From positions 62,001 through 126,000 of the forward strand of contig JAQMWT010000071.1 in NCBI GenBank assembly GCA_029834535.1: a stretch of DNA of 64,000 bases, in the 5' to 3' direction. This document shows, piece by piece, positions 1-64,000 of this stretch; within the stretch, counting starts at the first letter, position 1, and each line of letters begins with the position of its first letter. The DNA is from Chrysophaeum taylorii (taxonomy: Eukaryota; Sar; Pelagophyceae; Pelagomonadales; Pelagomonadaceae). Below the pieces are notes generated by a model. It saw only the letters and a program-made list of their open reading frames with translations, searched no databases and was not told where the DNA came from. Made by a program: the position numbers and the translations under genes.

Positions 1-121
1 ACACGTGCCAAGAAACCTCGGGCGACTAGACGAGCTTTGTAGCGGTCTGGAGTGCCGTCAGCAAAATACTTGATCTTCAGCACGAGCTTCGTCGAGATAG
101 ACGAACGGTCTGGCGGTAAAG
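1..121 (-). pseudogene. Ty1/copia reverse transcriptase fragment (window edge)
   Basis: Read on the minus strand this encodes the start of a copia-type reverse transcriptase, with the family hallmark KIKYFADGTPDRYKARLVAR, and it runs off the left edge of the window. It is separated from its upstream part (376-916) by the retroposon at 131-366. When the retroposon and one copy of its target-site duplication are ignored, the two parts lie in one continuous reading frame. Family assignment is strong; the element's full structure is outside the window. Confidence 0.75.
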
Positions 122-130
122 GCTCAAGCT

Positions 131-366
131 CGGGCGGGCCGGTTGGCAGCCGGAACGTTCGCAGTGGGACGGGGTATGGCCGGGGGGCGCAGACGGAAGG
201 TTATCGACGAGTTGGTTGTCAGTCACATCGCGGTCTCCTCGTCGCATGGCGACAAGCTTGATGATCACTCTCCGCCGACCCACCTTTCGGCGCCCCTCGT
301 CTACAGGCCCGTGATTCCGGACTGGCTCCCATGCTCGGGAGAGGTCTGAAGTTAGTTAGTTAGTTA
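131..366 (+). mobile_element. TTAG-tailed SINE-like retroposon, copy 1 (5'-truncated)
   Basis: About 236 bp ending in a (TTAG)n tail. It is flanked by a perfect 9-bp duplication GCTCAAGCT at 122-130 and 367-375. The same sequence recurs at about 3,210, 5,263, 8,204, 12,155, 30,088 and 53,389, always sharing the tail end and differing in how far the 5' end reaches. A common 3' end, a simple-repeat tail, variable 5' truncation and duplications of variable length are typical of target-primed reverse transcription (SINE or LINE tail). No tRNA-type A or B box was recognised, so the source RNA is unknown. Confidence 0.8.
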
Positions 367-375
367 GCTCAAGCT

Positions 376-2496
376 TGAAGACACCATTGGAGCACAATCC
401 TTCAATTTCCTTGCGAATCGAAGCGATATGCTTTAACTTATCTTCTTCGCTGAGTCCTTTGAGTTCAACAATCTCTTCAGACTCATAGACAATATCTTCA
501 GCGGTCACAAGTTGTAACACGACATGATCGATGTGCTGCAAATCATAGTCCATGACTTCTTGTAGAATGTCTTGATTCGGATCACTTTGACTGAGGAAGA
601 GGTGTCCGAGTTCGCCAGAATCGTGCATGAAGGCATTCCTGTGACGAGAAGCTAGATGGTAGTGTTGATGCATGGAGATGTCCCATAAAAGAGAGGAACC
701 CATACAACAGAATTCTTGATTCCATTGACGCGCATAGTACTCTGCCGGTGACATTTCGTCATGGCACACATAGTTCTCGAGAACAGAATTATTGTCGTTG
801 TCAAGGTGGTAAAACCAACACAGATGAGTGGTATGGCTTCCTGGGGAAGTCAACGTACAAGAGTTCCGCGTCGGTTTCTCTCTGCAAATCCAGTGCGGTG
901 CCGCCCATGATACCATAGTCTTGTGTGGTACTTGCTAGGAGACATCCTTTCGGGACATCATTAGGCAGCTTAGCATCTCTTCTTCAAATGTTGAGAGCAG
1001 AGGCGATGCTGGCGGCGTGGCCCTGGTGCAGAGCGCTGACACTGATGAGGAACATCAATGTGCTGGACATGTTGGCTGTGGCGTGAGCCGTGGATTGCTC
1101 CTGCTGGTGTTTCCAGTTGCGACCATACTCTGAGGCGATAATGCGTCGGGTGAAGAGTTTTCCATCGTCAACACGTTTCACGATGTAGAGTTGATCCTTA
1201 GGGATGCGGAATCCACGTTCGTCTTTTAGATCTGCTTTAAGTTTATCGCTCTGGTTGCGGTGCACGAGAACTGGAGTAATACCTGAATCGTCGAGAACAA
1301 CCTCTAGGCGATGTTTTCGTTTGGGCATCGGAATGCTACCATCCGGCGGAGGTGGCCGGTTGAGGAACGAAAAATCCTGTTCAGGTGTCGCGTCGCTGAC
1401 GGGACTTGAATCAGCAGCGGGAGTTGGATCCAGTTCTTTGTGTTTGTCGTCATCGCTAGGTTTGTCGTCGCGCTCGTCTTCGTGAGTCTCGCGCTCATTT
1501 TGTGATTCCTGTCTCATTTCCGGCATTGGCTGTTCGCTTATAGCTGGTAGTGGGTCCTGTTGTCGTGCCTTTGGTGGGATCTGTGCAGGGTAGGAGGAAC
1601 CGAGTGCATCGATTTCGTCGTATGCTGGGTGCTTGACGGAGTCGCTACCGGCATGTAGGAAACGACGAAAGAGGGGGTGTACTGTCTCGCGGAGATATAC
1701 GATGAAGTCGACTTCTTTTCCTTGGAGATGTGGTTGAATTATTGGATATAACTTGCCTTTCGTCATATCGGTTGGGTCCTTGTATTGATCTTTTAGTTCT
1801 TGGAGTTTTGGCTCGTAGACGTTATCCAGGAAGTGTTTGCCGAACTTGCGGTAGACACCCTTGTAGTAGACGTAACGGCCTTGGAAATCTTGCGTGTTCC
1901 CGGCGGTATAGTGGTTGTCGGGGTCCTTGTCGTATTCGTCGATACAGTGGCTTAGAAGAAGAGCGTCAGCGAGATCGTTAGATCCGCGCAGGACGGATTC
2001 CCACGTGTAGTAGAAGTAGTAGTAGAAGCTACTACTACTAGAAGTAGTAGAAGCCTTGTAGGAAGTACTGAGTTATACCTGTTTCAGGCATCAGATGTTC
2101 GACGAACAATTGCATGACGCGAAATGAAAGCATCTGGAGTGTGACTTGAGCGTTGTCCATCGACTTGAGGACGGCGCTAGGGGGGTCACTAAAGGTGTTG
2201 ATCTTAGACTTGGGATCTTGTTGAGCCGGAGTGGGAGGCGGAGCCGCAGCAGCGACGGCGGGTGGTGGTGCTTGCGTTGCTTGCACTTGGGCGGACAAAG
2301 CGCTTATTTGAGCCATCAAGCGTGTTTCTTGTTCTTGCATCTCTTGTTTATGCCGAGCTTCATAGCGAGCTGCTTGTTCTCGCATCTCCTTTTGGAGTTC
2401 TGGATTGGTTGCCATTTTTCTTGGGTTCAGGAACGTCAGTAAGCTTGACTTATCTGGAAATCCTGGGGCTCTGCTGATACCGGGACTGGTGCCCAA
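376..2496 (-). mobile_element. Decayed Ty1/copia element, gag-like and pre-RT part
   Basis: Minus-strand remnants in order. 2,496-2,038 encodes a coiled-coil, Gln/Glu-rich gag-like segment containing MATNPELQKEMREQ. About 1,990-984 is a long open frame (Met at 1,766) with a helical block, a proline/acidic linker and a block containing IPKDQLYIVKRVDDGKLFTR. 916-376 ends in RKEIEGLCSNGVFKL, the linker that precedes reverse transcriptase in copia polyproteins, and continues at 1-121. Stops between the blocks show it is inactive. The gag assignment of the first two blocks is inference from order and composition. Confidence 0.6.
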
Positions 2497-2699
2497 TACC
2501 TAGAGAACAGTAATCACAACTGTGTTACCCTTCAGCAGAGCGTGAGAACAGTGGTAATCTGTCCTCGAATCTGTCTCTTAATCGAGGACAGCCGGTGTGA
2601 ATAACACAGCGTTTTTTTTCTTAAATCAAAGGTGGCAAAGTTAAGTGAACTAGCCCTAGAACAGGGGGTACTAACCCTAGTTCAGATTTTCTATCTCAC

Positions 2700-2957
2700 G
2701 ACCCATTCAGCGTCGCCAAAGACCCCCCTCGAAACCCAATTTCCCTGCCAAACTGTAGCCTACATTGTAGAGCCACTCAGGTGCTGCGGTGCCCGTCGTC
2801 CTAGGGGGGGGGGGCGATCCCTCTGCGCTATAGGGGAGGCCTAGGGCAGGGGATACCGACCCCCCAGCGCCAAGCTTTCGTGCTGGGCGGGCGTTCTTTT
2901 CGTGTTCTCGCGCGCCCCCCCCCCCACGGATGCGGCTGTCGCCAAGCCTTTCTATGT
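2700..2957 (+). repeat. Dispersed G/C-run repeat, related to the nested element at 37.4-38.2 kb
   Basis: About 250 bp closely similar to 37,985-38,237. Shared marks are GACCCATTCAGCGTCGCCAAA, the GTAGCCTACATTG block, GACCCCCCAGCGC followed by AAGCTTTCGTGCTGGG, a long C run, and the end ATGCGGCTGTCGCCAAGCC. The end matches the terminal inverted repeat of the 37.4 kb element. The opposite terminus is not visible here, so this is probably a truncated copy. No coding potential is supported. Confidence 0.6.
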
Positions 2958-3209
2958 ATCGTCTGTCGTGTGCCGAGGCTAGGTGGGCTGTGCCCTTTGC
3001 TCCCCGAATTCTGCCCTGCCAGACTCACTCACACGGTGTCAGAGACGGGATGGTTCCTCAGTGATCTAACCACTGCCTAGCGGAATTCTCTGCAGGTTAT
3101 AGGCCCAGCGGGGTCCCGAGGAATCATGTGTTGCATTCACGTGCCATATGGGTTTTGGACCGTAACTGACTGCAATAGTCCCGCTGACAAGACACTTCAT
3201 ATTGATATT

Positions 3210-3332
3210 GGTCACTCTCCGCCGACCGACCTTTCGGCGCTCCTCGTCTACAGGCCCGTGATTCCGGACTGGCACCTGTCGGTCCGGCCTGGCTCCCATG
3301 CTCGGGAGAGGTCTGAAGTTAGTTAGTTAGTT
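3210..3332 (+). mobile_element. TTAG-tailed SINE-like retroposon, copy 2 (5'-truncated)
   Basis: The 3' half of the repeat family described at 131-366, from GGTCACTCTCCGCCGACC to the tail AGTTAGTTAGTT. The 5' part is missing. No convincing target-site duplication was found, so the 5' edge is approximate. Confidence 0.7.
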
Positions 3333-3339
3333 CAAGGCT

Positions 3340-5950
3340 ATCTGTGGCTCGTGCAAGCTTAACCCCCTGTCAACACAGCTCACGACACTCTCCCTGCCAT
3401 CCGCAATCTGCTCTAACAGTGTGCGCCCTTATCATGCCCAAGTGTGTTGCCCATAAACAACCCTCCGATCAACGCTCGTTCGAAGACAAATACTTCTTCT
3501 GCTTGGAAGACCACCATCTTTCTCACAGTAGATAGATACATCGATTACTTACGCCGCAGCGACCGCAAGCTTGGATCCAAAATCCATTCTATGTTGTAGC
3601 TCCACTGCCCACCATACGGGGATATGATCTTTCTGGACCCTCGCGATGGCAAACTTCGCTACCCTACTCCTCGCTCTGAGCTTATCAAAGCCAACAACCA
3701 TACTCGCCCTCAGGCAACCTTCTTACTCTCACTGAAGAAAGATTTATGCTGCGCGACCTTCTCAGCAATGCCAAGAAGACCTACGTGTCTACCTTCCTCA
3801 CTCGTGAACTGCCTCTTTCCAGTCACAGCTCAGACACTATCTCTCAGGCAGATGCATTCATGAGTTACATCTCCAATCGCAGCTGGACCAAAAAGTCGTT
3901 AAACTACCGCTCCTCAGGAACAACAACACCTTGAAGAAGCACTCTCTACAACCACAGCTGCTGGTGATAATGGTGACTCCAACGATGACTATTTATTCCC
4001 CGTAAGTCGCTCGCTCGTGGCACAGTAGAATACCAAAATGCCAAGGAAAGAGCCAACCGATTCCGCAAGGTACACCACTGCCCTGACAACGTTCCTGCCG
4101 AAGCCCCTGACGTCATTGCTCGCCCTGGCTTCACAGCACCCGATCTCCCCTAGAGAGATATATATGTGCGTCGACTGTATTTGCCACAACAACAAACGTC
4201 ATCGTCACGACCAAGAGAACGAGACCAAGCCCAATTTTGAACAGACCCACCGGCCAGGTGAAGTCTGGGCGTGCGATCACCGTTCCTTCTGAATGGGGCG
4301 GCTTCACCCACCTTATTGTCTTCAAAGAACTGCCATCGAAGTTTTTACTCGCGTATGTATTTCACGCGCACTACCAACGCTACTGAATTCATGCAAGCTC
4401 TAGACTACATGTTCGCCTCTTGTAAAACACAACTAAATGTGAATTTACGCACGGTATACTCCGATGCGGGCCGTACTTCAGCCAACATATTACTACTCCC
4501 TACAGGGTAGAGCACGGCATCAACCTTGTTGCTTTTCTACCTTCACCACTTTAATCACCAAGTCGAACAAAGTATAGACTTTATCATCATCACTTCTGCC
4601 TCCTCAACTCGCCTCCGTAACCTCCTCCTCAGTGCGCATTATCGTGGTGCCAAGATCGTCGAACCTGCAGTCCACTTTCCCTGGGCTGTGATCCATACAA
4701 TTCAATTCTCCCAAACGCCTCGCTCGAGCGCATTCACCAAGCCATTCTCAGTCCACAAGAGCTCCTCTACAATCAACTGACTACATCTCAACATGATCTC
4801 CTCAAAATATTCGGCAGTGAGTGCTTCCTCCTACTCGTGAACACCACAAGTATGAACCGTCCCGACGACGCTACCTAAACCTCTGCTGCGCCAACTCCCA
4901 AAATCTGCTCGTCTCTCCTCACGTTGACCATCAAGCTGATGTTGTCCTCAATCCCGAAAAGGGCCAGCTTCGCGTTACCTCTAAACTGACCTTCACCTAT
5001 ACGATTCAGACGCTCCACCCTGGACCCTGAACATGCTCCTCCACCCAAAGCCCCGCTTGTGTCTTTCGACATCACCCCTCATCGAGATGACGACCCCGAT
5101 GATGCGTTGAAGAGGGGGATTCATACTCAGAGGGGGCACCCTCCTGCTCCTGCTCCTGCTCCTGCTCTGTCTGCTCCCGCTCCGTCGCCGACTCAAACCT
5201 CAACCCTCTACTTCTATGACAGCAGGTTCACCTCCTGCTGACGACAATACTTCTGCTGACGCTAACTAACTAACTAACTTCTGACCTCTCCCGAGCATGG
5301 TCTTCTGCTGACGCCGCCCATACTATTTCGCCACCGCCAATCCTTCATTCTTACAAGGAGTTGTTCTCTCAAGACAGTCTTCTACTTGTCCCGGGGACTA
5401 AGCGCCCCAACCAACGCAAAGCCTCCTCCTCCGTGGCCTCTGTAGCTACTCGGCTCCAAGCTCCACTGTTGGTGCCTACAAAGCCGCTGGTGGCAAACTC
5501 GCTGACTTCCGATGGGACCTTCAGCATCGTTTTCTCGAATCACCCACCCTCTCCGCCCTCAACACCACTGGACGGGTCTCTGCCCAGGGGGGGAACAGGC
5601 TATGCTTGTCCAACACATCCTTCCACTGCGTCTTCTATCTCGATACCCTTTACTTGATGGTGTTTTCTCGCAAAAAACCAAATGCGCATCCAGCATTCCA
5701 GTTTCTACACACCTCATGACACACCAGTTCGCCACCTTCCATCTTCACTTATTGCCACGTTCATGGAACACGCCTCGTCTTTCGGTGTCTCTCCATCGAA
5801 ATATGCTTTTGCTTACCTGGCACCTACCAGTTTTATTGACCTTTAAAGCCTCATCTGTGTTTGGCGCTATATCCGCTGAACCATCTGACCTGGAGGAATA
5901 TCTCCTCGCTGCTTCGACCGAAAAGTCGTTAAACTCCAGCCACCGTAGGC
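3340..5950 (+). mobile_element. Decayed Ty1/copia pol (integrase region)
   Basis: Plus-strand copia integrase remnants with many frameshifts and stops. Visible marks in order are the zinc-binding histidines and C-x2-C (VHHC around 4,070; CVDC near 4,170), the first catalytic Asp in PGEVWACD (about 4,260-4,280) followed in another frame by GGFTHLIVFKEL, a second Asp in TVYSDAG near 4,460, and the integrase tail LSPQELLYNQL then FGSECF (4,745-4,835). Beyond about 4,850 the sequence is proline-rich and unassigned. It is interrupted at 5,263-5,301 by a tiny retroposon. Inactive relic. Confidence 0.6.
5263..5301 (-). mobile_element. Minimal TTAG-tailed retroposon insertion, 39 bp
   Basis: Only the last ~39 bp of the family (tail plus the CCATGCTCGGGAGAGGT end, here reverse-complemented). 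It is flanked by the perfect 13-bp duplication CTTCTGCTGACGC at 5,250-5,262 and 5,302-5,314. This is the shortest copy and defines the minimal 3' end that was reverse-transcribed. Confidence 0.8.
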
Positions 5951-6479
5951 CCTACAAAGTCCAACAAGCTCACGTATCTATCGACGAGTACAAGCTCAAG
6001 TGTCTACAAGGACTTTCTCCCACAGGCCACAACCCAACGCCCATCCCGCTCTCTCCCAGTACTCGTCGTCTCGCGGCTCCCGGGTACGACCCGCTCGAAC
6101 CAACGTCCTTCCGTCGCGGCTTTCGAGAGCTGCAAAAAATAAATTGCCCACTGCTGCGAGCATTTAGGCCGGCCGGTGAGCTCCTTTCGTGGAAAGTGGA
6201 AAAGCAAAAAGATACGAAGACGACGCGCAAATCGATCGCGAGAGCCTGAAGAAGAGGGCGGGCACCATCATGGAGATGGAGACGCGGTGACGATGGCGTG
6301 GTGACACCTCCATGTTCCGCCTGTTTTGGGTTTTTTGAGAGCCGAGGAAACCGTCCAAAAATGGCGTAGCTCCCGTCGCCGTTTGTATGCCTCCTCGTTT
6401 GTTTGAGCATCGTTATCGAAGCAAAAAGATTCCGCAGGTGTGGAGCGAAAGTGAGATTCCGAGGTGCAACCCGGCGACG

Positions 6480-8155
6480 ACTGGCGCGATGGTGGGTCCT
6501 TTTTTGATCCCAGCTCTGAGATACCACTCGATGATCACGCGAGCTACATTCTATGGCAGCTTAGGGTGGAGCGCAAGGGGTGGGTCAAGTTGGACAGCAA
6601 TCTCCTCGACGCGGATGACGATGGGGGTGATTTTTTTTTGGGAACTGCTTGACGTTGGTGAGTCGCCAGTCGGACATCATCCGCGACTGCTTGAAGATCT
6701 CGCGCTCGGTGGACGTCTTGAGTCGCAAGTGCGGTGTGATGAGGGACTGCTTGCGTTCGATCACCACACTGGCCCTGGCGGAGAACGATCTGCTTGAGCG
6801 AAGGCCGCCTCGTCATCACCAGAGTCCGGCTAGAACCGCTCGATTATCTTGAGGCTGTGGTCTTCCACATATTCTGTCACGATAAGAAGCTCATAATCAT
6901 GCGCTTGCGTTGTTGCAACGGGCCTACCCGCCAGGCGATGATGTGCAGCGAGGCCAGGAGACCAACCTGCCGCGACCCCAAGCCGAGCAACCGCCCAGTA
7001 ACCGCACCAGTCGTCTTCTTAATCGTTTCCGCCGAGAAGTAGGTGGTGCTTCGTCGACGACTTCTTCGTTCGCGCTCAGTTGTTGGTGTCGGCGTAGACG
7101 CCGGAGAATAGCGTCCACAACAGCCTGGCGCCCCACGTCTCCATATGGTGGATGGCGGCGTCGACGGGGCCGATCAGCTCGTGCAGGCACTCCATCTTCC
7201 GGAAGGGCTGGTCGTGGCACTCGAACTTGTTGAACCGGGTAGTCTTGATGCCCAGGGCAGCTTCAGACGACCAGTTGTCGGCGAAGATGAGCTTTTCGAA
7301 GTTGTGAGCATTCTTGAAGCAGTGGTTAATGGCTGCTTGGTCGGCGTAGGGGAAGCGGGTCTGCGGGAAGCCGATGACCATCTTGCCCGTCGTACCGATG
7401 ATATTCTTGAACCGAGGACATGCGACGACTTTGTGGTTGCGGACGGCTATGTAAACAGCGATATCGCTTCTTGAACTTAAACGCGAGGAGCCTGAAAGCG
7501 CTCAAACGGCTCTTGACGTTGTCCGCGATGACACCAATCTCATCGACTGACTTGCCTCCTCCTTTATTGGCTGGCCCTCGAGCACATATGCCAAGTACCT
7601 GTCTCTCGCCGGGCCGGTCTTGAAGGCCGCCTCGTTGCCGGCAATCTGAGTTTCCGTTGATGACTTGCGTGTTGGCCTCCGTAACGTATCCGGCCCGTGA
7701 CCCTTTTTGCGGATTTCCCAGGCCGGGCCTCATCTTTGTTCGCGGCCGTGTCGTTGAAGAGCTGGACCATCCAGCTTGGCCGGAACGCGTCGCACTTGTG
7801 CTTGGTGTTGGCGGCAGTAATTCTATCAACACAAACGGGAGAGCGCACCCGACAACGAACTTTGTGATCGTCGTGGTGATACGCCGTGCGCGCGCGTCGT
7901 CACAACGGTCGAAGCAGCCAGCGACCCGGGCCTGCTTACTCTTATGGCTGGCTCGGACTCGGCTCTTCGCCCCGATCGAAGACGCATCGATTCAGACACC
8001 CTCATCAGTAGTAAACTTGCACCCCACAATATGATCCGCCCAGTACGATGCCGTCCACGTCTGCGTCGTCTTCTTCGAATAGGCGCAGCTCTAGGTCCCT
8101 TGACGACGTAGTTCTGCTTTTTTCGAGGCCAGCCTTCGGCGCCATCGACGGACAA
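6480..8155 (-). pseudogene. Decayed hAT/DUF659-like transposase
   Basis: Minus-strand frames recall the catalytic core of hAT/DUF659 transposases: GVIADNVKSRLSAFRLLAFK (about 7,560-7,500), a Cys/His-containing continuation, then in another frame a block with NHCFKNAHNFEKLIFADNW (7,330-7,270), and a further degenerate block toward 6,900. Several frameshifts separate the blocks, so no intact protein is encoded. The assignment rests on pattern similarity only and is tentative; the N-terminal part toward 6,000-6,500 is not recognisable. Confidence 0.35.
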
Positions 8156-8203
8156 CCAAGTGCTGACGCGCCGACTGGGGTTAAATTGAATAATACGGAC
8201 GAT

Positions 8204-8519
8204 CCTAACTACTAATCGACAGATGTTTGTCTGTTTGTTTGTCTGTTTGTTTCGCCTCCCGGGCGGGCCGGTTGGCAGCCGGAACGTTCGCAGTGGGACG
8301 GGGTATGGCCGGGGGGCGAAGACGGAAGGTTATCGACGAGTTGGTTGTCAGTCACATCGCGGTCTCCTCGTCGCATGGCGACAAGCTTGATGGTCACTCT
8401 CCGCCGACCGACCTTTCGGCGTTCCTCGTCTACAGGCCCGTGATTTCGGACTGGCTCCTGTCGGTCCGGCCTGGGTCCCATGCTCGGGAGAGGTCTGAAG
8501 TTAGTTTAGTTAGTTAGTT
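8204..8519 (+). mobile_element. TTAG-tailed SINE-like retroposon, copy 4
   Basis: 316 bp flanked by the perfect 11-bp duplication ATACGGACGAT at 8,193-8,203 and 8,520-8,530. The last ~265 bp match the family. The first ~50 bp differ from the other copies and contain a TGTTTGTC-type simple repeat, suggesting a different 5' junction or a template switch during insertion. Confidence 0.8.
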
Positions 8520-8530
8520 ATACGGACGAT

Positions 8531-9996
8531 ATAATACTAAATCAATATTATTGCCTGGTCCGCGTTTTAAGCTGAACCACGATGTCATGACTGCGCTCAC
8601 CACTTTGACCTTGTCGATGCGTTTAATACCCGGTCGACGACTCTCGGACGTAAAACTTGGATGCGGAATGCAGCGAGCGAGCTTGCCTTTCTTTCTTTCG
8701 TTCGTTCGGTGGTCAGCAGACGACGATCAACTGGGCGACCGTTAAGTTGTTGAATAGTGTATTCACAGCTCTGGCTGCCAGGGCCGTCGGTCCTTCCTTA
8801 AAATAAGTGCCACACGCTTGCGTACGTCACAAAATTAAGCGATGCAACCAATTCATAGTTCTTTGCCACGAATATGTAAAAACCTTGTGAAACCCCAGTT
8901 TTCTTGTTGTTAGAGCTTAGTATGGGTCTCTTAATCATCCTATATTGGACGTTTACCAGGCCAACGTATTTTCTCTGAGTTACTACTGCTCCAGGGAGTC
9001 TCTTGCCAGCAAACTATCAACTCCAGACTATCACGAGTTCGCCTACACGGCAATCCTTTCTACTAAAAAAGAATGCGGAGGTGACGGTTCGGGTAACAAC
9101 CCTACCTTCGAAACCCTCATCGACGGTTGCAATCTCTGAGGGCACTACTAAACCGCGCCCACGGTGGGCGGACGGAGTCGACAACGGACGTTTTGTCGAC
9201 GCTCTGCGGCTCGCGCAAAAAGGAAACAGACTAAGAAAACGCCGCAAGCGCGCTGAGCAGAGCAAATTTGCTGCGGCTGGAGACCAGGTGGCCGAACGAG
9301 CGGGCAGCCGCGGTTGCTAAGAAAGGTCAGCGTCGCCTTGCGAGGCGTCGGCACGAGGCAGACTCGCCCGAGAAGTTACTACTTGGGCTATGCGGTGGTG
9401 GCATACGAGGCGTTTGGCGACGATCCTATCACCACCGCTGCGGAGGCAGACAGACAGACGATGATATCCCGATCTTCGAACGTGGACATCACGTTCCGCA
9501 TAACACATCGCCTTGAAAATTCCTTCGTTTACGATTTATTTCTGTTGAAGCAAGCTTTTTCGTTAGATAATTTGCAGTGGAGAAGGATCACAGCAGCTGA
9601 TCAAACAATGCCAAGCGATAAAAAGTCCTTGCCGCTATTGACGCTTGGCGGTGGTCACGCAGAAGCGCTGTGTCGACATTTTTTACGAGTTTGTTTCAAG
9701 GAAGACGGATCCCATTTTTGGCCCCAGACTTGACTTTACTACAATCGATCGCGATGCACAAGCCGCCACGTCCTATCTTCGTGCGCGCGGTCCTCGATTC
9801 TACAATCGCCCATTCTTTATTTGCTGTGTGTGACACCACGTACCAGTGTTGCCGAAGGTCGTGGCGTGGACGTTAATCGTGTTGTTGCATGCGAGCATTT
9901 CAAGCTGATTGCGGAGCGTCAACCTAATGATCATCAAACTGCCTTGATCGTCTCGCTCGTAAAGTCGGCATCGGCGGTAGAGGAGGTATCATCTTT
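8531..9996. other. Unassigned sequence between repeats
   Basis: No gene is supported. Only short frames of about 60-140 codons without recognisable domains occur on either strand. It may be decayed transposon sequence. Confidence 0.4.
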
Positions 9997-12118
9997 CAGC
10001 GTTGGGAATTCACTTCAGCGAGTGAACGTGAACCACTTCACCAGCCGCGCAATATTGGTGAAGTGATTTCAAGTGAACACGTCGCCCTACGAAGCTATCG
10101 TGCACCTTGGTGAAGTGAACGCCACTTTTTTTCTTTTAACGCCGGCGCCGGTCCCCGTCAGTTCCGTACACCCACTATTGCCTCCTAGGTCTGGTGCTCT
10201 TAGATTCATTCGGGTTAAATTCGGGGCGAAGGAGGAGTTACTACCGTGGATGTGGTTCAGTGTTTCTTACTTTAGGCGAGATGTGAACGAACGAACGAAC
10301 GAACGAACGACCTCGGTATCTTCGTCTGGTTCTTCCTCATCAACCTCCATCTCCGAAGAGTCTTCGGGGAAGGAATCATGGTGCTCCCGGCGTTTTTGAA
10401 AAACTCGGTCTCGCGTCACACGAGGTGCCTGTACTTAATCCGGGCCGCCGCCGCCGCCGCCGCAATGAAGAAGTTCTTGTTGTTCATGCGCAGTATACTA
10501 GCAACAACTTTGTCCGTCTCGTCCGCGCCGAGCATGACCGTGTTTCTTTCCCTCGGTCAGGACAAGATTTCCAATGCTCAGGCAGCGCTCGCAGTAGTAG
10601 CTCTGCGCGCCATGTGTGTACTACCAATTGAAAAAACCCTTAGAGGAGGCTCTCGCCATGTCCGGAAGGAAGAAGGAACCCATACTGCTCCTTCCTTGGT
10701 GAGCGGTCGAGTGAAGACCTGTTCAAACTCCTCCACATTGAAATCGGGCATCTCTGGTTCTCAGGCATAGCAAAAGAAGGCACGTCGCCACTAATGTCGT
10801 CGCCCCAAGCGTCGAGTGCCGCCAAGAGACTGCGGGCAGGCGCAGACTCGGAGGGCGGCGCAGGCTCGAAGGAAGTCTTTGCCTTTTCGTGGTGAAATGC
10901 AGTCCGTGTGCGTAAATCACATATTCTTCCGTGAGCAACTTCCTGGCCCGAGCTCTCTGATTGGAGGACGACAGGTGCCGGCAGTTGATAGTCCGAAAGT
11001 CAAGAAGAAAGGCAATCAGCTCGCGATCGTTGAATTCGTAGTCGAAGTGACGCACGTAGTTTTCATTATTCCCGCAAAACCGACGCTCACATTCGAGAAT
11101 AGCCCGCTCAAGACAGATTTTGCCGATCTCGCTGAGGTCGTCGTCAACATCGACAGTCTTACGTGGCATGGATTTCGCAGTTATGTCCGGGAGATCAATG
11201 ACTTTTAGCGTCCCAGCTCGCAGAGACTCGATCATGTTGTGCTTGATCAATGCGGCGCACGCACCCAGATATAAGTGTTCATGTTGCTCGAAAACAACGG
11301 CCTCATCCATTATAGCAAAACTCGCCTCGAATTCAGCCATCGCCACCCGTTGCTTATCACTTATTGTCCAGGGTAGTCCAATCTGGGTAGCCGCGTACAG
11401 TTTGAGCACGTGGTGCATACGCAGCAAGGAACGAATAAGTTGGTATCGCGCCCGGAACCTCGTCTTATTGAGGTCGAGCTTGAGCTTCGGCGATTTATTT
11501 TCCCGGCTGTAATGGCAAAAGCGCATGCAGATCCTTCAAACGTGTGTGCCGTAAGAAAAGAACTTGGATCCATGGTGGCCACCACTGTTCAGCAGCTCCT
11601 GGCCAGCTGGGAATGGATTGATCACCTGCTTGCCTCTGGATCGTGTCAAGTAGCCACATGCCGCTGCCGAGATTTTTGAGATATCATGCATGACACACGC
11701 TTCGACCTCAACAAAAAATTCTTCGGCGACGCCGATTTTGGAGCCCGGTCTCGTGAACAATGGTTGGAGCCGCCAAATCGATATCGATTCCCGCACGCTC
11801 CGCGACCACAGAACGGAGCAGAGAAGACGTGCCGGAATCGGTTCCGTCGTCAGCTGGAACGAGGCCCACGCGGGAACACCGTCTCAACGCCACTCCTATC
11901 GGGCCAGATGAAGGATAGGCCAATGGCCTGTCGCTTGAACTTCTTATCCTCGAGTGTCCCGCCGCCGTCATGCAGCAGACACCTGGGCGAATGGATTGCC
12001 GAAAGCCGCTTCATAAATAACACTCCATAGTAACGACGTGCTTCAAGATTCGAACAACAAAACAACGATATTCAGCGTGCACCCATTCAAACAGCGCCTT
12101 TCGAGTCATGAACGAGGG
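9997..12118 (-). mobile_element. hAT-like transposon copy 1 (transposase on minus strand, truncated)
   Basis: Starts at 9,997 with CAGCGTTGGGAATTCAC, an end of hAT type shared with copies at 32,183 and 49,848. Sub-terminal copies of a TTCACTTCACC-like motif follow. Homology with the 32.2-35.5 kb element runs to about 12,118, where the sequence changes close to a TTAG-tailed retroposon. The far terminus is missing. The coding frame is listed separately at 10,723-11,526. Confidence 0.55.
10723..11526 (-). pseudogene. hAT-like transposase fragment (267 codons)
   Basis: Longest open frame of the element on the minus strand. It contains ERAILECERRFCGNNENYV and then DRELIAFLLDFRTINCRHL; the second resembles the LLDPRxK block of hAT transposases that precedes the C-terminal dimerisation region. 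The first ~60 residues are Arg/Leu-rich and similar to helical hAT linkers. Upstream minus-strand sequence (11,530-12,060) carries further pieces in other frames. A decayed homologue lies at 32,758-33,460. Family assignment is tentative. Confidence 0.4.
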
Positions 12119-12154
12119 CGCTTGCCTTTCGCGCCACCGCCGCGGTAATAACTT

Positions 12155-12497
12155 CTAACTAACTAACTTCAGACCTCTCCCGAGCATGGGAGACAGGCCG
12201 GACCGACAGGAGCCAGTCCGGAATCACGGGCCTGTAGACGAGGAGCGCCGAAAGGTCGGTCGGCGGAGAGTGACCATCAAGCTTGTCGCCATGCGACGAG
12301 GAGACCGCGATGTGACTGACAACCAACTCGTCGATAGCCTTCCGTCTTCGCCCCCCGGCCATACCCCGTCCCACTGCGAACGTTCCGGCTGCCAACCGGC
12401 CCGCCCGGGAGGCGAATAGGTGCCAACCTACGCCGGGAGGGCGGATGCCCTCGCAAGGCTCAGGATTCATGAGGCACCGTCCTCCATCGCAACCGCA
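12155..12497 (-). mobile_element. TTAG-tailed SINE-like retroposon, copy 5 (near full length)
   Basis: Reverse-complemented copy of about 343 bp, from the (CTAA)n tail complement at 12,155 to about 12,497. With the 53,389-53,717 copy it defines the longest form, beginning GGTTGCGATGGAGGACGG. No clear target-site duplication is visible. Confidence 0.75.
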
Positions 12498-12499
12498 GT

Positions 12500-13560
12500 C
12501 GGCGACCAGGTTAAGGAGACACTCATTCTAAAACGCGGCATAATCAATCATCGGCGCGTTGTCGACGCGACGCCGGACGCGCGTGTTGGAGAACATCCCG
12601 ACTGCGTAGTACGTGAGGGAGCCGAGCTCGCCCTTTGTGGCAACGAGGAGGTCGCCGTCGTCGACGTAGCGCATGGCCGTTCTTCAAGGTGCAACCCGAC
12701 CCCACCTGGAACAACATGGTCTCCAGATTGTCGTAGTCGAACGTCGCAGGGCTTGGCGACGTCTGAGATCTTCGAACAACCGTCGACCGACAGTCTGAGG
12801 GCCGCCGCCCGCCGCGCGAGAAACTTGGGGTAGGCCTCCTCCTCCGCTGTCACCACGATCTTCGGTAAAAATCTCGGCATAAGAGCGTGTCGCGTGCTCG
12901 TCGATTCGCGCCATTTCGACCTGCCGTCGAGGTTGCGGGAGGCGGCGAAGAACTCGTCCTGGATGACAACCCCTCCTTTGCAGCGAGAGGTTGGACCTCG
13001 GCACGTTCCTCCTCGAGCAAGTCAACGCGCGCAGTTCGATTTCCGTGGGGCGGACCCTTGGCAGCGGCGAGGAAGAGCGGCGTAGAAGTCCTCGCGTCGG
13101 CAGAGATTATTGAGGTTCGCAACGCTTCGCGCAACCCTGCTTCCTTCCTGTTCCGCCACCGCATCTTCGCCATCTCTAGCATCTATCGCGAATTGCAGTC
13201 TCTGCTTCTCCCTGGCGGTATCGTGGCTCTCGATTCGGAGTCGCTCCTCCCGACGTCCCGCAGACGCGCTTCCTCTCGACGCCACCATTTGCCAAGGCCT
13301 TCTCGGCGCGACGCGTTGGAATTCTCTGTTTCGTGCGCCAGGGTGCCGCCGGCCACCTTGAGTACTGACTTTTGATGATCTTTTCCTTCCGAATGGCGAG
13401 GGGCAGCTCGGGTGTTCGAGGTTGAAGTGGGTGTCGCGCCAGCGACCGTTGTTCTTCTTCTCTGCGCGAACGCCGGCAAGGCCAACATTGACCACCGTCA
13501 CGGGTCGTGACGCATCTTCGGAACCACCCCTGAGCAACAACAACACCCCAGGATTGTGCG
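12500..13560. other. Unassigned, probably decayed mobile-element sequence
   Basis: Overlapping minus-strand frames of 100-174 codons with mixed charged composition; no domain was recognised. Frames change repeatedly, as in decayed coding sequence. Confidence 0.35.
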
Positions 13561-13689
13561 TTTGCGCAAACGTTAGTAAAAAATGTTACCTTTTACCTAT
13601 TTCACTTTACTGTTGCGCCAAAGCGATGATCTTAAAGTACTATTTTTTTACATTACGAAAACCGTCACCCAAGTCGACCAATCGATATG

Positions 13690-14345
13690 GCTGGGCCAAG
13701 CCTGTAGACGATGTCTGCGTTACGGACCCCGGATGCGACGCCCAGGCCTGAAGAAGGAGCAGTCCCCTCCGGTGGCGCGCCACGACGTGGCGGATGAGAG
13801 CGAGGGTGGTGCTGATGACGACGGTGAGGAGAAGGACGGCAACGCCTTTCTGGTGCCCAGGGACCAGTACGGCGACAACACGCCAAGCGACGTCAAGCGC
13901 GGCCAGAAGAGCAGCGTCTGGGTCGTCGTCAAGCACCTCAAAGGACGGGCGACCACCCCGAGTGCCTGCTTAAAGCCGCACACCGACAAGTCCAAGAAGA
14001 CGCGCGTGTGCTTGTACCAGGACGACACCGGCATGTGCTACGCATTGCTGAGGCTGCAGTACAACCAAAAGAAGAGGTGCTGGAACACGACCGAGCGTTT
14101 ATCGAGCACTTCGCCAAGAAGCAGTGCTGGAACACGACCGACTCGTTCGTGCTGAAAGGCAACAACGACGAGCGATGTCGTTGGCGCTCGCCGCTAAGAC
14201 GGCACACTTCAACACCTACGGCAAATGCCACGTCTCGAAGTCAAACTTCGAGGACGAGTTCTTCTGGGACGTGAACTTTGTCGAGCTCCGGACTCACGTC
14301 ATCAACATCTGCTTTGATAAGGCCCGAGTTCGGCCGCCAGGGCCT
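13690..14345 (+). pseudogene. BED-finger hAT transposase N-terminus, frameshifted
   Basis: Plus-strand frames encode an acidic lead, then GQKSSVWVVVKHLKG and KKTRVCLYQDDTGMCYALL with a CWNTT block, resembling the zinc-binding BED finger at the N-terminus of hAT transposases. The expected histidine helix (AFIEHFAKKQ) appears in another frame. It is followed by LAAKTAHFNTYGKCHVSKSN then FEDEFFWD, the segment after the finger in hAT proteins. At least two frameshifts are needed to join these. Unclear whether it belongs with the reversed fragment at 10-12 kb. Confidence 0.5.
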
Positions 14346-15240
14346 TCGTGATGCCATCGCGGACAAGACTAAGCGCCTGGCCGCCGGGTTTCAATTTGTG
14401 TCACGTCCTGAGTGAGTGAAGTGTTGTGTTTTAGGCCGCCATAATCTTGGACCCGTTGCTGTTTTTTTGTAAGGCTTTCGTCAATCAAGACAAGGCCAAG
14501 GCCATCCTCAAGAAGATGTACGTGGAATATGCTTCGACTGCATTTTGGAAGTAAACGTAGCTGACTCTGCAGCCGCGGCAGCGACGGTGGCGGCATCATT
14601 GGAGGCGCCGGAGTAACGGGCTGCATCTGCGACGGCACCGGCGTCCGAGATGACGACGTCGAGCCCGACTGCAGGGCTGAAGCCATTCCTCACAAACCCA
14701 GGAGCAACAGCAGCAGCAAGCAAACTGGGGAATCAATCAATCGGAGGGGGCGGTGCCGGACTTCAAGGTGGAGTTCGAACGCACACGAAGTGGGTCCAGT
14801 ACGCTCGCAGCATCTCTATTGGCTCAAGGAATTTATTTATTTCCTGACGACCTCTCGGAGAAATTTCTCCAAAACCTCCAGGAACCCCAAGCTCTTGGAC
14901 CTGATGATGCTCCTCGAAGTCGGCAAGCTCTACACGCGAATCGAAGGCAACCAGGAGTACGGCTACCTTCCGGACATCGTGGCCCGAGGTTCGAAGGTCA
15001 ATCAATATCAGCGCGCTGCCCGCTGAGAGCTTCTGCGAAGCGCATCATCTCAGGTGCCAGCATCGTCATGACCGTCCTTTGCGACGATGAGCTGGACATG
15101 CTGGTGACCCTGCGCATGATATACAAGGAATCCATGAAGTGGGCTCGAAACGAGTACGGCCATATGGATGGATCCTCAAGAAGTTGAAGTTCAAGTCCGA
15201 GATCATTCCTCTCGATGAAAACAAAGAAGACGACGATTAA
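14346..15240 (+). other. Probable continuation of the decayed hAT transposase
   Basis: Short plus-strand frames (e.g. 14,753-15,187) with hAT-like helical composition, ending in an acidic stretch and a stop near 15,238. No catalytic motif is recognised. Confidence 0.3.
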
Positions 15241-15475
15241 CCATCAAAACAAATCCCGTTCGCTCTGATATATCGTAATGCTCCTGGAATAGAAGTGATG
15301 CGGCAGCAAAACTAAATTTTCAGTCCCAGCAGCAGCCTTTAAATTACTTTACGCGGCACGCGGGCTGTATTTCTTTAGAAGAATTACTTTACCCAAATTG
15401 TTAGTGCTGTGACTTAACTCAAAAGTTTTGAGTAATTGCACAACCTCCTCCATTTTAAAAACAAAAAACCACCAC

Positions 15476-15574
15476 TGTGAGGAAGCTATGACACTTACCC
15501 CTGCACCACGTATCCAGTATCCCTACGTCATTCTCTTATCGCTAGTCTAACGCCTCATTATTCCAGTTGTCACA
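15476..15574 (+). repeat. Left LTR of the copia element (99 bp)
   Basis: TG...CA direct repeat, unusually short for a copia LTR. It matches 20,762-20,857 apart from a 3-bp insertion (ATT) and one or two substitutions. Confidence 0.92.
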
Positions 15575-15654
15575 TGGTAGAGGTGCTCGTTCGTTTCGAT
15601 CGAACGTGTGCTTGACTTCATGGCGACTCCTTATCGGCTTCAGTTCATTGCTAC

Positions 15655-16203
15655 GTGTTCGGTTCGTTATCGTTTATCATGTCCTCGATCGAAATTAAAG
15701 ATAGCAGGCTTTCACAAAAACTCGATGCCTTCAGTGGTGAGCGACATCTTTTTCACCAATGGACCCGGCGCCTGGAAAACATGATCATTTCCACCGGTGA
15801 TCGCATTATCTTGACCAATGACACGTGGACTAGCATTTCCGCCTCTGGCTGCTCTGAAGAAGAATTTGGTCTTAAGCAGCAACGCTGGTACTCTGCACTG
15901 TTCATGGCGCTACCAATGCATGATACTGATCGTGCGGATATCCGTGAAAACCGCGATATGAATTTCACGCGGCTTTACAAGCGCATTACTGATGTTTACA
16001 TGGGCCATGGAGATCGTGTCGCTCAGTCTGCAATTGCTTCACTGCATTCCTTGGTGTGCAACAATATCGATGAACTTGAGTCTTTTCTTAACAAGTTCAT
16101 CACTGGTGTTCAAGTTGCTCGGCATCATCAAGATTTCTTCCCTGACACTCTTGCATTGCAATTGCTTCAGACGAAAGAAAATCCCCGACTCGATCTTGTC
16201 TGA
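15655..16203 (+). CDS. Copia gag (N-terminal part)
   Basis: 182-codon frame; an internal Met at 15,679 (MSSIEIKDSRLSQ) is an equally good start. It matches the copia gag capsid region: FSGERHLFHQWTRRLENMI near the start and a helical body with LYKRITDVYMGHGDRVA. It stops at 16,203, but the gag sequence continues in the +1 frame from about 16,165 (DSILSEDLIALDPKLRTYDG), which marks a frameshift. Whether this is a lesion or programmed frameshifting cannot be told from one copy; the position inside gag favours a lesion. Confidence 0.85.
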   Translation: MFGSLSFIMSSIEIKDSRLSQKLDAFSGERHLFHQWTRRLENMIISTGDRIILTNDTWTSISASGCSEEEFGLKQQRWYSALFMALPMHDTDRADIRENRDMNFTRLYKRITDVYMGHGDRVAQSAIASLHSLVCNNIDELESFLNKFITGVQVARHHQDFFPDTLALQLLQTKENPRLDLV

Positions 16204-19120
16204 GGATCTCATTGCACTTGATCCTAAACTGCGCACATATGATGGTTTCGTTGATCGCCTCCACAGCAAAGTTTTTGATTATCTTCAGACCAAGTCTGCG
16301 CTTGTCCATGCTACGTTCCGTGAAAGTCCCCGTCATCGTGAACGTTGCAACTTTTACGGTCGTACCAACCATCCTTCTGATAAATACCTTCATCGCCTCA
16401 ATGCTTTGCGCTCCCAACAACGTTCTAGCCCTCGCCCATCTTTTCGAACATCTTTCCGTAACCGACCTTCACCTTCATTTTCCCGTGGTTTCCATCGCAA
16501 GCGCCCACGCCATACTGATCTTTGTCACTTTTGTGGTATTCCTGGCCATCACCAGAAAGATTGTCATAAGCGCCAGCGCTATTTGCTCTCACAAGCCACC
16601 GCCCGCCCTCGCCATCAATATCAATACCCACATCGGTCCAATCCCCAATACCCACCTAGGCCCCATCCACCCTTCTACCAAAACTGTCTTTCCGCCCCCA
16701 TCCCACTCTTGCCTCCATCTCAACCCTCTCCGCCGCTTCTTGCGTTGCCACCCTCCACCACACCCTCTGTCCCGCCTTCCACCGCTGTCTCCCTTCCTGA
16801 CCCATCTCTTTCTGCACCCACCTATCCGTCTTTCAATTTCCATCTTCTTTCCATCTCCCCCTCCATTCACCAAGTCCTTTCCTCCACCAATGCCCTTACC
16901 GCTCTGCTCACCGCCCGTGAGCGCGACTACCTTCACAGCACCAACCTTCGTCTCGTTGTCTACGATACCGGTGCCAACGTCAATCTCTTCAATTCCCCAG
17001 CAGGTTTCACCGACCTTGACAACAGTCAACAGCATTCCATCACTTCTGCTATCGGCACTGGCTCTGTTTCTGGTTCAGGCACTGCTCACTTAACGTTCCC
17101 TTCAATTGGTCCTCTTGACAATCGTGGTCTTCCTTCTCCTGCACCCACTCTTTCCGCCCCTCATGGCATCCATGCCGTGTTCCCGCATACCCTCATCTCT
17201 CCTGGCCTTGGTGACAAACGGATTCTTTCGGATCATGCCCTTGAGCAAGTTGGTTACGATTGTCACACCATTCAGGCCGTTGGCCCTGCTCATCCGCAAC
17301 GTATTTTACGTCACCGGCAAACGCATCACGTTATTCCCCTGCTTCGTCGCTGTGGTCTTCTTTTGATCGTCTGTTGGATCGGCAATACGACCGCTGCGCC
17401 CTACGCGGACTTCGTTTCACCTTTTGTGGCATTTTCTTCTTGCCCCCGCGTCCATGACCCTTGTGCGTTTCCCGCTGTGTCTCAACGCACTCAACTTACC
17501 TTCGACCTTTGGCATGCTCGTCTCGGTCACTACAGTCCCTCTTATATCCGCCGATTGTCTTCTCTCGCTGTTGGCGCACCACTTTTCCCGAGCTCCGCGT
17601 CTCTTTCTTTTTGTCCTGCTTGTGCTCTCGGTAAAATGCATGCTGCGCATGTTGGCCAACGTAAAGCCCATGCTTCCGCTTCCACTTCGCTTCCTGCCTC
17701 CGGGCCTTTGTCTCGTCCACGTGCCGTTGCGCCCTACCTTATTATCCACGCCGATCTCATGTTTGCAGGCGTCCCATCCTTCATATATCAAGATCGCGCG
17801 ATCCTCACGTTTGTCGATGATCATACGCGCCGCCGCACACGTTACTTTGCTCCACGACACGATGCACTTACGAACGCTCGTCAACTCGAACTTTTTCTGT
17901 CTACCGTGGTTCGCCCATTCGGATATCGCATTGCCCTCATCTACACCGATCGTGACCGCTCTCTTATGGGCCAATTCGAAACCTTCTGTCTGGGCAACAA
18001 CATCGCTCTCAAACGTGCTCCTGCAGCTCAGTCCAAAACTTCACAGGCGCACGCTTTTTCTGGTGTTGTGGAACGCTCTCATCGCGCAACTGCTGATATT
18101 ACTCGCACTCTTTTGGTACATGCGCACCGTCCACCTGATTTTTGGCGTTGGGCCATGGAAACGGCGGACTTCATCTCTGAGCGCATGCCAAATGCCTCTA
18201 ATCCTGGATGTATGACGCCATATGAAATGCTACATGAAACTCTCCCACGTGTTGATTTTCTTCGTGTTTGGGGCTGTCCTGCTGCAATTCTTACTGGCGA
18301 CAAATGGCCTACCAAAGCTATAACCGGTATCTTCATTGGGTATCCCTCTGCAGGCCCTGGATATCGCATATTGCTTCAACGCCCCACTGGTCCTGTCATC
18401 CACACCTCGATTGATGTTGTTTTTGACGAAAATTTCGCTGTGCGTAAGTCACTGTCCTCCCAACCCCTTCCTCCGTCTCTAGTGGATTCTCGTTTTCCTG
18501 ACTTGTTTTATTACGACCCTCGTTTATCTTCCGCTGTTGCTCCCTTGTCTTCTGTTTTTGATGCTCCGGAGCCGGCCTTATCGGGACTGATCACCCCTGA
18601 AACAATATCTCAACCGTCACTGGACAATACACAACCGTTACCGGACAATACGAAACGTGCACCTTTACGTCGAGCCAGACGGGGCCGACCGCGCAAAGTC
18701 GACCAACGCGCGTTACAACCACCAACAAAATTTTATACGGGCGATTCTGTTTCATCCTGTCACAATGTCGATTCTGTTTCCTCTGTCGCTTCTGTTTCCT
18801 CCTGTAACTCTTTGTATGTCTCTTCTGTTAGCTTTCGTTTGTTAGTTCATTATGTCTTCCTTCCCCTTTGTTTAGCTAACACCCTTGTTGATCCCCATGC
18901 ACATGTTTATTACTCTGCTTCCGAAGAAACCTCTCAGTATTCATACATTGACGAAACTACCATTACTTCCACCCATTTACGTGAAGCTTTAGCTCAGACC
19001 AATCCTGAGCGTCCTGGCTGGTTGCAAGCCATCGCTAAAGAATATAGCTCCCTTGGTCAGCTTGGTTGCTGGGATGTTGTTCGCCTTCCTTCGACTTTTC
19101 TGGCAACATTTGTACCCTCA
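16165..19120 (+). CDS. Copia gag C-terminus, protease and integrase
   Basis: Open frame (stop-to-stop region beginning near 15,990) carrying a zinc knuckle CHFCGIPGHHQKDC (16,522-16,563, C-x2-C-x4-H-x4-C) and a degenerate one before it, and a retropepsin active site VYDTGANVNLF (near 16,960). Integrase follows with WHARLGH...CPACALGK zinc finger (17,510-17,640) and catalytic residues in HADLM, YTDRDRS and VVERSHR. A long Pro/Ser-rich spacer separates zinc knuckle and protease. The frame ends in unrelated codons after about 19,100, where reverse transcriptase continues in another frame. Confidence 0.88.
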
Positions 19121-20550
19121 AGTGGATCCTCCGCAAGAAGTATGACTCTGGCCGCTTCAAATCGTACAAGGCTCGCCTCGTTGTCCGCGGTTACACCCAG
19201 GTTCACGGCATTGATTATCATGACACCTACTCACCGGTTGCTAACATCGTCAGGATCCGTTTCTTTCTAACCTTTGTCGCTGTTCATGACTGGGATTTGC
19301 ACAAGTTGGATGTCAGCTCCGCTTTTATCCAAGCTCCCATTGACGAAGACATCTATGTCTGGCCACCCGAAGGCTATGCTCCTCGCCAACCCACCGATGG
19401 TTCCAAAATCGTTTACAAGCTCCGTCGCTCTTGGTATGGTTGCAAACAAGCTTGTCGCAATTGGTGGCTTTATTTGGAACGCTTCCTTCTCAATGATTGT
19501 GGCTTCGTCCGCGGATCTGGTGACACTTGCAATTACAAGCTCGTGCTCAATTCTACCGTTGTCCTGCGTCTCGTTCTTGTCGTTGATGATCTTCTTGTGG
19601 CGCACCCTCGTCATTGCATTGGCCATTACCAAGCCTTTTTCCTCCGTTTCCGCACTTTCACTGACGTCAATGAGCTTGATCTCACCTCTTACGTTGGTCT
19701 TCGCATTACGCGTGATCGCTCTCAGAAAACCCTCACTCTTGACCAATCCCATGCTATACGTGAAATCCTTACCGAACATCGCTTCATCAACAGTAAACCC
19801 GAACTCACTCCCGCTCCCAAAGGTCTTCATCTTTCTGCGGCTGATTGTCCTGCTCCTGGTTCTCCAGATCACATCTTCATGGCGCGCATCCCTTTTCGCC
19901 GTATTGTTGGCTGTGTCCTCTTCATCTCCATCATGACTCGCCCTGATATCACTTGGTCCGTCAATCAGTGTGCGCGTTTTTCCCACAATCCTGGTAAACC
20001 CCACTGGCACGCTTTATCCCACACTCTGCGTTATCTCAACGGTTCTCAGGATCTTGCCCTTATTCTTGGTCGCGATTCTACCCTTCGTCTCTGTGGTTAT
20101 TCCGACTCCAGCTGGGCCGACGACCCTGATGACCGCCACTCTACAACTGGTTTTTGTTTTCTCCTTGCTGGCTCTATGATAGCCTACTGCTCCCGCTCGC
20201 AGTACTTACTTGCTCGCTCTTCTTTTGAAGCTGAATTGCTCGCTCTTTACGCTGCTACTGCTGAGCTCTCTTGGCTTCTCAAACTTTTTGATGACTTTGA
20301 TCTCCCTCGTCACACGGTCCCAATGTATGTTGATAATAGCACCACCGTCACCCAAGTCCGTCTCCAATGTCTCACACGGCGCACCCGCCATATTGACATT
20401 CGCTTTTACAGTACCGCCGAATATCATCATCGCAACCACATCATTGATCTCAAACACATACCCCGCCTTCACAATCTTAGCGATATTTTCACCCGCAGTA
20501 CGGAAGCTCCTTCCTTCCTCCGGCTTCGTGCTCTTTACCTCACTTCGTGA
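19100..20550 (+). CDS. Copia reverse transcriptase and RNase H
   Basis: Frame containing KWILRKKYDSGRFKSYKARL at the start, DVSSAFIQAPIDEDIYVWPP, the catalytic pair in LVVDDLLVA (copia usually YVDD), and an RNase H with DSSWADD, SSFEAELLAL, YVDNSTTV and TRHIDIRFY. Its upstream sequence (WDVVRLPS) is in the preceding frame, so a frameshift lies between about 19,085 and 19,125. Stop at 20,550. Confidence 0.9.
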
Positions 20551-20761
20551 TCTTCGCCCTGATCTCTGTTGTTTTCTTTCTTGCCACAATGCCTCTATTG
20601 ACGTCTTTCTCAAAGCTTCTCCTCTGTGAGCGTCTCACTTACCCCTTTCTCCTTTTCTTTCTTTTCCAGCACCTGTGTGAGGACCTCACTCTTACCCCAG
20701 CACCACCTGTGTGAGGACCTCACTTCCCCCTTTTTTCCTTTTCTTTCTTTTCCAGCACCTG

Positions 20762-20857
20762 TGTGAGGAAGCTATGACACTTACCCGTGCACCACGTATC
20801 CAGTATCCCTACGTCATTCTCTTATCGCTAGTCTAACGCCTCATTCCAGTTGTCACA
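20762..20857 (+). repeat. Right LTR of the copia element (96 bp)
   Basis: Near-identical to 15,476-15,574. The sequence just before it repeats CACCTGTGTGAGGACCTCAC twice, a partial echo of the LTR start. Confidence 0.92.
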
Positions 20858-20862
20858 ACCAC

Positions 20863-20965
20863 CCCGCAGGACAATAATAAATAAATAAATAAATAAAAAA
20901 TAAATAAATTTACGGCCGGCCCCCCTCCTCCTCCTCCTCCTCCTTGAAGAAGAAACAAGAACAAC
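20863..20965. repeat. AAAT microsatellite and GA/TC-rich spacer
   Basis: An (AAAT)n run around 20,870-20,910 and a (CTC)n run to 20,943 lie between the copia element and the 3' end of the minus-strand dioxygenase gene. Confidence 0.6.
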
Positions 20966-22135
20966 TCAAGCACCACCACCACGACGAGAAGAACGGTGTT
21001 TTTTTTTGCGGGGGGGGAGGTCGGCGATGCGTCGGAGCCTCGTGGGGAGGTGTCTATCGTAGAAGGAGGAGTCCTCCTGGGATAGGATGCGGATCGCCGA
21101 AATCGCAGCGTTTCGGAGCTCGATGGCTAGGTCCGTTGGGGGAAGTGGGTCTTCGAAGATCGCGTCGAGCGCGTCGATGGTGTGGTCCTTGAAATCGTCG
21201 AGTTCGGATTTGGGCATCTTTCCTTTTTTGATCTCGTCCGAGGAGGTCCGGAGGAAGTGTCGGATGTTGTCGGGATTCAAATTGACCAAACTCTCGTAAG
21301 TCGTAACGTTTAACTCGTCGCGCGAAACGGCGAGAGTTGCGTGCGCCACCCCGCCGCTCACGCAAAAGACGTCGCCAGGGCGCAGGAGGCAGACGTTGCT
21401 CGCCATTTCGAGGACTTTTTGTTGATCCTTAGTCAACGGAATTCCGAATACCGAATCTAGCATTTCTGAATGAAGTTTCGCCGACGCCGAGACCGGCCAA
21501 GTCGCTAATAGTTTATAGCCCGCAACGTTCACTCCAACGTTCGACCACAGAACTTGATCGACGTGAAGTCCTTTGCCGGCTCCGCGACCGCCTACAAAGA
21601 CGCCGTCGTCCGAAGTGTCCCAGCTCAAAGAGAATCGCGAGAGATCTCCAAAAGCATCGGCCACTTGTCTCCGAAGAATAGACTTTGTCTTCTTTCCCCC
21701 CAACAGAGCGCACGGATGGAAGGGATGGCGCTTCTCCCTTAGAACAGCGCGCGACCTGCGAAGCTCGCAGACGTACAACGGACCGGGCACGTCTCTCGCC
21801 GCTCTAATAGTTTCTCTCAAACCTTTCCGCTTCAACTCGCGTTGCACGCCCTTCTCGTCCACGTACTCGACGTTACACTTCACGTCGAACTCCGCTATAT
21901 TCTTCAGAAAGTCGACCACATCGTTGCTCTTCAAAGCATCGATCATAAAGTCCGGAAGAACGGACGACAACGTAAAATCGCCTAACTCGCGAACAACAAC
22001 GACCGATTCCAGGTGCGAGCCCAGCAGCACGTGGCGCGCGAAACCGGCCGCGTCCAGCTCGACGGCGGGCCGCACGAGGTGCGCGGGCCACGTCTGACGA
22101 ATCAATTCGACTTCGGCAGCAGTCAAGGCGGCCAT
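20966..22135 (-). CDS. JmjC/cupin-type 2-oxoglutarate Fe(II) dioxygenase, 389 aa
   Basis: Intron-free frame starting at Met 22,135. The likely iron ligands are His191 and Asp193 in GLHVDQVLW (H-x-D) and His265 in GGVAHATLAV. GYKLLATWP (Lys208 region) fits the co-substrate strand of JmjC-like cupins, and LLRPGDVFCVSGG is the typical strand before the distal His. JmjC/cupin_8 enzymes hydroxylate or demethylate proteins; the substrate here cannot be told. The N-terminal ~130 residues are helical and unassigned; the C-terminus is basic. It is divergently placed against the Myb/SANT gene copy A with 325 bp between the start codons. Confidence 0.7.
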   Translation of the reverse strand: MAALTAAEVELIRQTWPAHLVRPAVELDAAGFARHVLLGSHLESVVVVRELGDFTLSSVLPDFMIDALKSNDVVDFLKNIAEFDVKCNVEYVDEKGVQRELKRKGLRETIRAARDVPGPLYVCELRRSRAVLREKRHPFHPCALLGGKKTKSILRRQVADAFGDLSRFSLSWDTSDDGVFVGGRGAGKGLHVDQVLWSNVGVNVAGYKLLATWPVSASAKLHSEMLDSVFGIPLTKDQQKVLEMASNVCLLRPGDVFCVSGGVAHATLAVSRDELNVTTYESLVNLNPDNIRHFLRTSSDEIKKGKMPKSELDDFKDHTIDALDAIFEDPLPPTDLAIELRNAAISAIRILSQEDSSFYDRHLPTRLRRIADLPPRKKKHRSSRRGGGA

Positions 22136-22460
22136 CTGCGACCCAACGATAATCCTTACCCTTTTTTTACGAAAAAGGGTTTCGGCGCGATAGGGAGAAG
22201 AGACGATGATGTCCTCACAGTCAACACTTTGCGCCTTCGTTCTAACGGTCGTCGTCGAGGGAAGGCGATTTTTACGTCACTAAACCCTACTCAATCATCA
22301 TCGAAAGATTCGTGTGCGAACGGCACTCCCATTTGTTGCCGCAGAATTCGACAATACTTTGTGAGGATGTATGCGACGTCACGCATGCTTCGCGGCCGAA
22401 CGCGAACTACGACCGCGAAGCCAAAAACACACAATAACCAAAAACGAACCGTCTCGAGCC
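22136..22460. promoter_or_regulatory. Divergent intergenic region with sequence conserved at copy B
   Basis: Lies between two divergent start codons. About 80-100 bp upstream of the Myb/SANT start is AGGATGTATGCGACGTCA, repeated almost exactly upstream of copy B (about 41,950). This is either shared promoter/5' leader sequence or just part of the duplicated unit. Confidence 0.35.
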
Positions 22461-25400
22461 ATGCCGGCAGCCGACCCCGGCGCCAAGCGCGTCCACTACC
22501 ACTTCTTCGCGACCGACACCTTCCGCGCCACGAACATCCCGATCCTCGGTCTCCGCCTCGAGCTCCTCCCGCGGTCGCGCCGCCGCGAGGCCGTCGAACT
22601 TCTGGCCGAGGTGACTTGTTCGACTCTCCGTACTACCCGAAACACTCCGCACGCAGGCGTTCTGGGGCAACCGGAAACACTTCCGCATGGTCCTGCGGAG
22701 ACTCAAACCCTTCGAGGAGTGCCAGGTCCGTCACCCGCGCTGTTGTTGTTGTCTTCGCGCTCGCGTCTTGGTGGCCAAGTTTCTCGAGTGCCGCCCGAGG
22801 TCCCCGCGGTCCACTGTCGCGCGCACCGCTCCTCCTAGTGCCTCTTGTACCGCTCTTCGTCGCACGCTCCATGGTGGACCTTGCTGTTGGCGTGGTTGTT
22901 GTTGTGATTGCTCGCGCGCGGCACGACTCTTCTCGTTCGGGGTTTTATCTGTTGTTCGGTATTGCGCGGCCGCGCGTCCCGCGCCATCGTCGCACCTCGC
23001 CCTCTACCGTGTTCACTTTGCGCGACGACGACTCGTTCATAAGGCGATCGCGCTCGTCGACGACACCCTCGGGCTGATCGCGATCGCCGTGGTCGAGGGC
23101 ATGCACTCAACCCAGCCCCATGGCAACTACAAAATCCTGTACGTCCACGCTTTCGTCGTGCGCGCCGACGTGAGGAAGCGGCCCGGCCTCAAGCTCGGTG
23201 CGTCCTCGAATTCTCGCTTTTTATATTAAATTTTATGTCCTACTATCACCTGTCTACGCGTTGGTTTGGACCAACACGCTACCGCTACACAGGCACGCGC
23301 TTCATCGCCGCGCTGCTCGAGCTCGCGGCGTTCCACTCGTTTCACAGCATGATCTTCACCGCGACCCTCGGCGAGCGTGCGAGCGTGCCGTTTTGGATCG
23401 CGAACAAGGCCGCGCATTTCAGCGAGAAAAAAATTGTCTCGATCGTCCTCAAGAACTCGTACAACTTCGCCGCCGGGTCTGGACCTTCCGCGTCCTAGAA
23501 TCGCCGCCGCTTTCGTTCCCTCACCGGGTTTTACCTCGCTCGCAGGAACCAATCTCCGATCTTTGCCGCCGACGACTCGACGCCGCCGATGGGCTACTCT
23601 ATCAGGCACACGCTGCGAGCCCAAAACTGGACCGACCTCTGCGCGCGCCTCCTCCGCATCTTCCAAGCTTCGACTATTCCGGAGATTCGTGCGTATCCAG
23701 GACCGCCCAGCTCACCCATTCGTCAATCACCAGGCGCCCTACGCGACAAGTTCCCGATCCACCACTTCAAGGCCGAGACGCGCATCGAGGACGTGATGAA
23801 TTCGGTCGTCGAGGCCCGCGTCGACTCGCGAGGACGCACGCGCGCCGCCGCCGCCAAGCAACGTGCCAGCGAAGGCATCAGCCAAACCGACCCGCGGCGA
23901 CCCGTCTCGCGCGAACCAGGCCCGAACGACGAAGTCCGACCCGAACGCCCCCGCGGCGTCTTCGTCTACGTCGTCGACGGCCGACGCGCGCGCCTGCTCA
24001 CCGAGGTATGCTCACACTCGTCGCCGTGTAAAACTTTCTCTCCGCAGCTTCAAATGCGTGAGAACTCGTCGATCTTCTGCGAATTTTTGTTTGACCAAGT
24101 TTCTCTTGTGCATAGTTGCGCGGCTTCAAGAGATGGGCTTTGACGTCGAGAAAACCATCACCGGCGACGTGTGCTACGTCGGACCCGATGGCATCGCCTA
24201 TCCGTCTGTTGTCGAAGCCGCCGCCGCCGTGGGCGCGCCGCAAACCGTCGCCGGACTCTTCATCGTGCTCGCCCACTACACTTTGGTGCCGCGCGCGAAC
24301 GAGCTCGAACTGTTACCACCTCGCGAGCAACAGCAGATCCGGTCGATCATCAGGAGCGCGATCGTTCGTGCCTCCGCCGGCCAGACCAACACGACGAGTC
24401 TTTCCTGTCTCACCGATTCCCAGCGTCGACCTTGTCGTTTCGAGATTCTGCACACCGTCCCAACGTAGGCATCATCTGCGGCAAGCCGCCCGAGGGCGGG
24501 AAAGGCGAGTTCTTCGCGTGCTCGGCGTACCTCATCGAGACGTACTCCAACGACGGCCGCCGCGGATTGTGCTCGAACGGCGCCCACATCTCCTGCCTCA
24601 ACTACTACATGCGGTTCAATTTGATTCCGGGGGTGCGACCGGTGGGCGCTATGTTCTGTTCGGTACTTTGCCAAGTCCGCGGCGTTGCTTTGAAGCTACG
24701 GATCGTCCACCACCCCGACGACCCCGACATTTTGTTCGTGCCCCAGATCGAGTTTCCCGGCGCGCTCCCGGCGGCGATGCTTCTTTCGACCCAAATCACG
24801 CGTCCGATGCGTCTCGCCGACCGCCGAGACCTCCGAACTCGTCTGCAATCGCTCGGTGTGTCGTGCGACGGTATCGACGCTCTCGAGACGCCGTGGTCCG
24901 ACTACGAGTCGAAACGCCACGCTTCACATCTCCTCGACGCCGCGAGCTTGACGTGGTCCGCGGTTTCGAACGAACACGCCGACCGCATCCCCGCCGGTCT
25001 CCCGCCGCTCCCGCCACCCTCGCTCTTGCCGCCGCCGCCCGCATTCGAAGAGCATCTCGAAATGTTGTTGGACAACGACGAACCGACGCCGCTGCCCGAA
25101 GAGGCCGACGTTCCTCCCGTCGATGGTACTGTCGTCGTCGCCGCCATGTCGGATGATGCGGAGGCCGCTGAGCAGCAGCAGCAGCATACTGGTGACGTCG
25201 CCGCGCAACACCAAAAAGAGTCGCTGAATAAAGCCGGTACGTCAGTATTGTTGGAGACACGCTCCGAGAGCATCGGACGAGAGATGGACCCGTTCCTCCC
25301 GGACCAAGCAGAGGACGCTGTTGCGAACACTCGTCAACAAAATTCACGACGTGGGCCGGCCAAGTTGGAACTAGATGTTAGTGTTGCTGCTGCCGAGTCG

Positions 25401-27396
25401 CTCGACGCACAACATACGCCCGACCAGCTGACTGCATACCCCGAGTTGGCCGAGCGACATCACGGCGTCGAGTCCGTCGACGAAGTTCAGGCAGCTCGCA
25501 CTCGCGAAGATCGACGAATCGCAAACGAGCCACTGATGGGCTACGAACGTCCTCGCGCGGCGATGGCAGACGTCGAAGACCTTCCTGACAACGTGGGATT
25601 TGTGGACGAAGAGGACGACGATGTGGAAGACGACGATGACAAAGATTCTGATGCCGCGAAAGACGAGGACGCGCCAAGAGGTGACGACAATCGCGACGAC
25701 GAAGAATATGTCGACGAGATGGGAGAGGAGAAGGAAGATGGTGTGAGGAGAAATGTCCTGGGGCGTCGTATTTGTGCAACTCGTGCTCCTCGTCGCGCCT
25801 GGACACCCGACGAGCAGGAGCGGTTTGTCGCTGCCGTCAAGAAATACGACGCAAAGAACTGGAAATTGGTCGCGCGCGAAGTCGGCAATCGGACCGATCT
25901 GCAATGCGCTAACCACTACCACCGCACCTACGAGACCGAATACGTCGCGCAGCGGGAATCAATACAAAACGCGATTCGTGAGGAGGAGCGCAAGGCGAGG
26001 TGGTTGGCCTTCGACAAGCCGTACCTGGAGTGTGACGCGTGGAATCACGTATACGATCTCGAAGGAGGGACGTGGGAACTTCCGTCCACTGTCGATCCCG
26101 ACGTGCCGATTCACCAACTCAGTCTCGAGGACCACGAGGCCTCGCTTGATGCCTATTTTGCCTTCGAAGCGAAAGAGCTGACGCGCGACCAGTCCGAGGA
26201 GGAGACGATGGTGGGCTACGTACGAGATCGTGTCATTGGACGTCGGCGAGAGTTCGACATGTACGAGACGTACTTTGGAGCCCAGCAAGCCTTCGAGGAC
26301 GCCGTCGTCGAAGCAGTGCTCGCGATGCACCGCCTCCGCCGCCCCGACGGCTCGTACGCGCGTCTTCCCGCCGAAGCTTTTGATTTCGACGACGATTTCG
26401 AACCATCGCGTGGTGGTCAAGAGGAGGAGGACCACTCGTCGACACCCTCTCCGGAGCCCGTCGACAAGGTCATCCGCATCAACCAAACCACCGGTGAGGT
26501 CCTTACGTCCACCGAAATCCGCGAACGTATTGCCGTGCGCGAACAACACGAGCGCGAGTTATCATCATCATCGTCGATGGTCACCGACGAGCAGCAGTCG
26601 TTCCCCGAGACTCTCGAAGACCTCGTCCCGAACCAGCTCGTCGTCTGGCGCCGGTGGGTCGACACCGAACACCTCCGGAAGAAGCCTTCGAGAGCGATAG
26701 ATAGGCCTGGAAATCGCGTCAAGGTCTAACCAAAGAGTCCACCTCCATTCTTGCACTCGAGGTTTTCCTTCGTGAAACTACCCACAGGCAGCGTGGGCTC
26801 GCGCTCAGACGCTCACGTTTGCGGCGGCGCGGCAGCAGCTCGAACAGTGGAGCATCGAGCCCGAAGTGGCGCGCGTCCTCGAGCTCACGGCACCCGGTGA
26901 GTCTTGGTTGCTCTCAGCATTCGTGGTGTTCAACTCGCAGATGAATGATCTCGTGTATCACAGGCGCAACCGCAACGCTCGAGGATGTCGGATACCATGG
27001 CCGCGTCGCTATGCTAAAACTCGACTTACTGATTCGTGTCGCGCTGCGCAGATGTTGCCTCACGTCGCGCGCGTCACTTATCGTCAACAACTCGCACAGC
27101 GTCTTACATCAGTAGTTTCCAATTTTTTTACCCCAATTCGACCATCTTCCAACCACGCAGGTGCTGTGGCGATCGCGAACGCGAGTGTCGCTCGACAACT
27201 CCACGACTTCGACTCCATTAGGAACCTCAAGTCCCGGACGTGCTACAACGGAATCGCGTGGGACCGCAAGGTCCAGAAGTGGACCATAACGGGACTGTTT
27301 CGCGAAAAGCGTGAGCTGGAGCGCGGGCCGATCGTCGAGGTGTTGATCTACGTCGAGAAGATCGTCCTTGACAACAACAACCCGCGTCTTGAATGA
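22461..27396 (+). CDS. Multi-exon GNAT-like/Myb-SANT protein, copy A
   Basis: Start Met at 22,461 (MPAADPGAKRVHYHFF). Exons inferred from frame and GT-AG sites: 22,461-22,610; 22,657-22,725; one uncertain exon within 22,780-22,960; 23,044-23,197; 23,293-23,476; 23,546-23,688; 23,734-24,005; 24,133-24,397; 24,469-26,723; 26,788-26,896; 26,964-27,035; 27,161-27,396. Early exons give ILYVHAFVVRADVRKRPGLK and a helix/strand pattern like GNAT acetyltransferases (weak). The large exon holds a conserved Cys-rich block (GLCSNGAHISCLNYYMRFN), a Pro-rich then acidic stretch, and one Myb/SANT repeat (25,785-25,950) with W-x19-W spacing. The last exon ends in YNGIAWDRKVQKWTI, recalling AP2. Likely a DNA- or chromatin-binding factor; not recognised as a named family. 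Near-identical copy B lies at 42,059. Confidence 0.65.
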
Positions 27397-27495
27397 ATCT
27401 CGAGATGATGATTTTTTTGGGAGTGTTGTCGGTCGTTGTTGTAGCCAGATTCTGTCGCTTCAGTGTGTTTTGGCCCTAACCTTTTCGACATCCAC

Positions 27496-28937
27496 GTAGC
27501 TTCGCTCGCACGGATTCATCCCGAACGATCCGAGGAGCGTGCTCGAGGCCCTGCAGATCCTCGTCGCGATCCTCGAGGTTTGCAAAAAAAAAGGTGGCCC
27601 TAAAGGTGGAGGTGGTGTACCCGTTCGCCTCACGGACCGGTTCGACGACCGCACGGCCAAGGAGCTTGGGATAAAATCCGTCAATATGGTCCGCTTCCAG
27701 TGGCCAGCGTACGGCTTCGGAATCAATTCCCGCGTCAACGACAGCCTCAAGGTCTTCCGATTTTATCAAATTGACTTGGCCCGCGCCGGCGTCGCGTCTT
27801 CCATCGCAACGATCAATATTTGACACAGATCCTCTCGTTCGCAGATCATCTTCGCTTGCCGCTTGCTCGGGCTGCTGATCCCGTGCGTTGTAGTGTCTTT
27901 CGAAATCTGAGTCGTCGTCGCATGAAATTTCCCACGCGCACATTTGCATAGATATCTCAACGCCGCGAGCCCGTTCGATCCCGCTATTCGCAACGATGTC
28001 GACCGCGCGCGAGTCTTGTGATTCACATTCTTTCGGAGTCTTCATCGACAATCAACATGCGATTGATTCATTATTTTTTCCGCAGGCAAAATCGCTATGA
28101 ACTTTATCTGGAGATCAAACAACGTCGTGCGCGCGTTATCCTCGAGGAGCGGTAGAAACATCGACGGTGTCCTGTTTAAATATCATCAAGTCGCCGCCTC
28201 ATTCTCCCACCACCGTGCAGGAAGCACAAGAAGCAGCTTTTGGAGAAGAACAGCGCAGGCGAACTCCGACGCGACGGGAGGAAGAGGAGCGGCATCAATT
28301 GGCGCGCCAAGCTCTCCAAAAAGAAGAAATCTAAAGCCAAAACCGCCGCGAAGAAGCCCACCGTCTCCAAGAAGCCCGCCAAGAAGACCGTCACCTCGAA
28401 GAAGCCCTCGTGCGTCTCGCGACGACAAAACAGCAATCTCTCGTCACATCCGTCGCAGGGCATCAAAACGAGCGCTCGAACCAGCGACCGCCGCGGGAGC
28501 TTTCGCAGCAACGTCGGCCGCGCCGTCCGTCGTGATTGGTCCATCTGCTGCACCGGCGCCTTCCTTGGGACGCAAGATTACGAAGGAAGCGAAGGACGAG
28601 CTCTGGGCGTGGTTCGCGAGAACCATCGATACGTGGCCGTCGCCGAGCCTCCCAAAGGAGGGCGTCTTCGCCGACCTCGACGCCATAAATCATAGCGAAG
28701 CATGGGCTGAACCGGAGGCAGGCGCGCACGCAGCTGGCCGCCTACAAGAAGAAGATGGGGCCAAACCTAGTCGGGGCCGCGCACGCAGTTCCTGCGCCCG
28801 CCGCTGCGGAAGACGAGATGTCATCCGCGTCTTTCGCCGCCGCGGCGAAGATGCCTGGCGTCTCCAAGAAGGAGGCTTCGTTCGTTCGTTCGTTCGTCGA
28901 CCCGCGCCCTCCGTTGTCCACACACGATGATGCCTAA
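27496..28937 (+). CDS. Conserved downstream exons of copy A (same gene or a separate one)
   Basis: After the stop at 27,396 conservation with copy B resumes: HGFIPNDPRSVLEALQILVA (from about 27,496), PVRLTDRFDD, FYQIDLARAG (to about 27,800), NRYELYLEIKQRRARVILEE (28,092-28,155), a Lys-rich tract KHKKQLLEK...KKKKSKAKTAAKK (28,220-28,410), and a segment ITKEAKDELWAWFARTIDTW that resembles the first homeodomain helix. There is no good ATG, so these are probably exons of the same gene reached by a splice donor before 27,396. A 4-nt insertion near 28,690 relative to copy B shifts the frame: HGLNRRQARTQLAAYKKK continues in another frame to a stop at 28,937. Confidence 0.45.
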
Positions 28938-29456
28938 AGGTAAAAGAATGTGGTATGATTAGCGACAAGACGCTTTCGGATCTCGACACGAACAACTTAT
29001 TTAAAGGCTCCGTGTAGAAGGCGAGACAAAAGAGATTTTTGTCCTTATTGCGGGATATCTCATCGGGTGAAACCCTTTTCGAGGGGTCTCACTCTCCCTG
29101 GGTGGGAGCGTCGTTGAGTGAAGCGAGTGAGTGCACCACGTAGTTAAATTACAATCGCCCCACGACCCCAGTCTGTCTCCCTTGCATAATGTCCAGGGCT
29201 AAAAATCAGGGCCAGCAGAATTTGACGCGTGTAATTTCCGCTGCGTGCACCCGCGGTGCCTCGAGTGCTCGACGAGCACCAGACCGACCCGGTCGCTTTG
29301 GGACCCAAAAAGTTTGAGAAAAGCCCCCTCGGCTCGAGAAGATGCGGGGGGGGGTAAGTTTCGTGTAATGTGTTAGTTACACTCGAGACTTAACCCCCGC
29401 AAGCAAGTCAGTAGAAGGTTCTCGAACCAGCGAGTCGATCGACAGAGAGAAGAAGA
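28938..29456. other. Intergenic region, 5' leader of the CHCHD2-like gene
   Basis: No coding sequence. It contains short G/C-run blocks and the start-proximal sequence of the next gene. Confidence 0.4.
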
Positions 29457-29923
29457 ATGCCCCGCAGTGGTTCTCGCCGTTCTGCTCCCGCCCGTCCCAT
29501 CGTTCGGTGAGTGTGTATTCGGTGAACGCCCGTCACCGCGACCGCAGGCCCCCGCCGCCCGCCCAGGCTCCGCCGCCGCCGCCGCCGCCGCCGCCCCCGG
29601 CGGCGACGCCCATGACGGCGCCTGCGCAGCAGTCGGGGGGAATGATGTCGGGGCTCATGGGAACGATGGCCCAGGGGCTTGCCTTTGGAACCGGATCGTC
29701 GATCGCGCACCACGCCGTGGGGGCCGCGGCGAATTCGCTATTTGGGGGTAAGAAGGCCGAGGAAGTGACGGCGGCCGAAGTCAAGGCGGCGCCGGTCGCG
29801 GCGACGTGCGAGGCGGATAAGCAGATGTTCTTCGAGTGTCTTCAGCGCGCCGACGCCGAGAAGTGCCACGACCTCTTCACCGCCCTCCAGGCCTGCCAGG
29901 ACAACGCCAAGTTCCAGGGGTGA
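29457..29923 (+). CDS. CHCHD2/CHCHD10-like twin CX9C protein
   Basis: Two exons, 29,457-29,506 and 29,548-29,923, joined over a 41-nt GTGAGT...CGCAG intron. The product is about 141 aa: a basic N-terminus MPRSGSRRSAPARP, a Pro-rich stretch, a glycine-rich hydrophobic segment (MMSGLMGTMAQGLAFGTGSS), then CEADKQMFFEC and CHDLFTALQAC, both exact C-x9-C. This order is that of CHCHD2/CHCHD10/Mix17, mitochondrial intermembrane-space proteins folded by Mia40 and linked to cristae organisation and respiration. Stop at 29,923. High confidence in family; paralogue assignment is open. Confidence 0.9.
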
Positions 29924-30087
29924 TGTCGCGGGTCGAGAGTCTCGCGGCCACGAGGAACAATTCATAGGGGTGGTCGAACTTACTAACCAACCGTCCGCCT
30001 GTAATTTGGGTAAGCACGCAGGGAAGTGGAAAAGACGCAGCAACGCGAGCGCGACTCGTCATCCATCATCGATGGTGGCGCAGCACT

Positions 30088-30187
30088 AACTAACTAACTA
30101 ACTTCAGACCTCGCATGGGAGCCGGAATCACGGAACTGTAGACGAGGAGCGCCGAAAAAAAGGTCGGAGAGTGACCATCAAGCTTGT
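30088..30187 (-). mobile_element. TTAG-tailed SINE-like retroposon, copy 6 (5'-truncated, 100 bp)
   Basis: Reverse-complemented 3' end of the family, with internal deletions relative to other copies, flanked by the perfect 8-bp duplication CGCAGCAC at 30,080-30,087 and 30,188-30,195. Confidence 0.75.
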
Positions 30188-30211
30188 CGCAGCACACGCA
30201 CTCTCTCGAGA

Positions 30212-30382
30212 GAGAGTCTCGACGACTTCGTCCCGCATAAATAAAGCTCGTCGTGGCTGGCGCCGGTGGATCGACACCGACCACCTCCAAAAGAAACCTT
30301 TTCGGTCGTGGAAATCACAACAAGCTCGTCGCGCTCAGACGCTTGCGCTTGCGGCGGCGGCGGCGCTGGAGCAGAGTGGAGC
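30212..30382 (+). pseudogene. Intron-less fragment of a Myb/SANT-gene paralogue
   Basis: Matches the end of the large exon and the next exon of copies A and B: WRRWIDTDHLQKKP followed directly by RRAQTLALAAA, where A and B have WRRWVDTEHLRKKP and ARAQTLTFAAA separated by a 64-nt intron. The intron is absent here. A stop codon and small indels show decay. This fits a retroposed (processed) copy or the relic of a third gene copy that never had this intron. Confidence 0.6.
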
Positions 30383-30458
30383 ACCCTACCACCGGGTCGG
30401 GCTTGGTGGAAGAAAATCAATCACACTAACTAACCCTGGTGGTGGTAGGTTGAAGAAG

Positions 30459-31445
30459 ATGGTGTTGTTGCTACTAGGAACAACGATAAGTTGTGCGGCG
30501 CTCATCCCCGAGTACGAGTCGGTCGTGCTCAAGGGGCTGCCCCGGCTCGGGGGAACGCTGTATCGGTCGACTGACACGGGGTATTGTGTGGGCGTGACGT
30601 TCGGCGGCGAAGGGGAATCCGTCGCCAGAGCGAGATACGTTCGAAGTTCAGAATTTCTGAAAAACCGCACAGAAACTCATCTCGGGCTTATATTTTGGGG
30701 CGGGCGGCTCCTCGCGCTCCGCGATGGGACGCCCTATCTCATGGATCCGTTGTCTCTCGGAACGCAGAAAACGTCAGAATTGGGCGGCGCTCTTTCGGAC
30801 GGCCGAGAATTCGACAGAATTCGAATTCGCGGAAACCGACTCTACTCCGCGCGGAACGGCATTTTTAAGACCCTCGTCGATGTTTACGACGAAAAATTTC
30901 GAATCGTAAAGGAAATCAAGGTGAAAAAAACGAAAGATTTTTTTCCCCTTCAAGACGAATTTTTTCGGCTCGAGGACGAGGGGGAAATCGTCGACGAAAA
31001 TCGAATACTAATCGATGGGATACTGCAGCCCGACAACATCGAGGCCCACAGCGTCGCGGGTCCCTATGCCGCATCCGATCACAAAATTACGAATTTGGAG
31101 TCCGGAATTAGTTGGTCCGCCGAAGACGACGTCGTCGTCGGCGTTCCGGAACTCGTTCCGGACTCCAAACACCTCGCCGTACTCCTCCACGGCGACACGA
31201 CAGACATCGCCGTCTTCGAGGACCTCGACCTCATCGCCCGCGTTCCCCTTCCGGCGGTTATTCCCCCCGTCCGCCTCGCAGGCTGCTTCGCGCCAATCGT
31301 CCCTTCGCTCGACGACATTCGATCTGCCGAAACCCTAACCCGTCTCTACGCGCGCAAGTCGCGCGAGTGGAACGAGATCGAAGCCGGCTTCTCCGGCATC
31401 GGCATCAAGCAATTCCTCTTCCCAAACAAAATATCGGGCGCCTAG
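30459..31445 (+). CDS. Carotenoid cleavage dioxygenase-like protein, short, ligand histidines not conserved
   Basis: 328 aa from Met 30,459; the preceding codons belong to the pseudogene above. MVLLLLGTTISCAAL looks like a signal peptide. The beta-propeller pattern of the RPE65/CCD family is visible: LPRLGGTLYRSTDTGY, ARARYVRSSEFL, HLGLIFWGGRLLALRDGTPY followed by LMDPLSL, then DSKHLAVLLHGDTTDIAVFE with DLDLIARVPLPAVIPP. CCD enzymes use four iron-binding His; the last (normally in a G-x-H-G motif after PxPP) is replaced by RLAGCF, and the MHDF-type motif is FPLQDEF. At 328 aa it is also shorter than the usual 450-550. Possibly a non-catalytic homologue. Confidence 0.6.
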   Translation: MVLLLLGTTISCAALIPEYESVVLKGLPRLGGTLYRSTDTGYCVGVTFGGEGESVARARYVRSSEFLKNRTETHLGLIFWGGRLLALRDGTPYLMDPLSLGTQKTSELGGALSDGREFDRIRIRGNRLYSARNGIFKTLVDVYDEKFRIVKEIKVKKTKDFFPLQDEFFRLEDEGEIVDENRILIDGILQPDNIEAHSVAGPYAASDHKITNLESGISWSAEDDVVVGVPELVPDSKHLAVLLHGDTTDIAVFEDLDLIARVPLPAVIPPVRLAGCFAPIVPSLDDIRSAETLTRLYARKSREWNEIEAGFSGIGIKQFLFPNKISGA

Positions 31446-32182
31446 AATAGCCATTCGATGCTGCCGCGCCTTTGTCGTCGGTCTAAGAGAACGGGTGTTG
31501 TTGTTGTTCTCGATGAAAGGCGGGGCGGGGACCTGCGTTGGTATGGCATTCGCGACGCTCCAGGACCTCAGTCAATAGGAGGGGAGAACACGACACGGCT
31601 CCACCATCGCGAAGAAGGAACGCCCGCTACGCCGTGGACCACACGCCCTATCGACTTTAAAATACCATCAGCTACTACAGCTCGCGGTGATGATACCTTC
31701 GGGATTCCAATACCGTGGCTCGCACCTCAACTACGCGCAGAGGTGGCCGTCAAACGTGCACGAGGTCGCGAAGCTCGAGAGCCCATCCATCCATCCATCC
31801 ATCCATCCATTCACGTGGAGTCTAATGTCTTCAAGCCCACCGCCGCTGAAGGAGGAATAGATGCGTCATGGAAGGTAAAATTCCGTCCGCCGCGAGGAAG
31901 GAGGGAGGTTGACCACCAGTCCCCGTGGCACAACCACAGCAACTTTTTGAGCCGGCCAAACCTACAGCGCGCGGAAGATTCGACGACGGGTTTCAGACGC
32001 AGCAGCGGAACGAGGGAGCGGGTTTCAGACGCAGCAGCGGAACGAGGGAGCGGGCCATCCCCCGCAAATTGCACATCGTTTGCGCTGGCCCGCGATACGA
32101 TGGTGCTAGCCTATCGCTCTGGGTGCCGGTCCCCTTCGCCACGCGCCTCTGTTGTGCTTTTCACAAAGGGTGGTATATTTAT
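31446..32182. other. Non-coding, with two short tandem repeats
   Basis: An (ATCC)n run at 31,784-31,810 and a 31-32-bp unit present twice (about 31,989-32,052, GGGTTTCAGACGCAGCAGCG core). No gene is supported. Confidence 0.5.
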
Positions 32183-33491
32183 CAGCGTTGGGAATTCACT
32201 TAACCCCACCAGTGAGAAGGTGAACCACAAGTCGTTTTTTCTAAAGTGAAGTGAACGCCATTTTTAAGCCTGCGCTGGTCCCTGCCGCGCCCCGTCAGTT
32301 CCATGTCCCCCGCCCGCTATTGCTCAGGTGCTCTTAGTTTCTTCGTTCGCGTGCGAATGACCTCGGTATCGTCGTCTTGTTCTTCCTCATCAGCATCAAT
32401 CTCCGAAGAGTCTTCTGCTGCTCACGGCGTTTTTTTAACTTGGTCTTGATGAGGTCGCAATACTTGATCCGGGCCGCCGCCGCCGGCGCAATGAATAAAG
32501 AAAGAATTTCTTCTTCGTGCGCAGTATACTGGCCGGTGTTTCTTTCCCTCGGTCAGAACAAGATTTCCCATACATACTCGGGCAGCGCACACAGTAGCTC
32601 TGCGCGCCACGGGTTCCAATTGACTAAACCCTCGCCATGTCCGGAAGGAAGGAACCCATACTGCTCCTTGGTGATACAACTCCATCCTTCTTCTCAAGCT
32701 CAGGATAATTTCCAGTCGAGGGATCTCGAGGGCCAGATCCGTCGAGTGAAGACCTACCTACCTGTTCAAACTCCACATTGAAATCTGGTTCCCAGGCATA
32801 GATAGCAAAAGGTTCATCGCCGCTAACGTCAAGCGTCGACGAGTGCCGCCAAGAGATTTTGGGCCAGCGCAGGCTCGGGGAGAGGCGCAGGATCGGAGAA
32901 AGAAAGGCTTTGTGAGGTGGAACGCAGCGCGTGCGTAAATCACGTATTCTTCATCAGTATTGAGCAATCTCCTGGTCCGAGTTTTCTGATCGGCCGACGG
33001 ATGCCGGCAGTTGATATTCCGAAACCCGAGAAGGAAGGCAATCAACTCGCGATCGTTGAATTGGTAGTTGGAATGACACACCTTCTCGTCATTTTTCCCG
33101 CAAAAACAGTAGTTACGTTCGGGAGATCAACGACTCTTCTAGCGTCCCAGCTCGCAGAGACTCGATCATGTTGTGCTTGATCATCAGTGCGGCGCACGCC
33201 CCCTTATGGTATAAGTGTTCATGTTGCACGAAAAAAACACATCCGATATAGCAAAAATCGCCTCGAATTCAGCCAACGCCACCCATTGCTCATCGCTGAT
33301 TGTCCAGAGAAGTCCAATTTTGTTGGTAGCCGTGTGCAGCAGTTTGAGCACACGTGGTGCATGCGCAGCAAGGAATGATCAAGTTGGTAGTGCGCCCGGA
33401 GCCTCGTCTTATTGAGGTCGAGCTTCGGCGATTGATTTCCCCGGCCGTAACGGCGAGTGCAGCTCCTTCAAACGCGTGTAAGAAAAGAACC

Positions 33492-35106
33492 TGTTATTCT
33501 CAGGTAAGAAGAGAAGGCTTTAGGTTTCTGAAGGAAACGTTGCGACCCGCAGGCTTCGACGGCGCGTGGAATCGCAGGCAGTGCGTGTGGCCTGCCGCGA
33601 CAAGGCCAAGCTCGTAGTCCGCGAGGCGGGCGATGCGCGTCGCGGCCATCCGGGGGGCCTGTCGCGAGCGCTTTGAACAAGGCGCAGGCCCCGAGACTGC
33701 GGCCTAGCGTCAGCTACAGGGCGGTCGCAGATCGCGTTGCGACACGATAAAGGAGTCCGGGCTTGCGGCGATCATCAAAGAAAACGTGCCACCGCCGCCG
33801 ACGAAGCTGCCACTCGAGGAGTAGTTCTGGAGATCAAAAAGGCGAGCGCGGACTGGGCGGGCGTCTTGGCTGACGGGTCAGTGAGTACTCTCGCGGCCGG
33901 CCTCAAGAAGATCATAGGCAGCTGCGGCGCGCTCTACGGCGAGGATGCGAAAAAATGGTCGGAGAGGATCGGATCTACGCCGCCTCGAATCTCCGAGAGA
34001 CGATCGAGTTATTAAGGCGTGCCGGGCTGCGCTCCAGCCCGACGTCAACCGCAAGGGTCGTCCAAGTCCGGCCTCTCCCCCTTCAACCATCCCCCCCTAT
34101 TGGATCCAGCTCTACCAGGAGCAGCAGCAGGACGCCGCCCGCGCGGCGCCGGCGCCGGCGGGCGAACTCCCCGCGGTTCTGAACACGTCTGACGCTGTTC
34201 CCGTCTTCTCGGAAAAAAACGCGCCACCCCCGCCGCCAACGCCAGCCCGGATGCCGACCCAAAATCCGAAGCTCCCAACGCTGGCTGCGCTCGCCTGACC
34301 TCCTGTCCTGGCGCCGCCGCCAACTCCGCGGAGAAACAAACTCCGGCTCTCGTACCTCGAGCGAAGTGTCTCGGCCATCTCGTCAAAGGCCCCATCACGG
34401 AGCAGCTTGGCAAGCACAACCTCGGAGCCTACACCACCCAGGACGACGCCGGCAAGATCGCCCTCCTTCGCCACCTCGATGCCCAGTTTGGCAATCCTCC
34501 TCTCCTGGCTCCCCGAGAGCCAAAGTTAGCAGCGAGAACGCTTGGGGGGCGAGGCGCCCAAAAATAAAAAAGAAACCCGACGACGACGACGACGACATAG
34601 GCGTCTTCCAACTCTAAGCCAGACGCACCTCGAATGCCCATCGGGTGCCGCTTTCCCCGATTCAAGCTCCCAACACAACTGTCTGAGTCGCCGCCCTCGG
34701 GCTCTCAGACACCCACCCCTCTGCGCTTCTAAGTTATTTGGGCGCCCAGACGGACTATCCGGAAAAATACAACAGAAGAAGTTCCTGCGTCGGGGCGTCC
34801 GTGGGGACTGACTTAGGAGTCCGCTCGCAACTCTCCTTCAGAAACCCGCGCAATTCAACCCCTCGAAAAACAACCATCGGCGTGATGATTTTCGGGCCCG
34901 ATTACTCGGATGACCATGCCGTTCGAATCCAGCTTCTTTCTCAGGACTCTCCACCACGAGTCGTTGTTTTGCGCCGTGTGCGGGTCGGGTGGCCGAGCAC
35001 ATCGCTCGCCAGCCGCTCGCTCGCATTTTTTCCTTCAAAAAAAAACTTGAGAATAAATGGTACTTGGCTCCATCATCGCGGGCACACTGATCGGCAGTTC
35101 CTAAGG
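33492..35106. mobile_element. Insertion inside hAT copy 2, unassigned
   Basis: Defined by comparison: copy 1 continues without it from about 11,550 to 11,636. The plus-strand frame contains HLVKGPITEQLGKHNLGAYT and a Pro/Ala-rich segment; no domain was recognised and there are no clear termini. Confidence 0.4.
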
Positions 35107-35561
35107 GCCTTCTTGCCTCTGGATCGTGTCAAGTCGCCGCCGCCGAGATCTTTGAGATATATCATATGCGTGGCACTCACGCTTCGACCTCAACGAAAAA
35201 AATTTTTCCGGCGACGCCATTTGCAGCAGCCCGGTCTTGAACAATGGTTGTGGCCGCCAAGTTGATATCGATTCCCGCACGTTCCGCGACTACAGAACGG
35301 AGCAGGGATGCCGGAATCGGGGTTTATCCTTGAGTGTCGTGCAGCACCTCGGCGAATGGACTGCCGAAAAGCCGCCGCTTCATAACAATCACGAACAACA
35401 CGTTTCAGGATCCGAACAAATACTCAACGTCCAGCGCCTTTCGAGTCATGAACGGGCACTCGGCCAGTGACTGGCATGGCCCGGAAGTAGCGAGTAATCT
35501 CCGATTTCTCCGTCGAGGCTGCCTGCCAGCCAGAACGGTCGTCACAACCCCCTCTTTTCTC

Positions 35562-35669
35562 TTGGTCTGTCTTCTTGGTGAGCTGTTGACGTCCCAGCTC
35601 GTCGAATCGAATCCTTTGGTCTGTCTTCTTGGTGAGCTGTTGACGTCCCAGCTCGTCGAATCGAATCCT
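35562..35669 (+). repeat. 54-bp unit tandemly duplicated
   Basis: TTGGTCTGTCTTCTTGGTGA starts a 54-bp unit that occurs twice with no mismatch seen; probably a recent slippage or recombination event. Confidence 0.8.
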
Positions 35670-36996
35670 GCTCCGGATGCGCAGCCTTTAAATAAGTGTT
35701 CGAGAGCCTTCGACACTCTTTTTGGAGTCTCTCGTCGCCTTGAGGCGCTCCAGGATACACACGCCCTCCTACTGACGCGGTCTATACGATATTCCTTTCC
35801 TTCAGACGGCGTAAGGCAGTCCCGCTGGTTGATCGTCCGTTTTTGTTGCCGGGCGTGTTCGATGTCGCAATCGGCTCGTTCGTGTGCTCCTCGGTCTGTT
35901 CCGCGTTATCTTCCACCTCCTGTTGTTGTCAACACCTTCATTTTTTTTCTCTTCGAGGAGCAAGAATTTTACGCGTGATTTCTGAACCCTCGTGGTACCG
36001 TCGCGCGCCCGTATGAAGCGCGATGCGCCGGGCGAGGAAGAGAAGGGCCTCCTCATCCGTGTCCGTGCGGCGGCGATCACGTTGCCATCGGGGGGATGGT
36101 GGTTTCCAGTGCTTTGAAACAGGAGGAGCGACCCGAGTTCGTGATTACGCTGCAACCAGCGCCGTCTACCGACTCGTGTGCCACCACAGCTTCCGCGAGT
36201 CGGACACGACACGGCAATCACGGAGCAGGCACAGCTCACGTTGGTAACGGCGCCAGCTCGTGCCACCACCTGCAATATACCACACAAAGGGTTCGGTCGA
36301 CGCCGTCGCAGGCGCTTAAGTCGAAGTCGACGGCGACGCCTCCGCCGCCAACACCGGTTGCCGCCTGACGTCTGCCGACCTTCAGGCTGCTGGCGGTGCC
36401 GCATATTTGGAGTTGTGCTTGCTAGTGAACTACCTCAAGACAGCCGTCTCGAAGGTCAACCGCCGCGACGCTCGAGGAGAAACTATCCAGATTCCAACTA
36501 CCCTACACCAACGCCGAAGAAGCCAAGATCATCCTACTCCGCAAGCTGGAGGAGCAGTTTTTTTCCATCAAGCTGCAGCTGTCCTGGGGGACTCCCTGCG
36601 TCGCTCCGAGCCAAGTTCACCACCGGCAACGAGGAGAGAGAACGCACCGCCCAAGAAAAGAATGAAGAAGTCAGACTGCCTCGGCATCTCTTTTCATGCA
36701 ATGCTGAGGCCGACAAGCTTGCCGCCATGCTCACCGCGCTTCCTCAGCGACGGGTGGCATTGAGTCCCCCGACTGACAAACTTGCTGCAAGCCCCAACAC
36801 CGACGCAAGCCGCCAGACGTCATAGATTCTATTTGAGTATGAAGCATCCCAGAAGGCAGTTTGGTGGCCCAGGAGGGCCGCACGGAACCCTCTTACATCT
36901 CGACCAAAGCTCTGGCGGCCCGCGTGGCTTTGAGGCGGCCTCTTCGTAGAATTTTCCCTCAAGAAAAAGAAACGTGCCCGCAGAACCCCCAATTGG

Positions 36997-37081
36997 ACAC
37001 AATTCTTGTCACGATGGGGCGTTAGTAGCGATAAGGGAATGACGTACGGATACTAGATACGTGGTGCAGGGGTTCCTCACA
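36997..37081 (-). repeat. Solo copia LTR
   Basis: 85 bp whose complement (TGTGAGGAACCCCTGCACCA... to ...GTGACA) is clearly related to the 99-bp LTRs at 15.5 and 20.8 kb. No internal element remains. Flanks ATTCT and AGTCT agree at 4 of 5 bases, consistent with an old 5-bp duplication after LTR-LTR recombination. Confidence 0.7.
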
Positions 37082-37371
37082 AGTCTAGCGTCTCTAAAAC
37101 GCCTTCGCGCTTTAAGGGCTGCGAGAGGGGACCATGGAGGACCGACCTTTCGAGCCTCGAACGGCTAGTGGGCGTCATCGGCTCGCTGCACACCGTGTAA
37201 AAAAACACTCAAAAAAATATTGTCAACAACAACAGGTAGCGCGGCTCCACATCACTCATCAGACGAGGGTCAAGCCGTCAGCCCTGGTGAACGAACGTGA
37301 ACATGAACACGAAAGGTCAGAGTTCTGGTTAAGTGAAGTTCAATGAACCTAGTGAAGTGAGCTTTGTGAAT

Positions 37372-38237
37372 GGCGACAGCCGCATTCGAGGGGGGAGGGG
37401 GTGCGCGCGAGAACTGCGTTTTGCTGGGCGGGGGGGGGGGCGCGCTAAAGTTTTGTGCCCGGGGGGGAGTCTGCGACCTTCCCTAGCACGAAAGTTTCGT
37501 GCTAGGGGAGTGTCTGAGCACTGCGCGCGCACTCTAGAAGAGGCCTCGAATGCTTGCCGAGCGCCCAGGTGGTCAGCAGAGCTATAGAACTACGGACGGC
37601 CACCGGCGACTCGGCCGGGAGGGAGCGCCTCTGCTAGCCTCGCGCTCTTCGCGGGCATAGGCGTAAACAAAAAAGGACCAGAGGGAGCGCGGCTGCAGGA
37701 AAATAAATCACTGTGCCTTAGCCATACGCGCGACTCCGAGCCAGAGTAAAACTTGTCGTCGGGATATTGTACGCGTCCTGTCCTCAAGACGACGATTATG
37801 ACGACAACGAACCGCCCCCCGCGAACATCGCGAGGTCGACGAGCCAGACTCCGTCGACGAACCCGCCCTCGAGGAGGAGGAGGAGGAGGATGATGAGAGC
37901 CCAGCTCCCGACGAGGAGAACCTCCGCGACTACCTCATGGACCTCGGAGACGCCACATTCTACCATGAGGCCGCCACATTTCATTCCTTGCGACCCATTC
38001 TTCAGCGTCGCCAAACACCCCCCCCCCCGAAACCATATTCCCTTGCCAATCTGTAGCCTACATTGTTGTAGAGCCACTCAGATGGGGTGGGGGGGGGCAC
38101 CGACCCCCCTACGCTATAGGAGAGGCCTAGGGGAGGGGCCACCGACCCCCCAGCGCTAAGCTTTCGTGCTGGGGGTGGGTTCTCGTCGTGTTCTCGCGCG
38201 CCCCCCCCCCCCCCTCGGATGCGGTTGTCACCAAGCC
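37372..38237. mobile_element. Nested 866-bp inverted-repeat element (MITE-like)
   Basis: It splits the right terminus of hAT copy 2 between GTGAAT and TCCCAACGCTG. Its ends are inverted repeats of ~40 bp: GACAGCCGCATTCGAGGG...GCGCGCGAGAAC at the left and GACAACCGCATCCGAGGG...GCGCGCGAGAAC as the complement of the right end. A 2-bp AT duplication fits the junctions. There is no open frame of note. A related fragment is at 2,700-2,957. Confidence 0.65.
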
Positions 38238-38456
38238 ATTCCCAACGCTGATATTAATAATAGCGCTATTAGTAAATTGCAATTAATATCCCCTTGCTCC
38301 TAGGCTCGTTCGCGTTTTGTGCACATACCAGGAGTACGGCGCAAGGCCATGGTGAATGAATGTGAAGTGAATACGAAGGGGACCGGATTTGTGTGAAGTG
38401 AAAGTAAAGTGAAGTGAATAAATGAGCGAGGGCTTGCGAGTATGTAACGCTGGTTG

Positions 38457-41400
38457 TTACGCATGCGCCGTTGAAGCCACTTCCAGCAGCCTGGTCCGGA
38501 GGTAAGAGTCCTGTTTTCGCTCGCCGTCGAGAGCGCCCCACTCGAAAAAAGGAATACGAAGGACGTCCCACCCAAGCCGCCGCAAGAGTCGTAACTTGAA
38601 GCGCGTAGAGCCGTTATCGACACGCGTTTTCTTGAGATAGTGGTACGGCCCATCGACTTCGACCGCGCGCTTGGTGTCAGGTTGAGCCATGTCGAGCGAC
38701 AATCCCTCTTCGGTCACGTGCTCGAAGATGTGCGTCCAGCCAATTCGGTCGAGCGCGGTCGCTACGTCGCGCTGGAGTTGGGACGGTGATGGGTCCTGAC
38801 GTTGATACGCCGCCAGGAGCATCTGCTGGTGGTTTGTCAGCGGGAAGTTCCGGTAGTCGGGCCACTCGAGATGAAAGTGCAGCGAAGCAAGGTGGAGCTG
38901 CGACAAATGGCATTCATCGAGGGCATCGAGATCTGCCATAGTTTTGTAGGCGAGCTCCGCGAGGAATCCGGGGTCTCGTTTCCAATCGACGCAGGCAAAT
39001 GCCCATGCCGTGTTGGCGAGGTCCTGCGGTTTGAACTCGCCCAGCCGCGATGAAGCCGCGCCGACGATCGCGTCGAAGAGCCGAGGTGCCTCGATGCCCG
39101 CCGTCGCGAAGGCCCACGCCATGTTGGCGAGATTCTGCGGATTGAACTCGCCGAGCCGCGAAGGAGCCACGCCGGCGATCGCGTCGAAGAGCCGAGGTGC
39201 CTCGATGCCCGCCGTCGCGAAGGCCCACGCCGTGTTGGCGAGGTTCTGCGAATTGAACTCGTCCAGCCGCGAAAGAGCCCCGTTGGCGATCGCGTCGAAG
39301 AGCTGAGGTGCCTCGATGCCCGCCGTCGCGAACGCCCACGCAGTGTTGGCGAGGTCTTGCGGTTTGAACTCGCTCAGCTTCGAAAAAGTCGCGCCAGCCA
39401 TCGTCGCGAAGAACTGAGATGCCTCGATTCCCGCCGTCGCGAAGGCCCACGCCGTGTTGGCGAGGTTCTGCGGATTGAACTCGTCCAGCCGCGACGGAAC
39501 CGCGCCAGCAATCGCCGCGAAGTACTGAGGTGCCTCGATCCCCCTTGTCGCGAAGGCCCACGCCGCGTTGGCAAGCTCCTGAGGTTTGAACTCGCTCAGC
39601 CTCGAAAGAGCCGCGCCAGCCATCGCCGCAAAGAGTTGAGGTGCCTCGATTCCCGCCGTCGCGAAGGCCCACGCCGTGTTGGCGAGGTTCTGCGGATTGA
39701 ACTCGTCCAGCAGCGAATAAGCCGCGCCGGCGATCGCCGCGAAGAGATGAGGTGCCTCGATCCCCCTTGTCGCGAAGGCCCACGCCGTGTTAGCGAGGTC
39801 CTGCGGATTGAACTCGCCCAGCCGCGAAGGAGCCGCGCCGGCGATCGCCGCGAAGAGATGAGGTGCCTCGATGCCCACGGTCGCGAAGGCCCACGCCGTG
39901 TTGGCGAGCTCCTGCGGATTGAACGCGCCTAGCCGCGAAGGAGCCGCACCGGCGATCGCCTCGAAGAGCTGATGTGCCTCGACCCCCCTCGTCGCGAACG
40001 CCCACGCAGTGTTGGCGATGTCCTGCGGTTTGAACTCGCTCAGCCTCGAAAGAGCCGCGCCGGCGATCGCCGCGAAGAGCTGAGGTTCCTTGATGCCCGC
40101 CGTCGCGAAGGCCCACGCCGTGTTGGCGAGGTCCTGCGGATTGAACTCGTCCAGCCGCGAAGGAGCCGCGCCAGCAATCGCCGCGAAGAGCTGAGGTGCC
40201 TCGATACCCGATGTCGCGAAGGCCCACGCCGTGTTGGTAAGCGCCTGAGGATTGAATTCGCCCAGCCGCGAAGGAGCCACCTCGGCGATCGCCTCGAAGA
40301 GCACAGGTTCCTTGATGCCCGCCGTCGCGAAGGCCCACGCCAAGTTGGAAAAGTCCTGCGGTTTGAATTGGCTCAGGAGCGAAAGTGCCGCGGCGGCGAT
40401 CGCCGCGAAGACCCGAGGTGCCTCGATACCCGCCGTCGCGAAGGCCCACGCCAAGTTGGCGAAATTCTGCGGTTTGAATTCTCCCACCCGCGAAGGAGCC
40501 GCGCAGGCGATCGCCTGGAAAAGCTGAGGTGTCTCGATCCCCGTCGTCGCGAAGGCCCACGCCGTGTTTGCGAGCCCCTGTGCATTGAACTCGCCCAGCC
40601 GTGAAGGAGCCGCGTCGGCGATCGCCGCGAAGAGATGAGGTGCCTCGATGCCCGCCGTCGCGAAGGCCCACGCCGTGTTAGCGAAGTCCTGAGGTTTGAA
40701 CTCGCCCAGCCGCGAAGGAGCCACCTCGGCGATCGCCGCGAAGAGCTCGGGTGCCTCGATGCCCGCCGTCGCGAAGGCCCACACCGTGTTCGCGAGCCCC
40801 TGCGGATTGAACTCGCCCAGCCGCGAAATAACCGCCTCTGCGATCGCCGCGAAGAGCTGAGGTGCCTCGATTCCGGCCGTCGCGAAAGCCCACGCCGCGT
40901 TGGCGAGCGCCCGCTGATCGAATTCTCGAATGTAGCGGCGACAAGCGTCTGCGAGGGCCATCACACGGCGATCGCGTTGCAAGTCGCGGTTTCGGCCTCC
41001 AAACTTGGCAACACGGTGCGCGGCAGTCGCCAAGTTCCGAGCGCTGAATTTGTCGCCTCGAGCCGCGAAGAGCGAGAGAATCGTGTCGGGAGTCGCACCG
41101 CGGTTCGTCATCAGTTTCCCCCATTGTATTTGTTGCGATCGCGGTGCCTCGGCACCGGTGGCTCGCTTGTGGCTCGTGTCTTTGCCGCGACGGTCAGCGC
41201 GGCGTGCGAGGCCGCGGCTCTGCGTCTCACCCCTATGTCTTGCCGCGGATTGAGAACCGCGCAAGTCTCGACCGTCGCGCCGCCGGCACATGTCGTCTGC
41301 ATGGTCAGGGATTCGTCGTATCGGGGGACTGCGAACTTCGTCGGTCTCGATCGGCGCCCCGATGGCCGTGGAAGTCTTCGTACCACCACCGCGACCGGTT

Positions 41401-41504
41401 TTGCGCTTTTTGATGGCGCTCGTAGTTTGACGACAGCGAGTCGTCGTGTCGCCTCCAAGGTGTTGTTGTTGTCGCCCAGTCTCCTCCTCCACGCGTATCA
41501 TCAT
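38457..41504 (-). CDS. RAP-domain protein with 18 tandem AWAFATAG repeats, 1015 aa
   Basis: Start Met 41,504; about 190 basic, disordered N-terminal residues (the true start may be downstream, e.g. the Met before TNRGATPDTILSLFAAR). Then come 17 full and one partial unit of 37 residues of the type FNPQNLANTAWAFATAGIEA, encoded by 111-bp near-identical DNA repeats (about 38,995-40,925). The C-terminus has a RAP domain: KRAVEVDGPYHYLKK...STRFKLRLLRRLGWDVLRIP followed by FFEWGAL. Such helical-repeat RAP proteins (FASTK/OPR-related) bind organelle transcripts; mitochondrial or plastid RNA processing is the likely role. The organelle is not decided by the visible N-terminus. Confidence 0.88.
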   Translation of the reverse strand: MMIRVEEETGRQQQHLGGDTTTRCRQTTSAIKKRKTGRGGGTKTSTAIGAPIETDEVRSPPIRRIPDHADDMCRRRDGRDLRGSQSAARHRGETQSRGLARRADRRGKDTSHKRATGAEAPRSQQIQWGKLMTNRGATPDTILSLFAARGDKFSARNLATAAHRVAKFGGRNRDLQRDRRVMALADACRRYIREFDQRALANAAWAFATAGIEAPQLFAAIAEAVISRLGEFNPQGLANTVWAFATAGIEAPELFAAIAEVAPSRLGEFKPQDFANTAWAFATAGIEAPHLFAAIADAAPSRLGEFNAQGLANTAWAFATTGIETPQLFQAIACAAPSRVGEFKPQNFANLAWAFATAGIEAPRVFAAIAAAALSLLSQFKPQDFSNLAWAFATAGIKEPVLFEAIAEVAPSRLGEFNPQALTNTAWAFATSGIEAPQLFAAIAGAAPSRLDEFNPQDLANTAWAFATAGIKEPQLFAAIAGAALSRLSEFKPQDIANTAWAFATRGVEAHQLFEAIAGAAPSRLGAFNPQELANTAWAFATVGIEAPHLFAAIAGAAPSRLGEFNPQDLANTAWAFATRGIEAPHLFAAIAGAAYSLLDEFNPQNLANTAWAFATAGIEAPQLFAAMAGAALSRLSEFKPQELANAAWAFATRGIEAPQYFAAIAGAVPSRLDEFNPQNLANTAWAFATAGIEASQFFATMAGATFSKLSEFKPQDLANTAWAFATAGIEAPQLFDAIANGALSRLDEFNSQNLANTAWAFATAGIEAPRLFDAIAGVAPSRLGEFNPQNLANMAWAFATAGIEAPRLFDAIVGAASSRLGEFKPQDLANTAWAFACVDWKRDPGFLAELAYKTMADLDALDECHLSQLHLASLHFHLEWPDYRNFPLTNHQQMLLAAYQRQDPSPSQLQRDVATALDRIGWTHIFEHVTEEGLSLDMAQPDTKRAVEVDGPYHYLKKTRVDNGSTRFKLRLLRRLGWDVLRIPFFEWGALDGERKQDSYLRTRLLEVASTAHA

Positions 41505-42058
41505 CGTTTTACCAGTCTACCTTCCGTTGACGGCAAAAAGCTGATGGAAGCGCGAACAAATAATTCGAATCTCTTCGTAACGACGGTTTTCAAAACGAGG
41601 TCCGTTGAGAAAGTGTTTGAATCTTAACCCTTAATCGACGGGGGCGCGTACGTGCGAACGCCCCTCGAGCCCCGCAGAAGGCGGGTCCGAATTCACGACA
41701 AAGACAGGGCGGCGTGCAGCAGCGCGATCGTACCTCGCTAGGGCCGGTTGCATGCAAAGCGCTGTACGCCAGCAGAGTCGCTTTGGTGGCGCAGCATTTT
41801 AGGGGCAGGTACAAAATATTATCATTCGAACCACTTTCAACGGCTCTAAACACCTACCGTTTGGAATCGTTCCAAATACCACGACTTCAATGGGCTTTCA
41901 AATCAAAAGGCCATCATCTGCGGCAACGAATTCAACAATAATAATACTTTGAGGATGTATGCGACGTCATGATTCGCGGGCGAACGCGAACGTGCGAAGC
42001 CGAAAAATAACACACTCATCAGTTCTCAGAGGACTGAAGAAAAACGAACCGTCGCGCC
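41505..42058. promoter_or_regulatory. Divergent spacer between RAP gene and Myb/SANT copy B
   Basis: No gene. The last ~130 bp match the sequence upstream of copy A, including AGGATGTATGCGACGTCA. Confidence 0.35.
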
Positions 42059-45000
42059 ATGCCGGCCGACCCCGGCGCCAAGCGCGTCCACTACCACTTC
42101 TTCACCGACGACACGTTCCGCGCCGCGAACATCCCGATCCTCGGCCTCCGCCTCGAGCTCCTCCCGAGGTCGCGTCGCCGCGAGGCCGTCGAGCTCTTAG
42201 CCGAGGTGAGGGCCGTCGATGTTCGTACTACCGTCACCCGCACGCAGGCGTTCTGGGGGAATCGGCCCCACTTCCGCATGGTTCTGAGGCGACTCAAACC
42301 CTTCGAGGAGTGCCAGGTCTGTCGTAGCTGTTTTTGATATCGTTTTTTTCGTGGCTCGGCCGTATCTCGAGAAAGTGCCGAGGCTCCCGTTGTCGCACAC
42401 GCCGGGGCTCGTCGCGTTCTCCATGATGGACCTCGCGACTGGTCTCGCGCGGCACGTCGTCTGGCGTGACACGCGGGTTTGTTTTTCGGTGGCGCCCGGA
42501 CTTTAGAGCGCCACTGTCATCGTTTCGCTCTCCCTTCGCCTGCTGTGTTCGCATCTTGCCACACCCAGGCGATCGCGCTCGTCGACGACACCCTCGGGCT
42601 GATCGCGATCGCCGTGGTCGAGGCCATGCACTCGACCAAACCCCGCGGCAACTACAAGATCCTGTACGTCCACGCTTTCGTCGCGCGCGTCGACTTGAGA
42701 AAGCGGCCCGGCCTCAAGCTCGGTGAGAAAATTTTCGGCGTCGAATACTTGAGAATTTGTTTTATGCTCTTCCAGCGGTGTCCTCTCGTGCGCACGCCCC
42801 GACCCATTTAGGCACGCGTTTTATCGCGGCGCTGCTCGAGCTCGCGGCTTTCCACTCGTTCCACAGCGTGATCTTCACCGCGACCCTCGGCGAGCGAGCG
42901 AGCGTGCCGTTTTGGATCGCGAACAAGGCCGCGCACTTCAGCGACAAAAAATTTGTCTCGATCGTCCTCCAGAACTCGTACAAATTCGCCACCGGGTCTA
43001 GGCCTGCCGCGTCCTAGAATCGCCGCCACTTTCGTTCCCTCGCCGGGGTTTATCTCGCTCGCAGAAACCAGTCGCCGATCTTTGCCGCCGACGACTCGAC
43101 CCCGCCGATGGGCTACTCTATCAGGCACGCGCTGCGAGCCCAAAACTGGACCGACCTCTGCGCGCGCCTCCTCCGCATCTTCCAAGCTTCGACTATGCCG
43201 GAGATTCGTGCGTACCTAGGACCGCCCAGCTCACGCGTTACACACCAGGTGTCCTACGCGACAAGTTCCCGATCCACCACTTCAAGGCCGAGACGCGCAT
43301 CGAGGACGTCATGAAGTCGGTCGTCGAGGCCCGCGTCGATTCTCGAGGCCGCACGCGCGCCGCCGCCGCCAAGCAACGTGCCAGCGAAGGCGTCAGCCAA
43401 ACCGACCCGCGTCGACCCGTCTCGCGAGAACCCGGCCCGAACGACGAAGTCCGACCCGAACGCCCGCACGGCGTCTTCGTCTACGTCGTCGACGGCCGCC
43501 GCGCGCGCCTCCTCTCCGAGGTACGGTCACACTCTTTCTTGTCATTAAACACTCCCCCGCAGCTTCAAATGCGTGAGCACTCGTCGATCGTCCGCGTTAT
43601 TTGACCACGTCCCTTGCATAGTCGCGCGGCTCCAAGAGATGGGCTTTGTCGTCGAGAAAACCATCACCGGCGACGTGTGCTACGTCGGACCCGATGGCAT
43701 CGCCTATCCGTCTGTTGTCGAAGCCGCCGCCGCCGTGGGCGCACCGCAAACCGTCGCCGGACTCTTCATCGTGCTCGCCCACTACACTTTGGTGCCGCGC
43801 GCGAACGAGCTCGAGCTGTTACCACTTGCTCGCGAGCAACAGCAGATCCGGTCGACCATCAGGAGCGCGATCGTTCGTGCCTCCGCCGGCCAGACCAACA
43901 CGACGAGTCTTTCCTGTCTCACCGATTCCCAGCGTCGACCTTGTCGTTTTCGAGATTCTGCACACCGTCCCAACCTAGGCATCATCTGCGGCAAGCCGCC
44001 CGAGGGCGGGAAAGGCGAGTTCTATGCGTGCTCGGCGTACCTCATCGATACTTACTCGAACAACGGCCGCCGCGGATTGTGCTCGAACGGCGCCCACATC
44101 TCCTGCCTCAACTACTACATGCGGTTCAATTTGATTCCGGGGGTGCGACCGGTGGGCGCTATGTTCTGTTCGGTACTTTGCCAAGTCCGCGGCGTTGCTT
44201 TGAAGCTACGGATCGTCCACCACCCCGACGACCCCGACATTTTGTTCGTGCCCCAGATCGAGTTTCCCGGCGCGCTCCCGGCGGCGATGCTTCTTTCGAC
44301 CCAAATCACGCGTCCGATGCGTCTCGCCGACCGCCGAGACCTCCGAACTCGTCTGCAATCGCTCGGTGTGTCGTGCGACGGTATCGACGCTCTCGAGACG
44401 CCGTGGTCCGACTACGAGTCGAAACGCCACGCTTCACATCTCCTCGACGCCGCGAGCTTGACGTGGTCCGCGGTTTCGAACGAACACAACGACCGCATCC
44501 CCGCCGGTCTCCCGCCGCTCCCGCCACCCTCGCTCTTGCCGCCGCCGCCCGCATTCGAAGAGCATCTCGAAATGTTGTTGGACAACGACGAACCGACGCC
44601 GCTGCCCGAAGAGGCCGACGTTCCTCCCGTCGATGGTGCTGTCGTCGTCGCCGCCATGTCGGATGATGATGAGGCCGCCGAGCAGCAACATACTCGTGAC
44701 GTCGCCGCGCAGAACCACCAGGAGTCGAATGCGTATGAACCAGTTGCGTTGGACGCACGCTCCGAGAGCATCGGACGAGAGATGGACCCGTTCCTTCCGG
44801 ACCGAGGAGACGACGCTATTGCGAACACTCGTCAACAAACTCCGCGACCCGTGCCGGCCACGTTGGAACTGGATGTAAGTACTGCTGCCGCCGAGTCGCT
44901 CGACGCACAACATACGCCCGACCAGCTCACAGCGTACCCCGAATTGGCCGAGCGAAATCACGGGGTCGAGTCCGTCGACGAAGTCCAGGCAGCTCGCGCT

Positions 45001-46907
45001 CGCGAAGATCGACGAATCGCAAACGAGCCGCCGATGGGCCACGAACGTCCTCGCGCCGCGATGGCAGACGTCGAAGACTTTCCCGCGGAATTCGTGGACC
45101 AGGAAGACGACGACGAGGAAGATAATGACGACGACAAAGATTCTGATGCCACGAAAGACGAGGACGTGCCAAGAGGTGAGGACGATCGCGACGACGAGGA
45201 GTATGTCGAAGAAAAGGAGATAGAGGAGGAGGAGGAGGAGGAGGAGAGAAGAGATATCCGTGGGGGTCGTGTTGGTCGGCGTGCCGCTGGTCTCCGTGCT
45301 CCTCGTCGCGCCTGGACTCCCGACGAGCACGAGCGGTTTGTCGCTGCCGTCAAGAAACACGACGCAAAGAACTGGAAATTTGTCGCGCGCGAAGTCGGCA
45401 CTCGAACTTGGCAACAGTGTTGCATGCGCTACAACAATACCTTCAAAGCCGAGTACGTCGCGCAGCGGGAATCAATACAAAACGCGATTCGTGAGGAGGA
45501 ACGCAAGGCGAGGTGGTTGGCCTTCGACAAACCGTACTTGGAGTGCGACGCGTGGAATCACGTATACGATCTCGAAGGAGGGACGTGGGAACTTCCGTCC
45601 ACTGTCGATCCCGACGTGCCGATTCACCAACTCAGTCTCGAGGACCACGAGGCCTCGCTCGATGCCTATTTTGCCTTCGAAGCGCAAGAGCTGACGCGCG
45701 ACCAGTCCGAGGAGGAGACGATGGTGGGCTACGTACGAGATCGTGTCATTGGACGTCGGCGAGAGTTCGACATGTACGAGACGTACTTTGGAGCCCAGCA
45801 AGCCTTCGAGGACGCCGTCGTCGAAGCGGTGCTCGCGATGCACCGCCTCCGCCGCCCCGACGGCTCGTACGCGCGTCTTCCCGCCGAGCTTTTGATTTCG
45901 ACGACGATTTCGAACCAACGCGTGGTGGTCAAGAGGAGGAGGACCACTCGTCGACACCTTCTCCGGAGCCCGTCGACAAGGTCATCCGCATCAACCAAAC
46001 TACTGGCGAGGTCCTCACGTCCACCGAAATCCGCGAACGTATTGCCGTGCGCGAACAACACGAGCGCGAGTTATCATCATCATCGTCGATGGTCACCGAC
46101 GAGCAGCAGTCGTTCCCCGAGACTCTCGAAGACCTCGTCCCGAACCAGCTCGTCGTCTGGCGCCGGTGGGTCGACACCGAACACCTCCGGAAGAAGCCAA
46201 AGAGAAAGATAGATAAGCCTGGAAATCGCGTCAAGGTCTAACCAAAGAGTCCACCTCCATTCTTGCACTCGAGGTTTTCCTTCGTAAAATCACCAACAGG
46301 CAGCGTGGGCTCGCGCTCAGACGCTCACGTTTGCGGCGGCGCGGCAGCAGCTCGAACAGTGGAGCATCGAGCCCGAAGTGGCGCGCGTCCTCGAGCTCAC
46401 GGCACCCGGTGAGTCTTGGTTGCTCTAGCATTCGTGGTGTTCAACTCGCAGATGAGTGATCTCGTGTATCACAGGCGCAACCGCAACGCTCGAGGATGTC
46501 GGACACCATGGCCGCGTCGCTATTCTCTCACTCGACTTACTGATTCGTGTCGCGCTGCGCAGATGTTGCCTCACGTCGCGCGCGTCACTTATCGTCAACA
46601 ACTCGCACAGCGTCTTACATCAGTAGTTTCCAAGATTTTTACCCCAATTCGACCATCTTCCAACCGCGCAGGTGCTGTGGCGATCGCGAACGCGAGTGTG
46701 GGTCGACAACTCCACGACTTCGATTCCATAAGAAGCCTCAAGTCCCAGACGTGCTACAACGGAATCGCGTGGGACCGCAAGGTTCAGAAGTGGACCATAC
46801 CGGGACTGTTTCGCGAAAGGCGCGTGCTGGAGCGCGGGCCGATCGTCGAGGTGTTGATCTACGTCGAGAAGATCGTCCTTGACAACAACAACCCGCGTCA
46901 TGAATGA
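42059..46907 (+). CDS. Multi-exon GNAT-like/Myb-SANT protein, copy B (frameshifted)
   Basis: Same gene structure as copy A: exons 42,059-42,205; 42,248-42,316; an uncertain exon near 42,360-42,450; 42,569-42,722; 42,812-42,995; 43,065-43,207; 43,249-43,520; 43,639-43,906; 43,979-46,235; 46,300-46,408; 46,475-46,546; 46,672-46,907. Exon lengths match copy A exactly in most cases. The GNAT-like region includes ILYVHAFVARVDLRKRPGLK. The Myb/SANT repeat (45,297-45,455) is canonical with TRTWQQCCMRYNNTF as third helix, different from copy A. A single A is missing near 45,887 relative to copy A, which moves the rest of the large exon out of frame. Unless this is a sequence error, the protein is truncated after the Myb repeat. 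Confidence 0.6.
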
Positions 46908-46989
46908 ATCTCGAGATGATGATTTTTTTTTGGAGTGTTGGTCGTTGTTTTTCTAGATTCTGTCACTCTATTGCTTATTTGGACCTAAC

Positions 46990-48360
46990 CTTTTCGACAT
47001 CCCCGTAGCTTCGCTCACACGGTTTCATCCCGAACGATCCGAGGAGCGTGCTCGAGGCAATGCAGATCCTCGTCGCGATCCTCGAGGTTTGCAAAACGAG
47101 AGGTGGCGTTAAAGGTGGCGTACCTGTTCGCCTCACGGACCGGTTCGACGACCGCACGCCCAAGGAGCTTGGACTCACCTTTTCCAAACAAATGGCCACC
47201 TTCAAATGGCCGGCGTATGGCGCGAGCTTTCAAGCCCGCGCCAACGACAGCCTCAAAGTCGCCCGATTTTATCAAATCGACTTGGCCCGCGCCGACGTCC
47301 CGTCTTTTAGTGCAATTACCAATATTTGACACACATCCTCTCGTTTGAACACAGATCATCTTCGCTTGCTGGTTGCTTGGGCTGCTGGTCCCGCGCGTCG
47401 CAGTGCCGCTCGAGAACCCCCTGTCGTTGTCGTATCCGTTCTTACACGCGGACGTTTGCGTAGATACCTCAACGCCGTGAGCCCGTTCGATCCCGCCGTG
47501 CGCAACGAGATCGACCGCGCGCGACTCTTGTGATTGACATTCGCGCGGCGTTTTTTTTTTTTTTTTTTCGCAGCCAAGCACCTCTATTTCAATTTTTTTT
47601 CCCGCAGGCGCAATCGCTATGAACTCTTTCTGGAGTTCAAACAACGTCGTGCACGCGTGATCCTCGAGGAGCGGTATAAAAAAAAAAAATCATCAACCGC
47701 GTCCTGTTTTTATACACCCTCGCCGTCTTATTCGAGCACATCGCGCAGGAAGCACAAGAAGCAGCTCTTGAAGGAAGGCGAACTCCGATGCAGCGGAAGG
47801 CAAAGGAAGGGCATCAATTGGAGAGCCAGGCTCTCGAAGAAAAAGAAATCAAAAGCCAAAACCGCGGCCAAGAAGCCCACGGTCTCCAAGAAAACCGCCG
47901 CCAAGAAGCCCGCATCGAAGAAGAACAAGCCCTCGTATGATGTCTCCCGGTGGGTGTCCTACTCCCTACGTACGAAAAAACCGCTTGTCACCGCCGTTGT
48001 TGGTGGCTGCGCAGGGTTATCAAGCGAGCGCTCGAACCAGCGACCGCCGCGGATCACAGCTCGGGAGCTGACGCGACATCGGCCGCGCCGGTCGCGAGCA
48101 AGCCTGCCGAGATTGGTCCCGCCGCCGAACTCTCTTCCTCGGGACACACGAGCAGGATCTCGAAAGAAGCGAAGGATGAGGTCTGGGCGTGGTTCGCGAG
48201 AACCATCGAAACGTGGCCATCGACGAGCCTCCCGAAGGCGGGCGTTTTCCCCGAGCTCGACGTGCTGATCGCGAAACATGGGCTGAACCGTAGGCAAGCA
48301 CAAACTCAATTGACCGCCTACAAGAAGAAGAAGAAGAAGAAGACGCGGCCGGACCTATAG
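46990..48360 (+). CDS. Conserved downstream exons of copy B with homeodomain-like end
   Basis: Counterpart of 27,496-28,937. Blocks: HGFIPNDPRSVLEAMQILVA (from about 47,008), PVRLTDRFDD, FYQIDLARAD (to about 47,290), NRYELFLEFKQRRARVILEE (47,610-47,675), a Lys-rich tract (47,750-47,930), then in an uninterrupted frame SKEAKDEVWAWFARTIETW and HGLNRRQAQTQLTAYKKK, stop at 48,360. The last part has the spacing of a divergent TALE-type homeodomain (helix 1 with WF; L-N-R-R-Q helix 3), but this is a weak match. Unlike copy A the end is intact. Confidence 0.45.
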
Positions 48361-48503
48361 ATCTCAAGCCGGGGTAACACTTCCCCGCGCCCGTGTCGAC
48401 GTTGATTCTTGCAACGCGCCACAAAGCGGCTTCGCTTGCCCCGTGCGCATAAGGATCAGGGTAATAAGTATAACTAACTACTTCTGGTACTTCCTTTTTA
48501 TTA

Positions 48504-49157
48504 TTATTGATCCCGTATAACAAATAAAACATCGTCGTCAACAACTTCAGCCCCTTCCGGGACGAAAAGTCTGAAGGTGTGGTGGGGGTGGGCTTCGCGG
48601 TATTTTTGGGCAAATTTTAGGGCGTCGGGGACGTCGCGGAGGTGGTCGACATAAAGGCCGCCGACTCGCCGTTTCGGTCGGAGAATTAATTCCTCCGACC
48701 ATTCGTTCACGAGCCACATCGCCTCGAGATTTTTCCGTTTTTTTTTAAGAAATCTGGCACGAGATTTCGAAACGCGGTCGTACGTAACGTCGTCGATGAG
48801 CGCGTTCGCGGAATCGACGTCGGAAATTCGGCAGTAAATCTCGGATTCGAAAGGGGCGAGATCTTTCGGGGACGGGGGGTTCTCGCTCACGTACGAAGCG
48901 TCCAGCCCGAGCCGCCGCGCGGTCGAGACCGTTGGCACGACGAGCCAACGGACGCCGCGGGAAACGGCCGCGATGGCGGAAAGTTCGTTTGATGTTCTCA
49001 GCGCCGCCCGCGGACCGAGTGACGTCACGCGCCGATCGAGGTCGAGGAGCGAAGCGACGTCGTTATTCCCGCCGATCCCGACGTCCGCGAGCCCACCGTC
49101 GACGCTCATGTTGTCGCCGGGACCGGCGCGCATCGTCATCATGGCGAGCAAGAACAT
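48504..49157 (-). CDS. Conserved-looking protein of unknown function, 217 aa
   Basis: Single open frame from Met 49,157. Acidic/basic mixed composition with a C-terminal half ALIDDVTYDRVSKSRARFLK, LWLxNEW-like region (MWLVNEWSEELILRPKRRVG) and a short strand-like end VVDDDVLFVIRDQ. No domain is recognised. Its 3' end faces the 3' end of copy B with 143 bp between. Coding character (no shadowing by a longer frame, plausible protein composition) supports a gene, but the start is uncertain. Confidence 0.5.
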   Translation of the reverse strand: MFLLAMMTMRAGPGDNMSVDGGLADVGIGGNNDVASLLDLDRRVTSLGPRAALRTSNELSAIAAVSRGVRWLVVPTVSTARRLGLDASYVSENPPSPKDLAPFESEIYCRISDVDSANALIDDVTYDRVSKSRARFLKKKRKNLEAMWLVNEWSEELILRPKRRVGGLYVDHLRDVPDALKFAQKYREAHPHHTFRLFVPEGAEVVDDDVLFVIRDQ

Positions 49158-49847
49158 TTTCTAACGGAATGTTTAACGGGTTGATTTCTAACGGAAGGTT
49201 CAACGGGTTTGAAGAGAGGCTATACTAGCCCGCTTGATTCGTTGTGGGGCTTCTCCCCTAAGATCAACCATGTCCTACGTCCCGAGAGGCCGGCGGCCGA
49301 ATGCATGACGCGAACTTGGCCAGATCGCCGGCGCGTAAGCTCGATACTTTGGAGAACGAGTCGAGGCGGTCGGTTGGGGTTCTCCAACAATAATACATGC
49401 GGTGGGATTCAACCGCGGCGGATCAGATAGAAGGCAGAATCTCGGATCTCGAGTTGGTCGGCGGTGTTTTTGAAGGCGTGGCGGACGACCTTCTTGTAGA
49501 CATACGTTCGCCAGGGCCTGGAGGAAGGAAGCCGTACTGGCCTCGAGGAAGCCCGAGGTCTCGTATGGCTCAACAACGAAGAGACGGATGCCGCGGTCGA
49601 GGCACCACTCGACGTTCTCGCCTGGCGTGTTGGTTGCCACGGTCAGAGTGCAGGTCTTTAGCGCGTGAGCTCCTCGTCCAGCCGGCTCATCCGGTCGAGG
49701 AAAGACGCGGCGGTCTGGACGCCGCGCGCCGTGTTACGACGACGCGAGGGCGTGCGAGCTCAGCTTGAATATCCTACAACTCAAAGAAGAAGAAGATTTT
49801 TTTTTCAAAGAAAAAATTTTTGTTGTTCAAAGAACCGAATTTGTACT
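49158..49847. other. Unassigned spacer
   Basis: A 121-codon minus-strand frame (49,275-49,640) with WCLDRGIRLFVVEPYETSGF is the only coding-like stretch; not recognised and not supported as a gene. Confidence 0.3.
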
Positions 49848-51968
49848 CAGCGTTGGGAATTCACTAAGCTCACTTCACTAGGTTCGTCGTTGAACTTCAC
49901 TTCACCAGAATTTTCTGAACCCCTTCATATGTTCGCGTTCGCCGGGGCTGACGGCCGGACGGTCGTCTGATGAGTGAAGCGCGGAGCCGTCTAGAAGTGG
50001 ATTCCGATGATGTTGATGACGAGGAGGAAAACGTGGAACAGACCGAGGAGCACACGAACGAGCCGATGTGACGTCGAACACGCCCGGCAAAAATGGACGA
50101 TCAACCAGGTTTTTCCAATGCGTGGGTGAGCCGACTGAATTAATATCATCTTCACCGCGTCGACGAGTGGGAAGGCGACGGTATCCTGGGAGCGCCGGAA
50201 GGTGACGAGAGACTCAAAGAGATGCACCTGGCAGACGACCAAGCCTCTTGTCCACACTTATTAGGCTGCTGCACATCGGGGGGGCGCGCTGGATCGTCAA
50301 CAGCTCACTAAGACGCCCGAAGAAAGCGAGGGCCGTGGGCGTTTTGGCAGCCTCGAAGCATAAATCGCAGCTACTTTTCAGGCCGTGCCAATCCAGTCAC
50401 AGCACCTGACCTCGGCGAGACGGACAATGTTGCCCTACTGCGCATGAACAAGAATTTCTTCGTTGCGGCGGCGGCGGCCGGGATCGAGCATAACGACCTC
50501 GGAGGACACGAGGCCGAATTTTTCAAAAACGCCGAGAGCACCACCCCCGAAGACTCTTCGGAGATGGATGTTGATGAGGAAGATCAAGACGAAGATACCG
50601 AGGTGGTTCTCGTCGCCCAAGGCAAGAAGTACAGAACACCATCTACGGGCGGCTGGTCACCAAAAATAAATTACCCCATTGTTTTATGCGTCAGAGGGAC
50701 GTAGCGCGCAGCCCTCGAGACCAGCGACGCCGCCGCCGCCGCGACCAAAGAAGGCCCCAACAGTCCCCCCGACCTTCCCGAGGCAGCTAATACTCTGGTC
50801 TGCAAGAGTTTCGACGGATTGTGGCTTGACGGCCCGAAACCCCAAAAAAAACGCGGCGCGTGAATGGCCGAGCGAAAAATGAGAAGGAGACGCCGGCATT
50901 AGAGCACGGCGGACGCGTCACTAGGTCGAGAGACGTCCGGTGGGAGTAAGGAAGTCGCACCGCGAAATTCGAGGTGCTCGACCTAATCGTCGGCAACCGC
51001 GGGCGGCCCGTCGTCGCCAGCATCAGCACCATCAGCAGCGGCCGCCTCGCGCACTTCTTCCTCTCGCAGGGTCGCTTCTTCAGGTTGCCGCAAGTATCGT
51101 CGCACCGGATGAGGCGGCTGGCATCGAGCCCTCGACAAGCCGATCGGAAGGCCCTCGGCCATCCTCGCATCGATACCGGACGGCCGGGAGACGCGCGTAG
51201 GGTTGGTCCCCCGCTTTTGGGAGAGAGCGCTCCTCCGCGCGCCGGCGCTTGGCCTCGGTCTCCTGAGCTCGGGCAGCCTTGTGGGCTTTGCGTTTCCCCA
51301 GAATCTTAGCCGTGGCCGTCGGTGACCTTCACCCTGGACGCGTCGGTCTCGCGAGCCGGCTTCGTCGCCGGCAGGATGCCGCCCTCCTTGGGGTCGACTT
51401 CGCGCGAGGACTGGTGGTACTCGATGATGGCCTGGGCTTGCTCGAGCTTAGGCTTTCGAGTAGTCGACAGTGTCCTTCGCACCGCCCGCGGGGGACACGA
51501 TGGTCAGGTCGAAAAATCTCGGGCGACCGGCGGAGGCGAATGCATCACGAACTTGAGTTTCCGAACCGCCGCCGCGTTTGGGTGCGTCCTTCGGCGCCCG
51601 GCGCTTCCCCGACTTGGGTTTGTTTGGGGTCCGATTTTTCGCCATCTCGAGCCGGTGGACGTCGGCCGCGTGCGAGACGCGTCGCCCCGCCGATACTCAA
51701 ACGAGGGTGTAATTATTGGTGACAAATTATTTTTGGTGACAAGAAGCCGCTTGTACGGTGTCCTTCGCAAAACGAAACGCGAATGAAACTAAGAGCACAA
51801 GACCTAGGCAATAATAGCGGGCGCGCGGAACTGACGGGCGCAGGGGGGAAAGTGGCGTTCACTTCACCAAAGGTTCACTTTAGGCGCGCCCTGACCGTGT
51901 TCACTTCACCAGACTCTTGCGTGGTGACGCACGTTCACTGATAGGGTTAAGTGAATTCCCTATTACTC
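49848..51968 (+). mobile_element. hAT-like transposon copy 3 (internally rearranged)
   Basis: Left end CAGCGTTGGGAATTCAC at 49,848 with sub-terminal TTCACTTCACC motifs. The right end is the inverted counterpart of the copy 1 left end (51,780-51,961), with the last ~10 bases diverged. It is in opposite orientation to copies 1 and 2. 50,440-50,650 matches the complement of 10,310-10,500 and encodes an acidic C-terminal tail (EDSSEMDVDEEDQDEDTEV). 50,690-51,770 holds other sequence. No intact transposase remains. Confidence 0.5.
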
Positions 51969-52282
51969 TTGATACAGCAGCAATACACTAGTTCTAAGGA
52001 ACATACGCCTTCTTCATAAGACTACTAATCGTTTCCACGGGCGGGCGCACATCCTTGTTGTCTTGGGTTGTTCTCGCTGGCTTGGGATTCGTTTCCTTGC
52101 GCAAACCCTGCTGTGGATGTCCTCTTTTTTACAGCTTGTAGTTCCATCTTATTGCACTTTCCATTTAAGATGGATGTCCTATGGCTGTGTCTCTGGTCTT
52201 GAATTGCCTCGGTCTTTGTTCGCCACATCTGATGGATGTCCATCCTTTTATAAATGAACAATGAATAATGAATGCCTCTGGA

Positions 52283-52420
52283 CCGAGTCTGGTTGTCTTT
52301 AAATGTCGACTGCTAAGAGGGGGGGGGGTGTGTGTGGGGAGCACGAAGGATGTGGGTGGGTTTGTAGGGTATGAGGGTTGTCTGTCTTTAAATGTCGACT
52401 GCTAAGAGGGGGTTGTCTGT
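52283..52420 (-). repeat. Two short LINE 3'-end copies
   Basis: TGTCTTTAAATGTCGACTGC followed by TAAGAGGGGG occurs twice (near 52,295 and 52,383), in the minus sense of the LINE at 56.3-57.87 kb; the first includes its G/T-rich 3' UTR. Both are severely 5'-truncated. Confidence 0.7.
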
Positions 52421-52429
52421 CCTACTGTG

Positions 52430-53388
52430 TTGCATTTACGGCCTCACATATACCGACTTTCCCAGTTCAACGTTTGAAATCTTTGAACAGTTTTGAGGGT
52501 CCTCGGGCCCGGGTTTAGGACTAAACTCAAAGCTTAATTAAAAGGCGGAGCGCACGCTGATAAAAGCAGCTTAGATTGGCGGGAGCGGAAAGGAGAACTG
52601 AGGTGAGTAGAAGGAAGGACGTTGACGCTATCCGATTATAAGGGACGGCAAGCTCTAGCCTAACCGTCCGGGCGCCGCCAGGGACCCGGCGGCACTCACT
52701 CCGTTAATCAACACTCGAGCACGTGTTATCCGAAGATCTGCAGTATCCCACCAAGTGGCGACCTCCTCCTGAAATGCCATTACTATCGCCTAAGACTGAT
52801 GCGACGGGGACGTCACATGCTTCTTTTGCAGACCCCCTCCGACAACCACCATTGGACGTTCCGCCATATCCTTTGCGGAATCGCGAACCATGTGTACGAG
52901 AGTCAAAGGCGAGAAGATTAACAAGAGTCAGTCACCCTGAGGTCAGATTCAAATATAAGAATTGTTTGATGTCCCTTGGAAGGACGCTCCGCGAGATGAG
53001 GATGGTGTACATTTACCGCAGACTCCCGAAAGAAGACGCTGAGAAAGTCATGAAGGGATATCTGATAATCCGCTCTCGGATGAATATGCGAAGCTAAGTC
53101 ACTGTGTTCGATATGCGTGGGCATTTTTCGATCCTATCATGAGACCAGTGGACTCGCCACCACCACCAGAATATCCTTACGTTTCAAGGACGCAAACCCT
53201 TTGCCGACCAAGCTGACGCCGTATCGATTGACTCCGGCCAAGCTCGGGGCTGGGCGAAGACCGCTTCCAGGGGGGTCGCGCGAGGACAACGAGATACTGG
53301 GCCGGGGGGTCGCGAACCCCCAGCGCTATAATTTCAAGAGCTGGGGTTCCTGGCCGTGCACCTACGCCTGATCGCCAACCGCATGGTT
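52430..53388. other. Unassigned spacer with one small open frame
   Basis: The 124-codon plus-strand frame 52,723-53,097 (MLSEDLQYPTKWRPPPEMPL...) is lower in GC than its surroundings and ends in a basic helix (LPKEDAEKVMKGYLIIRSRM). It has no recognised domain and could be a small gene or a retroelement piece. Confidence 0.3.
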
Positions 53389-53717
53389 GCGATGGAGGAC
53401 GGTGCCTCATGAATCCTGAGCCTTGCGAGGGCATCCGCCCTCCCGGCGCAGGTTGGCACCTATTATTCGCCTCCTGGGCGGGCCGGTTGGCAGCCGGAAC
53501 GTTCGCAGTGGGACGGGGTATGGCCGGGGGGCGAATACGGAAGGTTATCGACGAGTTGGTTGTCAGTCTCATCGCGGTCTCCTCGTCGCATGGCGACAAG
53601 CTTGATGGTCACTCTCCGCCGACCGACCTTTCGGCGCTCCTCGTCTACAGGCCCGTGATTCCGGACTGGCTCCTGTCGGTCCGGCCTGGCTCCCATGCTC
53701 GGGAGAGGTCGGAAGTT
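53389..53717 (+). mobile_element. TTAG-tailed SINE-like retroposon, copy 7 (longest form)
   Basis: About 329 bp from GGTTGCGATGGAGGACGG to GAAGTTAGT; the tail is short here. It abuts the minisatellite of the Helitron remnant. No target-site duplication was found. Confidence 0.75.
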
Positions 53718-53724
53718 AGTCTTT

Positions 53725-54068
53725 AAACAAGTGCAGGCCAGTAAGTTCACCTAGTCCCAATCTCTAACCCCAGTAAGTTCACCTGGTCCCAGCAAGTTCA
53801 CCTTGTCAGTAAGTCCACCTAGTCCAAATCTCTAACCCCAGTAAGTTCGGCGTAAGCCCACTCGTGCTCACACCACTCCATCGAGCTCGTCGCTGTCGCC
53901 TCCGCCAATCTAAGCTGCTTTGATCCGCACACGCCGCTAATCTTTGAGTTTACTCTAAAACCCCCATTAAGTTCACCTGGTCCCAGTAAGTTCACCTGGT
54001 CACTATATTCACCTAGTCCCAATCTCAAACCCCAGTAAGTTCACCTGGTCCCAGTAAGTTCACCTACA
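53725..54068 (-). repeat. Minisatellite downstream of Helitron helicase, copy 1
   Basis: Irregular tandem array of a ~19-bp unit AGTAAGTTCACCTGGTCCC with spacers CAATCTCTAACCCC. The same array occurs at 62,336-62,652, each time directly after the 3' end of a Pif1-type helicase fragment (minus strand). Confidence 0.8.
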
Positions 54069-54569
54069 ATGCGTGTAGACGCCGGGAGGGGGCTTATCGG
54101 TATTGCGGAGCACGTGTGGGGTAGGGTGGAGTCGTCGACTCAGAAGAGCATATTCTCGGGGTTGCCGATCGACAGAGAGCCACGTAGAGCTGGACGTGAC
54201 AGAAGACGGGCTTGTGGGCAAGAGGACGCGGACCTCGCGGGGCGTCTGGCCCTGGCTCTTGTTGATCGTTTGGCGTAGGCGGGCCTTAAGGGATACAGGT
54301 TGGAGGAGCCTCGGTGACAACGACACGATCGATCATGTATCTGGTACCGTTGCAGTGGCCGTGCGACGGGTCGAGGTTGCGAAGACTTTAAGCTCGCGAT
54401 CAAAGTCAGCATGCCGTTGGTTGTCAGGGAGTTCAAAACTCGACTCTTGAGAGCGAGGCGTCGTCTTCCGACCCAACCTAGTCGGCCGAAAAGAACTCCG
54501 ACGCCTCGTCTCCGGGAAAAAAAGACCGCGGTCATGCGCGCGTTGTCAGCATCGACAACATCGTTTCGG
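54069..54569 (-). pseudogene. Helitron-type Pif1 helicase C-terminus, copy 1
   Basis: On the minus strand, NLDPSHGHCNGTRYMIDRVV (about 54,385-54,330) and, in a shifted frame, RQTINKSQGQTPREVRVL near 54,270-54,220. These are the last conserved motifs of Pif1/Helitron helicases (CNGTR; INKSQGQT). Frames change between the motifs, so it is broken. It is ~95% similar by eye to 62,653-63,165. Confidence 0.75.
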
Positions 54570-54596
54570 GCCAACCTGATCCTTACGCTAAATCGA

Positions 54597-56096
<1,500 letters not shown>

Positions 56097-56099
56097 GTA

Positions 56100-56305
56100 C
56101 AGAGAGACAGACAGAGAGACAGACAGAGAGACACCCCCCTCTTAGCAGTCGACATTTAAAGACAGACAGAGAGACAGAGAGACAGACAGACAGAGAGACA
56201 GACAGAGAGACAGACAGACAGACAGAGAGAACAGAAAGACAGACAGACAGACCCCACACACACCCCCCTCTTAGCAGTCGACATTTACAGACAGACAGAC
56301 AGACA
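56100..56305 (+). repeat. GACA/GAGA-rich stretch with LINE 3'-end micro-copies
   Basis: CCTCTTAGCAGTCGACATTT appears near 56,137 and 56,269, each followed by GACAGACAG-type repeats. They are nested, extremely 5'-truncated retroposon ends. Confidence 0.7.
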
Positions 56306-57865
56306 GGTGCCTTGGAGGTCCCTGGCTACCTCCCCCGCCTCGCCTCGGTCCTGGGTGCCACTTCTTTTCGCACAGGTAACGAGTTGCACCGTTGGCACCA
56401 CCTCCTCGCATCCGGTTGCCGCCTGGGGCGGGCACTCGAGACTGCGTGGGACGGACTTCGGGATGATCTCCGTACCACGCTGGCTTCCCACGGCGGCGCT
56501 GGTTCCGGCGACCCCGCCAACGTTCATCTCGTCGACGGTCCTCTCTCCCACGAATTCGTCTCCATGGGCGTCCTCGTCGACCCCACCATCTCGACACCCG
56601 TGCTCATACCCCAACTCCAGCGTGCTCTAACCTCCCAGCGCGAGACAGCTCGGGCCACTGCACTCCAGCGCCTTGCGGCCACCCTTCCCATCACCGAAGC
56701 ACTTCGAGTAGCGGCGTCCTCATGGGATCGCTTCTCGACCACGTTCATCAGCTCGTGGCCCAGCTCTGGCCTTCAAATCCCCAACCGCTGCTGGGCTGAG
56801 ATGTGTGCCCAGTACTTTGGCTACCCCTCTCCAGCTTGTTTGGGCCTCGTGGGCACTCGCATTCTGGGCACTGACGTCGTTCTCGACGCTCACGGCAAGG
56901 TGCTTCTCACGTAGGCCAACCTTGTCAACCGCGGAGGAGCGCGGACCACCTGGCATGACGGCCAGCTCGACTGCGTCCACGGCAGCGTCAAAGAGGCCGG
57001 CATCCCAGCCCTGTCCGAGGTTTTCGGCATCTTTGCTGACGTCGTCGCCCCTACCATTCGCACGCGCCTCTACGGCCGGTACCGAGGCAATCTCGCCCGA
57101 CGTCAAGTCGTCCCAGACATCCTCACCACGCTCGACAACAAGGAGCAACTCTACGACATCAAAACCCTCGCTTGGGGTTCGTTGTACACCGCCCACGCCC
57201 TCCATCCCTCCCACCCGTCGCCTGTCGATCGGCGCGCAGCGCAAGTCCACTCCGAATACCTCGCTCACGCCCGCGGCATCGACGCCATCATCCCCCAGCC
57301 GGGTACAGCACCACCGCCTGGCTTCTTGGGCCCTGTCGAACAGCGGCTACGTAGCTACGGCACCGTCGCCGGCCTCGTCTTTGGTGCCTTCGGTGAGGCC
57401 AGCGCGGCGTGCCACGCTCTCGCCCAAACATGCGCAGAGCGCATCGCTGCGCGAACCTGGGTGACAAGCGGCTGCGCCAACTTCACAGAGGCAAAGGCGG
57501 CCCAAACTCGCCGCATCTACCGTGAGTGGGGGATCGCCAACGCATTAGGCCGGGCTCGCTGTGCCCTCACCGCCCTCACCCATGTCGCCGCCTCGGGGAA
57601 CCCCGCCCAGGCCGCCCGATCCCAGCAGGACGTCACCCTTCGTCGCACATACGTCCGGCGGCAGCATGCGTACGACCTACGGGCGGGGCCCGTCCTCTCT
57701 TCGCCTGCCCCACGCCTCGGCGATGACCCCGACTAGGTCCCGCGTACTTATCTCCGCCCGTCAAGCACATCCTTCATACCCCACAAACCCACCCACATCC
57801 TTCATGCTCCCCACACACACCCCCCCCTCTTAGCAGTCGACATTTAAAGACAGACAGACAGAGAG
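56306..57865 (+). mobile_element. LINE-type retroposon 3' part with PD-(D/E)XK-like domain
   Basis: One frame runs from about 56,300 to the stop at 57,736, interrupted by a single TAG at 56,912. After the TAG, VVPDILTTLDNKEQLYDIKT places P-D and D-x-K in the order of a PD-(D/E)XK nuclease, followed by a conserved tail GTVAGLVFGAFGEASAACHA. Similar C-terminal regions occur in protist non-LTR polyproteins. The 3' UTR ends CCTCTTAGCAGTCGACATTT plus a (GACA)n tail. The reverse transcriptase is missing, so the copy is 5'-truncated. LINE assignment rests mainly on tail and truncation pattern. Confidence 0.6.
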
Positions 57866-57985
57866 ACTCTTAGCAGTCGACATTTAAAGACAGACAAAGA
57901 GAGAGACAGAACAGACAGATTAGTAGTAAGGTCCTACTAAGGAGGAAGGAAGATAAAAATCCTCAAGTCCGTTGAGTCATTTGCG

Positions 57986-58306
57986 ATGATGCTCGAGAGA
58001 GACGCGCCCCCCGCAAAAATGTCCAAGAGGTCGCACGACTATAGTGCGAGAGTTTCTTCCGAGCTCGAGATCGTGCGGAGGCAGATCGCTGAGAAGGAGC
58101 AGAAGCGCGAGGAGTTGACAGCCATGTTGAAGGCAGCAAGCGATGATCCCGTTGACAAAGATTTCTACGGTGCTTGTAGCGAGTGGGTCTCGAAGGATAT
58201 CGCTGGGCTCCGCGCTGAAGAAGAGGCGCTGATGCTTGCGCTGTGAGTGTGTGGTTGAAATACTCGGCACGGTTGTCGATAGAATTTGGCGCGCCATCAA
58301 AACGAC

Positions 58307-58337
<31 letters not shown>

Positions 58338-60049
58338 GTCTCGCGGTTCGAGAGAAGCAACAACCTCACCGCAGGCGAGATCCTTCAACCTGGTGGAATC
58401 GCCGCGATGACCTCGAACAGTTCGCCGCCGAGGTCGTCGAGTTGCACCAGACATGCTGCGCGCTGGAGGACAATTGGGATGCGGAGGGGTTACACAAGAA
58501 AGTGCAACACGCCGGGCACGGCGTGCTGGTGCAAGAACCGTCGATCGCGATCGACAACGACTCGCAGGATTCAAAGAATAACGCCGTGATCACTCGAATC
58601 GAGCAGCGCTCGGTGGCGCGGCACGCGATCGAAGCCGCCAACGACCGCGGTGACGTGATCGTCGTGGGCGACCCTGGCACCGGAAAGACGCGCGGCTCGA
58701 TGTTTTTTACCATGCAAGAGCTGCTAGCGGCAAATAAGACCGTGATGCGCGTTGGGTTCAAGGAGTCCGAGATCATCCTCTTCAGACCCAACAACGAGGG
58801 CAAATACGAAGTATGGACGCGGCAGGACGCGTGGACGTGGCGCAATACGAACGTCTCGAGCGACCCCGAGGCGTTCGTACTCATAGACCCGCCCGAAAAT
58901 GGACACTACGAGGACATGGCCTCGTGCCGCACCATAAAATTCGCTCCGACCGACGAGGAGCAGCATTACAAGAATGCGAACAAGGACAAGATCGTCCTCT
59001 TCACCGGACCGCCGACCAAGGAGGAGTTGTGCGCCATGATACCGACGCTCTGGACCGCGAATACGGCCCCTGGAAAGACGTTCGACTCGCTCGAAAGCAA
59101 GAAAAAAGAAATCTTGCAGCGGGCGCTGCTGGTGGGCTGCGCGCCTCGGTACGTGTTCAGCGAAGACGCTTTCCTCGGACGCGCCCAAAGTGTCAAGGCT
59201 GTCGCCGAAAGAACCGTTGGGGAGCATCATTGCACGAGCGAGAATTCTGTCGCCGACGTACTGGGTTTTTATGCGAAAAAAGAAATCTCGTCGGTTTGCT
59301 TCACCATCGCTCCGACCCCTGGCGGCGGCGCTTTGACGACGCCGACGTGGCGGGACAGGCACACGATCTATGTCATCGAGTCGATGCACGAGCTTGCCCG
59401 GCTCTCAATCCACCCATTTGTCGTCGAGGAGCTCCAGCGCTCCCACGAATCATTCCTCGACTCTTTTTTTTTCCCCACGTTTCGCCATGATGTATGCACC
59501 TTCGTGCTCTCCGTGCTGCCCTCCGACTGGGAGCCGGGACGTCCTCTAGACGCTCTCGAACTTGGACGCACGGTGACGAATTATCGAGGGACCGAACGGT
59601 TTTTGAAAGCGCTTAAATATCACGACAACGACGGATTGATGTACGTGAGCCCAAGCAGAAAGTTTCCGGTATTCATCGACTTTGCTTACGGTCCGACTTT
59701 ATGGTTCAACGTCGACGGCGCGCAGAATAATGAGCTCGAATCGGAAGCGGTGCTGCGCCTCCTCGAAGGTATCGGTGTCGTGGAAATGTGCGGCCAAGGC
59801 CAGTGGCAGACTGTTCGCGGCAAGGAGACCTTCAAGGCCACCTTGGTCTTCCTCTACTTTCCTCCGTTGCCGCCGAGGTGCACCATACCCCCCGAGTACG
59901 AGGACCTGATCAATCGGCACGTCGAGGTCAAGTATTGGTGTCTTGTTGATATTCTCGAAGAGGTGACAAAAAAAGTCAAAAACATCGCCAAGAACTACAA
60001 GATTGGCGAATTCCTGTTCTGGCCGCGACGTCGAGAAGAAGACGCCTAG
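57986..60049 (+). CDS. Two-exon P-loop NTPase, RHS/Crinkler-like, about 643 aa
   Basis: Exon 1 57,986-58,242, intron 58,243-58,374 (132 nt, GTGAGT...CCGCAG, with a TTG repeat), exon 2 58,375-60,049. Start MMLERDAPPAKMSKRSHDYS; a second Met is at residue 12. Residues 20-115 form a charged coiled coil (VRRQIAEKEQKREEL). Walker A GDPGTGKT is at 184-191 and a Walker B-like VLID at 254-257. The rest, including FVVEELQRSHESFLDSFFFP, resembles the NTPase body of RHS (retrotransposon hot spot) and Crinkler-type proteins of protists, but this is a remote match by eye. Location next to LINE copies fits the RHS habit. Confidence 0.65.
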
Positions 60050-62335
60050 CGCGCCGCCGGGTGAGTCAATCTACGAGTCATCATATCACGCGCTCGCCTT
60101 TGAGTCGCGCGCACTCTACCATTCGGATATATTTTTTTTCAATCGCGGCAAAGCTTGGTGGTGGTGGTGGTGGTGGTGGTGGCAAGCATTTCAACAAATT
60201 GTTTTGATACAAAGTCCTTCTTCTCGCCCCTGGTGGCGGTCGTGAACCACCAGTACTTCCGCCGCCGCTTGCTTGGATCTTGTTGACTCGACAGACGCTC
60301 GTGATATGCCGCACGGGTGCACCTCCTGGATGCCTCGAAGAACATCTCTCTTTGCGCTTGGGGGTGACGACCGCGACGACGCGTGCTCTATTCTTGAGGC
60401 AGCGGGAGTCACCAGCTCTTTCTTCGCTTACTTCAGGTAGTTTTTGTTTCTCTTCGGCTCCAACAACAACAACAAAGGTGTATGTGATTGGTACCAATTT
60501 TTTTGAACACCACTGACGCGGAGCACGAGGTCGACGTTGGCCATGTTGGCGGCGTCCGACAACAATATGACTCTCCTTCCCGGTAGGAGGAATAGCAGGT
60601 GCAGCAACAGGTTTTGTCTTTGCGTCTGTCCTCGAAAGACATGACCAGCCCGGTGGAGGACACAGAGTTAGTTTGCGCGTGATTAGTAGGGTAAATAAGA
60701 CTTACGCGAGCCTGGCTTCGTAGTAGTATTGGAAAGAGGTGTTTTAACGGCCGACCCAAAACGACGACTGGGGATATATATATATGCACGGTCGTTTCGA
60801 CAGCACTGCTTCCGCAGCTGAGACTCCAGGTTTCATTCAAAAAAAAGGTGTGGTACTGTCGAGGCGGTATCCTCCGACAAAACTCGACAGTCGCAAGAAA
60901 GAAACTCGGGCTCAAGGGGTTGAATCTTCTTTTCCTACGACGATGGTTTTTTTCAGCGGGGGGCTACGCCCCGACAGTGCAGGGCATCCAGTAGCAGCCC
61001 CCGGGAACTAACTCCCAGAGAACCGCGCTCGTCGTGATGGAGAGACGCCATCGTAGAGGCGGGAATGAGAGTGTTGATGCCAATTTGACGGGAAACGCGG
61101 TAGAGGAGACCACGTAGATTGTCACTACCCTCCGCGAAATTACCAACTACAAACCCCAGCACGCACGCACTCGGGGTCCAAACTCCGAGAGGCGGTCCCG
61201 GAACGGACCCCGCGAGGCTGCCGGGTCGCAGAATTTCATTTCCTGTCGGCGTACGCAGCGTGCTGCGCGACGGATTTGATGTCGTTGGCCCGTTCCTTGT
61301 CGACCGGGCTCGGGGTGCTGCCATAATTCGCGGCGGCGATCGATGTAAGTGGTCGGATACCAAGACGATCGTTTTTTTTGCCCTCGGCGGAGACCGCCCG
61401 GAGTAGGCGTCGTTCCCGGTGGCTCCGCGATTGAAAAGTCAGGAACGGGCCTCGACGCGGACTCGAAAGAACGGAAAGAACGCCGGGCGAGGGGTGGGCA
61501 ACGCAATTCCAGAACAACAAGCCCGAGGGCTCGACCATGTGCCGGACGCCCCCTTCGCGCATACGAGGCCACTCAACACGTAATGCACCGAGTCGTCGTG
61601 CATACGCAGGACCGAGCTCCGTTGCGGTTGACCGAGCGCGATTGTCCGCGAGCAAGACGTTGCCGTACGGGTCGTCGAGAACCCGCTGGGTGTCTGTCGC
61701 CAAGAATGCCACGCCCCGGACAGCGGTACGCAGGCCGGCAACGGCAGCCCGAAGAAGTTGCCACAACGACTTCCGGCGGGAAGTCGCTGTTCGAGAATGC
61801 CAGATATCGCGAGGAAGCCACCCAGGCGGTGGAGAGCTAGCTTGTCGTCGGCGCATAGGAAGGACACCACCTTGCGGACGTCACGCGCAGGGAGAGCACG
61901 AAGGTCCGCCTCAAGGTGCTCGACGCGAAGAGCCTCGCGTTGTCTCTTCGCGACCCGCTGTACCTCTTCACGTACGGGGCTCCGGCTGATGTGCCAATGC
62001 CCGCGCATTGCACTGGCGCGGCCAATGGGCCCTCGTCAGGCCTCCCGGCGTCCGCCTGGCGCGGGCCAGCAAGGACGTTGGTTGGGACGCCGCAAGGGTC
62101 GCGAAGCGCGAGCTCGTGTTGGCTACGTCGTCGAAGGAGTTATTACGCCCCAGCAAAAAGGGCGCGAGCGGCTCGCAGAAGCCGCACACTGTGCCGCCCA
62201 TGGCTAGAGAGCGGCTGAGCATGCGGAGGAGGACCGCACAGGCGGTCTCCCCAGCGATGAAAGCCGGATCGAAATCGAGATCGGCACGCACGGGCGGCGG
62301 CCGGCTGACGGCAAGGGTTTAGGAGTAAACAAGTG
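60050..62335. other. Unassigned region, possibly decayed mobile element
   Basis: Overlapping minus-strand frames at 61,236-62,008 (206 and 189 codons) share no recognisable domain and switch frame repeatedly. A (GGT)n run lies at 60,160-60,182. No gene is supported. Confidence 0.35.
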
Positions 62336-62652
62336 CAGGCCAGTAAGTTCACCTGGTCCCAATCTCTAACCCCAGTAAGTTCACCTGGTCCCAGTAAGTT
62401 TCATATAAGTTCACCTGGTCAGTAAGTTCACCTAGCTCTAACCAACTCCTTTGAGCTCGTCGCTCTCGCCTCCGCCAATCTAAGCTGCTTTGGTCCGCAC
62501 GCGCCGCCAACCTTTGAGTTTACTCTAAAAACCCTTTACTCTGAGAACCCTAGTATGTTCACCTGGTCCCAGTTAGTTCACCTGGTCACTCAGCTCACCT
62601 AGTCCCAATCTCTAACCCCAGTAAGTTCACCTGGTCCCAGTAAGTTCACCTA
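62336..62652 (-). repeat. Minisatellite downstream of Helitron helicase, copy 2
   Basis: Same ~19-bp AGTAAGTTCACCTGGTCCC array as at 53,725-54,068, including the preceding AACAAGTGCAGGCC. Confidence 0.8.
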
Positions 62653-63243
62653 CAGTGCGCGTGTAGACGCCGTGAGGGGGCTTATGGGTATTGCGCAGCA
62701 CGTGTGGGGTAGGGTGGAGTCGTCGACCCAGAAGAGCATATACTCGGGGTTGCTGATCGACAGAGAGCCACGTAGAGCTGGACGTGACAGAAGACGGGCT
62801 TGGGCGAGAGGACGCCGACCTCGCGGGGCGTCTGGCCCTGGCTCTTGTTGATCGTTTGGCGTAGGCGGGCCTTAAGGGATACAGGTTGGAGGAGCCTCGG
62901 TGACACGACACGATCGATCATGTATCTAGTACCATTGCAGTGGCCGTACGACGTGTCGAGGTTGCGAAGACTTTAAGCTCGCGATCAAAGTCAGCATGCC
63001 GTTGGTTGTCAGGGAGTCGAAAACTCGACTGTAAAGAGCGAGGCGTCGTCTTCCGACCCAACCTAGTCGGCCGAAAAGAACTCCGACGCCTCGTCTCCGG
63101 GAAAAAAAGGCCGCGGTCATGCGCGCGTTGTCAGCATCGACAACATCGTTTCGACGGGGCGTGAGAATGGCGCGCTGAAAGAGCCGCCGCGGGTCGTGGA
63201 AATAGTCTGCGAGGTCGCCGTAGACGGCTTGGAGGATCACTGT
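62653..63243 (-). pseudogene. Helitron-type Pif1 helicase C-terminus, copy 2
   Basis: Minus-strand order: AVYGDLADYFHDPRRLFQRA (63,230-63,170) and ILTPRRNDVVDADNARM, then a degenerate CNGTR block, then RQTINKSQGQTPREVGVL with SPKPVFCHVQLYVALCR (62,860-62,760). These match the last three conserved motifs of Pif1/Helitron helicases (RAIL.P.N..V; CNGTR; INKSQGQT...QLYVALSR). At least one frameshift interrupts it. The upstream Rep/helicase part is absent, cut at about 63,243 near another LINE end. Confidence 0.8.
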
Positions 63244-63284
63244 CTGGCTCTTGCGCCTACCTGAGCCTTACCCTGATTCGGGGG

Positions 63285-63410
63285 ACAGACACCGACTAGG
63301 TCCCGCGTACTTATCTCCGTCAGGCACATCCCTCCTACCCCACAAACCCACCCACATCCTTCATGCCCCCCACACACACCCCCCTCCTAGCAGTCGACAT
63401 TTAAAGACAA
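63285..63410 (+). mobile_element. LINE 3'-end copy, 5'-truncated
   Basis: From CCGACTAGGTCCCGCGTACT to CAGTCGACATTTAAAGACA, matching the end of the LINE at 57,733-57,850. Tail is only one or two units. Confidence 0.75.
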
Positions 63411-64000
63411 ACTGCGGCAGTAATGCCCATTTCCTCCCACTTGCCTGCCTGCCACCTGACTTACCCCGATTGCTGCCCTGGTATTGACCTTGTATCTTTG
63501 GGGGGGGGTGTCATCTCGACACCTTCACCTGCGCTTCCACTGGACCCAATGTACCGGGCATTTGTATTGCTTTCTTGCTGTCTTCTTGATATTACCCTCT
63601 TTTGATTGTCCGATTTCGTGATGGCGTGAGGTATTACGCTGAGATCGGGCGTGTGGCGTAAGGAGAATTTTAGGGGCTACCTGGCGTGCCTTCGAATCCT
63701 GGCTCGCCGATCGCGTCCGTGCCTTTGGAGGGATCACTGGACGAGGATGGCCGTTCTCCCGCCACGCGACCACAAACAACTCCTGCGCCTGGTCCTCTCA
63801 ACTTGAGGATCGGCTGTTGCTTTATGATCAAGGATAATCGAAATCAGAAATCAGGGTGACACATGTCACGGAAAAGGAAGATGATGTCAGAGAAAACTCT
63901 GACATCATCGGAACGGAGTAGGGTGCCCCTGATAATGGGGGGCCCTAGAAGAGGGGTAAGCCTTAGGAGGCGGGAGTTGCCGCCACAGGACTCCCCTGGT
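63411..64000. other. Unassigned end of window with a strong hairpin
   Basis: No gene is supported. 63,880-63,909 is a perfect 13-bp inverted repeat (GATGATGTCAGAG / CTCTGACATCATC) around an AAAA loop, preceded by a smaller GTGAC...GTCAC inverted repeat at 63,857-63,870. Confidence 0.5.

Follow-up and report, generated by a model that had tools for sequence, protein, structure and literature searches.

The window, a stretch of 64,000 nucleotides from Chrysophaeum taylorii (C71:62001-126000 in the 70.8-Mb assembly of 697 contigs that was searched as the genome), contains two copies of a large gene, A and B, which lie as direct repeats 19.5 kb apart and measure 6.4 kb each (22461-28760 and 42059-48360). 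Aligned over 22337-28755 and 41919-48331, they are 85% identical in 6589 alignment columns, which bears out the duplicated gene pair described in a preliminary, sequence-only reading of the window. That reading counted two copies; the pair is real, but the family is larger and has 10 loci. Inverted repeat pairs of at least 40 nt are absent from 22000-49000. A Copia-type retrotransposon adjoins copy A. The assembly has 84 matches to chlorophyll a/b-binding proteins, which marks its source as a photosynthetic eukaryote.

An alignment of eight copies, in which conserved exons stand out against variable introns, was used to model splice junctions by eye; as the boundaries were picked with copy A and open frames for guidance, the model is put to the test only where other copies retain them. 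The gene comprises about 17 modelled exons and about 16 introns that are kept in the copies (Table 1; other copies are named after their contigs). Donors of exons 1-10 are GT at all 10 places in A, B and C528 and at 9 of 10 in C396b, which has one GC, while acceptors are AG at 9 of 9 places in each of these four copies; C396c and C396d, which cover exons 3-10, have GT at 8/8 donors and AG at 8/8 acceptors. The common intron positions that had been claimed for A and B are thus upheld, firmly for exons 1-10, and the claim of mostly equal exon lengths agrees with 11 of the 17 modelled exons having the same length in both. The aligned place of the exon 16 donor differs between A and B.

Exons 1-10 of copy A (22461-26896) encode 1,209 residues. 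The frame is open in five of the eight modelled copies, over exons 1-10 in A, C528 and C396b and over exons 3-10 in C396c and C396d; over exons 1-10 it is broken in B, where a 1-nt gap at window position 45886 causes a frameshift in exon 9, and in C105 and the C71:40.5-46.6k copy, both of which are disrupted by stops and frame changes. Further downstream, A, B, C528 and C396b keep exons 10-14 in frame across their junctions. Exons 15-17 have an open frame as far as the last stop in B, C528 and C396b; compared with these three, the last exon of A has 4 extra nt and hence a shifted end. The window copies are poor references, B for its broken exon 9 and A for its shifted end, whereas C528 and C396b look complete as far as the model goes; as modelled, the protein encoded by C528 would be approximately 1,600 aa long. 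One segment of copy A, 27791-28085, falls outside the modelled exons and may contain one or two small exons. A codon scan found, for the expected frame, more synonymous than non-synonymous changes across much of exons 3-9, with no such excess in the linker, pre-Myb and helix parts of these exons; support for a single frame was weaker in exons 14-17, and in exons 10-13 no frame stood out. Use of the exon 9-10 splice is hinted at independently by a family remnant at 30212-30383 that lacks intron 9 (score 149 spliced versus 105 unspliced, with a maximum of 30 among 200 shuffles). The 'WRRW' motif of the neighbouring ORF 30102-31445 was considered as a domain found elsewhere and rejected, being a remnant of the present gene family.

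Table 1. Features of the two window copies and of the family remnant between them (window coordinates).
Feature	Position	Strand	Evidence
Copy A homology unit: ~130 bp upstream and whole gene	22328..28762	+	Sequence alignment
Copy A exon 1 (ATG)	22461..22610	+	Eight-copy alignment, splice sites
Copy A exon 2	22657..22725	+	Eight-copy alignment, splice sites
Copy A exon 3 (region read earlier as GNAT-like; GNAT unsupported)	23044..23197	+	Alignment, codon scan, splice sites
Copy A exon 4 (region read earlier as GNAT-like)	23293..23476	+	Alignment, codon scan, splice sites
Copy A exon 5	23546..23688	+	Alignment, splice sites
Copy A exon 6	23734..24005	+	Alignment, codon scan, splice sites
Copy A exon 7, putative 10-nt micro-exon	24048..24057	+	Frame and conservation
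Copy A exon 8	24116..24397	+	Alignment, codon scan, splice sites
Copy A exon 9: Cys-containing block, Pro/acidic linker, Myb repeat, conserved C-terminal part	24469..26723	+	Codon scan, splice sites
Copy A Cys-containing conserved block	24471..25061	+	Within exon 9; no known family matched
Copy A single Myb/SANT repeat	25797..25952	+	Pfam, PDB, predicted fold
Copy A hypervariable recognition-helix segment	25885..25941	+	25/57 nt differ from B
Copy A exon 10	26788..26896	+	Splice sites, remnant alignment
Copy A exons 11 (26964-26986) and 12 (27052-27082), tentative	26964..27082	+	Frame joins
Copy A exon 13 (start of region read earlier as AP2-like; AP2 unsupported), tentative	27161..27339	+	Frame joins
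Copy A exon 14, end tentative	27500..27790	+	Codon scan, frame joins
Copy A exons 15 (28086-28151) and 16 (28221-28409, Lys-rich), tentative	28086..28409	+	Frame joins
Copy A last exon with 60-aa C-terminal domain; 4 extra nt shift the end	28459..28760	+	Copy comparison
Family remnant: end of exon 9 fused to exon 10 without intron 9	30212..30383	+	Spliced-versus-unspliced alignment score
Copy B homology unit; ATG at 42059, last stop ends at 48360	41818..48361	+	Sequence alignment
Copy B exon 9, broken by 1-nt gap at 45886	43979..46235	+	Splice sites, alignment
Copy B single Myb/SANT repeat	45310..45465	+	Alignment to other copies
Copy B hypervariable recognition-helix segment	45398..45454	+	Assembly DNA search matched this place only

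The single Myb/SANT repeat named in the sequence-only reading is confirmed by Pfam (PF00249, 57 bits against a cut-off of 24.4), and no other Pfam family exceeds its cut-off in the spliced-protein pieces scanned. The best PDB sequence match of the repeat is c-Myb (1h88, E 2e-16), followed by SNAPC4. In the predicted structure the Myb part forms three helices, with block pLDDT of 78-87 over the first 40 residues, and superposes on solved Myb/SANT repeats (for example 1mbg, at 1.0 Å over 44 columns); the model is weak beyond the repeat, and Foldseek returned none of its 148 matches to the whole model at E<=0.001. As a single Myb stretch was matched, the protein is not of the multi-repeat type (R2R3, 3R). 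A lone Myb repeat is often a weak DNA binder, or binds protein instead. The Cys-containing conserved block and the acidic stretch were also correctly recognised. Relatives of the Cys block were found neither in viral contigs and prokaryote genomes nor among Pfam and NCBIfam families, and exon 9 (24471-26723) has none in phages; structure prediction of the block from a two-sequence alignment reached a pLDDT of 42 and gave no usable model.

Four domain labels had been proposed, among which Myb stood, while GNAT, AP2 and homeodomain gained no support from profile and sequence searches. The region of exons 3-4 has no GNAT match in Pfam (E<=10), NCBIfam (E<=1) or PDB (E<=10), and hhalign gave it no higher scores with four E. 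coli GNATs than with 19 unrelated proteins, a comparison in which one GNAT, as positive control, matched the other three at 86-96% probability and in which the shallow candidate profile (four sequences, 91-93% identical) could miss a distant GNAT. For the supposed AP2-like end, spliced exons 10-14 gave no Pfam match and, in PDB up to E=10, a sole weak match to MIC60 (E 0.045). A genome-wide AP2 search at E<=1, made on unspliced DNA when the candidate spans two exons, found nothing at the family loci; its two matches both fall in one separate gene, C396:42127-42441, which lies tail to tail with a family copy. The homeodomain-like end proved to be a genuine domain, conserved over about 60 aa, which forms the last 60 residues and is also present at other loci (C96, C506, C444 and more), but it matches no Pfam or PDB homeodomain: none of five members matches any Pfam family at E<=10, and against PDB a single-sequence search found nothing and a profile search found one unrelated weak match.

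Other copies, for which the sequence-only reading had suggested a search, were sought in the genome with four queries: the Cys block and the N-terminal, post-Myb and C-terminal parts. The 10 loci occupy five contigs (three on C71, two of them in the window, four on C396, and those on C528, C105 and C223), and decayed family pieces occur on at least six further contigs (C342, C402, C534, C440, C203 and C555). Protein identity to copy A is 91-100% for the Cys block at ten loci, at some over part of its length, and 91-100% for the post-Myb part at nine; at the C396:12-15k locus the post-Myb part is in pieces of 64-82% identity. This locus and that on C223 are fragmentary or deleted and were left out of splice modelling. 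Where flanks were reconstructed, for C528 and one C396 copy, similarity is confined to the gene. Upstream of the ATG it covers at most some 130 bp in A and 240 bp in B, beginning at 22328 to 22353 in A and at 41818 to 41919 in B depending on the pair, and in copy B it stops no more than about 30 nt from the last stop codon. Similarity restricted to the gene, with pair-specific starts, is more easily explained by old duplicates with decayed flanks than by an element whose ends are fixed.

From the Myb repeat onward, A and B differ at 15 of 190 residues, and 11 of these 15 lie inside one window of 17 residues, a clustering that none of 200,000 shuffles reached. When six copies are compared (A, B, C528, C396b, C396c and C396d), three or more residues occur at repeat positions 34, 35, 38, 39, 42 and 43 and at no others, while R32, T33, Q36, C37, Y41 and T44 are invariant and would keep the fold; several codons of the invariant helix residues carry silent changes. 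The spacing of four among the variable positions indicates a single face of the helix. Position 35 aligns with what we take to be K128 of c-Myb R2, and positions 38 and 39 with residues that are presumably K182 and N183 of R3. K128, K182 and N183 have been described as key residues for DNA recognition in c-Myb (PMC3240579). At the nucleotide level, A and B differ at 25 of 57 positions in the helix, at 4 of 88 in the preceding Myb part and at 9 of 646 in the later part of exon 9, and in introns 9-12 at 4/64, 1/66, 5/65 and 3/78 respectively; identity is 92-100% in the exon parts neighbouring the helix and in these introns. Mean divergence among the six copies is 0.257 in the helix, 0.261 in the exon 9 tail and 0.345 in intron 3; the segments that precede the Myb repeat and follow the helix reach 0.193 and 0.201, respectively. 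The helix is one of several divergent stretches, not the sole one. It is identical in the full copies C528 and C396b, and one of the two most divergent helices belongs to the broken copy B. No donor for the helix of B emerged: a DNA search of the assembly matched copy B alone, and a protein search gave matches of 64-73% at 8 further places in the family and two weak ones of 46%.

The ratio pN/pS is 0.15-0.25 in six conserved exon segments and 0.23-0.46 in the backbone with the linker included. Helix pS is 0.40 against 0.05-0.22 in the conserved segments, and pN is 0.19 against 0.01-0.04; pN/pS of the helix is 0.29-0.79 in 10 of 15 pairs, above 1 in four and undefined in one, in which the helices are identical. 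Positive selection on the helix, tested by pairwise contrasts across the 15 pairs, was not demonstrated, since its pN/pS is mostly below 1 and the contrast between helix and backbone gave p<0.05 in only two of 15 uncorrected tests. Many of the helix changes are silent, so that old variants under constraint would explain the pattern equally well, and the divergence at silent sites and in flanking segments makes the helix variants look like old cassettes, set in a backbone that has been partly homogenised, rather than point mutations of recent date. Groupings of the copies differ between segments, and such mosaic copies imply exchange between loci; in a four-gamete test 29,918 of 61,425 site pairs fail, with a minimum of 57 intervals, a count inflated by repeated mutation and alignment error.

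The intron-rich model, the dispersed copies, the constraint on exons 3-9, the mosaicism and the divergence on one helix face are what the data show. The explanation towards which we lean, with confidence a little above even, is that A and B belong to a dispersed algal family of large, probably nuclear, single-Myb DNA-binding proteins with diversified recognition helices. The copies would have been duplicated long ago, with gene conversion keeping much of the gene alike and the recognition helix staying specific to each copy, and intact copies with different helices could then bring the same protein body to different DNA sequences. This body would consist of the Cys-containing block, the acidic stretch, the Lys-rich tail and the C-terminal domain, and its acidic and Lys-rich stretches suggest a role in regulatory or chromatin contacts. 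Judged from their sequences, the proteins are most likely nuclear regulators that read different DNA through one helix. It is conceivable, if rather unlikely, that the family is a working repertoire of sequence-specific DNA binders, a single-helix counterpart of PRDM9 or the KRAB proteins, in which helix segments are kept apart or swapped as cassettes while their surroundings are homogenised by gene conversion. Selected and merely tolerated helix differences are both compatible with these observations.

Much of the variation could also arise among ordinary duplicated regulators in decay, if some copies had lost constraint on the helix and different DNA targets were not favoured. Several copies are indeed broken, B by its 1-nt gap and C105 and C71:40.5-46.6k by stops and frame changes, helix pN/pS is below 1 in 10 of 15 pairs, and other stretches such as the exon 9 tail are equally divergent. 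We nevertheless regard decay as a minority possibility, given that six helix residues are invariant in six copies despite silent changes, that divergence in most exon segments of copy B is far lower than in its helix, and that C396d is open over exons 3-10 yet has a distinct helix. Spread by transposition, whether the family is itself a transposable element or the cargo of one, would suit the dispersal over several contigs, the decayed pieces and the retrotransposon beside copy A, but appears very improbable: no transposase, nuclease or reverse transcriptase domain was found in the spliced-protein pieces scanned in Pfam, the introns are retained in the copies, starts of similarity vary by pair with the end in copy B close to the last stop codon, and no common terminal repeats are visible by eye at the ends of four copies.

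Two other alternatives concern what the gene encodes. If the Myb gene ended near 26727, exons 10-17 would come from another gene, or more than one, adjacent to it; the exon 9 frame of copy A does run into a stop at 26727-26729, the codon scan is unclear in exons 10-13, and no modelled exon bridges 27791-28085. Against this, the whole 6.4-kb unit stays together in all four copies compared with both flanks, exons 10-14 join in frame in four copies, and the remnant that fuses exon 9 to exon 10 aligns better spliced than unspliced, which leaves adjacent genes distinctly unlikely. Taken together, the labels of the sequence-only reading would describe a GNAT acetyltransferase joined to Myb, AP2 and homeodomain parts, which could act as a targeted histone acetyltransferase. 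By eye, exons 3-4 do resemble the GNAT motif A region, and the C-terminal domain, which recurs at other loci, looks helix-loop-helix-like. We consider this architecture highly doubtful, as three of its parts are without profile support, exons 3-4 do not match the GNAT motif R/Q-x-x-G-x-G/A, and the last helix of the C-terminal domain lacks WF-N-R, the homeodomain signature.

Returning to a family of DNA-binding proteins with diversified helices, its members, if they read different DNA, would offer a clean natural experiment in which nearly alike proteins differ mainly at one helix face. The diversification of specificity, and the sites that drive it (transposons, recombination sites or gene promoters), could be addressed through a few 55-residue domains. 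The family would also provide a starting point for a protein whose non-Myb regions matched no known family in the searches run (Pfam and PDB, with NCBIfam, viral, prokaryote and phage searches for some parts). The suggestion that the gene was a candidate for something undescribed was fair, but on account of the recognition-helix variation, which had gone unseen; among the titles and abstract openings read in a literature search, none describes such a gene.

Like the R1 and R2 repeats of c-Myb and like SNAPC4, the algal family has a PF00249 repeat, to which these are the closest PDB sequences, and a confidently predicted Myb-like fold; unlike them, it has one repeat in a large protein with no other recognised domain, and a recognition helix that differs between closely similar copies. 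KRAB zinc-finger proteins and PRDM9 are rapidly diversifying DNA-binding repertoires, which resemble the family in their conserved body, their variation at DNA-contacting positions and their many copies. The algal proteins differ from these in using a single Myb helix in place of zinc-finger arrays, and have neither demonstrated positive selection nor a known link to transposons or meiosis. The ETCHbox homeobox genes are described as DNA-binding gene duplicates that have undergone loss, tandem duplication and gene conversion (PMC8208926), and in this they would resemble the algal family. ETCHbox genes, however, encode homeodomains in mammals and have no known sequence relation to it. What is new here is the place at which the copies differ, namely the presumed DNA-reading face of the Myb recognition helix.

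The reading frame between exons 6 and 8 of copy A requires a putative micro-exon of 10 nt, which is kept in eight aligned copies of the family, except for a silent change in two of those on contig C396 (C396c and C396d). In the broken copy on C105, the acceptor AG of this micro-exon is lost.

The 60-aa domain at the C-terminus of the family protein, earlier read as homeodomain-like, is also carried by loci elsewhere in the assembly, such as L092, L093 and L094, with 44–48% identity to the C528 family copy, and is therefore a wider domain of this lineage. Both AP2 matches of the assembly (exon-wise search, E<=1) fall in a small, separate gene that sits beside a family copy on C396 and whose AP2 repeats score 43.9 bits against a cut-off of 33.3.

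Features within and around the family copies
Feature	Position	Strand	Remarks
Putative 10-nt micro-exon (copy A exon 7)	24048-24057	+	Frame and conservation
Frames of Copia retrotransposon type, with gag pre-integrase, SH3-like and RVT_2 matches	15962-20547	+	Beside copy A
436-aa frame	20969-22276	-	Divergent from copy A, gap <500 bp
Open frame, 1,019 aa	38460-41516	-	Between copies A and B
Small separate gene with AP2 repeats	L055:1403-2092 = C396:41902-42591		Convergent with the neighbouring family copy

Among the neighbours of copy A, the 436-aa frame had no Pfam match at E<=0.01 and, judged by eye, may be cupin/JmjC-like. A nearly perfect AGAC tetranucleotide array (approximately 259 units, 99% matches) occupies 54637-55671. 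The 1,019-aa frame contains 17 units of a 37-aa (111 nt) repeat, with 84% matches, followed by a RAP domain. The product resembles organelle RNA-binding repeat proteins of what we take to be the OPR/HPR kind, with an expanded array.
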